NCBI RefSeq assembly: GCF_032854445.1
Contig: NC_088303.1
Location: 36,437,265-36,501,264 of the forward strand
Reading direction: 5' to 3'
Source of the DNA: Liolophura sinensis
Lineage: Eukaryota > Mollusca > Polyplacophora > Chitonida > Chitonidae
DNA length: 64,000 nucleotides
Shown: piece after piece, positions 1-64,000 of the stretch
How positions within the stretch are numbered: position 1 is the stretch's first letter
How the letters are laid out: every line of letters starts with the position of its first letter
The notes under the pieces: model-generated
Told to the model about the DNA's origin: nothing
The model's database searches: none
The model's input: only the letters and a program-made list of their open reading frames with translations
Translations under genes and position numbers: made by a program

Positions 1-249
1 CAGCCGTCAACCGCTGATCCCAGTGCTTATAAATATCAACAAGACTTCCTCATGCACGGTTACCCAAGCCCAAGGTTGAACTGTATGAATGCGCATGCTC
101 CCATGACAACAAACACTTCCGGATTATTTGGGGCGCCGGGTCCATATTGGTCATCTTCGAATGGAAATTTGTATCCGAATTTATCCAATCACATTCTGAC
201 TCATCATCCGGGCCATATGTCTTCACATCTGACTTCCTACTACCCATAA
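1..249 (+). CDS. ERG/FLI1-type ETS transcription factor, C-terminal part of last exon (5' end outside window)
   Basis: The frame is open from base 1 to the TAA at 247-249 and encodes 82 residues. It matches the tail that follows the ETS domain in the right-hand ETS gene of this window. Shared blocks are [24 protein letters not shown] and a terminal SHL-x-SYY. ERG and FLI1 proteins of animals end in a similar SHLGTYY motif. The DNA-binding domain itself must lie just left of base 1, so the ETS assignment rests on this paralogy. ERG/FLI1 proteins are nuclear, bind GGA(A/T) sites and control mesodermal, blood-cell and vascular genes in animals studied; the role in this animal is inferred. I cannot say which of the two paralogues is nearer to ERG or to FLI1. 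No frameshift or internal stop is visible in the part present. Confidence 0.88.
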   Translation, partial: QPSTADPSAYKYQQDFLMHGYPSPRLNCMNAHAPMTTNTSGLFGAPGPYWSSSNGNLYPNLSNHILTHHPGHMSSHLTSYYP

Positions 250-1600
250 TGCTATGTGTGGATGGCCAATCATTTGTTGTACAGACCCGTGTTTGTATAT
301 ATATATATTTTCGTGGGTTTCGTAGACTTTGAGTGTTGAAATGTCTTAGTGAGCGGAGATGGAGTGAATGTTGAGTGTTTTTTCTTAAACTGACAAAGTT
401 TTCTTATCCGATCTGGTTATATAAAACCCCAAATGGGCACAATTAAACACAGATAAATCTGAATGCATGAATCTGTGTTACAGTACGCCATACACGGAAC
501 ACTGTGACAGACTTGGATTTGATCACTCCAATCAAATGATCATCATTCACTAGCCGGATTTATCTGCATGTATCGATTATTATATGCGTGAACCGGACAT
601 AGTAAGCTACCTATCAATTAAAAGGTAAAAAAAAAAAAAATAAAAAGAAAAAAAAAAAACGTTTGAAACTACAAGATTTATGAGGTAGTACGTATAACAC
701 TATCCCAAAGCTGAGGATTGTGACGCAAGCAATTATTGCCCTGCACTAGACACTCGAAGACTTTCCTGTCTGTTGTCAAGTGTAGAAGGTTTTCAAATAT
801 AGGCCTACCAGAGTCGTCTTTTGGGTAGTAACAAACCGCTGAAGTCGGTTTCGCCTATATAGCTTTCAAAGCAAGGTTCCTTCTGCTTCTGTGAAGACCT
901 GAAAAGCCTGGTGAGCTATTCTTTTAATAACAGTGAATAATTCAAAATTCATTTTAGCCGAACGGAAGCCATTATTGATCCACCATATGAAGCAAGCTGC
1001 CAGAAGAGCTAATAATCAATATTTCCTCTAATTACCTCCCCTTAACCTCTGTCCCGACTGTAATGACACTCGATTATACTCCAAGTTTACTCATGAACCC
1101 TGTAGCAGAAATTCTCAACTCGTGGCATTACAGCGGTGTTACTAAATTTTGGGATGTTCAGATATTAGTTGCATTTATGGGAATAACCTTCAAGTCTGTG
1201 TGAGCAGTGGACTTGAGCATCCAGTCTGTCCTGCTACACAATGATATCAGCGTAACAGTTTGACGGTAATGTGGCCAAGGAACATCGATATGTATATGGT
1301 ACACAGGGGGAAAGACGCTAATTTTTTGTATTAAAATTGCAAGCATAGAAACATGTCATTTTTGGATCGAGAAGATAATGCTGAAATGGTATTTTCTCAC
1401 AAAACCAGACATAGATTTTTCCGGCTGTATCCCAAATAAAGATGAGAAATGAGTGACACATTAAAGCCTGTAGCGTGTGGCATGCATGTTACAAGAGCTT
1501 GTGGTGTGTTTCTAAGGTTCATATCTTTGACTGGTTATTTTTTCTGTATATATGTATATGTACATACCAACTATTAAAGCTAAAGCTACTCCTTCTGTAC
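250..1600 (+). other. Probable 3' UTR and flank of the left ETS gene
   Basis: There is no coding signal after the stop. Candidate poly(A) signals on the + strand are ATTAAA at 617-622, AATAAA at 639-644 inside an A-rich run (627-659), AATAAA at 1435-1440 and ATTAAA at 1573-1578. The last is followed by a T/GT-rich stretch (about 1588-1630), as expected downstream of a cleavage site. The transcript end cannot be fixed without RNA data. Confidence 0.45.
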
Positions 1601-1663
1601 TGTTTTTTTCTTTTCATTTTGTTCTTTTGTAGGTAATTAAATAGAGTTTTTTTTTCAGTTAGG

Positions 1664-1927
1664 GCACACTAAAAAATCATCTATTAATTTTAACATAAAT
1701 TCTATTGTTTGAGTGAGGTTGAAATGTATTCTGCTATCGCAGCAGATTGTTATGTTAAATATAACACACATATTCTAATAACTGAACATAAATATTCTAT
1801 TAGACTAACAGGATATTATGTTGAATATAACAGAATATTGTGTTATAATAACAGAACAGACCTACATTCTAGAATCACTCAGACAACAGACATTCTGCTA
1901 ATATTAACAGAATTTTTTTTTGAGTGC
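1664..1927. mobile_element. Foldback MITE-like element
   Basis: The two ends form long imperfect inverted repeats. The left end begins GCACACTAAAAAATC. The right end, read on the other strand, begins GCACTCAAAAAAAATTC. The similarity continues for about 60 bp, including TTTGAGTGAG against TCTGAGTGAT and AAATGTA against GAATGTA. The interior is full of short palindromic ATATAACA motifs. There is no transposase frame. This fits a non-autonomous DNA transposon; the target-site duplication is not clear. Confidence 0.55.
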
Positions 1928-4140
1928 ATGGCTGAAAAGCTGCCTAGTGTTTTGCTTATAACACGCCAAATTCAGTTCTGGGCGGCCAGTGTCTAATAAG
2001 ACAGATTAAAGTATCGATATACAATTGCCGAAGCCGTAGGCCACGGCCACACGGGGAATATAAATCACACTGAGGAAAGGAAAAGGGGGTAAAATAATGT
2101 TCAGCCAGCCCAGCCCAATGCTTTCTTCTTTATAACACAACATTCCATGCTGTAGTCATATATTTGTGACGTCACGCCAACACATTAACGTTTTCTACAG
2201 TGAACATGGTTTAATTTTTTAATATCATCCGCTAGATTTTATTTATTTATTTCATTGGTGTTTAACGCTCGCTATAGATTTTTATTTGATACTATTATTG
2301 GGACAAAATCCTTATCCTCGTATCGCGTTCGTTATTTAAAATGTGTGTGGCATTTCTTAGGAGAAGGGATAAAATTTCACATCCAGGGTTTAAATCCTTT
2401 CACACCTTTCTCAAAGCACGGGTAATTTATAATATTGGCTGGTTAAAATGTCTTTTTTTAGTACGATGTACTATAGTGTCACATATCCAGGTTTGCCTGG
2501 TCTGCGACTGGCGGACTGTCGCTAACGAAAATAGTCAAGCGATCGATGTGGTTGGGCGTTTAATCTTTTAAACAGCCGCTTTAAAATATCAGTTCTAGTT
2601 GGGTATATATAGAGAAGTAAAGCAGTGTAAAGTAAATCCACTGCTATGCTAAATGTTGGGTGAAATTGTGCCAAAATTTCATGCTAGCATCTTTTATTAA
2701 TGTTGATGTGAAATAACACAGAGCACGACAAGAAAGGCTTCCCTTTATTTTATTGGATGTTTTTCTTGTTAGAGTGAAATAAGCACCACTGCAAATACAT
2801 CTATATATCACACCTAGCTGAAAAGAAACAAAATTTGTGTTTCTTTTTAATAAAAGCACCATGTCTTTACATCCTCCAAAAAATTTATTTTGATTTATAT
2901 CGCATAATATATGTATAGGTTAAAACTATTACAGCTAAAAACATACAATCTTGGTCAGTGAAGTAAATCCAAACTTCTCCCTCCTTTTTCGTATATAGTT
3001 TATGCTGTAGTGCTTAACATAGGTGATGTCTGTTTTGTTTATACCAGAGGTTCGTGATTCAAAATTATTTTTCAGAGGTCAGAAAACAATTTTATGTAAT
3101 ATTCTTTCCGTACATGTATTAATAAACCAGATGGTAGATTTACATGTGACTTAAAACTTAAATGACAAGTCGAACATATGGTCAAACCTTGAAAGATTGT
3201 ATAAGGTTGCTGAGCCATGTATCTAAATATTTAGAACAGTTTAACATTGTTTAATTGTGTGTCATGTATTTCATCAAGATTATATAGATATAATTATAGC
3301 GTTCCCTGACGGGGTGTAATGCAAAAAAACAGCCTTGTCATCAGCTATTACCAACAGCTAAACTCTTGGATTCAACGTTAGTCAGATCGCCGACGTAATT
3401 TTGCCCAACATGGTTCTATCTTTTGAAATCAGATGGTGGTTAACAGTGCTAAGTTTTACATTTTCTAACGAATAACTGACACTGAAGCGATTTTTGTATC
3501 CTGATATCAAGTCCCGGGAAAAGAAAGCTGTTTTAAGGTTAGTGCAAAATGAGCCTTGAATTATGATCTTATTCCTAATCTTACGTTTGACCTTAAGCAC
3601 AAAATTTCAGTTTGTCACCCAACACACATTTGGTCAAGTAAAACTTACAATGGTTAGTCCGAAACTTGGCACAGCAGAGAGTTCTAAAGCTAAAATTGTA
3701 AGACTGTGGACGACTAATACACGTTATCTTCATTTAATATCTGAGATCCAGAATATCTTGGGGGTGGGGCTAGAGACGGGGTTGGGGGGATGGGAGAGCG
3801 GGTATGCCATCGTTTCTATGTTTAGGTATCCTGACTGATTACTTATGTAACCGACGTTTGATTCAGGTCGGATTGTAAACCTAGGCTATGGCAGGCAGTG
3901 GTGCCGGTGGTTGTCGAATAATGGAGGAGTATTGCGCCTGGCTTATATCTGTTGCTTTCTTCAGACATTATCCAATCGCAGCGTAAATTAACACGTTTTC
4001 ATCGTGTTAACAACTGTATGTGTATTCTTCACGGTATGGATATGGCATACAGACAATCCGCATGTTGATAAAGGTATCGTTGTATATACATATCTTCGAG
4101 ATGTTTATAAACCTGATTGTAGACCTTAGCTGTACCAAGC
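1928..4140. other. AT-rich spacer, no gene seen
   Basis: I see no coding frame with exon-like properties. A short TTTATTTATTTCATTGGTGTTTA stretch near 2238-2262 resembles the 3' tail of SINE-A and may be an old fragment. The rest is single-copy-looking AT-rich DNA with short homopolymer runs. Confidence 0.4.
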
Positions 4141-4146
4141 GGGAGT

Positions 4147-4391
4147 AATGAAAGCTTTCACCGATTACGTCTGACCATTTGCCAACTATCAAACCCCGTG
4201 CTGTAGTCTTTTATATATCTCTGTATAAACTAGGATTAGCGTGGCTGATTAAGCACCCTCGAGCCCTGATCACTTTGCATTATTTTCATGTGATGGTAAT
4301 GCAGCATTTTGAGCATATTTAAACCAAAGACGTCTAAAAAAACTGCAATTATCACCACTCCTCTGTTTGTTTGTACCTAATTCTGCTTAGA
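4147..4391 (+). repeat. Dispersed repeat R1, copy 1, left part (interrupted by SINE-B)
   Basis: It contains the R1 landmarks in order: CACCGATTACGTCTGACCAT, CTGTATAAACTAGGATTAG, TTTGCATTATTTTCATGTGA, CAGCATTTTGAG, GACGTCTAA and TAATTCTGCTTAG. The same order is found at 13.9-14.3 kb and, with changes, at 35.1-35.9 kb. The repeat is broken by the SINE at 4392 and resumes near 4770. Confidence 0.7.
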
Positions 4392-4745
4392 CCACTTCAG
4401 TGGCTTAATGGCTAGAGCGTCCGCCTCGAAGTGGGGAGACTTGGGATCAAACTCGGGTCGGGTCATACTAAAGACTTTAAAAGACTTTGGTGCTTGTTGC
4501 AGTCTCGCTTGGCGGCTAGCACTGAAATGTTAGAGCATGAAACAGGAATGGTTGGCCCGGTGTCAGTATAATGTGACTGGGTAGAGTGTCCTGTCTGGTG
4601 CCTTCGGCACGATTCTTGAGTGGCAACAGCGCTTTGGACTCGCCATGCCGCAGGAAGACGCAGTATATTTATATATACCCAATGAATCCTCGTCGTTATG
4701 TAACTGAAAAATTGTCAAGTACTACGTAAAGCCCCCAAGCATATA
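4392..4745 (+). mobile_element. SINE-B, near full length
   Basis: The tRNA-like head has an A box (GTGGCTTAATGGCTAGAGCG) and a B box (GGGATCAAACTC). A central domain follows, including GGCCCGGTGTCAGTATAATG and GTGCCTTCGGCACGAT. The 3' tail matches AATTGTCAAGTACTACGTAAA. The same head, core and tail occur on the opposite strand at 42361-42698. The element lies inside a copy of R1, so it is younger than that repeat. Confidence 0.85.
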
Positions 4746-4769
4746 TACATACATATGTAATTTGCTTAA

Positions 4770-4915
4770 GCTGGAGACTGTTGCTATTTTGAAGCGTTTA
4801 CATGAACAGTTAGATTTAGAGCCTAACTGAGGTAAAGCGACAAGGCTATATCACACTGTCATCGCTGATCTGGTTTTACTCTCCTTTACTCTTTTATACA
4901 CTAAAGACATTTAAA
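4770..4915 (+). repeat. Dispersed repeat R1, copy 1, right part
   Basis: It resumes at GTTGCTATTTTGAAGCG, continues through CATGAACAGTTAGA, ACTGAGGTAAAGCGACAAGG and then re-enters the start of a second R1 monomer (CACACTGTCATCGCTGATC, TGGTTTTACTCTC). The copy therefore spans more than one monomer, as in the other R1 copies. Confidence 0.65.
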
Positions 4916-5114
4916 CACGGAATATATGCGCCAAATCATGGTGTTAGTTGAACATTGTTACCAAATCCACCTTGAATTCGAGCCCTCAAGTCCATACCAG
5001 ACATCATAATAAATAAGATGATACTAAAGATATATTATCACTTCCTGAGTCGTGGATTTAGTAAACATATGAAGACACTTAACCCGGACAATTATTCCCG
5101 GCGAAAAACTTGAA

Positions 5115-5870
5115 TAACTTGTAACAGACATAACATCCGTAACAGACACAGGCTGCATCGGAGGGTACAACATTCGAAACAGACACAGACCGCATCGTAG
5201 ATACAACATCCGTAATAGACAGAATACATAACGGACTGACTACGCGGAGGGTACAACATCCACAACGGACAGACTAAACGGAAGGTACAACATCCGCAGC
5301 AGACACAGACGATGTGGTCTGTGTCTGCATGTTTCAAATGTTGTACCCTCCGTATTATTGACCTGGAACGTAACAGACTACACGGAGGGTACAACATTTG
5401 AAACATGCAGACACAACAACCGTAACAGACAGACTACACGGAAGGTACAACATCCGTAACAAACACTTCACGGAAGGTACATCCGTAACGGACTGACTAC
5501 ACGGAGGGTACATTATCCATGACGAACAGACTAAACGGAGGGTACAACATCCACAACAAACACAGAACTCATAGTGGATACAACATCTGTAACAGATAGA
5601 CTACACGGAAGGTACAACATCCGTAACAGACAAACTACACGGAAGGTACATCCGTAACGGACTGACTACACGGAGGTTACAACATCCATAATGGACAGAC
5701 TAAACGGAGGGTGCAGCATAAGTAACAGGCCACATAGTAGTTACAACATCTGTAACAGACAAACTGCATGTGGGTACAGCATCCGTAACAGAAACAGACC
5801 GCATTGTAATGAAAGCATCTGTAACAGACACAAACAGCATTGTAATTACAGCACACATAACGGACACACT
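5115..5870. repeat. Minisatellite, ~34-35-bp unit, about 20 copies
   Basis: Units read roughly CGGAGGGTACAACATCC followed by GTAACAGACAGACTACA. Copies diverge towards the right end, where GTAACAGACA remains. One segment inside the array is inverted (5321-5353 against 5382-5414). The short open frames on both strands are by-products of the repeat. Confidence 0.9.
5321..5414. repeat. Perfect 33-bp inverted repeat inside the minisatellite
   Basis: The arm at 5321-5353 is the exact reverse complement of 5382-5414, with a 28-base spacer. A second 10-bp hairpin, AGACACAGAC / GTCTGTGTCT at 5301-5326, sits just outside and overlaps the left arm. The arms carry normal minisatellite sequence, so one array segment has been flipped or copied in inverse orientation. 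Confidence 0.9.
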
Positions 5871-5922
5871 ATATCTGAATTTTATATTAGAGCTTGTAAA
5901 TTGTGAAGTAAAGAGAAATGAT

Positions 5923-6166
5923 TTATTCATTTATTTATTTGATTGATGTTTTACGCCAAACTCAAGAAACTTTCACTTATACGAAGGCGGCCAGCGTTAT
6001 GGTGGGGGGAAACCGCGCAGAGCCCTGGGAAACCCACGACCATCCGTAGGTTGCTGAGGGACCTTCCCTCTTACGGCCGGAGAAGAAGCTAGCATGAGCT
6101 GGACTTGAACACACAGCTACCGCATTGGTGAGTGGCACCTGGGTCATTGCTGCGTGCTGGCGTGCT
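5923..6166 (-). mobile_element. SINE-A copy, near full length
   Basis: Read on the - strand it has the tRNA-like head (B box GTGTTCAAGTCC), the core with GGCCG and CCACCATAACGCTGGCCGCC, and a tail ending in TCAATCAAATAAATAAATGA. Flanks AAAGAGAAATGA on the left and AAAGAAAAAATGA on the right look like an imperfect target-site duplication. Confidence 0.85.
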
Positions 6167-6174
6167 AAAAAAGA

Positions 6175-8745
6175 AAAAATGAATGGTAAATTTTCTAGGG
6201 CAAACCAGTTCAGTCCAATTTTCAGGTATCAGTCATTTTCAGCTTTCTCAAATAGCAGCATTTTGTTATATATATTTCAGATATCTCAAAACCTTTTCTA
6301 GCTCTCTGAAATTCTGTTGAACGTATATCCACAAACAATCACGGTCTACATGATCGCTAAATACCACAAATCAGAAATCAAACAAAATTGCAATTATCGC
6401 TCCTTAAGTAGGAGATGAACATACATATCGTCCGGGAAAACCATGGCACGTGGTAAAATACGTGTGTTTTGACAATAACTGTTACGTGATAATATGTGAA
6501 ATTAGCGTTTATATTCAGATGCCTTTACTGCATTTGGACAGTGTTGGAAATTATTTTTAAATATCGGAAATGTTTTTCTTTCAGTATGTTCCAGGCAAAA
6601 TTTATTTTACATGTCATAAAACGAATTTCAGATATGTGAAAATGACTTCCATATATGTCAAATTAATTAAGATGAGTCGAAATAAACTGGCCCAAGTCTA
6701 GATATCTGGAAAATAAATTTCCGGATATCCCACGTAGACTACCTATTGACTGCCTATATAGACTGCGAATTGGCTTGTCATAGCTATCAAGTGCCTCTTG
6801 TTAATATGTGTACAAGATCTACCGGTGACTCGGAATGATGTGTTACGATTGATACATATTTGATTTGACATTCTAGTGACATAGACCGCTGATCAGAGGT
6901 AGGCTAATTCGGTGTACGGCACGGTACAGCATTCACGTTGTTAGAATTCTTAATTTCAAATACAATATTAGAGCTGACAAGACTGGACTTTTTTTAATTA
7001 ATACAAAAATATTGATTTGAGGGTTTAACGTAGTAGGCAATAAACCAAAAGCTGTGTAACGCGGTATCAAAATCATTGCGCACGGTGTCAAAGGGAAATA
7101 ACTCGTGATGTAACATTTCCGTTTTGGGATTGGACATGGATAAACCACTACTGGGAATCTCTGAAAGCCTTATATACCTTAAACGATTGGAACGATACTT
7201 GTGGAACATGGCAAATGTTCCCTTACCTACACACCAAGTAGACTTTAAAGGTTGTCTCGCCAGGTGCTCTGCTGCTACGTTAACATTTAAACAATAACAT
7301 CGCCTAATCAGTTTTACTGAATCATGAAAATCGTATATCAATCAGGTACACATTGTAGTTGGCAACACTCAACCAAAAGCAAGAACAAACGTTTTTATAA
7401 TATTTTACAAACCAAAAACCAATTGACCTTAAATGTAGGAGATGATGTTACGATTATCCACGTCTGTAGAAATTCCAGTCCTATGATATCCGTGCATAGA
7501 AGACCTTTTCAAATTTTTGAAATTCAGTGCACGATATGACTTACCTGTCAGCTAAGAACAGAGCTTTCAGAACCCCTATAATGATCAGGTACATATAGCA
7601 GTTCACATCTTATTCTATTTAGTCCTGGACAATTGCAAATGGTAGTATAAGCATCATTTTAAATAAAATATTTCAAAATCAAAATAAACAAAATATGAAC
7701 AGATATGGAGATACGCTTCAGTTTTCACAGGACACAGGATTAACTGGTTCAAGGCAAATACGGATCACGAGATCAAATACAATTTCCTACTCTTTGGCCA
7801 TAGTTTGTAATCAGCATTTTTTGTAGTATAAGAATCTTAGCGACATATCAAATGTTGAATCTTCAGAAAAGTGCATATAGCTGGCTTTGAAAACATCACC
7901 GACATTGTTATGGTAAGCCAGCTTTGGGAGAATGCCGTCATGTGTTTTCATGGAATGTGTAGCATAAGGTACATCAGATCTGACCACCTGGCATGTACTC
8001 CCGATTTATTGGGACCAGGTGAACATTTCCTACAGTAAGACAGACCGCCCACATCTTCCATTGTTTGCATTTATTCTTCTTGTCTTGTTCATTACAGAAA
8101 TGATCTTTAATGTATACCTACATTCCAGCAAATGTTCTGGCCACATGCTATGGGCAAAAATGTGTGAAGTGTCATATCCTAAAAGCTCCTCCACGGTTGT
8201 CGCCCTTTCCGGACCGGAAATGGGATTGCCATGCTGGCACATTAAATATTTAGCCCGAAGAGGGAAAGTGTAATGCCTGGCGCCAAAGTGAATGTGTAGC
8301 GGTGATTTAATGCAGCCCCAGTTGATTCTTTTTTGTTCCATGTCGTCCAATGCTACTAAAATAATTTTAATGGAGCGTTGTGTAACACAGGTATATCAGC
8401 CTTAAGGACTCGTGTCTGTAAGATTCATTTATATACATAGTCTTGAATGCATATGTGTAATGTTCACAGTTTTGTCAGCTACAGGGAAATGTACGAAATG
8501 AATAAATGATCATGGCTTAACACCAATGAATGTTTGGGAAAAATATACACAATGATTCATCACATTTTTTCCTGAGAGAATGTGTGTGTGAATTTGTGGG
8601 TGGGGGGTGGGTTGTCAGGGAGATTTGTCATTTCTGTAAAAAAAAAAACAGATTTGTCTTATATGCATAATTTTTAAATAATAGAAAATAATGTAATAAA
8701 GTCATACCGAAGAAATGCATATATCATATATGTAATTTACGTAGT
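6175..8745. other. AT-rich spacer, no gene seen
   Basis: No exon-like frame was found. The longest frames (7.0-7.3 and 8.0-8.35 kb) overlap on both strands and have no recognisable domain. The piece near 8100-8340 is less AT-rich and free of repeats; it could be regulatory, but nothing specific supports that. A G-rich run lies at 8599-8612 and short A runs near 8640. Confidence 0.35.
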
Positions 8746-8752
8746 TCTTTAT

Positions 8753-8940
8753 CTGATTGAAGTTTGACGCCGTACTTAAGTATATTTCACTTATACGACG
8801 GCGGCCAGCATTGTTGTGTTAGGAAACCAGGCAGGGTCCGGCCGAAGTCCACGACCACCTGGACTTGAACTCACAGCAATGGCATTGTTGTGAGGCTGAT
8901 TGTGCTGCGCTAGCACGCTAACCGTTACGCCATGGAGCCA
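8753..8940 (-). mobile_element. SINE-A copy with internal deletion
   Basis: It has the tail-side sequence CACTTATACGACGGCGGCC and, on the - strand, a B box (GAGTTCAAGTCC) and an A-box-like head (CCATGGCGTAACGGTTAGCG). About 35 bp between the core and the B box are missing compared with the copy at 21736. Confidence 0.8.
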
Positions 8941-8989
8941 TGCTAGTGAATAACGTGCAAGTCGTCTTCTGTCAGAATAACATAATGAC

Positions 8990-10460
8990 CCGGTTTGCGC
9001 TATATCTTTCTGTTTGACACTAACCATCCGCCATCGATGGGTCATGGTTCCAAAACTCCGCCTTACTGGCTCTTATCTATTCATTTTCCAAATTTATATG
9101 TCCATAAATGTAATTGTATATAAACAAATAACTGACGTATTCCAAATTTAGTTATTAACTACTTATTTTCCGATACATTATTGCAAACATAACACGGAAC
9201 TACAGCTTATTCACATGCAAGCGCGCAGTCAACAGATCGCTTTAAAGAAAAACTATCTAGTCGATGAAGGCTGGGAGATTCTCAGATGTATTGTTCCCTA
9301 TGACTTCCTCTCACTTCTCAATTTCTGACAGCTTTCTCCTTATCTGCATCACGGTATTCAATAAACAACGGCCTCTGATGGAAGGGACATCTTCGCTGAG
9401 ATCGCTGAGGTCGTGATTCAATAACATCAGAGAACCAGTAAAACCACAGGAAGAGAAAGAGTCACAGAAAAAAAGGAGTGCGAACAGCGCGTAGGAATTC
9501 TGGTTTTATGGATCAATCGTCTCATAATGGAAAGATAACCGAATTCAGGAAAGAAATCCAATTTGAGAGTACAAATAAACAATCTGTTAGAGCGATCCAC
9601 CTAAGAAGCGATGCCTTTCGATACGCTTTGGGAAGCGGAAATTACTGCCCGAGGAACGTGTCTCCATGTTTTCCTATCCGCTGTCTCTTTTGCGTTCATT
9701 TTCCTGGCCAATTCGTGATTTCCCAGCGTTCTAGTCCGGTGAGAGGGAAATTCATTATTGTAAACATGACTTTAGATGATCAATAATCACGTTCAGATAA
9801 AGCGCCTCGTTATTTGAACGTATGTCTAATCAACGGCCACCTCAAGTTTGTTGCCATTAGGCCTCGTTGAGGATCACGCGTCACGTGTTAGGGGTCACGT
9901 GTCACGCGCTCTGCGCATGCTCAGTGATAAGAGTGGCAATGATTTAAACAAACGATCATGAATCATGTTGAATCTAATTCTCCGCTAAAAGTTTATTCTT
10001 CCAAAGATGCGGCGATTACTTTGTAAGGAGAAGTGAAACGGAAATGGCTTTGATTGCATACAGATAAACTTACACAGCGTGGAAATGTCTGGGAAGAGAG
10101 GCCCTTCCCCGGACTGCCCCTGCCTAATTAGTTTCATGATTAAACTTCGAACGTTATCCGCGAGTGGAAAGGAATGGCAATAAATACTGTTTATCGTACG
10201 ACATCTTTTAATTTGGCTGGGCCTTCGCTGAAAGAAAAGTGCTATTGGCGGATATCAGGAAAGGGAGAAGAGATAAGCTAACGGTGTATTAGCGGCATCT
10301 CTCCTCTCCGGACACCATCAGCTAAACTAGTTATCCGTCACCTACTCTAAGCTACAGGGCACGTCCAGCACTCCAATCAGAGAACAGGGAAGGAGGTACC
10401 GGTATCACACAAGGAATACTCCACACTGAATCCTCCTGAAGTTGACTAGCGGGTGGATAG
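8990..10460. other. Repeat-free block, candidate regulatory DNA
   Basis: About 1.5 kb with balanced composition and no SINE or minisatellite. It contains two CACGTG E-boxes 14 bp apart (9882-9887, 9896-9901) and an NRF1-like TGCGCATGC (9912-9920). No coding frame stands out; the 102-codon frame at 9478 has no recognisable features. The regulatory role is inferred only from composition and from lying beside developmental regulators. Confidence 0.3.
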
Positions 10461-10504
10461 ATTTATTCATTGATTGAGTGTTTGATTACTTGATTAATTG
10501 AATG

Positions 10505-10680
10505 AATGAATGAATGGATGTTTGGGGTTTAACGTCGATTTTTTTTAAACAATTGTTCAGTCATATGACTACAATTAGGTGTCATTAGGTGTGTGTACAT
10601 ATACTATGTCTTCTTGTGGCAATCAGTCCATGCGGACGATTGAGGCGGACTATCTAACCACTAGGCCACCGAAGCTGTCT
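10505..10680 (-). mobile_element. SINE-B-like element lacking the central domain
   Basis: The left end carries the SINE-B 3' tail (TTTGGGGTTTAACGTCG, CAGTCATATGAC). The right end, on the - strand, carries a tRNA-like head (GGTGGCCTAGTGGTTAGATA, then GTCCGCCTCAATCG). The core domain of the full elements is absent, so this is an internal deletion or a related short family. Confidence 0.65.
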
Positions 10681-10734
10681 GTTTAATTGATCTATTGCTT
10701 GATAGGCTTTGTGGTTCATAGGATGACTGATTGA

Positions 10735-10800
10735 TTGGTGGATGGATGAACTTATTGATTGATTGATCGATTGATCGATTGATTAATTGACTGATTCATC
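10735..10800. repeat. (GATT)n microsatellite
   Basis: GATTGATT/GATCGATT repeats run from about 10735. A shorter (GAAT)n tract sits at 10497-10515, just outside the neighbouring SINE tail. Confidence 0.75.
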
Positions 10801-11179
10801 CATTCGTTTCTTAAGTTGTCAGCTAATTTATCTGAGTTTTCAACTGGTAGGGATCTTGGTATAAACATCAGGCTAAATGGAAAGGCTTCAAAATTTTTTT
10901 TTGCTAAGTAACGTGAGAATTGCCTACAGATACACACTGTATATAACGAGCCGTCCAGACATACAAAGGCAGGTCGTCACATGTTTCAGCTAGGTGTGGT
11001 ATTTTCCCCCTGGTGCTGCACGTTTTCCGACATTCATAAATCTGACATTATATACGTCAAAGAAAAACCACGCAATGAAATATATATCCGTCGAATGTAT
11101 TAACGAAAGTTGGTCTGGGGCCCATCTTACATTTCTCAGTTCGCAGATTTTTTTCTTACATGTTACATTGTAGAGCTTT

Positions 11180-12146
11180 AGTTCAATACCAGACAATAGC
11201 GGTTCAGTATAAAGTTCAATACCAGACAATAGCGGTTCAGTATAAAGTTCAATACCAGATAAGAGCGGCTCAGTATAAAGTTCAATACCAGACAACAGCG
11301 GTTCAGTATAAAGTTCAATACCAGATAAGAGCGGCTCAGTATATAGTTCAATACCAGATGAGAGCGGCTCAGTATATAGTTCAATACCAGACAACAGCGG
11401 TTCAGTATAAAGTTCAATACCAGATAAGAGCGGTTCAGTATAAAGTTCAAAACCAGATAAGAGCGGCTCAGTATATAGTTCAATACCAGATGAGAGCGGC
11501 TCAGTATATAGTTCAATACCAGACAACAGCGGTTCAGTATAAAGTTCAGTACCAGATAAGAGCGGCTCAGTATAAAGTTCAATACCAGATAAGAGCGGCT
11601 CAGTATAAAGTTCAATACCAGACAAAAGCGGTCCAGTACAAAGCTCAATACCAGATAAGAACGGTTCAGTATAAAGTTCAATAACAGATAATAGCGGCTC
11701 AGTATAAAGTTCAATACCAGACAACAGCGGTCCAGTACAAAGTTCAATACCAGATAAAAGCGGTTCAGTATAAAGTTCAATAACAGACAATAGCGGCTCA
11801 GTATAAAGTTCAATACCAGACAACAGCGGTTCAGTATAAAGTTCAATACCAGATAAGAGCGGTTCAGTATAAAGTTCAGAACCAGTCAACAGCGGTCCAG
11901 TACAAAGTTCAATACCAGATAAGAGCGGTTCAGTATAAAGTTCAATGCCAGATAAGAGGGGTTCGGTATAAAGTTCAATAACAGACAATAGCGGTTCAGT
12001 ATAAAGTTCAATACCAGACAATAGCGGCTCAGTATAAAGTTCAGTACCAGATAAGAGCGGTTCAGTATAAAGTTCAATAACAGACAATAGCGGTTCAGTA
12101 TAAAGTTCAATACCAGACAACAGCGGTTCAGTATAAAGTTCAATAC
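11180..12146. repeat. 33-bp minisatellite, about 29 copies
   Basis: The unit is AGTTCAATACCAGATAAGAG followed by CGGTTCAGTATAA. Variants alternate among a few positions (ATAACAG/ATACCAG, GACAACAG/GATAAGAG, GTCCAGTACAA/GGTTCAGTATAA). Because 33 is a multiple of three and the unit has few stops, long frames appear on both strands. The longest is 426 codons on the - strand (10990-12270), reading repeats of ELYTEPLLSGI. Two other frames (222 codons -, 174 codons +) are also open. This multi-frame openness argues for a non-coding minisatellite. Confidence 0.92.
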
Positions 12147-12149
12147 AAA

Positions 12150-13735
12150 CATATGCGCACGAAGAGATCTTGAAACCCGTTCGTACATTTGTTGTTCTAG
12201 ATTTTATCTTTCTTAGTGATGCAAGATTACCGTACATATCACTTACAAGACGGCCATCAAGATGACTCACGGGGGCAGGTGTACTGCCTGTTAAAACTTA
12301 CATATGGTTTAAAACTACACTGAAGTCAGCAGTGTATAGTAATTGAATTCAGATTCTTCACGATTCTTTGAGAGAAGGGGCGTAGGTCCTACATGAGGCG
12401 TGTGCTGTGCTGGGGGGTTCACTAACAGAGAGTCGCAAATATATTGTCATGTGTAAAATATGTTTTTCGAGCATAAGTCACTTGCTGTGTATAATGTTTT
12501 CAGCTAGCTTCTGGTGTAAAGTACCTTAACAAAATTAAAAAAAAAAAACCAAAAAAAAAACCAGCATGCCACTCTGGAAAAGTTGTCTCCCCTGTTCCTT
12601 TCACCGCTTAAGCTTCAAAACTGTATGGTGTCAGTATTTAGGAAACTTTCACACTGAGTAAACTCCGAAATTGTCAAGTTGGTTTACAAGAGAATACTTC
12701 CCTCAACTACATAGCTCCTTTTCCTTCTTTTAAAACCGGCTTTTCCTCGTTTCCCACAGCTTTCTATTTAATCACGTTACATGGAAGTATAGATCACGTT
12801 GGAACCATGAAACATACAGCATAGGAAACAAAGCTTTTAGGAATTGCTCAAGTGTTATACACGTGCTAGCCTTATCACGCGTGATCTGTCCCGCTGACAA
12901 AAAGAGATGTGAGAGCGACCGTTTATTTTGATTCACAAGAATTGTACAATAGCCACTGAACGAGTCGATATTGATTAAACCTTTTTAATGGTGAGCACAA
13001 AACAGATCCATCGCGCTCTGTCATCAATTATAGCAATCACGTCTCGATTAGACTATTTGACATGTCATTCGAGTGCTTGGTAAAACTAAACACGGACCAG
13101 TACGTTGGATAATTTCACACGGGGTATAAGGGCGGTTATGAATGCCCCTGTATAGGCCAAACAATTGACATGTTTCTGCTCGTTGTTTTTAGGTCTTTTC
13201 TTCTATCTCTTTCTTTTTTGAACTTTTCCCCCCTGCGTTACGTCGTCACATTTACGTGTACTTTATATTGTAACAGCATTCATTCATTATCATTAGATGA
13301 GCACAGGTACGGTCGGCTAGAGGACAAGCGAAATCACATCGGCTTCCCACGGCCCACCTGTGTGAGCGGGCAGAAGCTCACTGCCCACTCTAGGATTGAC
13401 GTTCTCTAAACGATAGCCTGGATAGTCAATGTCAGCGCCCCATGACAATGGCGCTCTTCGATCCAAGCCTGGCAATGAACGGAAGTACTCTGTGCTTACC
13501 TCGGGCGCCGGTTGTTCGGTTTCCTCTAGTCCATGATTGCTCAGGATAGATGTGGATATTCTGGGAAGTTATCTATTTCCTCAATAAACCCCCTAATTCA
13601 TTCAGAGAAGGGCGTGGTACGCTTTGCCCACATCGGCACATCGACGGCTTGGACAAAATGAAACCGTGCATATCATACATGTATTGTTGACCTATTAAAT
13701 GAAGGGCGTCAAAAAGCTGCCAGCACCACTGAGAT
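12150..13735. other. Spacer, no gene seen
   Basis: It contains an A-rich tract at 12530-12562 and otherwise unique-looking DNA. The stretch 12740-13520 has few repeats and balanced composition but no recognisable gene or site. Confidence 0.35.
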
Positions 13736-13754
13736 GGATATAATGATGATCATG

Positions 13755-13828
13755 ATGTATGAAATGACAATAGTGCTGTATATAATGATGATAATGCTGT
13801 ATATAATGATGATAACGTTGTATATTGC
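13755..13828. repeat. 21-bp tandem repeat, about 3 copies
   Basis: ATGCTGTATATAATGATGATA is repeated with small changes. Confidence 0.75.
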
Positions 13829-13859
13829 GATGACTCAGGACTGATAGTAACTTGATAAA

Positions 13860-14328
13860 GAAAGTAATAAATTTACAAGAGGCCGTATTTCACCGGTTTC
13901 GTGTGACCATTTGCCGGCTATCACACTGTCGTCGCTGACTCCGGTTTTACTCTCTGCGCTGTACGTCTTTAATTATACTGTATTCCTGTATAAACTAGGA
14001 TTCTGCTGATGGACTAATCATCCCCGAGGCCTGGTTCCTTTGCATTATTTTAATGTGATTCTATGTTAAATGTGATGACAACACAGCATTTTGAGTAATT
14101 CTAGACCAGTGAAGTCTAATAAATTGCAATTAACATCACTGCGTTTTTTTTTTACATAATTCTGTTTAGCCCATGATGCTATGGGGCGTGTAAATTGCTA
14201 CTTTTTATGCATTTACGCGAACAGTTAGAATAAAACGCTGACTGCGGTAAACTGACAAGAGGCCGCTCTGGTTTTATTCTCTATGCTGTTCGCCTTCAAT
14301 TATATTATACAAGTATTAAAATACTTGT
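13860..14328 (+). repeat. Dispersed repeat R1, copy 2 (most complete)
   Basis: The monomer runs from ACAAGAGGCCGTATTTCACC through TGACCATTTGCCGGCTATC, CTGTATAAACTAGGATT, CTGGTTCCTTTGCATTATTT, CAGTGAAGTCTAATAAATTG, TTCTGTTTAGCCC, GTAAATTGCTAC and GCGGTAAACTGACAAGAGGC. It then starts again with CTCTGGTTTTATTCTCTATG. The direct repetition shows that the element is made of tandem monomers of about 380 bp. An 8-bp-stem hairpin (ACAAGTAT / ATACTTGT, 14309-14328) closes the copy. Confidence 0.75.
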
Positions 14329-14329
14329 T

Positions 14330-15059
14330 AAATTCAAATATATCTTCTAGCTGGTTATCGATCAACATTATATACCCGTATCTATCTCATGACCATAAAC
14401 GAGCAGGGGATAACATATATTGGTTATTATGGTTTACGAAAATAATGTATTTCTCTGGATCAAAAGAGGCTTAAAATGGTAACCGAATTAACTGTGCGCA
14501 CAACGGATGTGTACTGTAAGACGAAAATATACCGAGATCAAAACACTTGGCAATAAACATAAACACACTTCTAGCAAGCCACAAATTCATTCAGAAATAA
14601 AGCTTTGAGAGATGTATACACAGCGCTAAAAGCCCTTTCAAATTCACATCATCAAAGTTTTAGGGTGTTTGGCCAAGATAACAAATGCTATGGTTACCTG
14701 TTGTCTAAGTTATCGGCTGTTGGTTCCCCTCCAAACGACGTAAATAAGAAAAGAGAGTTGCATACCTCGTTATATATTTATATCTGCTTCGCACAAAATC
14801 TGGATAGATTATTACAGTTTGAGTGCATAATTATCGAATATGCAATTAAGTTTTCCATTTTGTTAATACCAGTGAATGAAATAGGAGATATCTTTGATTT
14901 CAGTTATTGCAGTATTGTCAGAAATGGTGCCAAATGTAGTAGCCACTGTTAGCCTATATAAACTGTATGTTTATTGACGATTCGTTAATTTTTGGATTCT
15001 TTAAAACGTAGGTATTTTTTATCTAGTCTAAGCTATTAGTTCTGATGTGTAAAATACAT
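14330..15059. other. AT-rich spacer, no gene seen
   Basis: No repeat or exon-like frame is recognised. A 115-codon frame at 14605-14952 has no identifiable domain and AT-driven codon use. Confidence 0.35.
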
Positions 15060-15070
15060 GTACTATGAAA

Positions 15071-15286
15071 TATTTATTTATTTGATTGGTGTTTTACGCC
15101 GTACTCAAGAACATTTCACTTACACGACGGCGGCCAGCATTATGGTGGGTGGAGACCAGGCACAGCCCGGGGGAAACCCACGACCAGCCGCAGGCTGCTG
15201 CAGACCTTCCCACTTACGGCCGGAGAGAAAGCCAGCATGAGCTGGACTTGAACTCACAGCGACCGCATTGGCCACGGAGGCCCCAC
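15071..15286 (-). mobile_element. SINE-A copy with 11-bp target-site duplication
   Basis: GTACTATGAAA occurs at 15060-15070 and again at 15287-15297, bracketing the element exactly. The body has the usual tail, core and B box (GAGTTCAAGTCC). About 45 bp between the B box and the A-box end are deleted, leaving GTGGCC directly beside CAATGCGG. Confidence 0.92.
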
Positions 15287-15299
15287 GTACTATGAAAGA

Positions 15300-16655
15300 G
15301 ATATATATGTAGCAAATATATGTAATGTGACAAAACAGATGTAAACCCACAGAAAGTTTCGTTATTTTTCCACAATAACGCGCTCACATGTACACAACCA
15401 TGCATGTACAGAGCGTAAGAGCATTTTAAAAAGTTGAGTTTGAAAAACATTACGCGTAACTAGGTCTGCAACTCGGAACGCCACGTTGGTCATGATAATG
15501 TCATATTTTGTTTATATGGAAGATAATGCTTTTTATCATTTCTTACTCGATGTTAAGTCACACGTCACGTCACGAGACAGGCGTGTGTCTCACAGCGCAC
15601 AAATCATGGTGTTAATGACAGAAAATGACGTCATCAAGAATTGTTGTCAGTAAGCAATGGGGTGTTCGGCTGATGCTATCGCGCGAAGTATTCGTGTTCA
15701 GGTCGAGCTTACAGGCTAAGCCTAACCCTTGTACTTGTGCGACCGGCCGAATAACAACGACAAAAAGTCATAATGAAAGAATGAAAACAGCGGGGCAAGT
15801 GAGTAGCCCGGGGGAGGGTCGACGGAGAGCTGTCTCACGGCCCAGCAGCCTCTAACAATCCCTCCCAGGGGAGCTGTTCCACGGTCGCCCGCAGATAGCT
15901 CGTGTCACCCCCACACTCAATAAGATGGTTTGATGAGCTAATTAAGTTATTTGGCGCTCACTAGAGTGAATCTAACAGCAATGCTCGGGTAATTACCGCT
16001 TCAATATGGTCTGAGGCTATTTGTCCGAGTGATACGGACCCGGGGATGGCCCTGTCGCCAGGTTTGATGGGTGCACAGGTCACAGATTGTTACAGGCTTG
16101 CAGCAGTTAGCGCTCACTTCATCACGTGTAACGAAATATGCTTGAAACTAATACATCTGATTTGTAGAAACAATACCATGTTATCACATTTTTGTGCAAA
16201 CATGAAATTCATCTAGGATACATGATTTGAATCCTGACTGAATTTACCCAATCACCTAGAACATTCGTTGCCTTTTTCCAGCATCATTGAAAACTTGATC
16301 GCGTTTCTTTACGTGAACCCGTCCTAGTTTCTTACATTTTCCTCAATGGTTTGTCTTGTGGGTTGCTTAGGAAATTAGTCATGCGATTATGGATGTATAG
16401 ATGATTGATTGTATATAATGAGTGACGCATTTGACTTATCAGTCCTGTAATATATACCAATAATACACACAGAGGGTATACAATGAATGACCCATTAGGG
16501 CCTAATTTTATTAAACGAATGGTGTAATTTTCATTTGTAAAGGATGAAAATTATATCACAGGTCTAATAAATTTGATATAATTGGTCATGAATTGCATAT
16601 CCTATTTATCCCGTAATTTATATTGAACGGATTTAGGTGCTTGATAGGGTAGACA
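15300..16655. other. Unique block; 15600-16130 is a candidate regulatory region
   Basis: The segment 15600-16130 is GC-balanced and repeat-free, and it contains homeodomain-type TAATTA (GAGCTAATTAAG, 15939-15950) and GGTAATTACC (15989-15998). There is no coding signal. The flanks (15300-15600 and 16130-16655) are AT-rich and unremarkable. The regulatory role is an inference. Confidence 0.3.
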
Positions 16656-16659
16656 ACGT

Positions 16660-16769
16660 CTATTTGCAACCATTTCCCCCGGGTTCTGCCCGGTTTCCAC
16701 CCACCAATAATGCTGGCCGCCATCGTATAAGTGAAATATTCTTGAGTACGGCGTAAAACACCAATCAAA

Positions 16770-16800
<31 letters not shown>

Positions 16801-16802
16801 GT
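16660..16802 (+). mobile_element. SINE-A copy, 5'-truncated, + strand
   Basis: It runs from GCAACCATTTCCCCCGGG through GGTTTCCACCCACCAATAAT, TATAAGTGAAATATTCTTGA and CCAATCAAATAAATAAATAA into an (AAAT)n tail. It is one of the two copies in the opposite orientation to the rest. Confidence 0.85.
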
Positions 16803-18990
16803 ATATAAATGAGATGCATACTGATATCGATATTTGTGAAACGGTAGGAACAGAACCACACATTTCGCTAAATATAGTTCTAGAAAACAACAAAGAAATC
16901 TGTGATTTTTGTGAACAGAGAACATAACACGGTTCATTAGTGTGCGATAAGATGACGATCTTTGATTTTTTTTGAAAATACCAGCATTAAATAATTGCTC
17001 ATGTATCGAAACATTTGGCTCCAAAATTGTGGCCTAAATCTAGATCTCTATGACAACTGCCGTCAAGCGATGACTTGCAGGGTGAGAGGAGCGGTGATTT
17101 CAAAAATCATACTGAACGAAATATTTAAATTAATATATGAAAATATTCAAATATTCAAAGTAAGGTTTTATATGTAATATAACAAAGTCCAGAACTTTTT
17201 TATGGACATAATCACTGAATTAATTGCAATGTCTGAATCTGAATTCTGAGCCATTCTTTTTAATGCTTTACAAAGACAAATATACCATAGACAATACCGG
17301 TTTAAATCAGTAATACTAGTAGTATATATAACCATATAGTTACATACATTTATGCATACTTACTTTATTGTGTTTAAATTATATTTGATATCATACAGTT
17401 TACCATATGATAACAAATTTTATTATTATCTTTATTTATAGGCCTACTTATCTCACTGGTGATTTACGTTGTATTTATAAATAATATATATATATATAAC
17501 GGTCATAAGCCACCGGACAACGTTTTCCTGATCTTATGTTTATAGTTGAACGACGAAACCAACATTTATCAGGATAAATACACGGTGATGATTATGTTAC
17601 ATTTTAAGGCCAGAAATAAACCGCACAAATCTGGACAGAATAATTTGTTCATGGTTTTGAAGGATTTTGCAGAGTCGTAACGCCATAGTGGCCCGGTTCA
17701 TGCATCTTACCTTCGAAAGCTTTGGCGGATTCTCATATTTATTATGCCAGTTTACACTTATACGATCTGAAGTTATAACTAAGTCTGTGTCAAGCGTAAG
17801 TCTTCTTCATGCACATATAGTGTCTAGTTTATTTGTGGAAGAAACATAAACGTTTTAATTAGACGTAGATTATATATATATGTGAGCATGAAGCCGAAAT
17901 CCAGTGAAGTGGTACAGCTACACACTCTTATGTGTAGCATACATATTCTGAAGCAGGTCTAAAATATATCTACCCAGAGTGAAACCTACATAATATATAT
18001 ATATATATATTTTAAATGAAAATAAAAACCCTTAAAAGTTTAAATGAAACAGAAAGCACGCGCACAGGCTTTTAGCTTGTATATACACGTAAATACAATT
18101 CACTATCCCAAGTATAATCTGTGTGAATGCACACAGTAACCACAAAATACATGCTCAGAATCTTATTTAGCAGATATTATCACTGGCTTTGTACGCGCTT
18201 AAAATTATTCCTCCAAGTTAATTTCAGATTATCGATTCGTTCACGATTTCTCATATCTGCAGCCTATTTATATGAACATTCAACATATCCAAAAATTTAT
18301 ATACGCTTATATTAATCGGTGCATTTAAGTTTATAAGTATTCAGCTGAAAATCTTGCTGAGTTGCTAATCTATTCCCGATTGAAAAAAATCTCTGACAGA
18401 ATGTATTAGCAAACAATTGGGGATAATTTGCATAAATTTTATTTGTATTACAGAAACCATGCAAAATTGACCAGCGCGCAGAATTATGCGGTATAAAAAT
18501 CCCCAAGATTTCCCCACTCAGTACCAATCTATTTTCCCCGTATTTAATACTATTTAGAAAACAATTACTTTGCTATTTTTAATAATTAAACAACACTGAA
18601 TTCAGGCTGCTTAACTAACCATGACGAAAATGCGTGCGAAGTTAGCATATGTTCGTCTTTAATGCATAGAAATTAAACTGATTCTAATTTGTTACTATCG
18701 TCAGACTGGCGTTTGTACAATGCCTCTAATTTCTTTATCTCTAAATTACGCCACACTGATACAGCAGGGCTTAATCCACCAAATCAACCAGAAAGCATGT
18801 CTAATGTCAGTTTGTTAATTAAAAGTGGTGGTTGGGAATAAAAATTAAATCCGATCTTCTTCCGATAGGTCTGGGGTTTTAGGTCAAGGCCTATGTGGTC
18901 GAGCGCAAATACACCCGAAGACTTCAAATCAAAGGAAAGCTTTCGGATATCATGGGTAATGTTATATTTGTAAGCTGCCATTTTGGTATT
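16803..18990. other. AT-rich spacer, no gene seen
   Basis: Very AT-rich, with short (TA)n tracts near 17486-17498 and 17990-18012. No dispersed element or exon-like frame is recognised. Confidence 0.35.
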
Positions 18991-18999
18991 TATATATGT

Positions 19000-21400
19000 A
19001 AGTACACCGGAGATATGGGAGGTACACAAAAGCCTGTTATCCCTTCCTTGTCTGTCAGTCGTGATAGGATGGTTCCAAGCGGGAGCTCATCAGAGATATA
19101 AAAGCCGTTGTTGGAGAGCGGACGGAACTGTTCAAAAGTTACCCGCCTCGAAAAGGAACTGAAACAGTAACTACAAATTTTTTCTCACTCCACAGGATAA
19201 GTGGCTGTATTCAGATGGATAGCACTTTAGCCACGGCCCTGTCACAGTACGCCTTGACTCATAGCGTCCAAAGACTTGCTGTCTGAATGCATAATGGCGT
19301 TTCCTCCGATCCAGCCGGAAGTAGCTTTCTTTTGCTAAAATTTCAATGAATTAGTTACTGGCGCGTGGCTAACAAGAGAAAGTACACAATTTGAAAGGCA
19401 GAGACATAAATGGAACTCCCATCACGCTAGAAATCAATTCAATTTCGGATTTTTTTTCAGAAAACGCCTGCGATTGGACGGCGATAGTGCCTTTGACTGG
19501 GATCGGCGGAGTATCAATTTACCGTAGATTATGCCATTAGAGTGTGACATTTCTAATTTATGGTTGATCCCCTTCATATCGCTGCCGAGTGTTAGAAGTG
19601 AAGTAATCAATTGTGCGTATATTGTTTAGAAAAACAACATATTTGTTCTCTTGGTATGGAATGAAAGGAAGATTTATTCATTACGGTGAATATTTATGTT
19701 TATTTTTATGACATAGCTATTATCAATAAGATGAAGAATCAACACAGTAAGGCGTGACAGACATAACGTAGTTACCAAGAAGAAAGCACTTTTCAAGTCG
19801 ATACTCGGAAATCTGCAGGGAACAGTGTTTCAACGCTGTTGTCTGAAATAAAACGGTATAAATCGGTGCTGCTTCACCAATCATTTAAGTGGGCTGGTAG
19901 ACGAAGACCTTCCACTATTGATGTCAATCTTAGCAGGTGGAAAATTAATCAGTATGGTGTTTCAGTTGGTAGAAGACATAGGTCGGGTCGAGGTGAAATT
20001 AGGTTGGCGGCAGGGGATTCACAATAGTATGAGAGATGGGAGGGGCCAGCTTTCAGACCGGGAAGGCGGGACGTGGTCATGTTTGAACCAGGAAATTAAA
20101 AAAGATATCGCCGAGAGCTTCCATTACCCATCGTAAACTATGTCAAGAATCGGAAAACGGGATAAGTGGTCCTTTCAAACGGCGACAATTTTACCAGACG
20201 CTGCTAACGCCCAATACGAAAAAGGTTACCAAAGATTAGCATTTTATTCCGAAAAACGCCGCCCGCTTCATTGCTATAGCCCTTTATCGACGATGAATCT
20301 AAACAAAAAATAACGATTGAAGTTTTTCTAGAAATGATTTTCTGCCTCCAGCGTCATCCTCTCTGCTTACCGAAATTCACTTCCGGTGGAAGGTATGTTT
20401 CCATGGTAATTGAGCTCGCGAGTTCTGCATTTCAAAGGTACAATTAAGAGGTAATTACCAGGAGTTGTGGCTACGGCAGCAGACGGCTAAACCAAATTTC
20501 CTCTTCCCCCGTGTTCACTACTTTGACTAGTGCCACGAAGTCATCGATCATGTTTTAGGTTATTGAAGAGTGTGTTTTACAAACGGGGCAGGGACCTGGC
20601 GTAACTCTCCTATAACGGTAGTGCCTATAATTTAATCTGGAAAGGGGGACGTGCCGACCATTTCCGAAAGGATTTCCACACTGAAAATCCGAGAACGTTT
20701 GATCAACTTTAATTCGTCGCTGTTTTCTCTTTGTTCTCCTGGCAGCCAATTTCTGATCGTTTCTGTTTTCTTTCTCTGAGTCCATTTAATACAGTTTCCA
20801 TTTGAAATCTTTTCAATTTCGCCAGCGACTGTCCAATTCTGTGCAAAGCCCGGCATTTCCGGTGAGAAATGGCTTCTCATTTGAGGGTTTATTTCAATCC
20901 TTCTCTATTTATCGCTCTAACAAACGGGCTTTTAAGCCTTGATAAGAGCTAATAGATGTCCACGTCTATATGGTTCGCTTTCGACCTTTCTAATTCAGAT
21001 TGCATTATCAACAAATGAGCTTGTGGTATTCTTAAATCCTCCGAATGGCAGTAATTAACGACTCGTAGTATAATGGCGAGTGAGCACCAATCGACTATTC
21101 GAGACTGCCATAACTCCATAGCCTTAATGAAAACTTCGTCTTTTATCAGCGTCGTGTTTTAAGAAGAGGATAAAGGTTGGCATTCATGATAGCGGATCAG
21201 GTCTAATGATTTGGGGGGGTTAGGCAATAAATGATTGGACCACTGTGAGCGAGCAGAATTGTAAGGGCTTGGCGAAAAAATTTATTGCGGTAAATGTGGG
21301 ACAAAGGGGAAAACATGGAAGTAAATACCAATGTTTTCGGTGGCCAAAAATGGAACTAAATACTAACTACTTATGATCTTGTTTATGAACCTGCACTATT
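19000..21400. other. Long low-repeat block, candidate regulatory DNA
   Basis: About 2.4 kb with balanced composition and no SINE, minisatellite or microsatellite. Frames on both strands are short and carry no domain. Such blocks beside developmental transcription factors often hold conserved non-coding elements, but this needs a cross-species alignment that I could not make. Confidence 0.28.
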
Positions 21401-21404
21401 GCTT

Positions 21405-21668
21405 TATTTATTTATATGTTTATTTATTTTTTTATTTGATTGCAGTTTTTGCCTTACTCAAGAATCTTCCCCTGTTTTATATTTATTTATTTGATTGATG
21501 TGTTACACACGAATATTTCACTTATACAACGGCGGCCACCACTACGGTGGGAGAAAAAAAAACAGACAGAGCCCCAAGGGAAGCCCACGGCCATTCGCAG
21601 GTTGCTTCCAGACCTTCTTAGGTACAGCTGAACTTGAACTCACAGCTACTGCATTGGTGAGAGATTAT
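21405..21668 (-). mobile_element. Diverged SINE-A copy and tail fragment
   Basis: A tail-like piece (TTTATTTGATTGCAGTTTTT, CTTACTCAAGAATC) at 21430-21470 is followed by a second tail and core starting at 21480 (TTTATTTATTTGATTGATGT, CACTTATACAACGGCGGCC). The B box (GAGTTCAAGTTCA) is still visible on the - strand. This is either two nested copies or one rearranged copy. Confidence 0.75.
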
Positions 21669-21735
21669 TCCCGATCCATTCCCGATCCATCATAATAATA
21701 GTTTAATCTTTCCACAACAGGAGATAAATATAATT

Positions 21736-21998
21736 TTTTTTTTTGATTGGTATTTTACGCCGTACTCAAGAATATTTCACTTATACGACGGCGGCCAGCA
21801 TTATGGTGGGTGGAAACCGGGCACAGCCCGGGGGAAACCCACGGCCATCCGCAGGTAGCTGACAGACCTTCCCACATACGGCCGGAGAGAAAGCCAGCAT
21901 GAGCTGGACTTGAACTCACAGCGACCGGCATTGGTGAGAGACTCCTGGGTCATTACGCTGGGCTAGCGCGCTAACCAATTGAGCCACGGAGGCACCTA
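21736..21998 (-). mobile_element. SINE-A, full-length reference copy
   Basis: It is bracketed by AAATATAATT at 21726-21735 and 21999-22008. On the - strand the head reads CCGTGGCTCAATTGGTTAGC (A box) with B box GAGTTCAAGTCC. The core follows (CCGGCCGTATGTGGGAAGG, CCCGGGCTGTGCCCGG) and then the tail GAGTACGGCGTAAAATACC. It is a tRNA-derived SINE copied by a LINE; assignment to a named family (for example a Meta-type core) would need a database search. Confidence 0.92.
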
Positions 21999-22009
21999 AA
22001 ATATAATTA

Positions 22010-23645
22010 ACATATCCACTGGTGATTAGAACAGTGAGTCAGCTTTATAAAAAAGTTCAATAAAGCGGTGCTGTTGTGTTGAAATTTTAACGTGAAGAAT
22101 TCATCCTTTTGGAAGGGTTTCTAATTAGCTCTTATTTTTAATCTGGGATCTTTATTAACATATTTTACGAGGCTTAGTTAGACAACATACCTGAAATTAA
22201 GAAAATGTAGGATAAATTTTTACAAGTTTCTTCCTCGGCAGAAATATATACAGGGAACAGAAATACTTTATAACATATAAGAGGGTTAAGTTGAAATGGC
22301 GTCAGTGTATGTATATGTTATTATATAGTGACGCAGAATCGTATTTAATTATTGGCCTTAACTTTGTTCTGTCGCAGGTTTGTTTTGTTAAACCCAATTA
22401 TTATAACGACCCATTTAACTCCCCTCTTCGTCCACCCCGCCCATTACTGCCCATGCAGACTTTATTGTCTTGGGTGAGGGGTGGGGAGCGGAACAGCACG
22501 GCTACAGAATATATAAATGATTTGAAGGGCTAATAGAAGGGACGTCCAAATCTGTTATAGTACTGGCGAGATTGCGTGCAGCGACTGTGTTTTCTAATAC
22601 TTCGCGATTACTTAAATAAATGATGAAAGGCCGGGTTTTGCTTTCAATTTCACTTCATTGACTTTAATGCACTGGTCATGACAACATAATCATCTATAAT
22701 CACTGCAGACGGATGACGTGTGACGGCTTTTGCTAAGCAAATTACGGGGTGTTTAGGGACCGTGTTGGCAGGGGGAAACAAGCACATCCGTGACTTCTGA
22801 GCTCTTTATAGCCAGAGAAGGAAGCATTTCAGGCTAGCTGTCAGATTGGAGAAAGGTGAAAGAGACGGAAGGCTAAAGGAAACTAGAAGAGATAGTTCAA
22901 GAGTGGTTTCCGCACGGAACCTCGGAGCCTTCGGGCTTCTGTCCTGTTCACCGGTAGTTTAGTGCGGCTACCGATAGAGGACTTCCGAGAGAGGACCGTG
23001 AGGAAAAGGTCACTTACGAACCGACTTCCGACTGGTTACCTGTGTTACCCAAGCTGGCTGTGGAGGCATGCTAACTTCTTACCACAGGCAATGCCCACAT
23101 CCCTCATAAAAACTGAGCAAGCTATTTCATCCCTTAATATTCTCGAAACATAAATGCCCTCCCCCCAAAAAAGTCTATAACGGATAGATGGTAGTTTAAA
23201 AGGTCACTGTGTTATCCTTATTTTGTCAGATTGTTTTCTTTTTTTCTGTAAAAGCCTTCAGGCTACGACTGAGTTCAGAGAATATAGGGGTGTTTATGTG
23301 TGGCTCCTTAGGCCCTCAAGTCTGTCCCTGTGACATGTATAAGAGGTCACATACCCGAATAAATATCGAAGAAAACAAGTTATAAAAACAAGATCAGCGT
23401 TATGCCGTTAATTAGAGATGCAGCCTAACTAAAATGTACATTTCTAACAATTTTGCTGGCGCATATACATGAAAACTTTACGTTCTCATTTCGTCTGCTG
23501 GCTCATTTCATATATTGACAGAATAACGTCTGCAAACCTAGTACTATATACTGTTTTGGCCACTCCAATTGGTTGCATGCCTTTGCTGCAATTTTTCTTC
23601 CAATTTTTCATATATGTAGGTCTAGTATATTTTAAGAAAATTGTC
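22010..23645. other. Spacer, no gene seen
   Basis: Mostly unique-looking DNA. The part 22680-23100 is repeat-free and more balanced in composition. No exon-like frame or known element was recognised. Confidence 0.35.
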
Positions 23646-23650
23646 TGTGG

Positions 23651-24132
23651 GAAAATAGCGCTTCCCGAGTGGTGGGTGAAAATAGTGTGTCCCGAGTGGT
23701 GGGTGAAAATAGTGCTGCCCGAGTGGTGGGTGAAAATAGTGCTTCTAGAGGGGTGGGTGAAAATACTGCTTTCCGAGATGTGGATGAAAATACTGCTTCC
23801 CGAGTGGTGGGTGAAAATAGTGCTGCCCGAGTGGTGGGTGAAAATAGTGCTTCTAGAGTGGTGGGTGAAAATAGTGCTTTCCGAGTTGTGGATGAAAATA
23901 CTGCTTCCCGAGTGGTGGGTGAAAATAGTGCTTTCTGCGTTGTTGGTGAAAATAGTGCTTCCCGAGTGGTGGGTGAAAATAGTGCTTCCTGAGTCGTGGG
24001 TTTAAATAGTGCTTCCCGAGGTGAGTGAAAATAGTGCTTTCCGCGTTGTGGATGAAAATAGTGCTTCCCCAGGTGAGTGAAAATAGTGTTTCCCGAATGG
24101 TGGGTGAAAATAGCTTCCCAAGTTGTGGGTGA
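23651..24132. repeat. 27-bp minisatellite, about 17 copies
   Basis: The unit GTGCTTCCCGAGTGGTGGGT followed by GAAAATA repeats with point changes; the last units are shortened (deletions near 24015 and 24070). A + strand frame of 178 codons (23469-24005) reads a hydrophobic leader and then the 9-residue repeat VLPEWWVKI. A second frame (GENSASRVV) is also open, so coding is not supported. Confidence 0.92.
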
Positions 24133-24134
24133 CG

Positions 24135-24860
24135 ATGGTAATGCAGAGCTGGATAATGTTATACACGTATTCGAATCTGCGATAATTGTCGTGTCGTGAC
24201 GCCAAGATTTGACCGCGCAAAGATGGCATAAGCGACTGACGACGACACGAGAGGTTGCAATCTGCCAGGCGTCACGTGACCACTTTATGGCGCCCTATGC
24301 TAATCCGTCTGCATGTCGCTGTCAAACCTGCGGAGGTTACATTAATCCATTAACCCAAAAATAAGTTGATTATTTTTCTGAATAAAACGAAAGTTAATTA
24401 TCATTACCTTGCTGCTGGATCTCCATGAATAAATTTTAAGTAATAGTTTCTTATAATGTTTCATAGATCTTCAGATCCATTCACTTTGTGTTTCCCTGGC
24501 ATTTTGCTTAGATGTCCCTCGTATATATGTATATAAGCAATTAATAATTAATGGTATAAAACTGAGCAGACAACAGCATTTTCATTAAGATACGTCTTGA
24601 TGCTGACTAATTTAAAACACGTGAAATCATAAGAATTCTTTACCAACAGCCAATCAAAGCATATTATAAAAACGGAATATTTATGATTAGGAGGATATTT
24701 TTTTTGCATTAATAACACACTATAAGTTTATTCACGAAGTTTATCAGTATATGTGAACCACAATTCCCACATCCACGGGTCATCACCTATGTAATAATTC
24801 TTTCACCATGCAACTTGCTACATCTGAACCCAATTAGATTCGTGGATATATCCTAAGTAA
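24135..24860. other. Spacer, no gene seen
   Basis: The part 24200-24330 is GC-balanced and holds a GTCACGTGAC palindrome (24271-24280). The rest is AT-rich. No gene or dispersed element is recognised. Confidence 0.35.
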
Positions 24861-24861
24861 A

Positions 24862-25135
24862 TCTACAGACAACAATATTTACCCGAAATAATATACAGAC
24901 AACAGTATTTACCCGAAATAATATACAGACAGCAGTATCTACTCCAAGTAATAACAAGACAACAATATTTACCCAAAGTAATATAAGACAACAATATCTA
25001 CTCGAAGTAATATACAGGCAACAGTATTTACCAGAAGTAATATGCAGACAACAGTATTTACCTGAAGTAATATGAAAACAACAGTATTTACCCCAAGTCA
25101 TATACAGACAACAGTATTTACCCATAGTAATTTAT
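24862..25135. repeat. 30-bp minisatellite, about 9 copies
   Basis: The unit CAGACAACAGTATTTACCCG followed by AAGTAATATA repeats with substitutions and one shorter unit. A frame of 90 codons on the - strand is a by-product of the repeat. Confidence 0.9.
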
Positions 25136-25139
25136 AAGC

Positions 25140-27690
25140 GTGGATATGTACCGCAGAATGAATCACTACTCAGTGTAAACGCATATACCTGCATGTCTAC
25201 TTCAAGTGATGTATAAGCGTTTGGTCTCTGTGGCGTACCTGATTATTTTCACATGCATCTTCCGCTATCTTCTCTCTATAAGTAAGCCGAAGTTACAGAC
25301 AATGATATGTTCACTGTCAAACACTTTGGGCAAAAACAACATTGTACAAATCAATTAATTTTGAGGGTAATTAAGACGAATTTGATGGGACATCCTCACT
25401 GTGGATAGTAGACAAACGAGTTGGTCCCACGGACTCGAGGCCCCCACGTGGCTTTCCGCCCTTTAGCGTGTAAGAGACGGCTTATACTGCAAATCACACC
25501 CTTAACACTGCCTGCCGGAATAATTCCTGGGAATTTTTGGCGGACTTTTTTTCTGCACTTGACGGCATGACCGCTGCCTGCCACGCGCACATCTCGTTCG
25601 ATTATTTGATGATATCTTTTCCGTGGTCAACGGGTTTACTTTTTGTCCCAACAACACACGCGACCAGGATTTATAATTAAAGGTGGAGGGAGCTGGTCGT
25701 GTGTTACCGTCAATCCCGGTCGCTGTGCGCGCCATCACCAATATAATGACGGGAAAGTAGCCCGATCGGCACAAAAAAAAAAAACAAAAAAAAAAGCACA
25801 AAAAACCACCTTGTGGCCCTTCCAATTTACTTTTGATATACACGTTCTACGATTCCGCAGGAATCCATGCTAATATTAGTGGCTATCATTTCTGGTCTAG
25901 CGCTGGGCACGACACCGAGGGCAAGTGATAGCGCCAGCAACGTGTCAACGAGTTACTGGATACCCTCGTCCGACCAGACCCTTTCACGGATATGTCACAG
26001 AGCGGACAAAAGCCATCAAGGATTCTTCTGACAGCTTATCTATTCCTCGATCCAGTACTTTTTTAAGCATCAAAGGGTGTCAGAGACAAATTATCTGGGC
26101 GAAGATGACTCTTTGGAGCATGATACATATCCGACGGCTCGTGTATTCGAGGATTAACATTGATATAACTTCCTTTCACAGATTGTATTGATACAAGTTT
26201 TTTGCATAGATACTTATCAGTGGTGTTAGTTCCATATCGCAAACACTTCAGTAATAAAATATAGCATGCTATTTTCACAATTCCTAGATAAGGTTAGCAG
26301 CGAAAACTATTTTTGTGCTACATCTATGACCATTAAACAAAACAAATCCTAGTATCGTGTTTTCATTTAATACAAAACGGAAAGCCAACATCTGGATTTA
26401 TTTTAAAAAAGGCACGGATAAAAAATCTAGGAAAATTAGTTATTTTAGCATCTGGAGTTTAATGATGTCTGGATGACCCGTTTGATATTCCATGTTTAAG
26501 CCAGATAAGTATTGAATCTCTAATTTCTGTTTAAAAATGAGGTCTCCATTGATTGGGTGACTTTTTGACTTGAGAGGGAATATTAATGGACACCTTGTAA
26601 CTCAAGGTGTAACTCAACTATATTTTACTAAAATATAATGTTAGTAAATTATGATTTCTTGAACACGAAAAATAATTAGGTAACGCATACTTATCGTATT
26701 GGTGTGTAGAGCTAGTCAGCAATAATTGCATGCTCTGGCATCTCCAGCAAAATCGTCCATTCCTCGTGGGACAAGGAGATAAAAGCGGTGTGGTTCAGAT
26801 AGTTAAATATTTATAAAGTAAAAATGAGTTGAATGATTTACATTTTCCACTAATTGTATATCGGAGTAGTGTTCGAAGTTTAAAAATGCCAGTCTCGGGT
26901 ACACAGAATTTACAAATGCAATAGGCCAATACATAACCAGATAAATAACGTTTGACAAAGCCTGCTAAGAGCATGTCCTTTTGTGTGCAAACTAGACACG
27001 CCGTTGATTAGTCCGTGGACAAACATTCCCAGTACAGGGGTCGGGGACGAAGTGATTGCCCCAAAGATAACCCCACGGAATGCTGCAGCCCCCACTAGCC
27101 GATTATTATCTTCTCGAGTTTCTACTAAATGCGATATGCAAACAAAGGGTTTATGTTGTATTGTTATGACGTGACCGGCTCAGTTGACCGTGTTTACTAA
27201 ATAATAGGCTGGCCTAGAGTCACGTTTCATCAGAGACCCGATTATACTTGCCACGCGCGAAGTTGTTCATCACGTGACGTTCCCGCGTGTCACCCAGGTG
27301 ATGCTGGGAGATGCCTACCATCTACTGTATGATTAGGGCCCGTGCTTGCCTGGCGGTTTCCTACAGATGGTTTCAAACCTATACATGGCGCACGTGTGGG
27401 GCCGGCTCGTTCCATGCTAGGCTGACTGCTATCACAGGACAAGTCCATTAGGGAACCCTTTTGGACTGTTTTCAACGTTTTTGTCTTTAACATGCCTGGA
27501 CGTTCGTGCATTTACGCTAATACATCGCGGTTCGTCTCTGTATTGTCTCCCCTTTACAGCCGATGGATTACTCATTTGGCAGCAAAGGTCGTTCGCCCAT
27601 ACTTTTCGCTCAATCTCACTGTAAGAGACAAAGCAAAGATCAGGTGGACTAGGAGAGCTCCATTAACAGACATGTACACGGGAACTAATC
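25140..27690. other. Mixed unique DNA; 25.4-26.1 and 27.0-27.6 kb are low-repeat blocks
   Basis: An A-rich tract lies at 25771-25806. The blocks 25390-26100 and 27000-27680 are relatively CpG-rich and free of repeats, with CACGTG at 27272-27277. The middle (26150-26950) is AT-rich. A small hairpin CACCTT / AAGGTG lies near 26591-26609. No gene is recognised. Confidence 0.3.
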
Positions 27691-27696
27691 AGAAGT

Positions 27697-27840
<144 letters not shown>

Positions 27841-28041
27841 TCTAGTGCTGCTTCACTGAGACGACTTACCGAAGGCAAGTAAGCCCATTATACCAAAGCG
27901 GGTCAACCAGTCGTTGCACTATCCCCTTCCTGCTAAACGCCAAGCGGGGAAGTTACAACTTCCTCTTTTAAAGTCTTGTGTGTGACTCGATCCAGGATTG
28001 ATCGAAGCGGACGCTTTACCAACTGTGCTATCCTGGCCGGT
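27841..28041 (-). mobile_element. SINE-B copy, 3' tail missing
   Basis: On the - strand the head reads GGATAGCACAGTTGGTAAAG and CCTGGATCGAGTC, followed by the core (GAGGAAGTTGTAACTTCCCC, GCTTGGCGTTTAGCAGGAAG) and CAGTGAAGCAGCACTAGATA. The usual tail (CGTCATATGACTG to ACGACGTTAAACCCC) is absent and is replaced by the adjoining palindrome. Confidence 0.85.
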
Positions 28042-28568
28042 AATTTCAAATAGAAATGCTGTCCTATAGAAATGCTGTCCCTGCAAAAAAAGTACCGAAA
28101 GTAAATTATCTGAGGACAAATTATTGCTACAGTGAGTTGGCACAGTTTGCGTCCAGCACCAAGAAAGTGTGCAATACTGTCTCTATATGCGCAGGTATCC
28201 CAGGGAAGGATCGAGCGGTGCGAAAAGTCACATTCTGCCGTTTTGTAAACTGGTAAAATGAAACACTTGTTTGGCGCACAAATTGATACAGCACAAGTTC
28301 TACTTCGAAAGTTAGACACTCGACTAGCGCGAAGAAAAAGAAACCCATTGATACATTTCCAAGTTGATTTATACTCCATAGTTCTCCACACTCCCCGACG
28401 TAAGCTGGCGTAATTGTATACAGTTTTGGAAGATCGAAGGACATCTTCATGTATCTCATGGTAATTAGGTTTCCACGCTAACAGCTAGAAGCCTTTCATT
28501 CTCGCTCTGACGATTACAAAAGTGTTCCATGCACCCACTTTTTATTTATTTCCCACGAAAAACTGTTC
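28042..28568. other. Short spacer with a 16-bp direct duplication
   Basis: TAGAAATGCTGTCC occurs twice at about 28051-28080. Overlapping frames on both strands around 28.0-28.45 kb have no recognisable domain. No gene is supported. Confidence 0.4.
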
Positions 28569-28569
28569 G

Positions 28570-28778
28570 TTATTTATTTATTTAATCGGTGTTTTACGCC
28601 GTACTCAAGAATATTTCACTTATACGACGGCCGCCAACATTATGGTAGGAGGAAACCGGGCATAGCCCGGTGGAAACCCACGACCATCCGCAGGTAGCTG
28701 ACTGACCTTCCCAGAGAGGAAGCCAGCATGAGCTGGACTTGAACTCACAGCGACCGCATTGGTGAGAGCCTCCTGGGA
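28570..28778 (-). mobile_element. SINE-A copy, head truncated
   Basis: The tail, core and B box (GAGTTCAAGTCC) are present; the A-box end is lost after GGAGGCTCTCACC (- strand). Flanks GAAAAACTGTTCG and GAAAAAGTGTTGG look like a target-site duplication with two mismatches. Confidence 0.87.
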
Positions 28779-28784
28779 AAAAGT

Positions 28785-29640
28785 GTTGGTCATGACTGAA
28801 GCAAACTGCTGCTGAGTAGTAAAAACAAAATTACTATGTAACATGTAAATCGTTAGGTGACCAAATATTTTACACTCTTCTTCTCCTCTGCATGTATCAA
28901 GCTGAAATTTGGTATGTTTTAAAAGCATTTACCAGGCAAAATCAATTTCGAAAAGCGTTGAATACCAATGGCTACTGCAGACGCTTGTCATGGGTCATGT
29001 GAGGTCAGTTAATGACATATTTTTTAATTTTAAATTTATAAGTATGATGTAAGATGAACGTTAATCTGACTTTTTTCAAAGTTGTTATTGTTGTTTTACT
29101 GTCTAATTTGCAATTAAATCCCCAAAAGGTGCGTTTTTTTTCATTTTTGGTCACGTGAGCTAATATGTATATAGAAGCTAGCGATTTGATATGACTGGAG
29201 ACCTTTACAGGATTGGCCGGGCTCATAAATCATAAACTGCTGACACATGCTGATTGTTTTATCTGGAATAATTGACTGATCAACGACAACACTTTCCAGA
29301 TTATCTCTAGCCAGTCAGGAAGCGCAATAAAAACACCTCAGTGAACACATCATGTCCGACTTGACAGTGATGTTTTCGGATTAAAACATAGTGACGAAGA
29401 AAACAGAGAATTCCTGAGAAAATAATATAAAAAGAGATAGTTGAATTGTTGAGAATTTTCTCCATACATTCTTGCATATTCCTGCGGGAATAAGTGTTAT
29501 CACTGGGTTTCACCATATTCTCATTCCAAATGCAGTCAAATAGAAGACGTGTGCATAGCATTTGTATACAAAGTATATCGCTAGATCACTGTCAATGGCA
29601 ATAGTATAGCTCGTCGGCATCCAGGACGACATCTGCCTTT
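28785..29640. other. AT-rich spacer, no gene seen
   Basis: No repeat family or exon-like frame is recognised. Confidence 0.35.
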
Positions 29641-30517
29641 GGTATCAGATTTATGGCGAAGGGAGGCGGTTTACTCCAAGTTCTCCTGTGTCCTCCACGT
29701 ATTATATCAGATTTGTGGCGAAGGAAAGTGGTTTACTCCAAGTTCCCCAGTGTCCTCCACCTATAGTATCAGATTTGTGGGGAAAGAAAGTGGTTTATTT
29801 TAGATCCTCCGGTGTTCTCCACCTATAGTATCAGATTTGTGGGGAAAGAAAGTGGTTTATTTTAGACCCTCCGGTGTCCTCCACCTATAGTATCAGATTT
29901 GTGGCAAAGGAAAGTGGTTTACTCCAGGTCCTCCGGTGTCCTCCACTTATCGTATCAGATTTGTGGCGAAGGAAAGTGGTTTTCAGCAAGTTCTCTGGTG
30001 TCCTCCACCTATAGTTTCAGATTTGTGGCGAAGGAAAGTGGTTTTCTCCAAGTCCCCGGTGTCCTCCCCGGCGAAATAATGTGGTGTGCTCCGGGTCCTC
30101 CAGTGTCCTCCACCTATAGTATCAGATTTGTGGCGAAGGAAAGTCGTTTTGTCTAAGTCCTCCGGTGTCCTCCACTTATCGTATCAGATTTGTGTCAAAG
30201 TAAAGTGGTTTACTTCAGGTCCTCCAGTGTCCTTCACCTATAGCATCAGATTTGTGGGGAAAGAAAGTGGTTTATTTTAGGTCCTCCGGTGTCCTCCACC
30301 TATAGTATCAGATTTGTGGCGAAGGAAAGTGGTTTGCTCCAAGTTCCCCAGTGTCCTCCACCTATAGTATCAGATTTGTGGGGAAAGAAAGTGGTTTACT
30401 TTAGGTCCTCTGGTGTCCTCCACCTATAGTATCAGATTTGTGGCGAAGGAAAGTGGTTTGCTCCAAGTCCTCCGGTGTCCTCCACCTATAGTATCTAGTA
30501 GTGGTTTACTCCAAGTT
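29641..30517. repeat. 62-bp minisatellite, about 14 copies
   Basis: TATCAGATTTGTGGCGAAGG followed by AAAGTGGTTTACTCCAAGTC and CTCCGGTGTCCTCCACCTATAG recurs every 62 bp (starts at 29705, 29767, 29829, 29891, 29953, 30015, then 30120, 30182, 30244, 30306, 30368, 30430). One unit near 30077 is shortened. Two unit types (GGCGAAGGAAAG and GGGGAAAGAAAG) are interspersed. Confidence 0.95.
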
Positions 30518-30519
30518 TT

Positions 30520-32970
30520 GATAAATCATGAACAGTTTAAGAGAATATAAGTGTGTAGGTTAAATAAATGGGCTTAATTTTCTCTATCTGAAATAGAGTG
30601 ATGTCCTTTAAAAACTTGTGGAATTACAAACGCAGACGAAAAAGTAAATTCGGAACCACCGGTCCCTTTAACAACAAACTTCACGTTTAACAACAAACTT
30701 CAAAATTCAAAACCCTGAAAGACAATATCTGTATTTTGCTGACAGATTTGCAGTTTTCTACAAAAAGGACAAAAATACTGCCCGAAAGAATAATTTCAAT
30801 ATTCGGAGCAAGAACTTTCAGAGCGTTCAGCTTAGAAGCCAAATAAAGAAACAAATTTAAAATATTCGATTAACTTTCGAAAGAAAGGCCTAACAGGTAT
30901 AGTGGCATTTGATAGGCGCCATTGCAAAGGCAAGACATAACATGCCATCGGTTATAACGAAACATAGCCCAGCAGATCTGTTTGTGCTGCGTATTGTACG
31001 CGTAAAGGTAAGTTCGATATCTGATGGAGATATCCATCAAAGACAAGTATTTACATGAAATCGGGAAAGAACAAGTTCACTCGGACTTTCTCCATCTCGC
31101 AGTCATTCAAAAATTTGTTTATAATTCTAAATGCCTAATGTTATATTTTCTTTATCTTACTTTTTTGTATGTATTTGTATTCTTATTATAGGTAAATAAA
31201 CAAAAAACAAAGAAACAAACAAAAACAAACAAACAGCGTAAAATTCAATACATATTCTTTTTTTCTTTAAGACCATTGATAAGAGTTATATGAGATATAC
31301 ATAAACGTCTTTAGACAGCTACATTTATCTCCAAACGCCACTTTGTGAACAAGGAGTGTCGATGCTGTATGTAAATCGTGCGTATTCCGGTTAAAAGTCT
31401 TCCATGGGCTGCTGCTTTGGGAGTTATATACTTTTGCCTCGAAAGTCTTAGGAAAAACCTATATTGCTAATTCGAAGTATTTCCCATTGGAAAATGAGGT
31501 TTCCAGGGGAAGCCAACACAATAAACAAACAACATTCTGAATATGTTACAGATGTTAAAGGCCAAGCAAAATTCGAATGTGTTTGTGATGAGTGTTACAT
31601 GTATCAACTGACACACGCGCTGCCAAACGATGACTCTCTGCGATTATGGGCTCCATGCTAAAGGCGCGTGTCGGCTGCAAGTGCCTTGTATCACATAAGA
31701 AGATTGGACTGAATATTTATTACTTTTGTTTAATACTTTAATAATTGTTTATTTCCTTTATTTCAACTGTGGTACTCAGGGCTGTTATTGAATGAGGAAA
31801 ACTGAGCAGTCAGCGCTCAAAACCATCGCACCTTGCCGTGTTACTGACAAACTATTTTTGAGGAAAGACTCCACCAATTCGAAAGAAGCTGGATTCGAAC
31901 TGTCAACCATATGTAACCATCACCAATAACTCTTTGAACTTTTAAACATTGTAAACTGGTGTCAAATCATGTTTGCACAAACCTGAAATCAGCCAACGTA
32001 TTCTAAAAATTTTGCTCTACAGATACGTACAAAACATGTGGTTCGAAGTTTTCCGAACATTGTTTTCCGTCTGCTGTGAGTGCAACTGAAAGCAATGTTG
32101 GCTTTGTAAACGTCTCAAACAATGATGTCTTTAATGATGGAACTGTACAATACTTTTTATAGGAAAATAAAAACATCATGATAGTATCTTTACAAGAATG
32201 TCTATTGATCTGTCAGCTTTGTTTTATTCAAACGTGTTTTAAATGGCTGCACTACGCCAAAGGCAGCATTCCCAGTTATGCACTTTAAAGGCGTAGACAA
32301 AATTTACGGTGAACATGTCTAGCTTCGACTGGCAAACACAATGTGATAGATGAAGCCTTTTTTGTGCAGTAATTGGACACCACTGTCCACCCATCAAAGG
32401 AGCGATCAATCGTCCCGGCGCTGATTGAACATCAACGGCATACTTCCATTTGCTATCCATCCGTGAACCAGGTGACACCGAGTGTCACCCATGCCGGGTT
32501 GTAGACGCACAACACATCATGATCACGTGACCCATCCCCTTCCGGTTGGCTGTATCGTATGTCTTTAATTAGGGCTCACTACTGTTTCCAGCCCGTCACC
32601 GATAATGATTAACTTGTCGCCATGATAAACTTTTAGCTGAGTAGGTTTTCCTTAGATAAGATCAGCGCAAGCTAATGTTTCTCGATTTCCTGATGACGAC
32701 TCCATCGAAGTACCGTAAATAATCAAGCCCGTCTATACGTCAGAAATGAACATTCAGCTGCCCACGCTTAACGTGCTTATAAACTCCATGACTGTATGAC
32801 TGACCCATTGAGTTAATCCACCGTTGTCTGGACGCATCAAAACATGTGCAATCGCATCAACAAGAGTGGTCACGTCAACATAGAAGTTCAGGACGGTACG
32901 AATTTATTGAAATATATATCACCGTATTTGATGGCAATCAGATTTCTGGGTCGACAACACCAGGCAGAAC
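30520..32970. other. Spacer, no gene seen
   Basis: It includes a short duplication of TTTAACAACAAACTTCA near 30670-30704 and a CAAA-rich tract at 31196-31240. Block 32380-32830 is more balanced and repeat-free. No exon-like frame is recognised. Confidence 0.35.
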
Positions 32971-32979
32971 AGCGCGGGC

Positions 32980-33125
32980 AAACTCTGACGATAGCTCTGA
33001 CGATAGCTCTGACGACAGCTTTGACGACAACTCCAGTGACACCTCTGACGGCAGCTCTAACGACACTTCTGACGACAGCTCTAACGACACCTCCGACGAC
33101 AGCTCTAACGACAGCCTTTCTGACA
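32980..33125. repeat. 12-bp tandem repeat encoding Ser/Asp or Ala/Leu/Thr runs by frame
   Basis: GACGACAGCTCT units repeat about 12 times with changes. The frame at 32846-33184 reads an acidic SDDS/SNDTSDDS run; the frame at 32844-33179 reads TALTTALT. Both strands are open. There is no start context, domain or splice evidence to favour one frame. Confidence 0.85.
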
Positions 33126-33184
33126 AAAGTCTGCATGCAGACAAGCCAGGTTTTCCGTACTTATACTTACATAAGCTAGCGTGA

Positions 33185-33245
33185 ACTTCCCCTTAGCTCG
33201 GTTGGTTACACTGCTAGATTTCTGATCAGGGGATCCACGTTCAAA
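33185..33245 (+). mobile_element. tRNA-like SINE head fragment
   Basis: TTAGCTCGGTTGGTTACACT resembles an A box and GTTCAAATCTC a B box, about 48 bp apart. The acceptor and T stems do not pair well, so a functional tRNA gene is unlikely; a relic of a tRNA-derived element is more likely. Confidence 0.4.
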
Positions 33246-33249
33246 TCTC

Positions 33250-34655
33250 GTCTTAATGACGCTTTCTCTAATCACACAAAACATTGGCATTGGTATTGAT
33301 GTCAACAAATAAACACTGGGCCAGTTATGTTATGAATAGAACAGACCCGTTCATTACTATCATAATTTAAATATTAATCAGGGTGGAGATTTCATTTTCA
33401 TAGGTGTGTCTGTTCATTACAGAGGAATCCCTACATCTCCACCATTTCCAGCAATATTGAACTGTTCTGCTTAAATCTTGAACAAAAGCACACGTGTACA
33501 AGTTCATCACAACGACCAGAATGCTTTGTAGCTACTGAGGTTGCCAGGATGTAAGCTAGTCTTTCTCGACTGGCAGCTGATCAGGTGACCTGCTGTGTGA
33601 AGTGGAAGACTAAAGGTAACGCAATGCCAGATGTCTGCTTGACAAACCTCTCCACATCTCTTCTACGTCATCTGTTCGCGCATTTACCTTAGGTAAAAAG
33701 CACGTCGTAATCATAGTCGATTTTCTATCTCTGTTTCACAATACTTGGAATGGATAAGTGGATTTTGGACCTGTTTGAAAGGGTGGCGCCAATGAACTAT
33801 TACCGATTGAAGACTAACCCTTCAACGCTCTTTCCCCCACTCGAAACTGTTATGGTGTTAGCCCTGCAACTATTGGCCAAAGGAAGCAGAATTTCTCTAG
33901 AAAAAAGACCTCAAAGCGATAATTACGCTGAGTGTGTACCAGTAAGGGCAAAGCGTCCGCCATCTTGCTGTCCGTCTGTCTCAGTTCTCGGGAGATTCCA
34001 CGGCTGAAGGTGTTTGGACATCTCTCTGTAAAATGTCTTGACGTCAACAACAGCCTTAGGCCATGTTTACAAACGTCTTGGAAACGTTTCTGAATCGTTC
34101 CAAACAGACTGTATTCGTGTTAGGGTCTTCGAGATTGCTCTTGTCTTTACCCAACGCCGCTCCAGAGGCTATCAACATGACTATTTAGCAGGTGGCGCCT
34201 TCCACTTGGGATACTTCAGTGACTGAAGACGTACAAAAACATTAAGTGATTTGAACCGATCCTCTCTGGAGACGGTAAATACGGCTGAAGCGGCGTGCAA
34301 ACAGCGTTAAAGCCCTTTCTTCCCCGCTGCATTTAGCGTCAGAGAAACCTAGAGTCGATTGTTTAAAGCCAGTTATTTTTCACGCCCCTGTTAAATTCCT
34401 GGTTATGTTTCTAGCCTCCCCGGAATTTGTTCAGTTTACAGAGGATATGTCACTCACTAATGACTTTTAAGAATTAAAGCAATCATTAGCAAAGCTTCTT
34501 AATTACTCGGCCTGATCAGGTCTACACAGACAGATGATGAAATCGCAAAGATTATGTACTTCAACTACGGCAATCGGTAACATGTGGATTTACAAGCGTC
34601 TCTATAATATCATTTATAATTAAATATAACGGTAGACCATTCCACTGCTTCACCA
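33250..34655. other. Spacer, no gene seen
   Basis: Balanced composition between 33560 and 34400, with no repeats and no supported gene. The short frames at 33.75-34.23 kb overlap on both strands. Confidence 0.35.
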
Positions 34656-34660
34656 GAGTT

Positions 34661-34760
34661 GTTTACATAATATATAGATTGTTTTACATATACAAACATG
34701 TTAGACGCACTTGTTTACATAATATATAGATTGTTGTATATATACAAACATGCTAGACGC
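34661..34760. repeat. 52-bp direct duplication
   Basis: GTTTACATAATATATAGATT, then a spacer and TATACAAACATG(T/C)TAGACGC, occurs twice, starting at 34661 and 34713. Confidence 0.85.
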
Positions 34761-35094
34761 GAACAGAGCCAAATTAAAATGGCATCATTTTCGATTATAT
34801 CCATTCTTATTAAAATTGAAAGATTTATAACTTGAATGCAATTGTTCCATAGCTTTGGGCCTCACCTGTAGATAGTGTAAAGAGACAAATCAAAACGACA
34901 GTTTATACGATAGCGAATTACCGCTGATAGGCTTGCGGGATATTGTCGGATAAACATATGAATATGTGTACGTTGTTAGAGCTGAAGGGATGGTCATAGA
35001 ATCTAGTGATAAACTAAAGTGTCAAGACATCATTCACTTGTTTCTATGATAGAAATGATTTTACAATTCTGCATGGAGAGTATAAGTGCATGGT

Positions 35095-35434
35095 GAAATT
35101 TTCAAGAGTATAGGTATAATGAGCCTGCACCAGTGATGCCTGATAAATTGCAACTAACATTGTTGCATTTTTTCACATAGTTGAAATTCAGCTATGCTGC
35201 TGTGGAGGGCTTCTAATTCGCTACTTTTAAGAGTATACAAGATCAGTCGGTATAGAACTGAGGTAAAGTGACTGCAGTCCGGATTTCACCGGTGACCGAT
35301 TGCCAGTTACACCACTGTCTTCATTTCTCTGGTTTTACTCTTTGCTGTAGTCCTTTATATGACACGGATTTGTACCATATCTGGTTTTACTCATTAAAGG
35401 TGATGACAACAGCATTTTGGGTTAATCTCGATCA
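35095..35434 (+). repeat. Dispersed repeat R1, copy 3, left part
   Basis: It begins in the second half of a monomer (CACCAGTGATGCCTGATAAA, TTGCAACTAACATTGTTGC, TTCGCTACTTTTAA, ACTGAGGTAAAGTGAC). It re-enters the next monomer (CCGGATTTCACCGGTGACCG, CTCTGGTTTTACTCTTTGC, GATGACAACAGCATTTTGGG). The middle of this monomer is shortened relative to copy 2. Confidence 0.7.
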
Positions 35435-35719
35435 GTGACGTCTAATAAATTGGGGCTAACAGAGGATGTGACGTCTAATAAATTGGAGCGAACAGAGGAT
35501 GCCACGTCCAGTAAATTGGAGGGAACAGAGGATGTGACGTCTAATAAATTGGAGCGAAAAGAGGATGTGACGTCTAATAAATTGGAGCGAACAGAGGATG
35601 TGACGTCTAATAAATTGGAGCGAACAGAGGATGTGACGTCTAATAAATTGGAGCGAACAGAGGATGTGACGCCTAATAAATTGGAGCGAACAGAGGATGT
35701 GACGTCTAATAAATTGCTC
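35435..35719 (+). repeat. 33-bp minisatellite grown inside R1
   Basis: The unit GTGACGTCTAATAAATTGGA followed by GCGAACAGAGGAT occurs about 8.5 times at exact 33-bp spacing. Its first half is the R1 sequence CAGTGACGTCTAATAAATTG, found once in normal R1 copies. R1 sequence resumes on the right (CTGACTGAGGTAAACTTACA). An open frame with 11-residue repeats DVTSNKLERTE is a by-product. Confidence 0.92.
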
Positions 35720-35915
35720 CTTTTACTGCATGTTTCAATCTAATCTGCGTAAGCAATGGTGGCAGGGAGCGTTACTACTTTTCAATCATATACACATGAA
35801 TCTGACTGAGGTAAACTTACAAGATTCCGGATTTCACGGCTAACATGTATGACAGTTTGCCAAGCATCACACTTCCATGTATTTGCCCTCTACACTGTAG
35901 TCTTTTATATGATAT
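35720..35915 (+). repeat. Dispersed repeat R1, copy 3, right part
   Basis: It carries CGTTACTACTTTT, ACTGAGGTAAACTTACAAG, CCGGATTTCACGGCTAACAT and CTGTAGTCTTTTATATGAT, matching the end of one monomer and the start of the next. Confidence 0.65.
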
Positions 35916-36045
35916 TTTCAAGTAATCTTGTTGAAAACTTCACGTATCGATGTGTAAATCCAGCTTGAAGTATTAAGAAACCACCTAAAAACATAAGTTC
36001 TTACACTCGTTTGATTTGTTATTAATTGTTATAGCTCTGCATGGA

Positions 36046-36307
36046 TTTATTTATTTGATTGGTGTTTACGCTGAACTCAAGAATATTTCACTTATACGAC
36101 GGCAGCCAGCGTTATGGTGGGAGGAAACCGGGCTGAGCCCGGTGAAAACCCACGACCATCCGCAGGTTGCTGAAAGAACTTCCCACTTACGGTCGGAGAG
36201 GAAGTCATCATCAGTTGGACTTGAACTCACAGCAATCGCATTGCTGAGAGACTCCTGGGTCATTACGCTGTGCTAGCGCGCTAACCAACTGAGCCAGGGA
36301 GGCCCCA
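36046..36307 (-). mobile_element. SINE-A, full length, 13-bp target-site duplication
   Basis: AGCTCTGCATGGA is found at 36033-36045 and at 36308-36320, exactly bracketing the element. The head (CCTGGCTCAGTTGGTTAGCG), B box (GAGTTCAAGTCC), core and tail are all present. Confidence 0.95.
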
Positions 36308-36324
36308 AGCTCTGCATGGAAGAT

Positions 36325-36920
36325 TTTTGCTTGCATATACGGTAGTTGAGAAGGCTTTATGAATATATACTTGGTTTTGATAGTAGGCCTACTGGCAAAA
36401 AAATTGCTGCACGAAAATCAATCGTACAACTTTTTTTAGTACATTGGACATGGTTTCGATTCTAGTACCTTAGGTTACACTCTAACAACGTTGTCCACGT
36501 GTCATCCGCTGATAAGAGCTCTGATACGACTAACGGAAGATATGGCGTTTGTGTAAACCAGAATAGACTCGAGGTCAAAGAATTCTTTTTTTTTACTTAA
36601 AGGCAATAATTTAATTGAGCTATTCTTAGTAAACATAAAAAATTTGATTTGATTAGTGTATATGGACTTTTTGCCAAAAATGTCCGGTATATAGCCTTTT
36701 TAGGTTATCTCTTCTCAAGTTCTGAAAGATTTTTAATCTTTAAATACAAATTATATTTAATGTCCATAAAGTGGAAAATCATGAAGAAGGCCTGCGAATT
36801 TGTGACGTCTCGGCGATTAGGCCAGTCTTCCATGGCCCAACATGGCTACTAGCATGCATAAGCACGCTGCTTGAACCATTCCAACTACGTCAACTCTGTA
36901 CCAAAGACAGGATATACGAG
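36325..36920. other. AT-rich spacer, no gene seen
   Basis: No repeat family or exon-like frame is recognised. Confidence 0.35.
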
Positions 36921-36924
36921 TCGA

Positions 36925-37012
36925 CTAATTGCTTGATTGATGGGTATATAGTGCCTTGCTCAAGACGTTTACTCTTACATGAAGGCGGTTAGGTTTATGG
37001 GGCGTAGTAACA
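36925..37012 (-). mobile_element. SINE fragment related to SINE-A tail
   Basis: GCTTGATTGATGGGTATATA, TGCCTTGCTCAAGACG and TCTTACATGAAGGCGGTTAG resemble the 3' half of SINE-A with many changes, and may be a sister family. Confidence 0.5.
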
Positions 37013-37014
37013 AA

Positions 37015-38600
37015 TTGTTACTCATTTCGGTTTTAAAGAATTATAAATGGTCTCAAATATTTAACTGGTTGCGGTTTCTTCACGCCAATTCCTTTACTAT
37101 ATAAAATCTCTCCTTTACGAACACGTCGTTCCCACAAATGTTATCAAATATGCAGACACTTTTTAAACTTAAGGTCAGATTTCGGAACACACTATTGTGA
37201 TATATGCTGCTACCACCACGCGATAACACATTGACAGTGCTGGAAATAAATGGTAGAAGTACCTCACAAACAGCGATCTTTCTCTGGGATGCAAATCTTA
37301 CATTCACAAAATATTGAATAAGAAACAAAATGACAACTGATGGTATATTTCCCCAACTAACGAAGCTCAAGTGTATCTTGCTATATCTATTTAATACCTA
37401 TATGGATAAGGTTTAGTACGGCGGTTAATCTGTTCAGGGCTTAGGGGAAACTATCCCTCCCTCCAAGTTTCGTGGATGTGGCTCAGATGGATTTTTACCA
37501 TTGGCAAAGGGCTAAGTAATCTTCCGGAAGTAATCTAAACAAGTAGTTCAGTACTTACTGTACTGACTTCTTGTCCTTACTATAAGCCTGATGCGGCACA
37601 CCCAGCAGACAGACAATCGGCTGTTTCCTCTACGAGTACGAACCAATCAACGTTTTACTACTCAAATATTTGAAAAAGTCAACTTTATTTTCAGAAATAT
37701 GGATGCAAAATTGCGAGCAAGAGTAGCCGAACTGAGATGTAAGTAATTCTTTAGATCTACCATGCGACAAGTCAGCATGAGGACAGTGTATTAGCTATGA
37801 CTATGTAGATCTAACGGCTGCTTACTTCACCACTTAAACTAATACTGTAAAATGAACTGCCAAGAGCCTCAGCTTTGTGAATTGTCAAGTGGTATTTATC
37901 GAGGAAGGGTTTAAATTTCATAGCTAAAACTGTTGCACACTGACTGGAAAACTACACTTCCTTGAATCTCCTCAAACAACTACATTTATATAAATCCCTT
38001 TATCTACTTTTCAAAGATGTGGGCTTTGTATGCCTCATTACATGGAGGAGATCTGGGATCAGACACAAGTATATACTGACAAGCGGAAAAAAATTGGCCA
38101 TGTTAGTTCTCTCACGCTTAAGTCGCATTGTAAGGATTTTAGCCAGGTACGGTTTGGTGCACTTGTTAGTTAGTGGACGGTCATGTCTGATGTCCTCTCT
38201 GTCGGTGTTGGAGTTTGATAGCAAACTAAATACATGTATTATGGCGTTAATATAGTTAGGTTTCAAGAAGGCACCATTGAGATAGGAACGAGATGAGGTA
38301 AAGGAAACAAAAAAAAACCGACAAAAGCAAAGAGAACACATTTATTATGTATGTACACATATTATATGAAGCATATACTCACTAAAGCTCATCACATGAT
38401 ATAAAAAAAGTGGTAGTGACACCTGTTGATTGCAGTTTTGCTGCTACTTATATGTCTGATACATGATATAAGAGACTGAGGAAACGAACACTGGTAGACC
38501 GGAGCTAGGTTTGGAAGGCTGGAGAGTCCTGCGGAAGTGAGCAATACCGGGATGATGTACTCGGGGTGTGCATTAGACGGAGACCGGCACATTGGGTTGG
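37015..38600. other. AT-rich spacer, no gene seen
   Basis: Frames of 96-113 codons occur on both strands without domains. No dispersed repeat is recognised. Confidence 0.35.
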
Positions 38601-40480
38601 CCGACTGAAAACAGAACGCTTCGCCCATTCCTTTTTTTAGTTTCAAGTTTGATGTGGGTAATAGGGTGAATTACTAATGGAAATTGAGTGGAAGGTACTT
38701 TATGCCCCACCACGGAAGGAAAGGGATCGAAATCACCGTCATCGTAAACGACAGTGAAGATTATTCCAAGACAAATATCCGCCAAGTTCTGAGCGAGCAT
38801 TAATGTAATGCTATTCTACCGGTCAGAAACTAAATATGCATTTCAAAAGCAAAGCTCTCGAAGCGACAAGCACTCCGTCTTTGACAAGGAGCGATCTTCG
38901 AGTCAGAAAGTTACGAGCCTCTTATCGATCTCTATCGTTGTCGTCTGCGCTCTGAAACGAGCAGACGACATATCAAACAAAAGCGGGAAATTGATTTGCG
39001 GGAGTAAATCCATGCGGCATATGCATTAGGCCTTATTGATTGCTAGCTTTTGTAAATAGTAATCAATTAAATAATAGTCGGCAGTGTTCTTTTGCATAGA
39101 TCTCGGCAGCTAATGCTGGAGACAAATGTAAGTAGAGAACAAATGAAAGTTAGGGGTTAGAGGACTGATGAAAGCACAGCGTTAAATAACTCTAACACTT
39201 CAGTCATTCGTGCACATTCGCTTCTGCTCAGTCTCTAAGAGCTATTGTAACAAGTCAATACATTCTCATCAGCTACCTCCTTTCTTGGGGGATGGGGGGT
39301 GCCATGTAAATCTTCACAGACTCATAAACAGGCCGCTAGTCGGCAATAGGGACCAATGTTCACATGGTCGTATGGTTGCGTCCATCATTCGTCATAAAAA
39401 CCATTTCGGTCATAATCTTTCTTTAGCAGTGTGTTGGTGTTCATGTTCATCTTAAGTGTTTCCTATAATTAATCTGTGGCGAGTCCTGTTGATGAACGGT
39501 GGGAAATGCTGGTAAATTAGGTCCAATCAAACCGACAGAAACTTTTGAGTCCCGCGACGTTCAACATGATCCGCATCCATGACCGGCCTCAGGGAGTCGT
39601 GCTTTGCTTTGCTTTCGAAGATGACAGCAAAACTATTGTGACAAGATCGTGAGTCAGACGACGCTTAGAAGGTTAGATTAAAACTCGTTGTCTTGTCCAC
39701 GAAATTTAGCCGCCTTAGATGCTGTGTGCCTTGTCCCCAAGTCCTCTTCTCTTGTCACACAAGTAAGTGCGTGTCATACAGAATCGAGCAGGGCTCCAGC
39801 CCACGTTTGCCGCTACACTGCCATGACAAAAACAATGGCCGATCGTCTTGCTTGATTAGGGCAGCGCGCGGCTTGTGTCAATCTCGGCGGCGGTGCGCAG
39901 GGCGCGCAGTACTTGGCGGGGTCCGAGCGCACAGAGCATTGTCATGAAATGCTTAATGGAAAAAGGCCCGTCATGCGTGATCCTAAAATTGAGCCAACTA
40001 TCTAAAATTGGCAATTACTGCTACAGTAGGCATTATCAGGACTGTAGCTAATTTCAACTCGGCTGTGTTGTCAATGACGGCAAACAGTGTATTCATCGGA
40101 CAGCCCATTCGTTTTAGCTTTATCACATTCCATTATGTGCTATCATATATCCCGCTATTGTCCTTTAATTACCGTTACTGATATTCCAGCCACGGCGGCT
40201 GATTTTGCTATTTGCGAATGCCCGACATTTCTGAACAGTATCAATAACGGTACGCAAGTTCTCCTCAAGTGCCACTTTAATGTACATTTAAGCCCATCCG
40301 GATGGCTAAATACAATACTCTAGGTTTTCAGGCTCTGAGATACTGTCCCGCTAATCGATACAGTAAACATCAATTCTGTCACATTTCCTCGTATTCCGTC
40401 GTTACAATTCACATTTCAGCTAATGTTTTTATTTCAGGTGAAGAAAATTTGCTGCCTTTCCTGTCCTTAAAATAATTCGG
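38600..40480. other. Low-repeat block with a CpG-rich core, candidate regulatory DNA
   Basis: About 1.9 kb without SINEs or minisatellites. The core 39530-40010 includes a GC-rich stretch (39860-39935, GGCAGCGCGCGGCTTG, CGGCGGCGGTGCGCAGGG) and CCAACTATCTAAAATTGGCA. No coding frame with recognisable features. The regulatory or promoter role is inferred from composition only. Confidence 0.3.
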
Positions 40481-40489
40481 CGAATATGA

Positions 40490-41010
40490 AGAACGAAAAA
40501 AAGGCACAATAATTTTTTTTATTTATAATTCATTTTTTATTCGACCTTTTCTCATTGTTTTTCTCGGATCAGTTTAATAAAGAAACGTGTAACACTACAC
40601 ACTCAACTCAACCACGCAACTAAAATGCTTCACTTTTTAAAATGATTAAATTCTAATTGACTATTTCCTTGAACTTTAGTAAGTCTCAAGGTGTAAATCA
40701 ATCATTTTAAAGGAAGGGTGGTTATCATTCTTGGAAACATCTCACCATCAGAGATAAAGATTGGACTTTCAGAGATTACGTGTCTATGATGATGCCTCTT
40801 GTTCTATGCTAATCTATAACTCGTAATAATTGTCGTTATAACAATTCTACGACCTTTTCCGGTGTCATCAATATTGAACACCTCTATAGAGTTTGCAACC
40901 TAGTAAGGTCATATCTATATCACATTTCTTGGGCTGACCAACTGATAGAAATCCCTTGGACAGACGACGTTATAGAAATCTTTTGGACTGACGGCCTTAA
41001 CAAAGAAGTT
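40490..41010. other. Spacer with a weak ~31-bp repeat
   Basis: ATAGAAATCCCTTGGACAGA and ATAGAAATCTTTTGGACTGA (40945-41000) look like degenerate tandem units. Otherwise AT-rich and unremarkable. Confidence 0.35.
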
Positions 41011-41012
41011 AA

Positions 41013-41157
41013 GTATGTGTATGGGTTATAGAATCTTGCGAAGATTAGTACAGATTATATACACGTACAACCACAACAGTGGCCATTGTAATATTCCATT
41101 TTGAGTTATACGTCAGTGAACGCAAGATTCTACTACGCGTTGTCCCATACATATTTA
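41013..41157. repeat. Imperfect inverted repeat, 12-bp and 7-bp matched blocks
   Basis: TAGAATCTTGCG (41029-41040) is the reverse complement of 41121-41132, and GTATGGG (41019-41025) of CCCATAC (41144-41150). This may be the fold-back ends of a small DNA element. Confidence 0.55.
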
Positions 41158-41459
41158 CACTTACCCATTCGTAGAATTAGTGACTACTTTACCATTTATT
41201 GCAACATAAATGCTTGTCTAGAAAGACAACAACTCATGCTCTAACTTCATATTAAAAGTGTCCATCGGATTAAGTTGCAACATCACAACATCAGAGTTTT
41301 AGAACAATGCAATTTGCATAATTGTTGTGAATACTGAATGACTAACAGATCTATATAGTTGGATTTAGGAGAAAAGAATCTTCCTATAGATTATTCCACC
41401 ATCCATCAAATCACATTTAGATTCTACAATGTAAATGCACCTAAACTCTTCCGAATATA

Positions 41460-42000
41460 CACAGCTATGTAATACATAGACGTTACCAGTGCCCTCTTTT
41501 CAGGGATATAAAGCATCTAGATGTTACCCAAATGTAGAACACATAAAACATATAGAAATTACCATTACTCTAAATTTGTACGGGTCTAAAACATATGGGA
41601 CGATACCAATGCTGTGAAATCAGACCAGAATAGAGCATCTGAGCGTTTCATCTGAACGTATATACACGGAAATATAGAGTCTATACAGGCTACTAATATG
41701 ATGATAACACACTGGTATAGAGCACCTAGACGTGGCCAAATTGCAGAAAACACACTGGTATAGAGCACCTAGGCGTTTAAAAATGCTGAAAACACACTAA
41801 AATGGAGTACCTACACGTTGTCAAAATGCTGAAAACACACTGGTATAGTGCACCTAAACGTTGTCAAAATGCTGAAAACACTGATATAGAGCAGTTTGAC
41901 GTGGTCAAAATGCTGAAAACACACTTATATAGAAGACCTAAACGTTGTCAAAATGCTGAAAACACACCTAGTATAGAGCACGTAAACGTTGTCAAAATGT
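41460..42000. repeat. ~43-bp minisatellite with decayed left half
   Basis: Clear units TATAGAGCACCTAAACGTTG plus TCAAAATGCTGAAAACACAC plus TGG start at 41716, 41759, 41844, 41885, 41927 and 41972. To the left, stretches such as TATAAAGCATCTAGATGTTA align to the same unit with many changes, so the array once began near 41460. Confidence 0.85.
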
Positions 42001-42095
42001 TGGCCGTGGTGTGCTTCCTGGGCAAATTATCACCATTATAGATAATCTTATTTCATCAGCTTTTGGTACAATTATCAGTGCCGTGGTGGGTTATT

Positions 42096-42745
42096 TTCGT
42101 AGGGTAAGCACTGTAAGGCAATGTCGTGATATCACCTGACGTTGTCTGTTGTGGTAAGCACCGTAAGGCAATGTCGTTATATCATTTGTCGTTGTTTGGT
42201 GGGATAAGCACTGTAAGGCAATGTCGTGATATCATCTGACGTATGAAGGGTGAGGGGAGGAGAATGATATCACTCTGTCGTTGTTGTCTGGTGGAGTAAG
42301 TATCGTAGGGCAATGTCGTGATGTCATCTGTTGTTGTCCGGTGGGGTAAGTACCGTAAGGAAGTGAGTGCTTGGACTTTAACGTCGTACTTCACAATTTC
42401 TGACGACGAAGGAGTCCTTAGAATGTATGTATTGTGCCGCCTTGTTGCAGGACGGATTTCAAAACATCTTGTGTCAAGTGCTGATTCACTGAGACGACTT
42501 ACCAAAGGCAAATAAGCAGCCCCGCTCGAGTCATTATACTGATACGGGTCAACCGGTTGTTGCATTATCCCCTTATTGCCAAACGCCAAGCGGGGAAGTT
42601 ACAACTTCCTCTTTTGTAAGGTCTTAGATGTGATCCGAGCCAGGATTGACCCTGGATCTACCAGACGCGGACGCTCTACCAGCTGTGCTATCGGGGCCGG
42701 TAAGTACCGTAAGGCAATGTCGTCATAGCATCTGTCGTGATCACA
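42096..42745. repeat. 50-bp minisatellite split by a SINE-B
   Basis: GGTAAGCACTGTAAGGCAAT followed by GTCGTGATATCATCTGACGT and TGTCTGGTGG recurs at 50-bp spacing (GCAATGTCG at 42118, 42168, 42218, then 42310 after an insertion). It resumes at 42714 after the SINE. Confidence 0.88.
42361..42698 (-). mobile_element. SINE-B, full length, 16-bp target-site duplication
   Basis: GGTAAGTACCGTAAGG lies at 42345-42360 and again at 42699-42714. On the - strand it shows a tRNA head (GATAGCACAGCTGGTAGAGC), core (GAGGAAGTTGTAACTTCCCC, TCAGTATAATGACTCGAG, TTGCCTTTGGTAAG) and tail (AATTGTGAAGTACGACGTTA). It landed inside the 50-bp minisatellite, which gives their relative age. Confidence 0.92.
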
Positions 42746-42749
42746 CAGC

Positions 42750-43680
42750 TTCTATAACCCACCAAATAAGCGTGTAAGGAGATGTGACCCGACCAGTGAG
42801 GGTTGTTGGTGACACCAAAGGCACTAAGGCTTAATCAGTAAGGAAGTGAAGTGTTTCTCAAGACTGTTGACAGCCACTTCATGGACCGTGATGGAGGACA
42901 GTAATACCAGTATCTAGACACACCAATAACAATCCAATTTGATGACCTTATTTTTAATAAAACCATAAAAAAACCTGATATAAAATGAGATATAAAAGGC
43001 ACACAGATTTATATAGCCGATGCTGGCTGACAAGTGGTTTATCGACCGGCAGTGACTTTCCTGTCAGCAGATCTCTAATCCGACCCAGCCTGACGGTGCT
43101 CTTTCCCAGTAGCAGGTAGGACGTGCTGCTTGTATGAAATCTCCCTTGAGACCGATTAGCAAGGGCCATGGATTTGTCGACGCCGGTCAATAGACTTCAG
43201 CTTTTATTTTATTCCCCAGCGTCAACAACTCTGCGATACCTGAGCCCTAATTCAATAACAGATTTGATGAGCAAAGAAGACGTTTGCTGAGCGTTCGGAT
43301 TAGAATCATAAGGCTTGACATATTGCTGAAAATCCCATAACAATTTGCGCTTTGACCAAATTAATGGCAAGTGCTTCGGTCTACTGGGATTGCTGGAAGC
43401 AGAAAGTCAGTGAATAATTCCAAGTAGAATTAGACTGGTCCTACAGCATTCTAAACAATGTATAGCACATGGAAAACATACCTCTCCCTTTCATTGTTGC
43501 ATAAAAGGCTAGCATAAAACTATAAAAACTAAAGTTTCGCCAACACAATAATCCCAAATTTTCTGTGAAAAACTATGATATCAGTTATTGCTTGATCATG
43601 CTGAATCCGGTTATGAATAAATATTATATCATCATGAAATTGGATATATTACTTGCATGTATTCACTTGATTGAGCTTTG
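42750..43680. other. Spacer; 42990-43430 is a low-repeat block
   Basis: No gene is supported. The part 42990-43430 has balanced composition and no repeats and may be regulatory, with no specific evidence. Confidence 0.3.
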
Positions 43681-43835
43681 TTCTCTCTACGATATGGTTG
43701 AAATACTGTGGATATGGCTGAAATACTGTGGATATGGCTAAAATACTGTGGATATGACTAAAATACTGTCGATATGGCTGAAATACTGTCGATATGGCGT
43801 TAAGATCGAAACATTTACTCATTCATTCAAGAACT
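43681..43835. repeat. Third SINE-type tail with internal 20-bp expansion
   Basis: GATATGGCTGAAATACTGTG repeats at 43691, 43711, 43731, 43751 and 43771, followed by GATATGGCGTTAAGATCG and an ATTCATTCA tail. The single-unit version (CGATATGGCTGAAATACTG, ATGTGGCGTTCAACACG, ATTCATGAATTC) lies at 53272-53330, so a SINE tail has been internally amplified. Confidence 0.8.
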
Positions 43836-43839
43836 GTTC

Positions 43840-44330
43840 GACAATACGACTTACTGTGGTAAACTAATGACTTTTGGCAAATTATTGACGAAGTTTCGAA
43901 CAAGTGAATGATAGAGTTTCACCCAAAAGCAAGCTCAGTTCAGATTCATGTCATATTGCTGGTGGGTATATTCAATGAAATTGATAAAATATGACCTAAA
44001 TGACCGATCGAGTGTTATAAACTTCACGTTTCCACGAAGGTGCACTGACAAGAAGAACACCACCAAGGAAATCTCAGTTTTTCCGTCCAAGGATGGGATT
44101 GAACCAAGACCTTGTTTGTCCTAGCGGCTGAAAGAAAACAATCTTGGTCATGCATCAGATTATATCAATAACCTTTGCACACAAAGAATAACATGTGCCA
44201 CATGTATATATGCTTACACATTAGCTTCATGTCCTATCCCAAATGTATTACGAATTAGGCAATGTTGCAATTGTGCTAGATATAGGGTTAATGTATTTTG
44301 TACCTAATTTTGCAAAAGACATAAGGTTAG
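43840..44330. other. Spacer with a possible SINE B-box relic
   Basis: Near 44093-44107 the - strand reads TTGGTTCAATCCCAT, like a tRNA B box, without a clear A box. Nothing else is recognised. Confidence 0.3.
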
Positions 44331-44334
44331 ACAA

Positions 44335-44445
44335 CTGGCAGTTTGCTACGTGTTAAGCATTTAAATGACCATTTAGAATAAAACTGACAAAAGGTCGCAA
44401 TTCACCGGTTACGTATATGACCATTTGTTAACGATACGACATTGG
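44335..44445 (+). repeat. Dispersed repeat R1, copy 4 (fragment)
   Basis: GAATAAAACTGACAAAAGGTCG, CACCGGTTACGTATATGACC and CATTTGTTAACGATACGACA match the monomer junction seen in the other copies. Confidence 0.6.
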
Positions 44446-44537
44446 CGTCGAAACAATGGCTACGATCTGTCTGTGATAAAATTCACATTTGTTATAATTA
44501 TGTATTCTGTCCCACATACTAAATAACCTAAGTGATA

Positions 44538-44592
44538 TTGTTATTTATTTATTCATTTATTTATTTATTTATTTATTTATTTATTTGATTGT
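44538..44592. repeat. (TTTA)n microsatellite
   Basis: TTTATTTATTTA runs to TTTGATTGTTATTTTGG, which may be a decayed SINE-A tail in the common orientation. Confidence 0.75.
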
Positions 44593-44599
44593 TATTTTG

Positions 44600-45099
44600 G
44601 TATGGTTTGAGATGAAAGAATTTCATTCGGGCTACACCACTGCGATTCATTACTCATTTATATAACACAAAGCACAAATTAACACGACATGAGAAGCATT
44701 CCAGTTAAAAGAAACCTAAACTTTTTCAACTAAACTATTTTAACAAAATTTTTAAATTAAGGTTTTACAATGTTCGGGAACTGGCAACAGCTAAAACATG
44801 AACAAGTAACTAACGTAAAAAAGGCTTGTGATCCATCAGCTTTGGCCATTCCTGGTTTTGTATAGTTCCAAATGTATTATGCCGTTAACGTTAATTAAAA
44901 AAAATAATTATCCATTCAAGACACAAAATTCGCGAACAATCTGATACTGTTTTAGAAAAAAAACATCGTGACCATTTTTTTTATAAAATCGGAGTTTGTG
45001 ATTCGTGACTATACAGTAACGACTTAGAGTTATTTGCAGGAAGTGGATTAAAACAGGACCTAGTCATCAGAAAATAAAGTGTTACCTTAATTTCACTGA

Positions 45100-45100
<1 letters not shown>
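44600..45100. other. AT-rich spacer, no gene seen
   Basis: No repeat family or exon-like frame is recognised. Confidence 0.35.

Positions 45101-45102
<2 letters not shown>

Positions 45103-45181
<79 letters not shown>
45103..45181. repeat. (TA)n microsatellite, ~39 copies
   Basis: An uninterrupted TA run. Unlike the run at 27.7 kb, its flanks (CACTGAGGTT and CATGTCGACT) are not inverted repeats of each other. Confidence 0.95.
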
Positions 45182-45184
<3 letters not shown>

Positions 45185-45289
45185 GTCGACTGATACCGGC
45201 GGGGAAAAAGGCAATATTTATCATTTGTTGCATTTGTTTCTTAAGCGTAGTTCCAAAGGCTTTAGCTTCAGTCAGCTATTGTACTGTGG

Positions 45290-47340
45290 AAAATTAGCCA
45301 AGAGCAACGCATGCGCCGGCGTTAATAAAAACGCTGAGTCTTTCCATTATCCGCCATAAATGGGCTTTCCTCTGTTATTTTCATGTTTTGTCGTACACAA
45401 TGACATTATCAGGTCATTTATCTACTGTTAGAAGACTTAAATAAAAGTTGCGTGTCGTGGGTTGTTTGGTGGAGAGGAAATGTGAGCGATCGATCCCCGT
45501 CCTGTCAGAGTGGAGCTGTATGCCGGGGCGGCTTGGGGGCTGTCGGTGGCGCTATGTGCGCGGATGCTGCTGTAGTTATGTTCGGATATTGAGGCAAGTA
45601 TTAGCTCCGTCCGGACTGGGTCCAGCCACAGGGGCTGTTCAGTGGCACCTTCCCTCTTCCGGTGCTTTACCTGAAGATGGTTCTGCAGAGGGCGGAGACA
45701 GCCGCCGGCTCGTGCCAGCGACTTCAGCAAGCGAGCGGAAGACAGTGCCTGCTCAGCTTCCCTGAGGCAAGAAGCGCGCTGTAGCTGAGATTAAATAAGA
45801 TACGTGCAGATTTGGTTGAATGAAACGGCTTTTTAATGCGGCGAGATTAGCAATTTACATCATCTCAGCAATGAGCCTAATTTAATGAGTGGTGACCCAG
45901 GGCGCATGCTCGGGGAGACATTAAATACCGTTATCCTGCTCCAATGAAAACCCGGCCTTATTTTCACAAATAATACTTTCATTGTGGCGCCCGAGCGCCT
46001 TTCGTACTCTGATCATTGGACAAGTCAGGAAAGACAAACAAAGCGGGAACTGAAATGTCGACGGCGAACAAAGTGTGTTGGAAATCAGGAAAGATGCATT
46101 AAGTAAAATATCCCATACACCTTATTACACGTTTTTGTTCGCCTCTCGAATCGATATCCGTTGCTATGGCAACGGTTCCGTGAGCGGAACAAATTTAAGT
46201 GCTTCAGGCGTAAAAGGCCTATTAGAGGAAAATACGTTATTTTAACAAATAAAGGTATCTTGATCTTTGTAAGGCGGCCTGGTGTTATTACACGCACAGA
46301 ACCAGGGGTCTTCCGATCTCCCCCAGAATCTAGTAAAATGGTGGCTGGCTAGGGCCGAAATACGATACTTGATTAATGCAGTTTTAGCAGAGAGGAAGAC
46401 ACTACAATGACCAGTTATTAGGCTGCTTCCACACTCGCAGACAGCAGGAAAAATCACTTTCAGGCCGTAAATTAGCCGCGGAACACCTTAACAAGTTTCC
46501 TATCTGGGCGCAGTTCGGAGGGACTGGGGTGGTGATGGGTGCTGAAAGCCTGCCGGTCATGATTGATTTCTGAGCGGGTTAGCTGGCTTGTGGCCAGGAA
46601 ATGACTTTCCTCTTAACCCTTACTGGCCCACAACACGAGCAATACTTACTTTGTGGAATTGGGGGGAGGAGGGAATATCGACGTGTTCTCTCATCGCTTG
46701 CCACAGCATTTAAACTCTTAAATCATCTGTGAGGGCAGAGGAGGAATAACAAGGTAATGAGTGTTGGTTGTATTAGATGGGCTGCCCGGGCTTCCAATGC
46801 ACTTCCACCTCTCCTCCTATACCCGCCTCTCATGTACCCTAGAGGTGTTATTACCCGAGACAAGCATGGGATTAAGAGGTTGAACAAACAGGGGTAAACA
46901 GGAGTCTTAGGTCTTCAGCTGGAGCTATCGGTATCTAAAGTTCAATAAGGAAACATAGCAGGGCGGTGCAAATAAAGGCTGCCATAGATCTTACTTAGCT
47001 GCTATGATATTCCCTTCATGCCGCTTCATTAGTCAGCTAGACTGGCTGGGTATTAGAGAGAGTACAGAGAGATGGGATATGGATTAATATCACACGAAAT
47101 CAACCTACGTCCTATGTTGTCTGAAAGTGTTTGGGCAAGGCTGATTATTTAAGTACCAATGTGACATTTATGCCGAATAAAATCAAACTCGGGCCTCTGT
47201 CCCTTGTATAACAGTGATAATGGAAAGGTAATAATTTAAACCCATCCTCAAACAGCTTGGGGCTCTTTCATGTTATCAAACAGTTTCCACATGATTCATT
47301 CGTTAACACCTGCTAAATATGATTCCATTTATCGCCGTAT
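45290..47340. other. Longest low-repeat, CpG-containing block; candidate regulatory DNA
   Basis: About 2 kb with no SINE, minisatellite or microsatellite. The part 45440-45780 is GC-rich, with open frames on both strands (97 and 105 codons) that resemble no protein I know. From 45780 to 46120 homeodomain-type and GATA-like words are common (CCTAATTTAATGAG, TGAGATTAAATAAGATACG). It could be a promoter of an unannotated non-coding transcript or a cluster of enhancers. Only conservation or chromatin data would decide. Confidence 0.33.
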
Positions 47341-47343
47341 GGT

Positions 47344-47394
47344 TTTATTTATTTCGTTGGTTTTTTACGCCGTTCTGAAGAACATTTCACTTTG
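47344..47394 (-). mobile_element. SINE-A tail fragment
   Basis: TTTATTTATTTCGTTGGTTT, TTTACGCCGTTCTGAAGAAC and ATTTCACTT match the 3' end of SINE-A; the rest of the element is missing. Confidence 0.7.
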
Positions 47395-47399
47395 CCAAA

Positions 47400-48583
47400 C
47401 ACGGAATGAATTATATTGGGAGATGCACATGGAATAATCTGCAATATCAAAAACCACATCAGCAGGAAGATGTAGTGCAGAACTATGTTTCAAATTCATA
47501 TCAAATTCAAGATCATATTTGTTATAGTTTATCTGACGAACTACACCAATAATTGATTACATATATACCTTTTTGGTGAACAAATGCAAGCGGAACGAAA
47601 TCCTCCTCACTCTCATTCGACGCGAAACTAACAAAACAGAAGTTTTTTTTTGTAACTTTCAGCTAATCCCTCTAGACTGAAGCGTCATCATTAACAATTT
47701 CAAAAAAATGTATTACTCGTCCATTTCCTTTCAGGACTTGTCACATATTTTTAATTCATGCTTCACTTGTCAGCATCCCGCCACTTCTATGTCACGGTAA
47801 ATGGCGACTCTCGTGCAGTCGCTATGGTCTCAAGTGGTGCCAAAGGTGGCCAGAGTTGATAACTCCATCCTGTTCTCCGCAAACATATCATCAAGCCTGT
47901 AGGAGAAATAAACGATTGACTTGCCTCGTGCTTTGTGCCACCTCAAAAAACAGTCGTTGACATTCCGTGAAAAAAGCAAACCATTGACTGTACTTGAACT
48001 GATGGCTTCCATTGTGAAGTCCTCACGTTTAGCCCGTATACATGATGATTAACGGAACCGCTTTTGTGTTGTTCCCTGGCCAAGTAACCAGCAGGTTTAT
48101 CGAGGGCCAAATCGGAGGTGTCAACGTGCGAATTGCCACCAACAACCCCCAACCAATTAACTGCTACTTTTTTCGTGGTCTGTGGCCATTGACAGTGGTC
48201 ATTTACGTTGTAATTACGGCCATTGTCCAGGTGAGAAAAGTGGACAGCGGTCAGTGGCCCAGTGCCATTATTCTCCTTAGGGTGCCAGAGCTACAGTGCC
48301 CATGCGCCATACCTGTCATCTCGCTCCGGACAGACACAGACAGAGCGACCAGTACATGTCTACATGTGGTGGATGGTACATGAGATACCGAAACTAGCAT
48401 CGAAATCTTGCTTAAATGTGGATTAAAAGCAAATGATAAATGATTTAGGTGACATCAACGAAAATAAATTACAGATGGTTAAAGAAGAACGTTTTCTCTG
48501 ACAACAACTCAAAGCAGTGATTTACTTTAATTCAGGGTTAGATGTGTTATAGATTAAGTTATAAATAAATAAGTACAAACGAG
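47400..48583. other. Spacer, no gene seen
   Basis: The part 47760-48390 is balanced in composition and repeat-free, with a 113-codon + frame at 48042-48383 that has no recognisable domain. The rest is AT-rich. Confidence 0.35.
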
Positions 48584-48593
48584 TACAAGTATA

Positions 48594-48713
48594 TTTATTT
48601 ATTTGATCGGTATTTTACGCCTTACTCAAGAATATGTCACTTATACGACGGCGGCCAGCATTATGGTGGGTGGAAACCGGGCAGAGCCCAGGGGGACACC
48701 CACGGGGCACGTT
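48594..48713 (-). mobile_element. SINE-A, 5'-truncated, 10-bp target-site duplication
   Basis: TACAAGTATA at 48584-48593 and 48714-48723 brackets the element. Only the 3' 120 bp (core end and tail) are present; there is no tRNA head. Confidence 0.9.
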
Positions 48714-48729
48714 TACAAGTATACAGTCT

Positions 48730-49136
48730 GTTCGATAAAAGGACCTTTTTACTTTTTACAGTCTGCTCGACAAAATGTCACACCCCTATATGAATTCCAC
48801 TGGATGTCTTGCTGTTAGTAGGACGCTACTCTGGTTAGTAGATGGTTTAGCTCCATTAAAATTTGCTAATGCGGTAATTTCTTCACTTTACTTAATCATC
48901 TATGTCTTTGAATGGTGCTTTTGTGACGTTTAACGTTGATGTTGATTCGATAAGTCTGGGTGAAATCCAGACTCCTCCTCACAAGAAACCTAATAAACCT
49001 CTCTAGATGTAAGGTCGTAGTCTGGTCATAGGAGACTAGAAATTCTAACATATACGTGACCTCACTGGTCAACATACAGCGGTACGAACGCAGGTTCTTG
49101 TCTATTGTCTCAGCAACCAGAACACAAATTTGTTTA
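48730..49136. other. Spacer, no gene seen
   Basis: No repeat or exon-like frame is recognised. Confidence 0.35.
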
Positions 49137-49137
49137 T

Positions 49138-49292
49138 TCACTTATTTATTTCTCTTATTTGGTTGTTGTTTTACGCCATTCTCAAGCAGTTTTCACCTTG
49201 ACGATGTCTGTCTGTTTTATGGATGGAGGAAACCGGAGTGTCTGGGTAAACCACTGACTTTTGGCATGCCAGTGAAGAACTTTCCCACTAGA
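49138..49292 (-). mobile_element. Diverged SINE-A copy
   Basis: TTATTTGGTTGTTGTTTTAC, GCCATTCTCAAGCAGTTTTC, GGATGGAGGAAACCGG and AACTTTCCCACTAGAG follow SINE-A order with many substitutions, suggesting an old insertion. Confidence 0.7.
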
Positions 49293-49294
49293 GA

Positions 49295-49674
49295 TGTACA
49301 GATATGCATCGGAGCGGTCTTCACTCGGTCTTTAGGGAACGTCTGCGCAAACGACAATACAGTCACTGTCAACATTTAGTGTCACGGGGTCCCCAGGAAA
49401 AGTGAGAGTGGTCGACGCCATAAACTGTCCATGGCCGGGATTCAATACGCACATCGTGTGTTCAGCAAATGAAAGAAAATTTTCTTCACTAACCCTCGAA
49501 ACTTACGGCTAAAGCTGTTGTATTGTTGTTGTTCCGAGCTCTTTCCGTTGTGCTATAGAGTGAACGAGTCATCATATAACTAAACAAACAAAACATTGTT
49601 ACTGCCAATTTCCCGGCCGTCTATCGCCAAACTGCTATAAACAGGATACTTCCTTTGAAAACTGGTTATTCAGA
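49295..49674. other. Spacer, no gene seen
   Basis: No repeat or exon-like frame is recognised. Confidence 0.35.
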
Positions 49675-49686
49675 GTGTTTCTATGA

Positions 49687-49813
49687 TTTTATTTATTTGA
49701 TTGGTGTTTTATACCGTACTCAAGAATATTTCACTTATACGAGGCGGCCAGCATTATGGTGGGTGGAAACCGGGCACAGCCCGGGGGAAACCCACGACCA
49801 TCCGCAGGTTGCT
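49687..49813 (-). mobile_element. SINE-A, 5'-truncated, 12-bp target-site duplication
   Basis: GTGTTTCTATGA lies at 49675-49686 and 49814-49825. The 127-bp body has tail and core only, and on the - strand starts at CAGCAACCTGCGGATGG. The sequence is close to the full-length copies, so the insertion is young. Confidence 0.93.
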
Positions 49814-49829
49814 GTGTTTCTATGAAATT

Positions 49830-52800
49830 TATAGCGTAGTAACCCATAACTTAAATGGTTATAAGGTGAAAGATTGACTTTAAAACATGTCCTGAGATGC
49901 ATATTGATGCACTTTGCGAGCATCGCGGTTTCTTGCCAATTACTGTTGACTTCTATGCAGAATAAAGGAGTTATTCATTATACGGCAATATTACACACGA
50001 GATAAACGATCGTCTACCTGGCAATTAGCTGTTCAGAAAATGCGAACATGACAGGCGAGCTAACGAGGTTTGGGGGACCTCAGCTGCCATATGTTAGTGG
50101 GAGTCACTGGGCTGATGTCGTTTCCTGCCCGGCCCCCTCACAAAGCATACAGCCAGTGTATGCACCTATTAGACACTGGTCGATTTACCATTGTAGTAAA
50201 ATCAGAGCCAAAACTACAGCCGTGTTATGATCTTGTCACGCTATAGTTTTCACCTGTTTTTACACCGATGATTTATGTTCGTCGATCGCCTTTGTGTACA
50301 TTGACCAAAAACCGCGCCTTCAATGTGGTCAGTGTAGGACTCTCTGAGAAATTACTGGGTTATTTTTTTGTGATTTGCAAAATAAGACTTAATTTATTTT
50401 TCGGATTAGAAATTGATACTTTGTCAATATAAGTTCACACTGGTGTTGTGATCGACAAAGGTTTGTACGGGAGCAGCTGATTTGCCGTGGCCTTACCGTG
50501 ACACTGAGTATTGAACAGGTATTCCAATAACAATTGTTCTATTGGCCTGCCTGAATTTCTGTTATGGTTGTTCAACCTCTGAAATAATTAATCAACTCCA
50601 TCTATGGTCGCCAGCATGTATAAATTAACTTTGCTTAGTGTGTCTCTGGATGTCCAGTATAGAACGACTGAAGCGTTACAGAGAACGCGCAGAATCACAC
50701 AGTTTCTCCAAAATGCCACTATGATAGGATAATCCGACACTGTTAAGAAAGGATCTAATCATTTCTTTGAAACTTATCGTCTACAACGAAAACGTTATTC
50801 ACACATACTATAATAAAGAGGTTGCTAACTAAGATGGCTATGAGCCTGACAGTTGTGAGAGGGGTAATATAATAAAGTACAATGTATATACGCACCGACA
50901 CATAGCGACAGCAGGGGCGGCTTGTTGCCGTTTGAAGCACAATAGAAAGGTCCTCCTCTCTTATTCACATCGCCCTTGACAATTCAGTTCTAAGGCGGGC
51001 TTGATTTACACCTGTGCCCAGAAAAAATAGAAAACCTCAGTGTGAAAAACAGCGAATTCTATTCATGCAAACTGGCGAGGGCATTAATGCTGACATTTCA
51101 TACTCGGCCACGGGGCATATGTTGTTGTTTGCCTTTTATAATTCAAAATGATTTGTGGTTAAAGGGAAAACACATCCACTAATTTATTCTACATATCCAG
51201 TGCTTAAAGTCAACGAGTGCAATATTTTGCTCAAAAGTATTATTAGGCAATAGCTGGGAGGAATATATTAAAATAATTATCAAAACAGCGTAGTCCGAAC
51301 GCTATATTATGTAAAGTTACGTTAATCCCAGTGTTGAATTAATCCACTTGGAATCTGTGCAGTGTGTACAAATATTGTAAAAATAGCCGTGTTAGGAATT
51401 TACTACACATGTAGTTTGTTATGTATCGTGACGAAGGAACTCTAAAAGAACGTTAAACTGAGCATAGCGCAATTTAATCCGTTTACCCTTGTTAGCGAGA
51501 TGAATGCCTTTTGTTGTACTTGATGCAACATACCCTATCACCCCAAAGTTCAACAAGTACTCTTTTGCATTGAAATTAATTTCAATGCATTGAGTCGTGT
51601 GCCCCCCTAAATCATCGATCGGGGGATTGTACCACACTTTGGATTAAAGATGTATAGTTGGCATAAACTAGATCATGGTTATTTTCAATTTTTTATGATA
51701 TGTTCAAATTAATGAAATGCATTGTTAGCTATCAGCGTCTCTTAGTCCTAAGGTAAAGAGTTACGTTCCCAAACACACGTAAAGTGTAAAAAATATAAAA
51801 CATTGCGTCATTTAAATAGTTTAAATATTAGGACCAAAATACATGTGCTTAATGTTTGTCCTTTTATATTTGTTCATGTTCAAATTATGATGGATTGGAC
51901 AGAGAAATTATATTATGCAAAAGCGAAGCTGTCAAAAGCTTCTATTAAACCATGTCAAAAAGACGCATGGTGAGTTATGCATGAAATCTTTGATTAATAA
52001 GTGTTAAATCTAGAAAACCATCGTAAATTTATAATTAATTAAAAAATTAATTTTAATTTGTTTCACAAAAACAACAAAATCTGAATATTGTCCAGACATT
52101 TATTACGGTTCTTTATGTATGTATCCTAGAAAAAGCCTACACACATTCATAATACATATATACCACTTAGCATTAATAACATTTTGCCAGACTTGTTGTC
52201 TGCTTCATTTCTTGTTTGATAATAGAAAGTGCCTCGTCCCCTTGATTATGAAGTTTACCCCATATCTGCCCCATGACCACTAGGAAGAACATATTGGCTT
52301 GCAGTTTAACTATACACACGCAGTGGCTTTTGCTAATAACCGCGAACTTTCTTGTACAAATAAACAACAAAAACGACCTTTTCCCAATTCAGAACGAGCT
52401 TATAAATGTAAATATTAACGACGGTGTTAACTTAAATGTAGAGTGGCATACCCAGATACACTCAGGTGATATATGTCGCGTATAGTCATGATTCCTTAGT
52501 TTATAAATATGCATTTGCTATAATAATGCAACATAGTGAAAGTCCAACAAGACGCCTATCTATGGTTTGCCCTATAGAGAAACTTCTTCTGAGCAGTGAA
52601 CAGGGTAATCAGATTTCCATAGTATATGCCCTAATATATTTCCTCAGTGTTAAAGAAAATCATTTCTATATAATTGTGACTAGTAAAATTAAAAAACAAA
52701 GTGCATATTCACAGGAAACTGAAAATCACCATGAAAATTTATCACACCATGTGTCATTCTAATCAACGATGAAAAGGGGTAATGGTGAAATCTTTATGCA

Positions 52801-53100
52801 ACACGGCAAAGTTGTCCGGGACTAAACGGAATAAGATATGAACAGTTAAGGATTCGGAACGCTTTGTACACACACGTGTGCCTAGCTGATAGAATACGTC
52901 TCTGTATAGCCTGCTGAATTGCAGAATTTTGAAACGAAGGCGTTATACGGAGCATCATTATTACTCAAGTTAATAAAGTAGTAATTTGTGGCAACGATCT
53001 TGACCCATTGTCTTAATACGATATTTTCATTTTCAGCATCACTAATTCATCTAACTTGGTCTAAGATAATCTGACTGAAACAATGTTCGTATCATGCAAT
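49830..53100. other. Long spacer, no gene seen
   Basis: No dispersed repeat is recognised in 3.3 kb. The parts 50040-50230 and 50500-51130 are more balanced in composition; the rest is AT-rich. The frame at 52466-52762 (98 codons) has no recognisable domain. Confidence 0.33.
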
Positions 53101-53116
53101 CACCGAATACATCGCT

Positions 53117-53254
53117 GCCAGTAACCTGCTGATGATCAAGGGTTTCACCCGGGCTCTTCCCGGTTTACTCCCACCATATAATTCTGGCGGCAATCGTGTA
53201 AGTGGAATATTCTTGAGAACGGCGTACAACTCCATCCAAATAAAATAGAAATCA
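53117..53254 (+). mobile_element. SINE-A, 5'-truncated, + strand, 11-bp target-site duplication
   Basis: AATACATCGCT lies at 53106-53116 and 53255-53265. The body begins GCCAGTAACCTGCTGATGAT and runs through the core to CATCCAAATAAAATAG. It starts at nearly the same internal position as the copy at 49687. Confidence 0.88.
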
Positions 53255-53267
53255 AATACATCGCTTT

Positions 53268-53335
53268 GCACGATATGGCTGAAATACTGTTAATGTGGCG
53301 TTCAACACGATATATTCATGAATTCAATCAAATAT
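53268..53335 (+). mobile_element. Third SINE-type tail, single-unit form
   Basis: CACGATATGGCTGAAATACT, GTTAATGTGGCGTTCAACAC and ATTCATGAATTCAATC form the tail also seen, internally amplified, at 43681-43835. Confidence 0.65.
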
Positions 53336-53339
53336 ATTT

Positions 53340-55655
53340 ATATGAGGATTTCACTTTTCTATGCTGATTAAACCCTCAAACTATATTTGTGTAAGATATA
53401 TGAAACTGATTAGCAAATGAACGATGTCTGTACATAGCTATTTATTTTCATTTTATAACTACTATTTATTTTTTTTTTACATTTTCAAGAGGAAGACTCA
53501 CAAAACAGAGTACATGTTTTTCGTGGTGACTGCTTTAACGCAGCAAAAGCAACTTTAAACTTAACGAAAAAGTGTATATGCTACAGGTAGCATTGCTTCC
53601 AAAATGGTTTATTTCATATCCGTGTACACAGGCATGCATATAAAAGAAGATTTACCTTTAAAAAATGCACCAAAGATATATAAAAAAATAAAGAAAAACA
53701 GAATGTTTCGTGGTTTTGTAACTATTGTAATTTTACAAGACGAGTTCCATCGTCTACAAGTTTAACAGTGCATTATTTTGTTCCCTACTTCCGTATGTCA
53801 CCCTTTGTCCAATATACCCAGACTATAGTTCTGATAAAAAAGATTACATCTAAATATATGCTTTAAAACAAGATTTTGTGCACACATGCAAGTGCTGAAA
53901 TTGTTGTGGTAAGACTTAATATCCTTCAGCAACATGTAAAACACCTGGAGATTATACTAAAAATGTGGTTATATTTAGTGACGGTTATTTAAAAAATAAA
54001 ACAAAAAGACCAGCCGAAACAATGTCGTTGTTATTTTTGGTTGAAGGTAAGACGCTTTTGGTTTTATGATGTTTAACTTAATTGTATTTCACCAGAGCAA
54101 ATGTAATCAAACCCAAATGAGGTGTCAGAATAGCCCTCTAAGTAGGCTTATACGTCAATCGATATGTCTATTTATAACTACTTGCCTGAACAATGAATAT
54201 CGGGATTATGTCATCGTGCGACTATGTTATTAAAGCTTGGACACATAATTGGGTCCATTTTGCCGGGATTGTTTGAAAGGCTTCCACCTCGCTCCTTCCA
54301 CGACCGTTGCACACCGCAGTTATCGTTACTCGGAGCTATACGTCTCGTCCCACGCGCCCTAGGGTTTGCACATAAACTGCATTACTCAAAGAAAATGACC
54401 AATAATAACAAACGCCAGGTGTCATAAATAACCGAGTGTTACAATATAGCAGTTTATGGCTTACTTCAGCGCTGCCGGATCTGTTAATCAACACTGCGTG
54501 GCTATAGTGCTAGAGAGCATCCTGGCCTGTTACCGGCGAAGAAGACAAGAGCATCCCAGCCGGTTACCGAACGGGAAGACTGTTTCTACCCAACTTAGCC
54601 ATTAAACTGCCAACCTTTTTATGAGTATTGATTGAAGTTTCACATGACACCGCCCCATCTTTCATCGGAGCGAGCGGAGTCGGGTTATATGCACAGAAGC
54701 TCTGGACTAGCGGAGGGAAGTGTCTACCTCGAACAGCCGTAGACCCCTGTTGTTTAATGTAATCATGTAGCATTTTTATTAACACTTCGTTGCTTATAGC
54801 GATGTTTTATCTAAAGTGAATAAAAGTCACCCAACAACATAGAACGCAAGTACAGACATGGTTCACCTATAAGAGACAAACATTAAAACGCAATGAACAT
54901 TTCTGCTCGTTTTGCATATTCAGTAGCCGTCGCGATTGAAATTATCAACATCTGCCATCTACACGCTGAATTTTAAGCCACTGATTGACAACCGTGATAT
55001 AGCCAAATTTCCCTTACGCATCCAAATACGCAAACGTGATAATCGTGTGATATATCTCTTAATAACCATTAAGGATATTGTGCCAGTTTAGAGGTATTAT
55101 TCCCATAGTTAGTCAAGTAATTTACGTCATAGTTTATGACATTTAAATACCCTATCGCTTGCATGTTGTACATCATTTCAGTAGCGTATAAAGTATTAAG
55201 GTAGAGAAAATAGTACTATACATGGGTCATGTTTATAAACGTTCGTTTGGTAATTTCGGTGACGTCATTTTTGTCTTAGATAAATTTACAACATGGAAAC
55301 TGTATGTTTACGAATTTAATATATTCATTGCTAAAATATGGTTTATTTTTGCATGAAAATATCATTAAACCGTTTCCAGATATTAAAATACCCTTATGTC
55401 CAACTGATGTACATGCAGAAAATAAAAAAAATGGGATACTTTTTTTTTTCCAGTTATGAGGTTTTTGTAGTTAAGACGTTAATATGATACATCCTGCTCG
55501 GGAGAACGTGAAAGATGTATGTATTCACAGATGACTTACACGTATTATATGAAAAATATCTAAGATAGCAATAGATTGCTGATAGATAAGTGAGATTTAA
55601 ACTTTCGATATGAATTTAAACTTATACTGAGTGTAAACGTGTACACCCAATAATT
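53340..55655. other. Spacer with one short duplication
   Basis: GAGCATCC(T/C)(G/A)GCC(T/G)GTTACCG occurs twice within 54507-54570. The region is otherwise AT-rich except 54220-54760, which is balanced. No gene is supported. Confidence 0.35.
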
Positions 55656-55659
55656 GTAT

Positions 55660-55735
55660 GGAGTGAGTGAGTGCTTGGGGTTTAACGTCGTATTTAACAA
55701 TTTTTCAGACATATGACGACGATAATTATATGGAA
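55660..55735 (-). mobile_element. SINE-B 3' tail fragment
   Basis: GAGTGCTTGGGGTTTAACGT, CGTATTTAACAATTTTTCAG and ACATATGACGACG match the SINE-B 3' end; core and head are missing. Confidence 0.8.
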
Positions 55736-55739
55736 GCCT

Positions 55740-56825
55740 CTGAGTTTTTAACCTGCAGTTATCTTCACGTGATATTTTGCTACATATCTTGATATCGCCT
55801 GGGCCTAATGTATAATAAATCATTTAAATAGAAATAAAACAAAGTCACAAGTGACTTGACTTTAGAATCAGCTCAATTAAAGATTTTAGCAAATGATAAC
55901 ATAGCGTATATTAATTACTTGAGGAAACATATAGCCTGTATATAGAATCTATGTAAATGGCCCCGCGCACATTCTGCGGCGGTATTGCGTTTATCGCATT
56001 TATTTCACAATTTTAACAGTCATCTCAAAATATTAATTCGTAGTCAAACCGATTGCAGTGGGATGGAGAGCTCTTTGTCCCTACCGTCAGATGTAGATCT
56101 TTTTTTTATGACGAGACAATTATGGCGTTCCTTTAGCGCAAGCTCTTCCCTTTCCTGCGCTCCATTCTGAAAAGTCATCGAAGGGGAAGTCGATTTTAAA
56201 TAAAGATACCACGAAAATATACTTATTCATCGCATGTGACAATTACAATCAACCTCATGTACGACACAGCATTATGCAGCCCGGACCTGCCGCATACTTG
56301 TGCAGAAATATTAGCTACACGACATGCAGGCTTTAACTCTGTAGCACCTAGTCCATAACCTGCTCACCTGATTTAGGCTGAACATATAACAGGTTAACTG
56401 TTATACATGCGACTCCATAATTTCCTTCAAGAATTAACTCCATAATTTGCTATAAGAATTGACACGCACATATAAATGACACAATAATCAAAACAACGCT
56501 AAGGTGAGGTTAAAAAAAATCTTCAAAAAGATTTAATTTTGTTCAATGTGAAACAAATGTACAGTAAATACAATGTAACAATTAGGTTTCGATAAAATAA
56601 ATACGGACGTATCTGTAATATTGTGTAGCGATAATATATCTCCTGTTGGCGAAAAAGTAAACTTTGTGATCCGTTGTTCTGAGCGGATATGTTGTTATTC
56701 CAACCACATCAGCGGTCACGTGGCCATTGTGTAAAAACGCCAAACTACGACGTGTAGTGAAAGCTTTTTCTTCATACACGTCTAGAAATAATATCGCCCA
56801 TTTTCTGAAATTTACATCTTATATT
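55740..56825. other. AT-rich spacer, no gene seen
   Basis: No repeat family or exon-like frame is recognised. Confidence 0.35.
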
Positions 56826-56829
56826 ATAC

Positions 56830-56948
56830 AGGCAGATGAATTCAACGCAGCGAGAAGAGTCTATGTGTTTAACATGCTATTTGGAAAGAGAGTCGCACGT
56901 GCAGTTTTGTTGGAGTTCCAACACGTGCCATGCTCAATTCATCTGCCT
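56830..56948. repeat. 13-bp inverted repeat with inner hairpin
   Basis: AGGCAGATGAATT (56830-56842) is the reverse complement of 56936-56948. Between them GTTGGA / TCCAAC and GCACGTG / CACGTGC form a second imperfect hairpin. It may be a small foldback element. Confidence 0.55.
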
Positions 56949-57189
56949 CTAACAACATCCGCTTGGCACGCGCTCACTCGAGCAAAACAATTGAGGGCGG
57001 TGCTGTGCATGGGCGAATTATCTTTTTACATTATTTCAACCAACACGTGTGTTCGCCATTTTTACCTTGGTGCAAATTTAAACTTGAGCAATTTTCTGCG
57101 GAGTTTAAAACGAAACATACGCTCTCCCATCCAACACACCCGTCCGTTCTCAGAGCGGAGTGCCCTCTGGTGGAGGGATCTCATACATA

Positions 57190-58060
57190 GAAGATAGGGG
57201 AAAAGTTTTCACCGCGGAGAGATTATGATCTGAAGTTAACTATAGAGCAATATATTACACCGGGCAATGGTATAGCAACTTGCCATAATCCAGAGAGATG
57301 ATAGAAATTCTATCACCAATGTCAGTTCTGAAAGGCAAATAAAGCCGTTTCAAATCATTGACTTTGTTCTTAACCCCCGCTATTTCATTCCGTTTGATTT
57401 GATCTGTGTCTAAACTGCGAGATTTAATTACACTATTAGGATGTCCGTTGGAGCCGTCGTCCTGGGAGGAAGGCAGGCCACTTGGCTGCCAACCCCGCAA
57501 GACCATGTCTCAGAGGAGAAGTTTTCTAATCGGGTGTCCATTGTTGGAATAAATGAGCGGGCTCTATCAGGCGACCGGCTCAAGAGCCTGGTTGAGATGA
57601 CTTTGACACGACGGCTTCTTCAGCTCAGACCCGTTAACAGTTCTATCTGATCGCCAACTCTTTAAACCATATGGAATAAACAGCTCCGTTGTAATGAATG
57701 GCACCTTTCATAAGCGGCCGCCATGGGACCTTAGAGCTAAACGCTCTACACGGCAACAAGGCGAGATGGGGAGAGATAGCATCGTAGAATGACATTGAAT
57801 TTCTCTCAACATTTCCTATTCAGGATCTCGTGTGCCTGCCGTCTCTGCGACTTAAAAGACTTTGACTGAGATAAAACCGGAACTCATTTCGCTGTGGAAA
57901 GAGAGCCTCTATCGATCAGATTCATCAGAGAGGAAAAGAAAATCATGAAATTCATGCCAGCACAAAACGCATACAAGTTTCCCCTTCCTTATTCCAAGAC
58001 GATCTATAAAAACGTCAGTTTTCTATCAACAGTAGCGATATTAGAATCTAGAATCATCCC
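57190..58060. other. Low-repeat block near the right gene, candidate regulatory DNA
   Basis: Balanced composition without repeats. It contains TGAGATAAAACCGGAAC (57869-57885), which joins a GATA word to an ETS core (CCGGAA). Frames on both strands lack domains. The regulatory role is inferred. Confidence 0.3.
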
Positions 58061-58939
58061 GGGGAAATAAATTACCCAGCTACAAACAGGAGGAAGTCCG
58101 CTTCGACCAACAGACGTCCATTACACGCAGACTGTTTAGCTCTGTACAAACCAAGTGACGACGTCTGCAATATGTAACAACGCCATACAGGGAAAAGAAA
58201 ACGACAACATCCTTCAAGGTCAAAACACGGTAACGCCAAACAAAGAATGACGCCAGACAAAGAATGACGCCCACGAAAGAATTAAACAGAAATACATGGG
58301 AATTGTATAGTATATAATGACGCAAGTTTTCGGAAAAAACCCCAAATGCAATATTAGTAATAAAAGTACACGAGGAAAAAAAGAGACATTTTTGCGACAT
58401 AAGTAATTCGACTTCATAGCTGATTTGAAAATAAATAATCCGCGCTTTTGAGTTCAACCAAGTCCAAGAGCTCTGTTTTTTTTTTCTCATTAATCGAGTA
58501 GGTGGGGAGTCAAATGGAGTGAAAGCACTCGGAAAACTTAAGACATATCGTAGATACTAGTATTTGAACACAAGTAGGTCACTCGAACAAAAAAACATAA
58601 ATGATTTCAGCAATATATTTAACAACGTCAGGGAAACAAAAGTTATTGTTCCTTTAACAATAATTATATACAAATTTTATATTTACACATGTTTACACAG
58701 TTCATGTTTAAGGGAATTAGTGAATCAATTCCTCTTATGTCATAAGATAAATTAAACTATATACATATATTGCACAACCTTCAAATGACTAGTGAGTTCC
58801 AAAGGCCGGGTAGGGACAATAGTCAAGAACCGCCGTGGTGAGCATCATGTGGTAACCTTCCAAAAGTTTCAGGTGTACCCTATAGTTTATATAGAAAAAA
58901 ACAGTTTTGGGAAGTCAATATGTAAGCAGGCACCTACAC
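58061..58939 (-). other. Probable 3' UTR and flank of the right ETS gene
   Basis: This lies downstream of the stop on the - strand. I find no canonical AATAAA or ATTAAA on the - strand in this stretch, so the transcript end may use a variant signal or lie further left. Frames of 62-136 codons on the - strand (58.07-58.49 kb) have no recognisable domain. Confidence 0.4.
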
Positions 58940-59469
58940 TCAAGAATAGTATGAGCCAAGGTGTGAAGACACGTGGCCTGGATGGTGTGACATGGTGTGA
59001 TTGGGCAGTCCTTGATACGTAATAGCACTCGGCGACCAATAACTGGATGGGCTACCGAAGAAACTAGACGGAGACGACTGGATGGGCGCATGGGCATTCA
59101 TAAAGTTCAATTTTGAGTTGTGATGGTGATAACTCGACATAAACAAGTCCTGTTGGTATTTGTAAGCGCTGGGATCGGCCGCTGTGGGCTGCATTGCCTG
59201 AGCCAGTCCAGCAAAGTCAAATTTGTAGGCGTATCTTTTGCCATGAACTTTGGTCATGATGTTTTTGTCGTAGTAATATCGGAGAGCTCGGCTCAGTTTG
59301 TCGTAGTTCATGTTGGGTTTGCTTTTGCGTTCTCCCCATCTCCTTGCCACCTCATCCGGGTCGACCAGTTTGAACTCTCCGTTAGTTCCCTCCCATGTTA
59401 TACAACTGGCATTCGTGCTGTCGGATAAAAGCTCCAAAAGGAACTGCCACAATTGGATTTGCCCACTGC
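58940..59469 (-). CDS. ERG/FLI1-type ETS transcription factor, terminal exon with full ETS domain
   Basis: The exon opens after a strong acceptor (TTCCTTTCTGACTTGTTTTCCAG, - strand) with the last two bases of a split Gly codon, and encodes 175 residues to the stop at 58940. Residues 1-85 are the ETS winged-helix domain: [13 protein letters not shown] (helix 1), [26 protein letters not shown] and [12 protein letters not shown] (recognition helix with its DNA-contacting arginines), then [30 protein letters not shown] and [17 protein letters not shown] are typical of the ERG/FLI subfamily, not of ETS1, ELK or SPI. The tail ends SHLGSYYS. The protein should bind GGAA sites in the nucleus. It faces the left ETS gene tail-to-tail. 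I leave the symbol empty because ERG versus FLI1 orthology cannot be decided here. Confidence 0.97.
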
Positions 59470-59917
59470 CTGGAAAACAAGTCAGAAAGGAAGATACATA
59501 AGTCTCCACAGACACTTAAACAAGAATCTCGATATTCAGCCTGGGGGAATAACAGTTGTGACAGTTATAGTACAGGCTTTATAATACTTATCGTCCTACC
59601 CTCCCCACACCTCAACCAGCAATAAAACAATTTTTGTATCCGGTACGGAATTTTGCATCAGGTACGAATTGCAGATATACTATCGGCATTGATGTTAAAT
59701 ATCGTACTTCATGGAAAAGAACATTAAATATCCTGATAACACATAAAAATAATTATTTAAAGGTTTAAATGCAACAAAATTCTGCGATCATTTTAAATAC
59801 CATTTATATTATATTGGTATTTAGTGATAATATTTCCGTGTTTCTGATTTGGTGGACGGAGTCAATAAACATAAACATAGACATAATGATCAGTGTAAGT
59901 TTGTTTTCCACTCCCAC

Positions 59918-59972
<55 letters not shown>
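59918..59972. repeat. (TTA)n microsatellite, ~18 copies, intronic
   Basis: An uninterrupted TTA run. The Tyr- and Leu-run frames across it are artefacts. Confidence 0.95.
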
Positions 59973-59973
<1 letters not shown>

Positions 59974-60427
59974 TCCTGGACTGTTTTACTGCAGATTGAC
60001 CCAGAGCATGTTTAGAGTATGTTCTGAAGTGTCGTCGCCCTGTGCTGTCTACACCCTTAACCTCTGCCTGACGTTCACGAGGCCATGTTTTGGCCATGCT
60101 GGGTGACCAAAGCGGGGTCTTGACCCGTGTCAGCACCAGTGGACGCTGAGAAATGACCAGATTCGGGTGTGAATGAGATCGGGTTAAGACCTAGGACACG
60201 TGGATCGCCGTCCAAATAGTCTTGATTATCACACACAATGAAAGATCATTTCGTGGCATCTGAGTCCAGAGTCGCGTGTCAGAGAATTATTTCACGGTCA
60301 CGTGACTAGCTGGACATGCTCGGACAATGGCTGGAGATTTTGTCAGTCGAGGGACGCAAGTGTCAGCATTAGACGGGAACAGCAGAAGGTGTGCGGTCTC
60401 TCACAGTGTCTCTACAATCCCGCTCTA

Positions 60428-60494
60428 TTATCTCCCTTTATCAGCTGTGATAACCACGCCCCAGTGTATGGCTTAAGGCGTATCACTCTTATCT
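60428..60494. promoter_or_regulatory. Clustered GATA / E-box / KLF-RUNX-like sites in intron
   Basis: TTATCT (60428-60433), TTATCA (60438-60443), CAGCTG E-box (60442-60447), TGATAA (60448-60453), AACCAC then CCACGCCCC (60452-60462) and TTATCT (60489-60494). The E-box sits exactly between two GATA sites (TTATCAGCTGTGATAA, a perfect palindrome apart from one step). Known biology: GATA/E-box composites bind GATA-TAL1 complexes in blood-cell enhancers, including those of vertebrate ERG and FLI1. That this element is an enhancer is inference. Confidence 0.4.
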
Positions 60495-62536
60495 CCATAT
60501 CTCCTCGTTATTTCAAAATTTATAGCCAAAAAATTACACGTACAAAGAAAACAAGCATGATTTAATAACTAAATTCCTAGTTAAAATACAATAATTATTT
60601 TTTTACCAAAAATGCATTTGTCTGTCCTCTGTCTGAACACGTTGATAGCGCAGTATTCCATTTTTACGCATGAAATATATTTAAGAAATAAATATGAAAA
60701 CATTAAGCTTCAGTTGGGGATAATGCATATTAAAAATACACACGTGTTTCGGTTTTTCTTTTTTCTTATGGATTGAATATCGAGATCAAATTTTGTGGAT
60801 TCTGTATGATACCTATTAAATTAGAAACTGCCAAACAGCAAATTTGGCAAAATTCAAACTAATCAAAATGAAGCCTTTGGAAACTAGTGCTTCGAGTTTT
60901 ACTTAATTTCTATTCCCAAGTCCAGTGTTTACCCCCACCAATTAAGTTAGCACACCTTTGTCAGGCAAACTGAGGTATGTCCACAGTCCAATACCTGAAT
61001 ATTGCACATTACCTATTTTGTGAAAGAGGTTGTCAGAGGTATTTATCTGTGCATCGCTGATAATTAAAATTCGCTTTTGCCGAGCTTGTTTGTATTCTTT
61101 ATGTTAAACTGGAGTGTAATAAGCAATGGGTGTTTTTGTCTAGCATATACAGACATGCACCGTTATTCTTTATATGTACGTGAGTACTGACACCGAAGTA
61201 TAGCTGACACGTAATAACACCTTAGGGGGTGATGGTGAGTTGACTTTTAACCACATTAAATCTATGACAGGGATTAATAAGCTAGATCTGGGTTCAGACT
61301 GATGCTTTCAGATAGTGACAAAGTACGAATTCCCACAGGCGCTCACCTTTCCGCCATTAAGAACTATCTGCTCATTACCGCGTTAATCCCTACATCAAGT
61401 GATAGCCGACTCGTGTGCATTCAGGAATCCGATCATCCCAGACGCCAGAGCACACAATAAGTGCACTTTAATGATGCTTGGAAAAATATTGACTTCGGCA
61501 AATAATAACAATTACGATAAACTAAACTGTGGTTTATCTCTTGTCTTTGGTGAGCTTTCAGGAATATACTTTTCTTTCAGGGTTTGGCCTGGGGCAGACA
61601 AACTGAATTTAGTTACATTCGGAGGATTTGTTAACCCAATGTGTGAATGCTGACCATTTTTGTATAATCAAAACAAGGTCGAAACAACAAATAATAAGAT
61701 AATATAAAATAAGAATACCGTGTCATTTTGCGCGACGTATGTCGAAGCTACGCCGAGTAACATATCCTTGTCACTGTTAATATACTTTAAGAGTGGCAAG
61801 AATAACCGTCCATGTGGCATTGACAATTCCTACATGTACACACTCCCTAAACTAATCACTTTAGCCACATATGTCGATGTGTAACTATGGAAACCGACTT
61901 AATCCTCTCCTCACGATGATGTTTAAATTAATGTGGCGTTAACGAAAAGTTGTATTCAAAAGATTAACTCTAATACCCTACTTAACAGTCTTTTCGGATG
62001 ATGCTGTAAATTTGACAATACGGGGTTTTTTCATACCTTGGTGTCCGTAACAAGGACTATAGAATCAGAATCCTATTCCTCGACATAGATTCTTCTCCCC
62101 CAAAAAATTGGGATCACATTTCGTTGAATCTATCTATAGTACATAATGGACACGGCGTCTACATTTGTTGTATAGACGCCATGCAACCTAAAACCCTACT
62201 ACGGCTAGAGTATACAGTTACTCGTTGACAGTTTAATCCAGTGTTTGATATCCGACAAAATGCAACGACAGCAATCAACACACATTTTTTCTCTCAAAAA
62301 ACATAGTCCTGTAATTGTTTTTAAACAAAGGGCGCATCATACCTTTGACTTCGTGAAAACTGTAATTATGACACACCCTGTCGTGATATACAACCGTTGT
62401 TTAATCCCTAATAAGATTCACATCATTTACATACTTAAGTAAGAGCGCGTCAACGACGAGAGGCTAAATAAGTAAATATAATTTATTAATGTGTTACAAG
62501 AATTAAGTAGAAAGGCGAGAGAAAAGGAAATCTTAC

Positions 62537-62608
62537 CTTGGGGTCTCCACTGTGAGTGGGTGGGGTCACAGCCTTTCCCCATGGACGGGATCGGGGTGTG
62601 CGGATAAC
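62537..62608 (-). CDS. 72-bp internal exon of the right ETS gene
   Basis: On the - strand the acceptor CGCCTTGCAG precedes GTTATCCGCACACC and the donor follows at CCCCAAG|GTAAGA. In phase 1 the exon reads YPHTPIPSMGKGCDPTHSQW and RPQ. Its final G joins the GC of the terminal exon to restore Gly, giving ...[13 protein letters not shown]. Length is divisible by three and both ends are phase 1, so it can be skipped without changing frame. Vertebrate ERG has a skippable 72-bp exon upstream of its ETS exon, but I see no clear sequence match, so homology is open. The residues are Pro/Ser/Thr-rich and probably unstructured linker between the Pointed domain (off window) and the ETS domain. Confidence 0.82.
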
Positions 62609-64000
62609 CTGCAAGGCGAAGAAATGAGGTGTAAATTTCCATCACAAAAAGCAACGAGCATCTCGTCAATAAAATACAGTACCACCTGCATGATGTGTGT
62701 CAGGCAGTATAAAGAGGCAAACTGAAGCCGCAAAATCAGGACAAATAATTTCCAGGTATGACAAAAGCTCCGAAACATAACAGTTTGAAGCGTCAGCGTG
62801 TATGGATGATTAACAGTATACTAGCAGACTATAACAAAGGTTACTAAACACTTGTGTCGTGTTACACTCCTATGGCAGGATTTTTTGAGACTGTACCTTG
62901 TGGTACCCGACATTAACTTTAACCATAAAGAGCTTGGACAATAGAGACACTAGGACAAAAACCACGGAACAATCTTATGTCATATGCTGGCTTAATTTCC
63001 CCTGACTCTCAAGATAAATACACCTGCATTTTACTGCCGATTTATAATTAACGTTGTCGTTTACACTAAAACTGTCTTACTTTAAGACCAAAAACTTCTA
63101 TAAAACAGGTTTTAATAGTAGGTTTTCTAAAAACATCATTTAAAGATGACCCATAAAGAATTTTAAATATCGCAAAGCGCTTAGTTTATTTGTTAAGTCC
63201 ATGCCGTCGTCTGATATATATGTAACTTCATATATAGATATATATATACATACAGCCATGCCATTTTACAAGGACTAGTTCGCATATTCACATAGAACTA
63301 ATACACTGTCTTCAGTCAACACCAGGAAATAAATGATAAATCCATATGTATTTACACAGGAATAAATTTTACATCAATTAACGTAACAAAAATACGTGAT
63401 TTTTAATTATCTAAAAAACATTCAATTATTCTACTGGTTGGAATCAAAAGCTAGTACTGTAAGAAATCATGAGAGCCCTCCAGATGAATGACAAGTACGT
63501 GCTGTTACCGTGTCCATATGTTTCTAAATCATTTATTACACAACTAGAAAAGGGGAACAATTTAATCCCGTTATTTTCAGATAGATATACATTTTCTCAT
63601 CAACACGGAAAACTAGTCGGGTATTCAGAGATTATCATATACACCACAACATCTTAGCTCTGTGGGTGATGACAATCTTTTAACGATGTAATACTTTTGC
63701 TTAAGTTAACAAATTAAAGAGTAAAAGGACGTATTTTTAACACAGCGAAACTCAATCAAAATTCAGTTATGTCCATGATATTTTATCAGTTCTTAAAAGC
63801 TAATATATATACCTCCTAAATTTACTGGTGGCAAAAAATAAAAAATTTATTCGGACAAACCAAAATGGTTGTTACGACTTTCTCTGCAGTGCTGCATGTT
63901 AAAGGGGTTGTCCCCTGAACTTGCCCACATATATGCCTCGCTCTATGCATTCTTGTAATCTTTGTTTTTAAGTGACAACGTAATATAAATTATGACTTTA
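62609..64000 (-). other. Upstream intron of the right ETS gene (continues outside window)
   Basis: AT-rich sequence with no further exon that I can support. The earlier exons of an ERG/FLI1 gene, including the Pointed domain, must lie beyond 64000. Short TA-rich tracts occur near 63216-63255. Confidence 0.65.

Follow-up and report, generated by a model that had tools for sequence, protein, structure and literature searches.

Two diverged, convergent ERG-subfamily ETS paralogues in the chiton Liolophura sinensis share a stretch of the ETS core that is near-identical at the nucleotide level, probably through ectopic gene conversion between the inverted copies. The two genes lie tail-to-tail on one chromosome (C9) with their ends 58.7 kb apart, and what is observed in the pair is a bounded stretch identical at silent sites between linked copies that are otherwise diverged. 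By nucleotide alignment, a stretch of 155 nucleotides that encodes the ETS core with the recognition helix, at positions 59187..59341 (minus strand) in the right gene, is identical to the left gene. The last 5 bases of the left copy are at positions 1..5 (plus strand), and the remainder (C9:36437115-36437264) lies outside the window.

The window is the whole 64,000-nucleotide stretch that was analyzed (C9:36437265-36501264), from an assembly of L. sinensis that was first named L. japonica. Its left edge cuts the last coding exon of the left gene, whose 3' end, encoding the C-terminal tail, is at 1..249 (plus strand) as one open frame with the stop codon TAA at 247-249. The whole exon (C9:36436987-36437513) runs past this edge, and leftward extension of the contig, proposed in the earlier note, located a complete ETS domain in the same open exon, left of base 1 (C9:36437001-36437237; Pfam Ets, 126.9 bits). 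A PNT domain (PF02198, 74.7 bits) is present at C9:36420661-36420867, and the left gene comprises PNT plus ETS, which is ERG/FLI1-like. The last coding exon of the right gene (58940..59469, minus strand) encodes a complete ETS domain and a C-terminal tail and ends in TGA; the penultimate coding exon (GYPHTPIPSMGKGCDPTHSQWRPQ-G; 62537..62608, minus strand) is in phase 1 on both sides and has a diverged left-gene homologue near C9:36430007-36430084. Both ETS domains are of the ERG type, the C-terminal YKY...SHL-SYY tail is present in both translations, and the two tails have 30-38 identities over 80-82 columns with the human ERG and FLI1 tails. Chance likeness is excluded because the right exon matches FLI1/ERG at E ~1e-66 in the PDB; its matches to FEV (4.3e-55) and ETS1/2 (~1e-36) score lower.

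The earlier note had described two ERG/FLI1-type genes. Membership of the ERG subfamily, the full ETS domains and the facing orientation stand, but they do not appear to be equivalent as ERG/FLI genes, since the searches gave a PNT domain for the left gene and none for the right. Among 20 genome matches from a first-look search that was not exhaustive, there was no PNT on C9 besides that of the left gene, and the best tblastn match of the left PNT in C9:36496000-36547600 covered 16 residues on the opposite strand (E 0.024). That the right gene has a PNT exon farther away was dismissed after these searches. The N terminus of FEV gave no match better than E 1.1 in the interval of the right gene. 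The 5' exons of the right gene were not found in the genome searches, so its lack of a PNT rests on these searches and not on a transcript; from the sequence, this gene appears to encode an ETS protein without a PNT.

The interval between the two genes (250..58939) comprises 58,690 bp with minisatellites, which account for the longest open reading frames listed for the window, and no gene was found in it. Ten larger non-repetitive intergenic frames (115-183 residues), drawn from the 67 frames of at least 90 residues in the window, gave no Pfam match above the curated cut-off and two weak ones below it, a sampling that smaller multi-exon genes could escape. The Rfam scan of the same stretch gave no match at the gathering score, and a hidden gene between the pair was dismissed on these results. 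Both stops were seen where the earlier note had placed the ends of the facing exons, 249 (plus) and 58940 (minus), and its view that no supported gene lies between them agrees with the Pfam and Rfam results. To the right of the right ETS gene, the next gene on the same strand has two FHA half-domain exons (Pfam) and, judged by eye, looks like NBN. Three further open reading frames in the flank had no Pfam match.

The identity of the tract extends to sites at which the protein sequence imposes no choice. Between positions 59187 and 59383 of the right gene, 1 of 197 sites differs from the left gene, as compared with 15/87 sites upstream and 16/55 downstream in the same exon. Third positions differ in none of the 51 codons 44-94, in 2 of the 15 codons 29-43, in 10/28 codons before these and in 10/19 after. 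Where an identical residue has degenerate codons, the same codon is used in 47/47 cases inside the run and in 49/82 outside it; for the ETS part and the tail, the counts are 76/86 and 20/43 (Fisher p=7.7e-7), and at the four-fold sites of the tail 6/17 are the same, a small count. The 3' edge of the run is abrupt, with differences at 5 of the first 10 bases past it, and the 5' edge is gradual, the differences thinning out from exon position 65 to 128. A run of this length was reached in 0/100000 shuffles of the whole exon and 0/50000 shuffles of codon blocks; permutation restricted to the ETS part gave a weaker result (188/100000). A DNA search of the genome returned six matches, led by the two loci (100% and 95%) and followed by ETS1/2 at 80% over 122 bp. 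All these tract comparisons were made within one L. sinensis genome.

Outside the tract, the copies are well separated. The tails match in 46/80 aligned codons, in line with the earlier count by eye of about 46 of 82 residues, so the pair are not haplotypes; the penultimate exons have diverged, and the introns have no long shared match. The earlier conclusion of old paralogues as opposed to an assembly duplicate is upheld in its second part, but "old" is half the story, since the ETS core looks homogenized. A tree of nine ETS domains, which contained no FEV and no arthropod sequence, grouped the pair with ERG, FLI1 and a third ERG-like gene, which is divergent and lies on C1, in an ERG-type clade (support 82/92, not starred) within which ERG, FLI1 and the chiton pair were not separated. 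In vertebrates, ERG lies beside ETS2 and FLI1 beside ETS1, and ERG, FLI1 and FEV are dispersed. This linkage is absent here because there is no ETS1/2 match on C9, the ETS1/2-type gene being at C1:70.07 Mb, and the arrangement is, as had been anticipated, a different one; the lineage-specific origin that the earlier note called probable is no more than a possibility, given the ERG-subfamily tandem pairs reported in three bivalves (PMC10664356).

Conservation of the tract without exchange, by purifying selection on its nucleotides as an exonic enhancer, splice signal or RNA structure, is unlikely. The tract does lie where the protein is most conserved and the constraint on its sequence strongest, its 5' edge is gradual, and coding enhancers can occur in developmental genes; however, the abrupt 3' edge and the use of the same codon at all 47 degenerate positions argue against it. 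So do the other ETS genes of the same genome, none of them an ERG orthologue from another species: their 24 pairs share just 28-53% of ETS-domain codons (0.34-0.53 in 14 pairs of six ETS genes and 0.28-0.48 in 10 pairs of five ELF/ESE-type genes, three of them linked), whereas the ERG-type pair has 65/72 (0.90) in common. It is possible, although doubtful, that the pair is an ancient one that predates the molluscs and was later blurred by conversion, with the PNT-less right gene as molluscan FEV/Ets65A orthologue and the PNT-bearing left gene as ERG/FLI1. FEV is without a PNT, ERG and FLI1 have one, and searches, as opposed to a transcript, gave no PNT for the right gene; the chiton pair has FKL and GLAQ in common with FEV but not with ERG/FLI1 among the PDB matches. 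The right exon, however, scores higher with ERG/FLI1 than with FEV, although the ETS domain is a poor marker in this matter because it looks homogenized with the left gene. The right tail is also nearer to FLI1 (38/81) and ERG (35/80) than to FEV (19/62), and the ERG clade was not resolved in a tree lacking FEV and arthropod sequences.

The 92/94 identical residues of the ETS part could also reflect a recent duplication in which the tail evolves fast, an explanation that is highly improbable and was dismissed because silent divergence is not evenly low across the exon: silent sites are strongly diverged both in the tail and upstream of the tract, in addition to the diverged penultimate exons, the lack of a long intron match and the PNT exon found for one gene only. 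An assembly or haplotype artefact, either a duplicate haplotig or one copy written onto the other, has a very low probability. The tract is short and HiFi coverage was only 14x (PMC11068029), but both copies are placed on a single scaffold, oppositely oriented and differently flanked, and HiFi reads with a mean length of 8.3 kb (PMC11068029) would reach across the tract into its unique flanks; a duplicate was dismissed on the scaffold, the flanks and the 46/80 tails. The assembly was made from HiFi reads with hifiasm, purge_dups and Omni-C scaffolding, and short-read polishing is not described in the available part of that report (PMC11068029).

Ectopic (interlocus) gene conversion between the inverted copies would thus have homogenized the ETS core, and may have done so recently, in that the tract differs less than the genome-wide heterozygosity of 1.24% (PMC11068029). 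The DNA-recognition surface would then stay the same in both proteins, which would compete for the same GGAA sites; they are predicted to differ in docking through the PNT and in the C-terminal tail, and different outputs might therefore arise at shared targets. If so, conversion is a way to hold DNA recognition together in two factors whose regulatory parts diverge. Rather improbably, the facing exons may form a live recombination hinge, in which conversion keeps the recognition helices of the PNT-bearing and PNT-less genes identical and an occasional crossover within that stretch of the ETS exons inverts the 59-kb interval; such a crossover would swap the C-terminal tails and 3' ends with both genes staying intact, and both tail assignments would be carried among chiton populations or species. 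For the chiton genomes already available, gene conversion itself makes a definite prediction. The sorting of ETS paralogues commonly relies on the ETS domain, and where conversion overwrites that domain, trees would call old pairs recent and lineage-specific; with the core homogenized, ETS-domain trees cannot date this duplication, and the naming of molluscan ERG, FLI1 and FEV genes would be affected. No earlier report of gene conversion in an ETS pair was found in literature searches, which is no proof of absence; one paper matched for "gene conversion" (PMC2533025) concerns nematode transcription factors.

Vertebrate ERG, FLI1 and FEV share the ERG-type ETS domain with the chiton pair and have the YKY...SHL-SYY tail and, in the last exon, the ETS domain as a whole, but vertebrate ERG and FLI1 differ in their linkage to ETS2 and ETS1, the chiton ETS1/2 gene being on another chromosome. 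Engrailed and invected of insects, neighboring transcription factor duplicates that reportedly undergo concerted evolution, differ in being homeobox genes. The Dlx pair of Capitella teleta is also of linked transcription factor paralogues, inverted tail-to-tail and divergent overall, near-identical at the DNA level in the DNA-binding domain and with a Geneconv fragment of 150 bp, as compared with 155 nucleotides in the chiton (PMC3199776). It differs in that the domain is a homeobox and the fragment includes intron sequence (PMC3199776), whereas the chiton tract lies inside one exon, and in the chiton just one copy has a recognized PNT. A partial genome duplication has been described in L. sinensis (PMC12005716). 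Table 1 of a survey of molluscan genes types only FEV, and neither Fli1 nor ERG, in the cephalopods and gastropods covered (PMC10664356). In bivalves (T. granosa, C. gigas and M. yessoensis), the ERG subfamily occupies two chromosomes and includes one or two tandem pairs, as compared with the C9 pair and C1 gene of the chiton; the orientation and silent-site identity of the bivalve pairs are not stated in the main sections of that report (PMC10664356). Because these bivalves carry such tandem pairs (PMC10664356), the chiton ERG-type pair may be old within the molluscs.

The two ERG-type ETS genes are paralogues that face each other tail to tail, and both of these points from the earlier note stand. 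The window occupies C9:36437265-36501264. The C-terminal tail of the left gene (window 1-249, + strand) is the 3' part of an ETS exon whose start lies 278 bases to the left of the window; this exon contains a complete ETS domain. The ETS exon of the right gene (window 59469-58940, - strand) also holds a complete ETS domain and scores far higher with FLI1/ERG than with other ETS classes. The ETS parts are identical at 92 of 94 residues. A gap of 58,690 bp, in which no gene was found, separates the coding ends and includes minisatellites with units of 33 bp (window 11180-12146), 27 bp (23651-24132) and 62 bp (29642-30495); the long open frames in the first two look spurious. Across the searched genome (609,464,459 bases in 632 contigs) there are 15 ETS matches, two of them exons of one gene, and only those of the pair lie on the window's contig, C9.

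Ungapped alignment of the two last exons revealed a run of 155 identical nucleotides (left, C9:36437115-36437269, window -149 to 5; right, window 59187-59341) inside a stretch of 197 nucleotides with a single difference. This stretch is flanked by 15 differences in the preceding 87 nucleotides and 16 in the following 55, and its boundary is abrupt on the 3' side and gradual on the 5' side. Along the first 113 codons, third-position differences are, in order, 10/28, 2/15, 0/51 and 10/19, and identical degenerate residues use the same codon in 47 of 47 cases within the run versus 49 of 82 outside it. The run length was reached in none of 100,000 permutations of the exon, in 188 of 100,000 of the ETS part alone, and in none of 50,000 codon-block shufflings. 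When 29 kb surrounding the left exon was compared with 28 kb surrounding the right one, 21 DNA matches emerged, the longest being the last exon itself (400 bp); the other 20 span 47-169 bp, and by eye most look like dispersed repeats, repeatedly hitting the same few places.

The pair shares 65 of 72 ETS domain codons, as compared with 34-53% for the 14 other pairs among six compared ETS genes and 28-48% for the 10 pairs among five genes that we take to be of ELF/ESE type, three of which fall within 142 kb of one another. As a DNA query, the right ETS exon gave six matches: the pair's loci at 100% and 95%, then ETS1/2, at 80% along 122 bp, and three that are weaker. The heterozygosity of the genome is 1.24% (PMC11068029), so that with 1 difference in 197 (0.5%) the paralogous stretch is as alike as two alleles.

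Upstream of its ETS exon, the left gene has a penultimate exon ending in QWRPQ-G, a further exon ending in DPYRFPKP-G and a PNT exon at C9:36420661, all in phase by eye. With the human ERG PNT, the PNT exon shares 42.6% identity (E 1e-19), and it is the sole C9 member among 20 PNT matches genome-wide. The penultimate exon has a diverged homologue in the right gene (window 62608-62537, - strand), the first exons of which were not found. To the right of that gene, on the same strand, lie two FHA half-domains (C9:36569307-36569519 and C9:36572265-36572585) of a gene, presumably NBN, with its last exons by eye near C9:36547587. The right gene appears to lack a PNT domain because none was found in the interval up to this FHA gene. 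On the left side, about 90 kb from the window, C9:36337294-36346591 has a run of ORFs, one integrase-like, that by eye looks like a Polinton/Maverick element; 80 kb to the right, an intronless ORF of 2093 residues (C9:36581517-36587795) resembles by eye a ZNFX1-type helicase with NFX1 zinc fingers.

The duplication is considered old because silent sites in the tails are strongly diverged and a PNT was found in one copy only. On this sequence evidence, the pattern is best explained by an old duplication in which ectopic gene conversion between the inverted copies would have recently overwritten the ETS core. The two proteins would thus have the same binding sites and differ in docking and tail.

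Human GABPA, ETS2 and ERG are all on chromosome 21. In the chiton, the vertebrate linkage of ERG with ETS2 and of FLI1 with ETS1 is absent, in line with the earlier note: the pair lies on C9 and the ETS1/2-type gene maps to C1, at 70.07 Mb. The C1 genes that we assign to the GABPA and ETS1/2 classes are 725 kb apart (C1:69340315-70065633), with a PNT exon near each. A third, divergent ERG-like gene (C1:85269284-85269520) matches ERG/FLI1 best in the PDB (E 6e-38), followed by FEV (1.5e-35); none of the 20 PNT matches is near it, and it is possibly what bivalve surveys call FEV. Eleven PNT matches, spread over both strands of some 133 kb at C6:38306186-38439378, where none of the 15 ETS matches falls, apparently form a local array of PNT-only genes, of which three loci were inspected.

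The assembly (GCA_032854445.1), based on HiFi reads of mean length 8.3 kb, was first published under the name Liolophura japonica (PMC11068029), corrected to L. sinensis (PMC12441733). In its mitochondrial piece, ND2, COX1, COX2 and ATP6 share one strand and ND5 and ND4 lie on the other (names other than COX1 by eye), an arrangement that fits a mollusc. We take this gene order to be chiton-like. One contig, C99, has seven COX1 copies spaced about 15.5 kb apart, a head-to-tail mitochondrial concatemer that is probably an assembly product; C632 is the single-copy mitochondrial contig.

A lineage-specific origin of the pair, as the earlier note suggested, is unproven, and the tree proposed there cannot settle it when built from ETS domains. 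Three bivalves are reported to have ERG-subfamily tandem pairs, and their subfamily members occupy two chromosomes (PMC10664356), as do those of the chiton with its C9 pair and divergent C1 gene. In Table 1 of that survey, only FEV is typed outside bivalves, with no Fli1 or ERG, which counts against a mollusc-wide pair; if ETS domains are homogenized, however, this Fli1/ERG/FEV typing is unsafe. The closest precedent is the Dlx pair of Capitella teleta, which is tail to tail like the chiton pair; Geneconv identified a 150-bp fragment in its homeobox region (PMC3199776).
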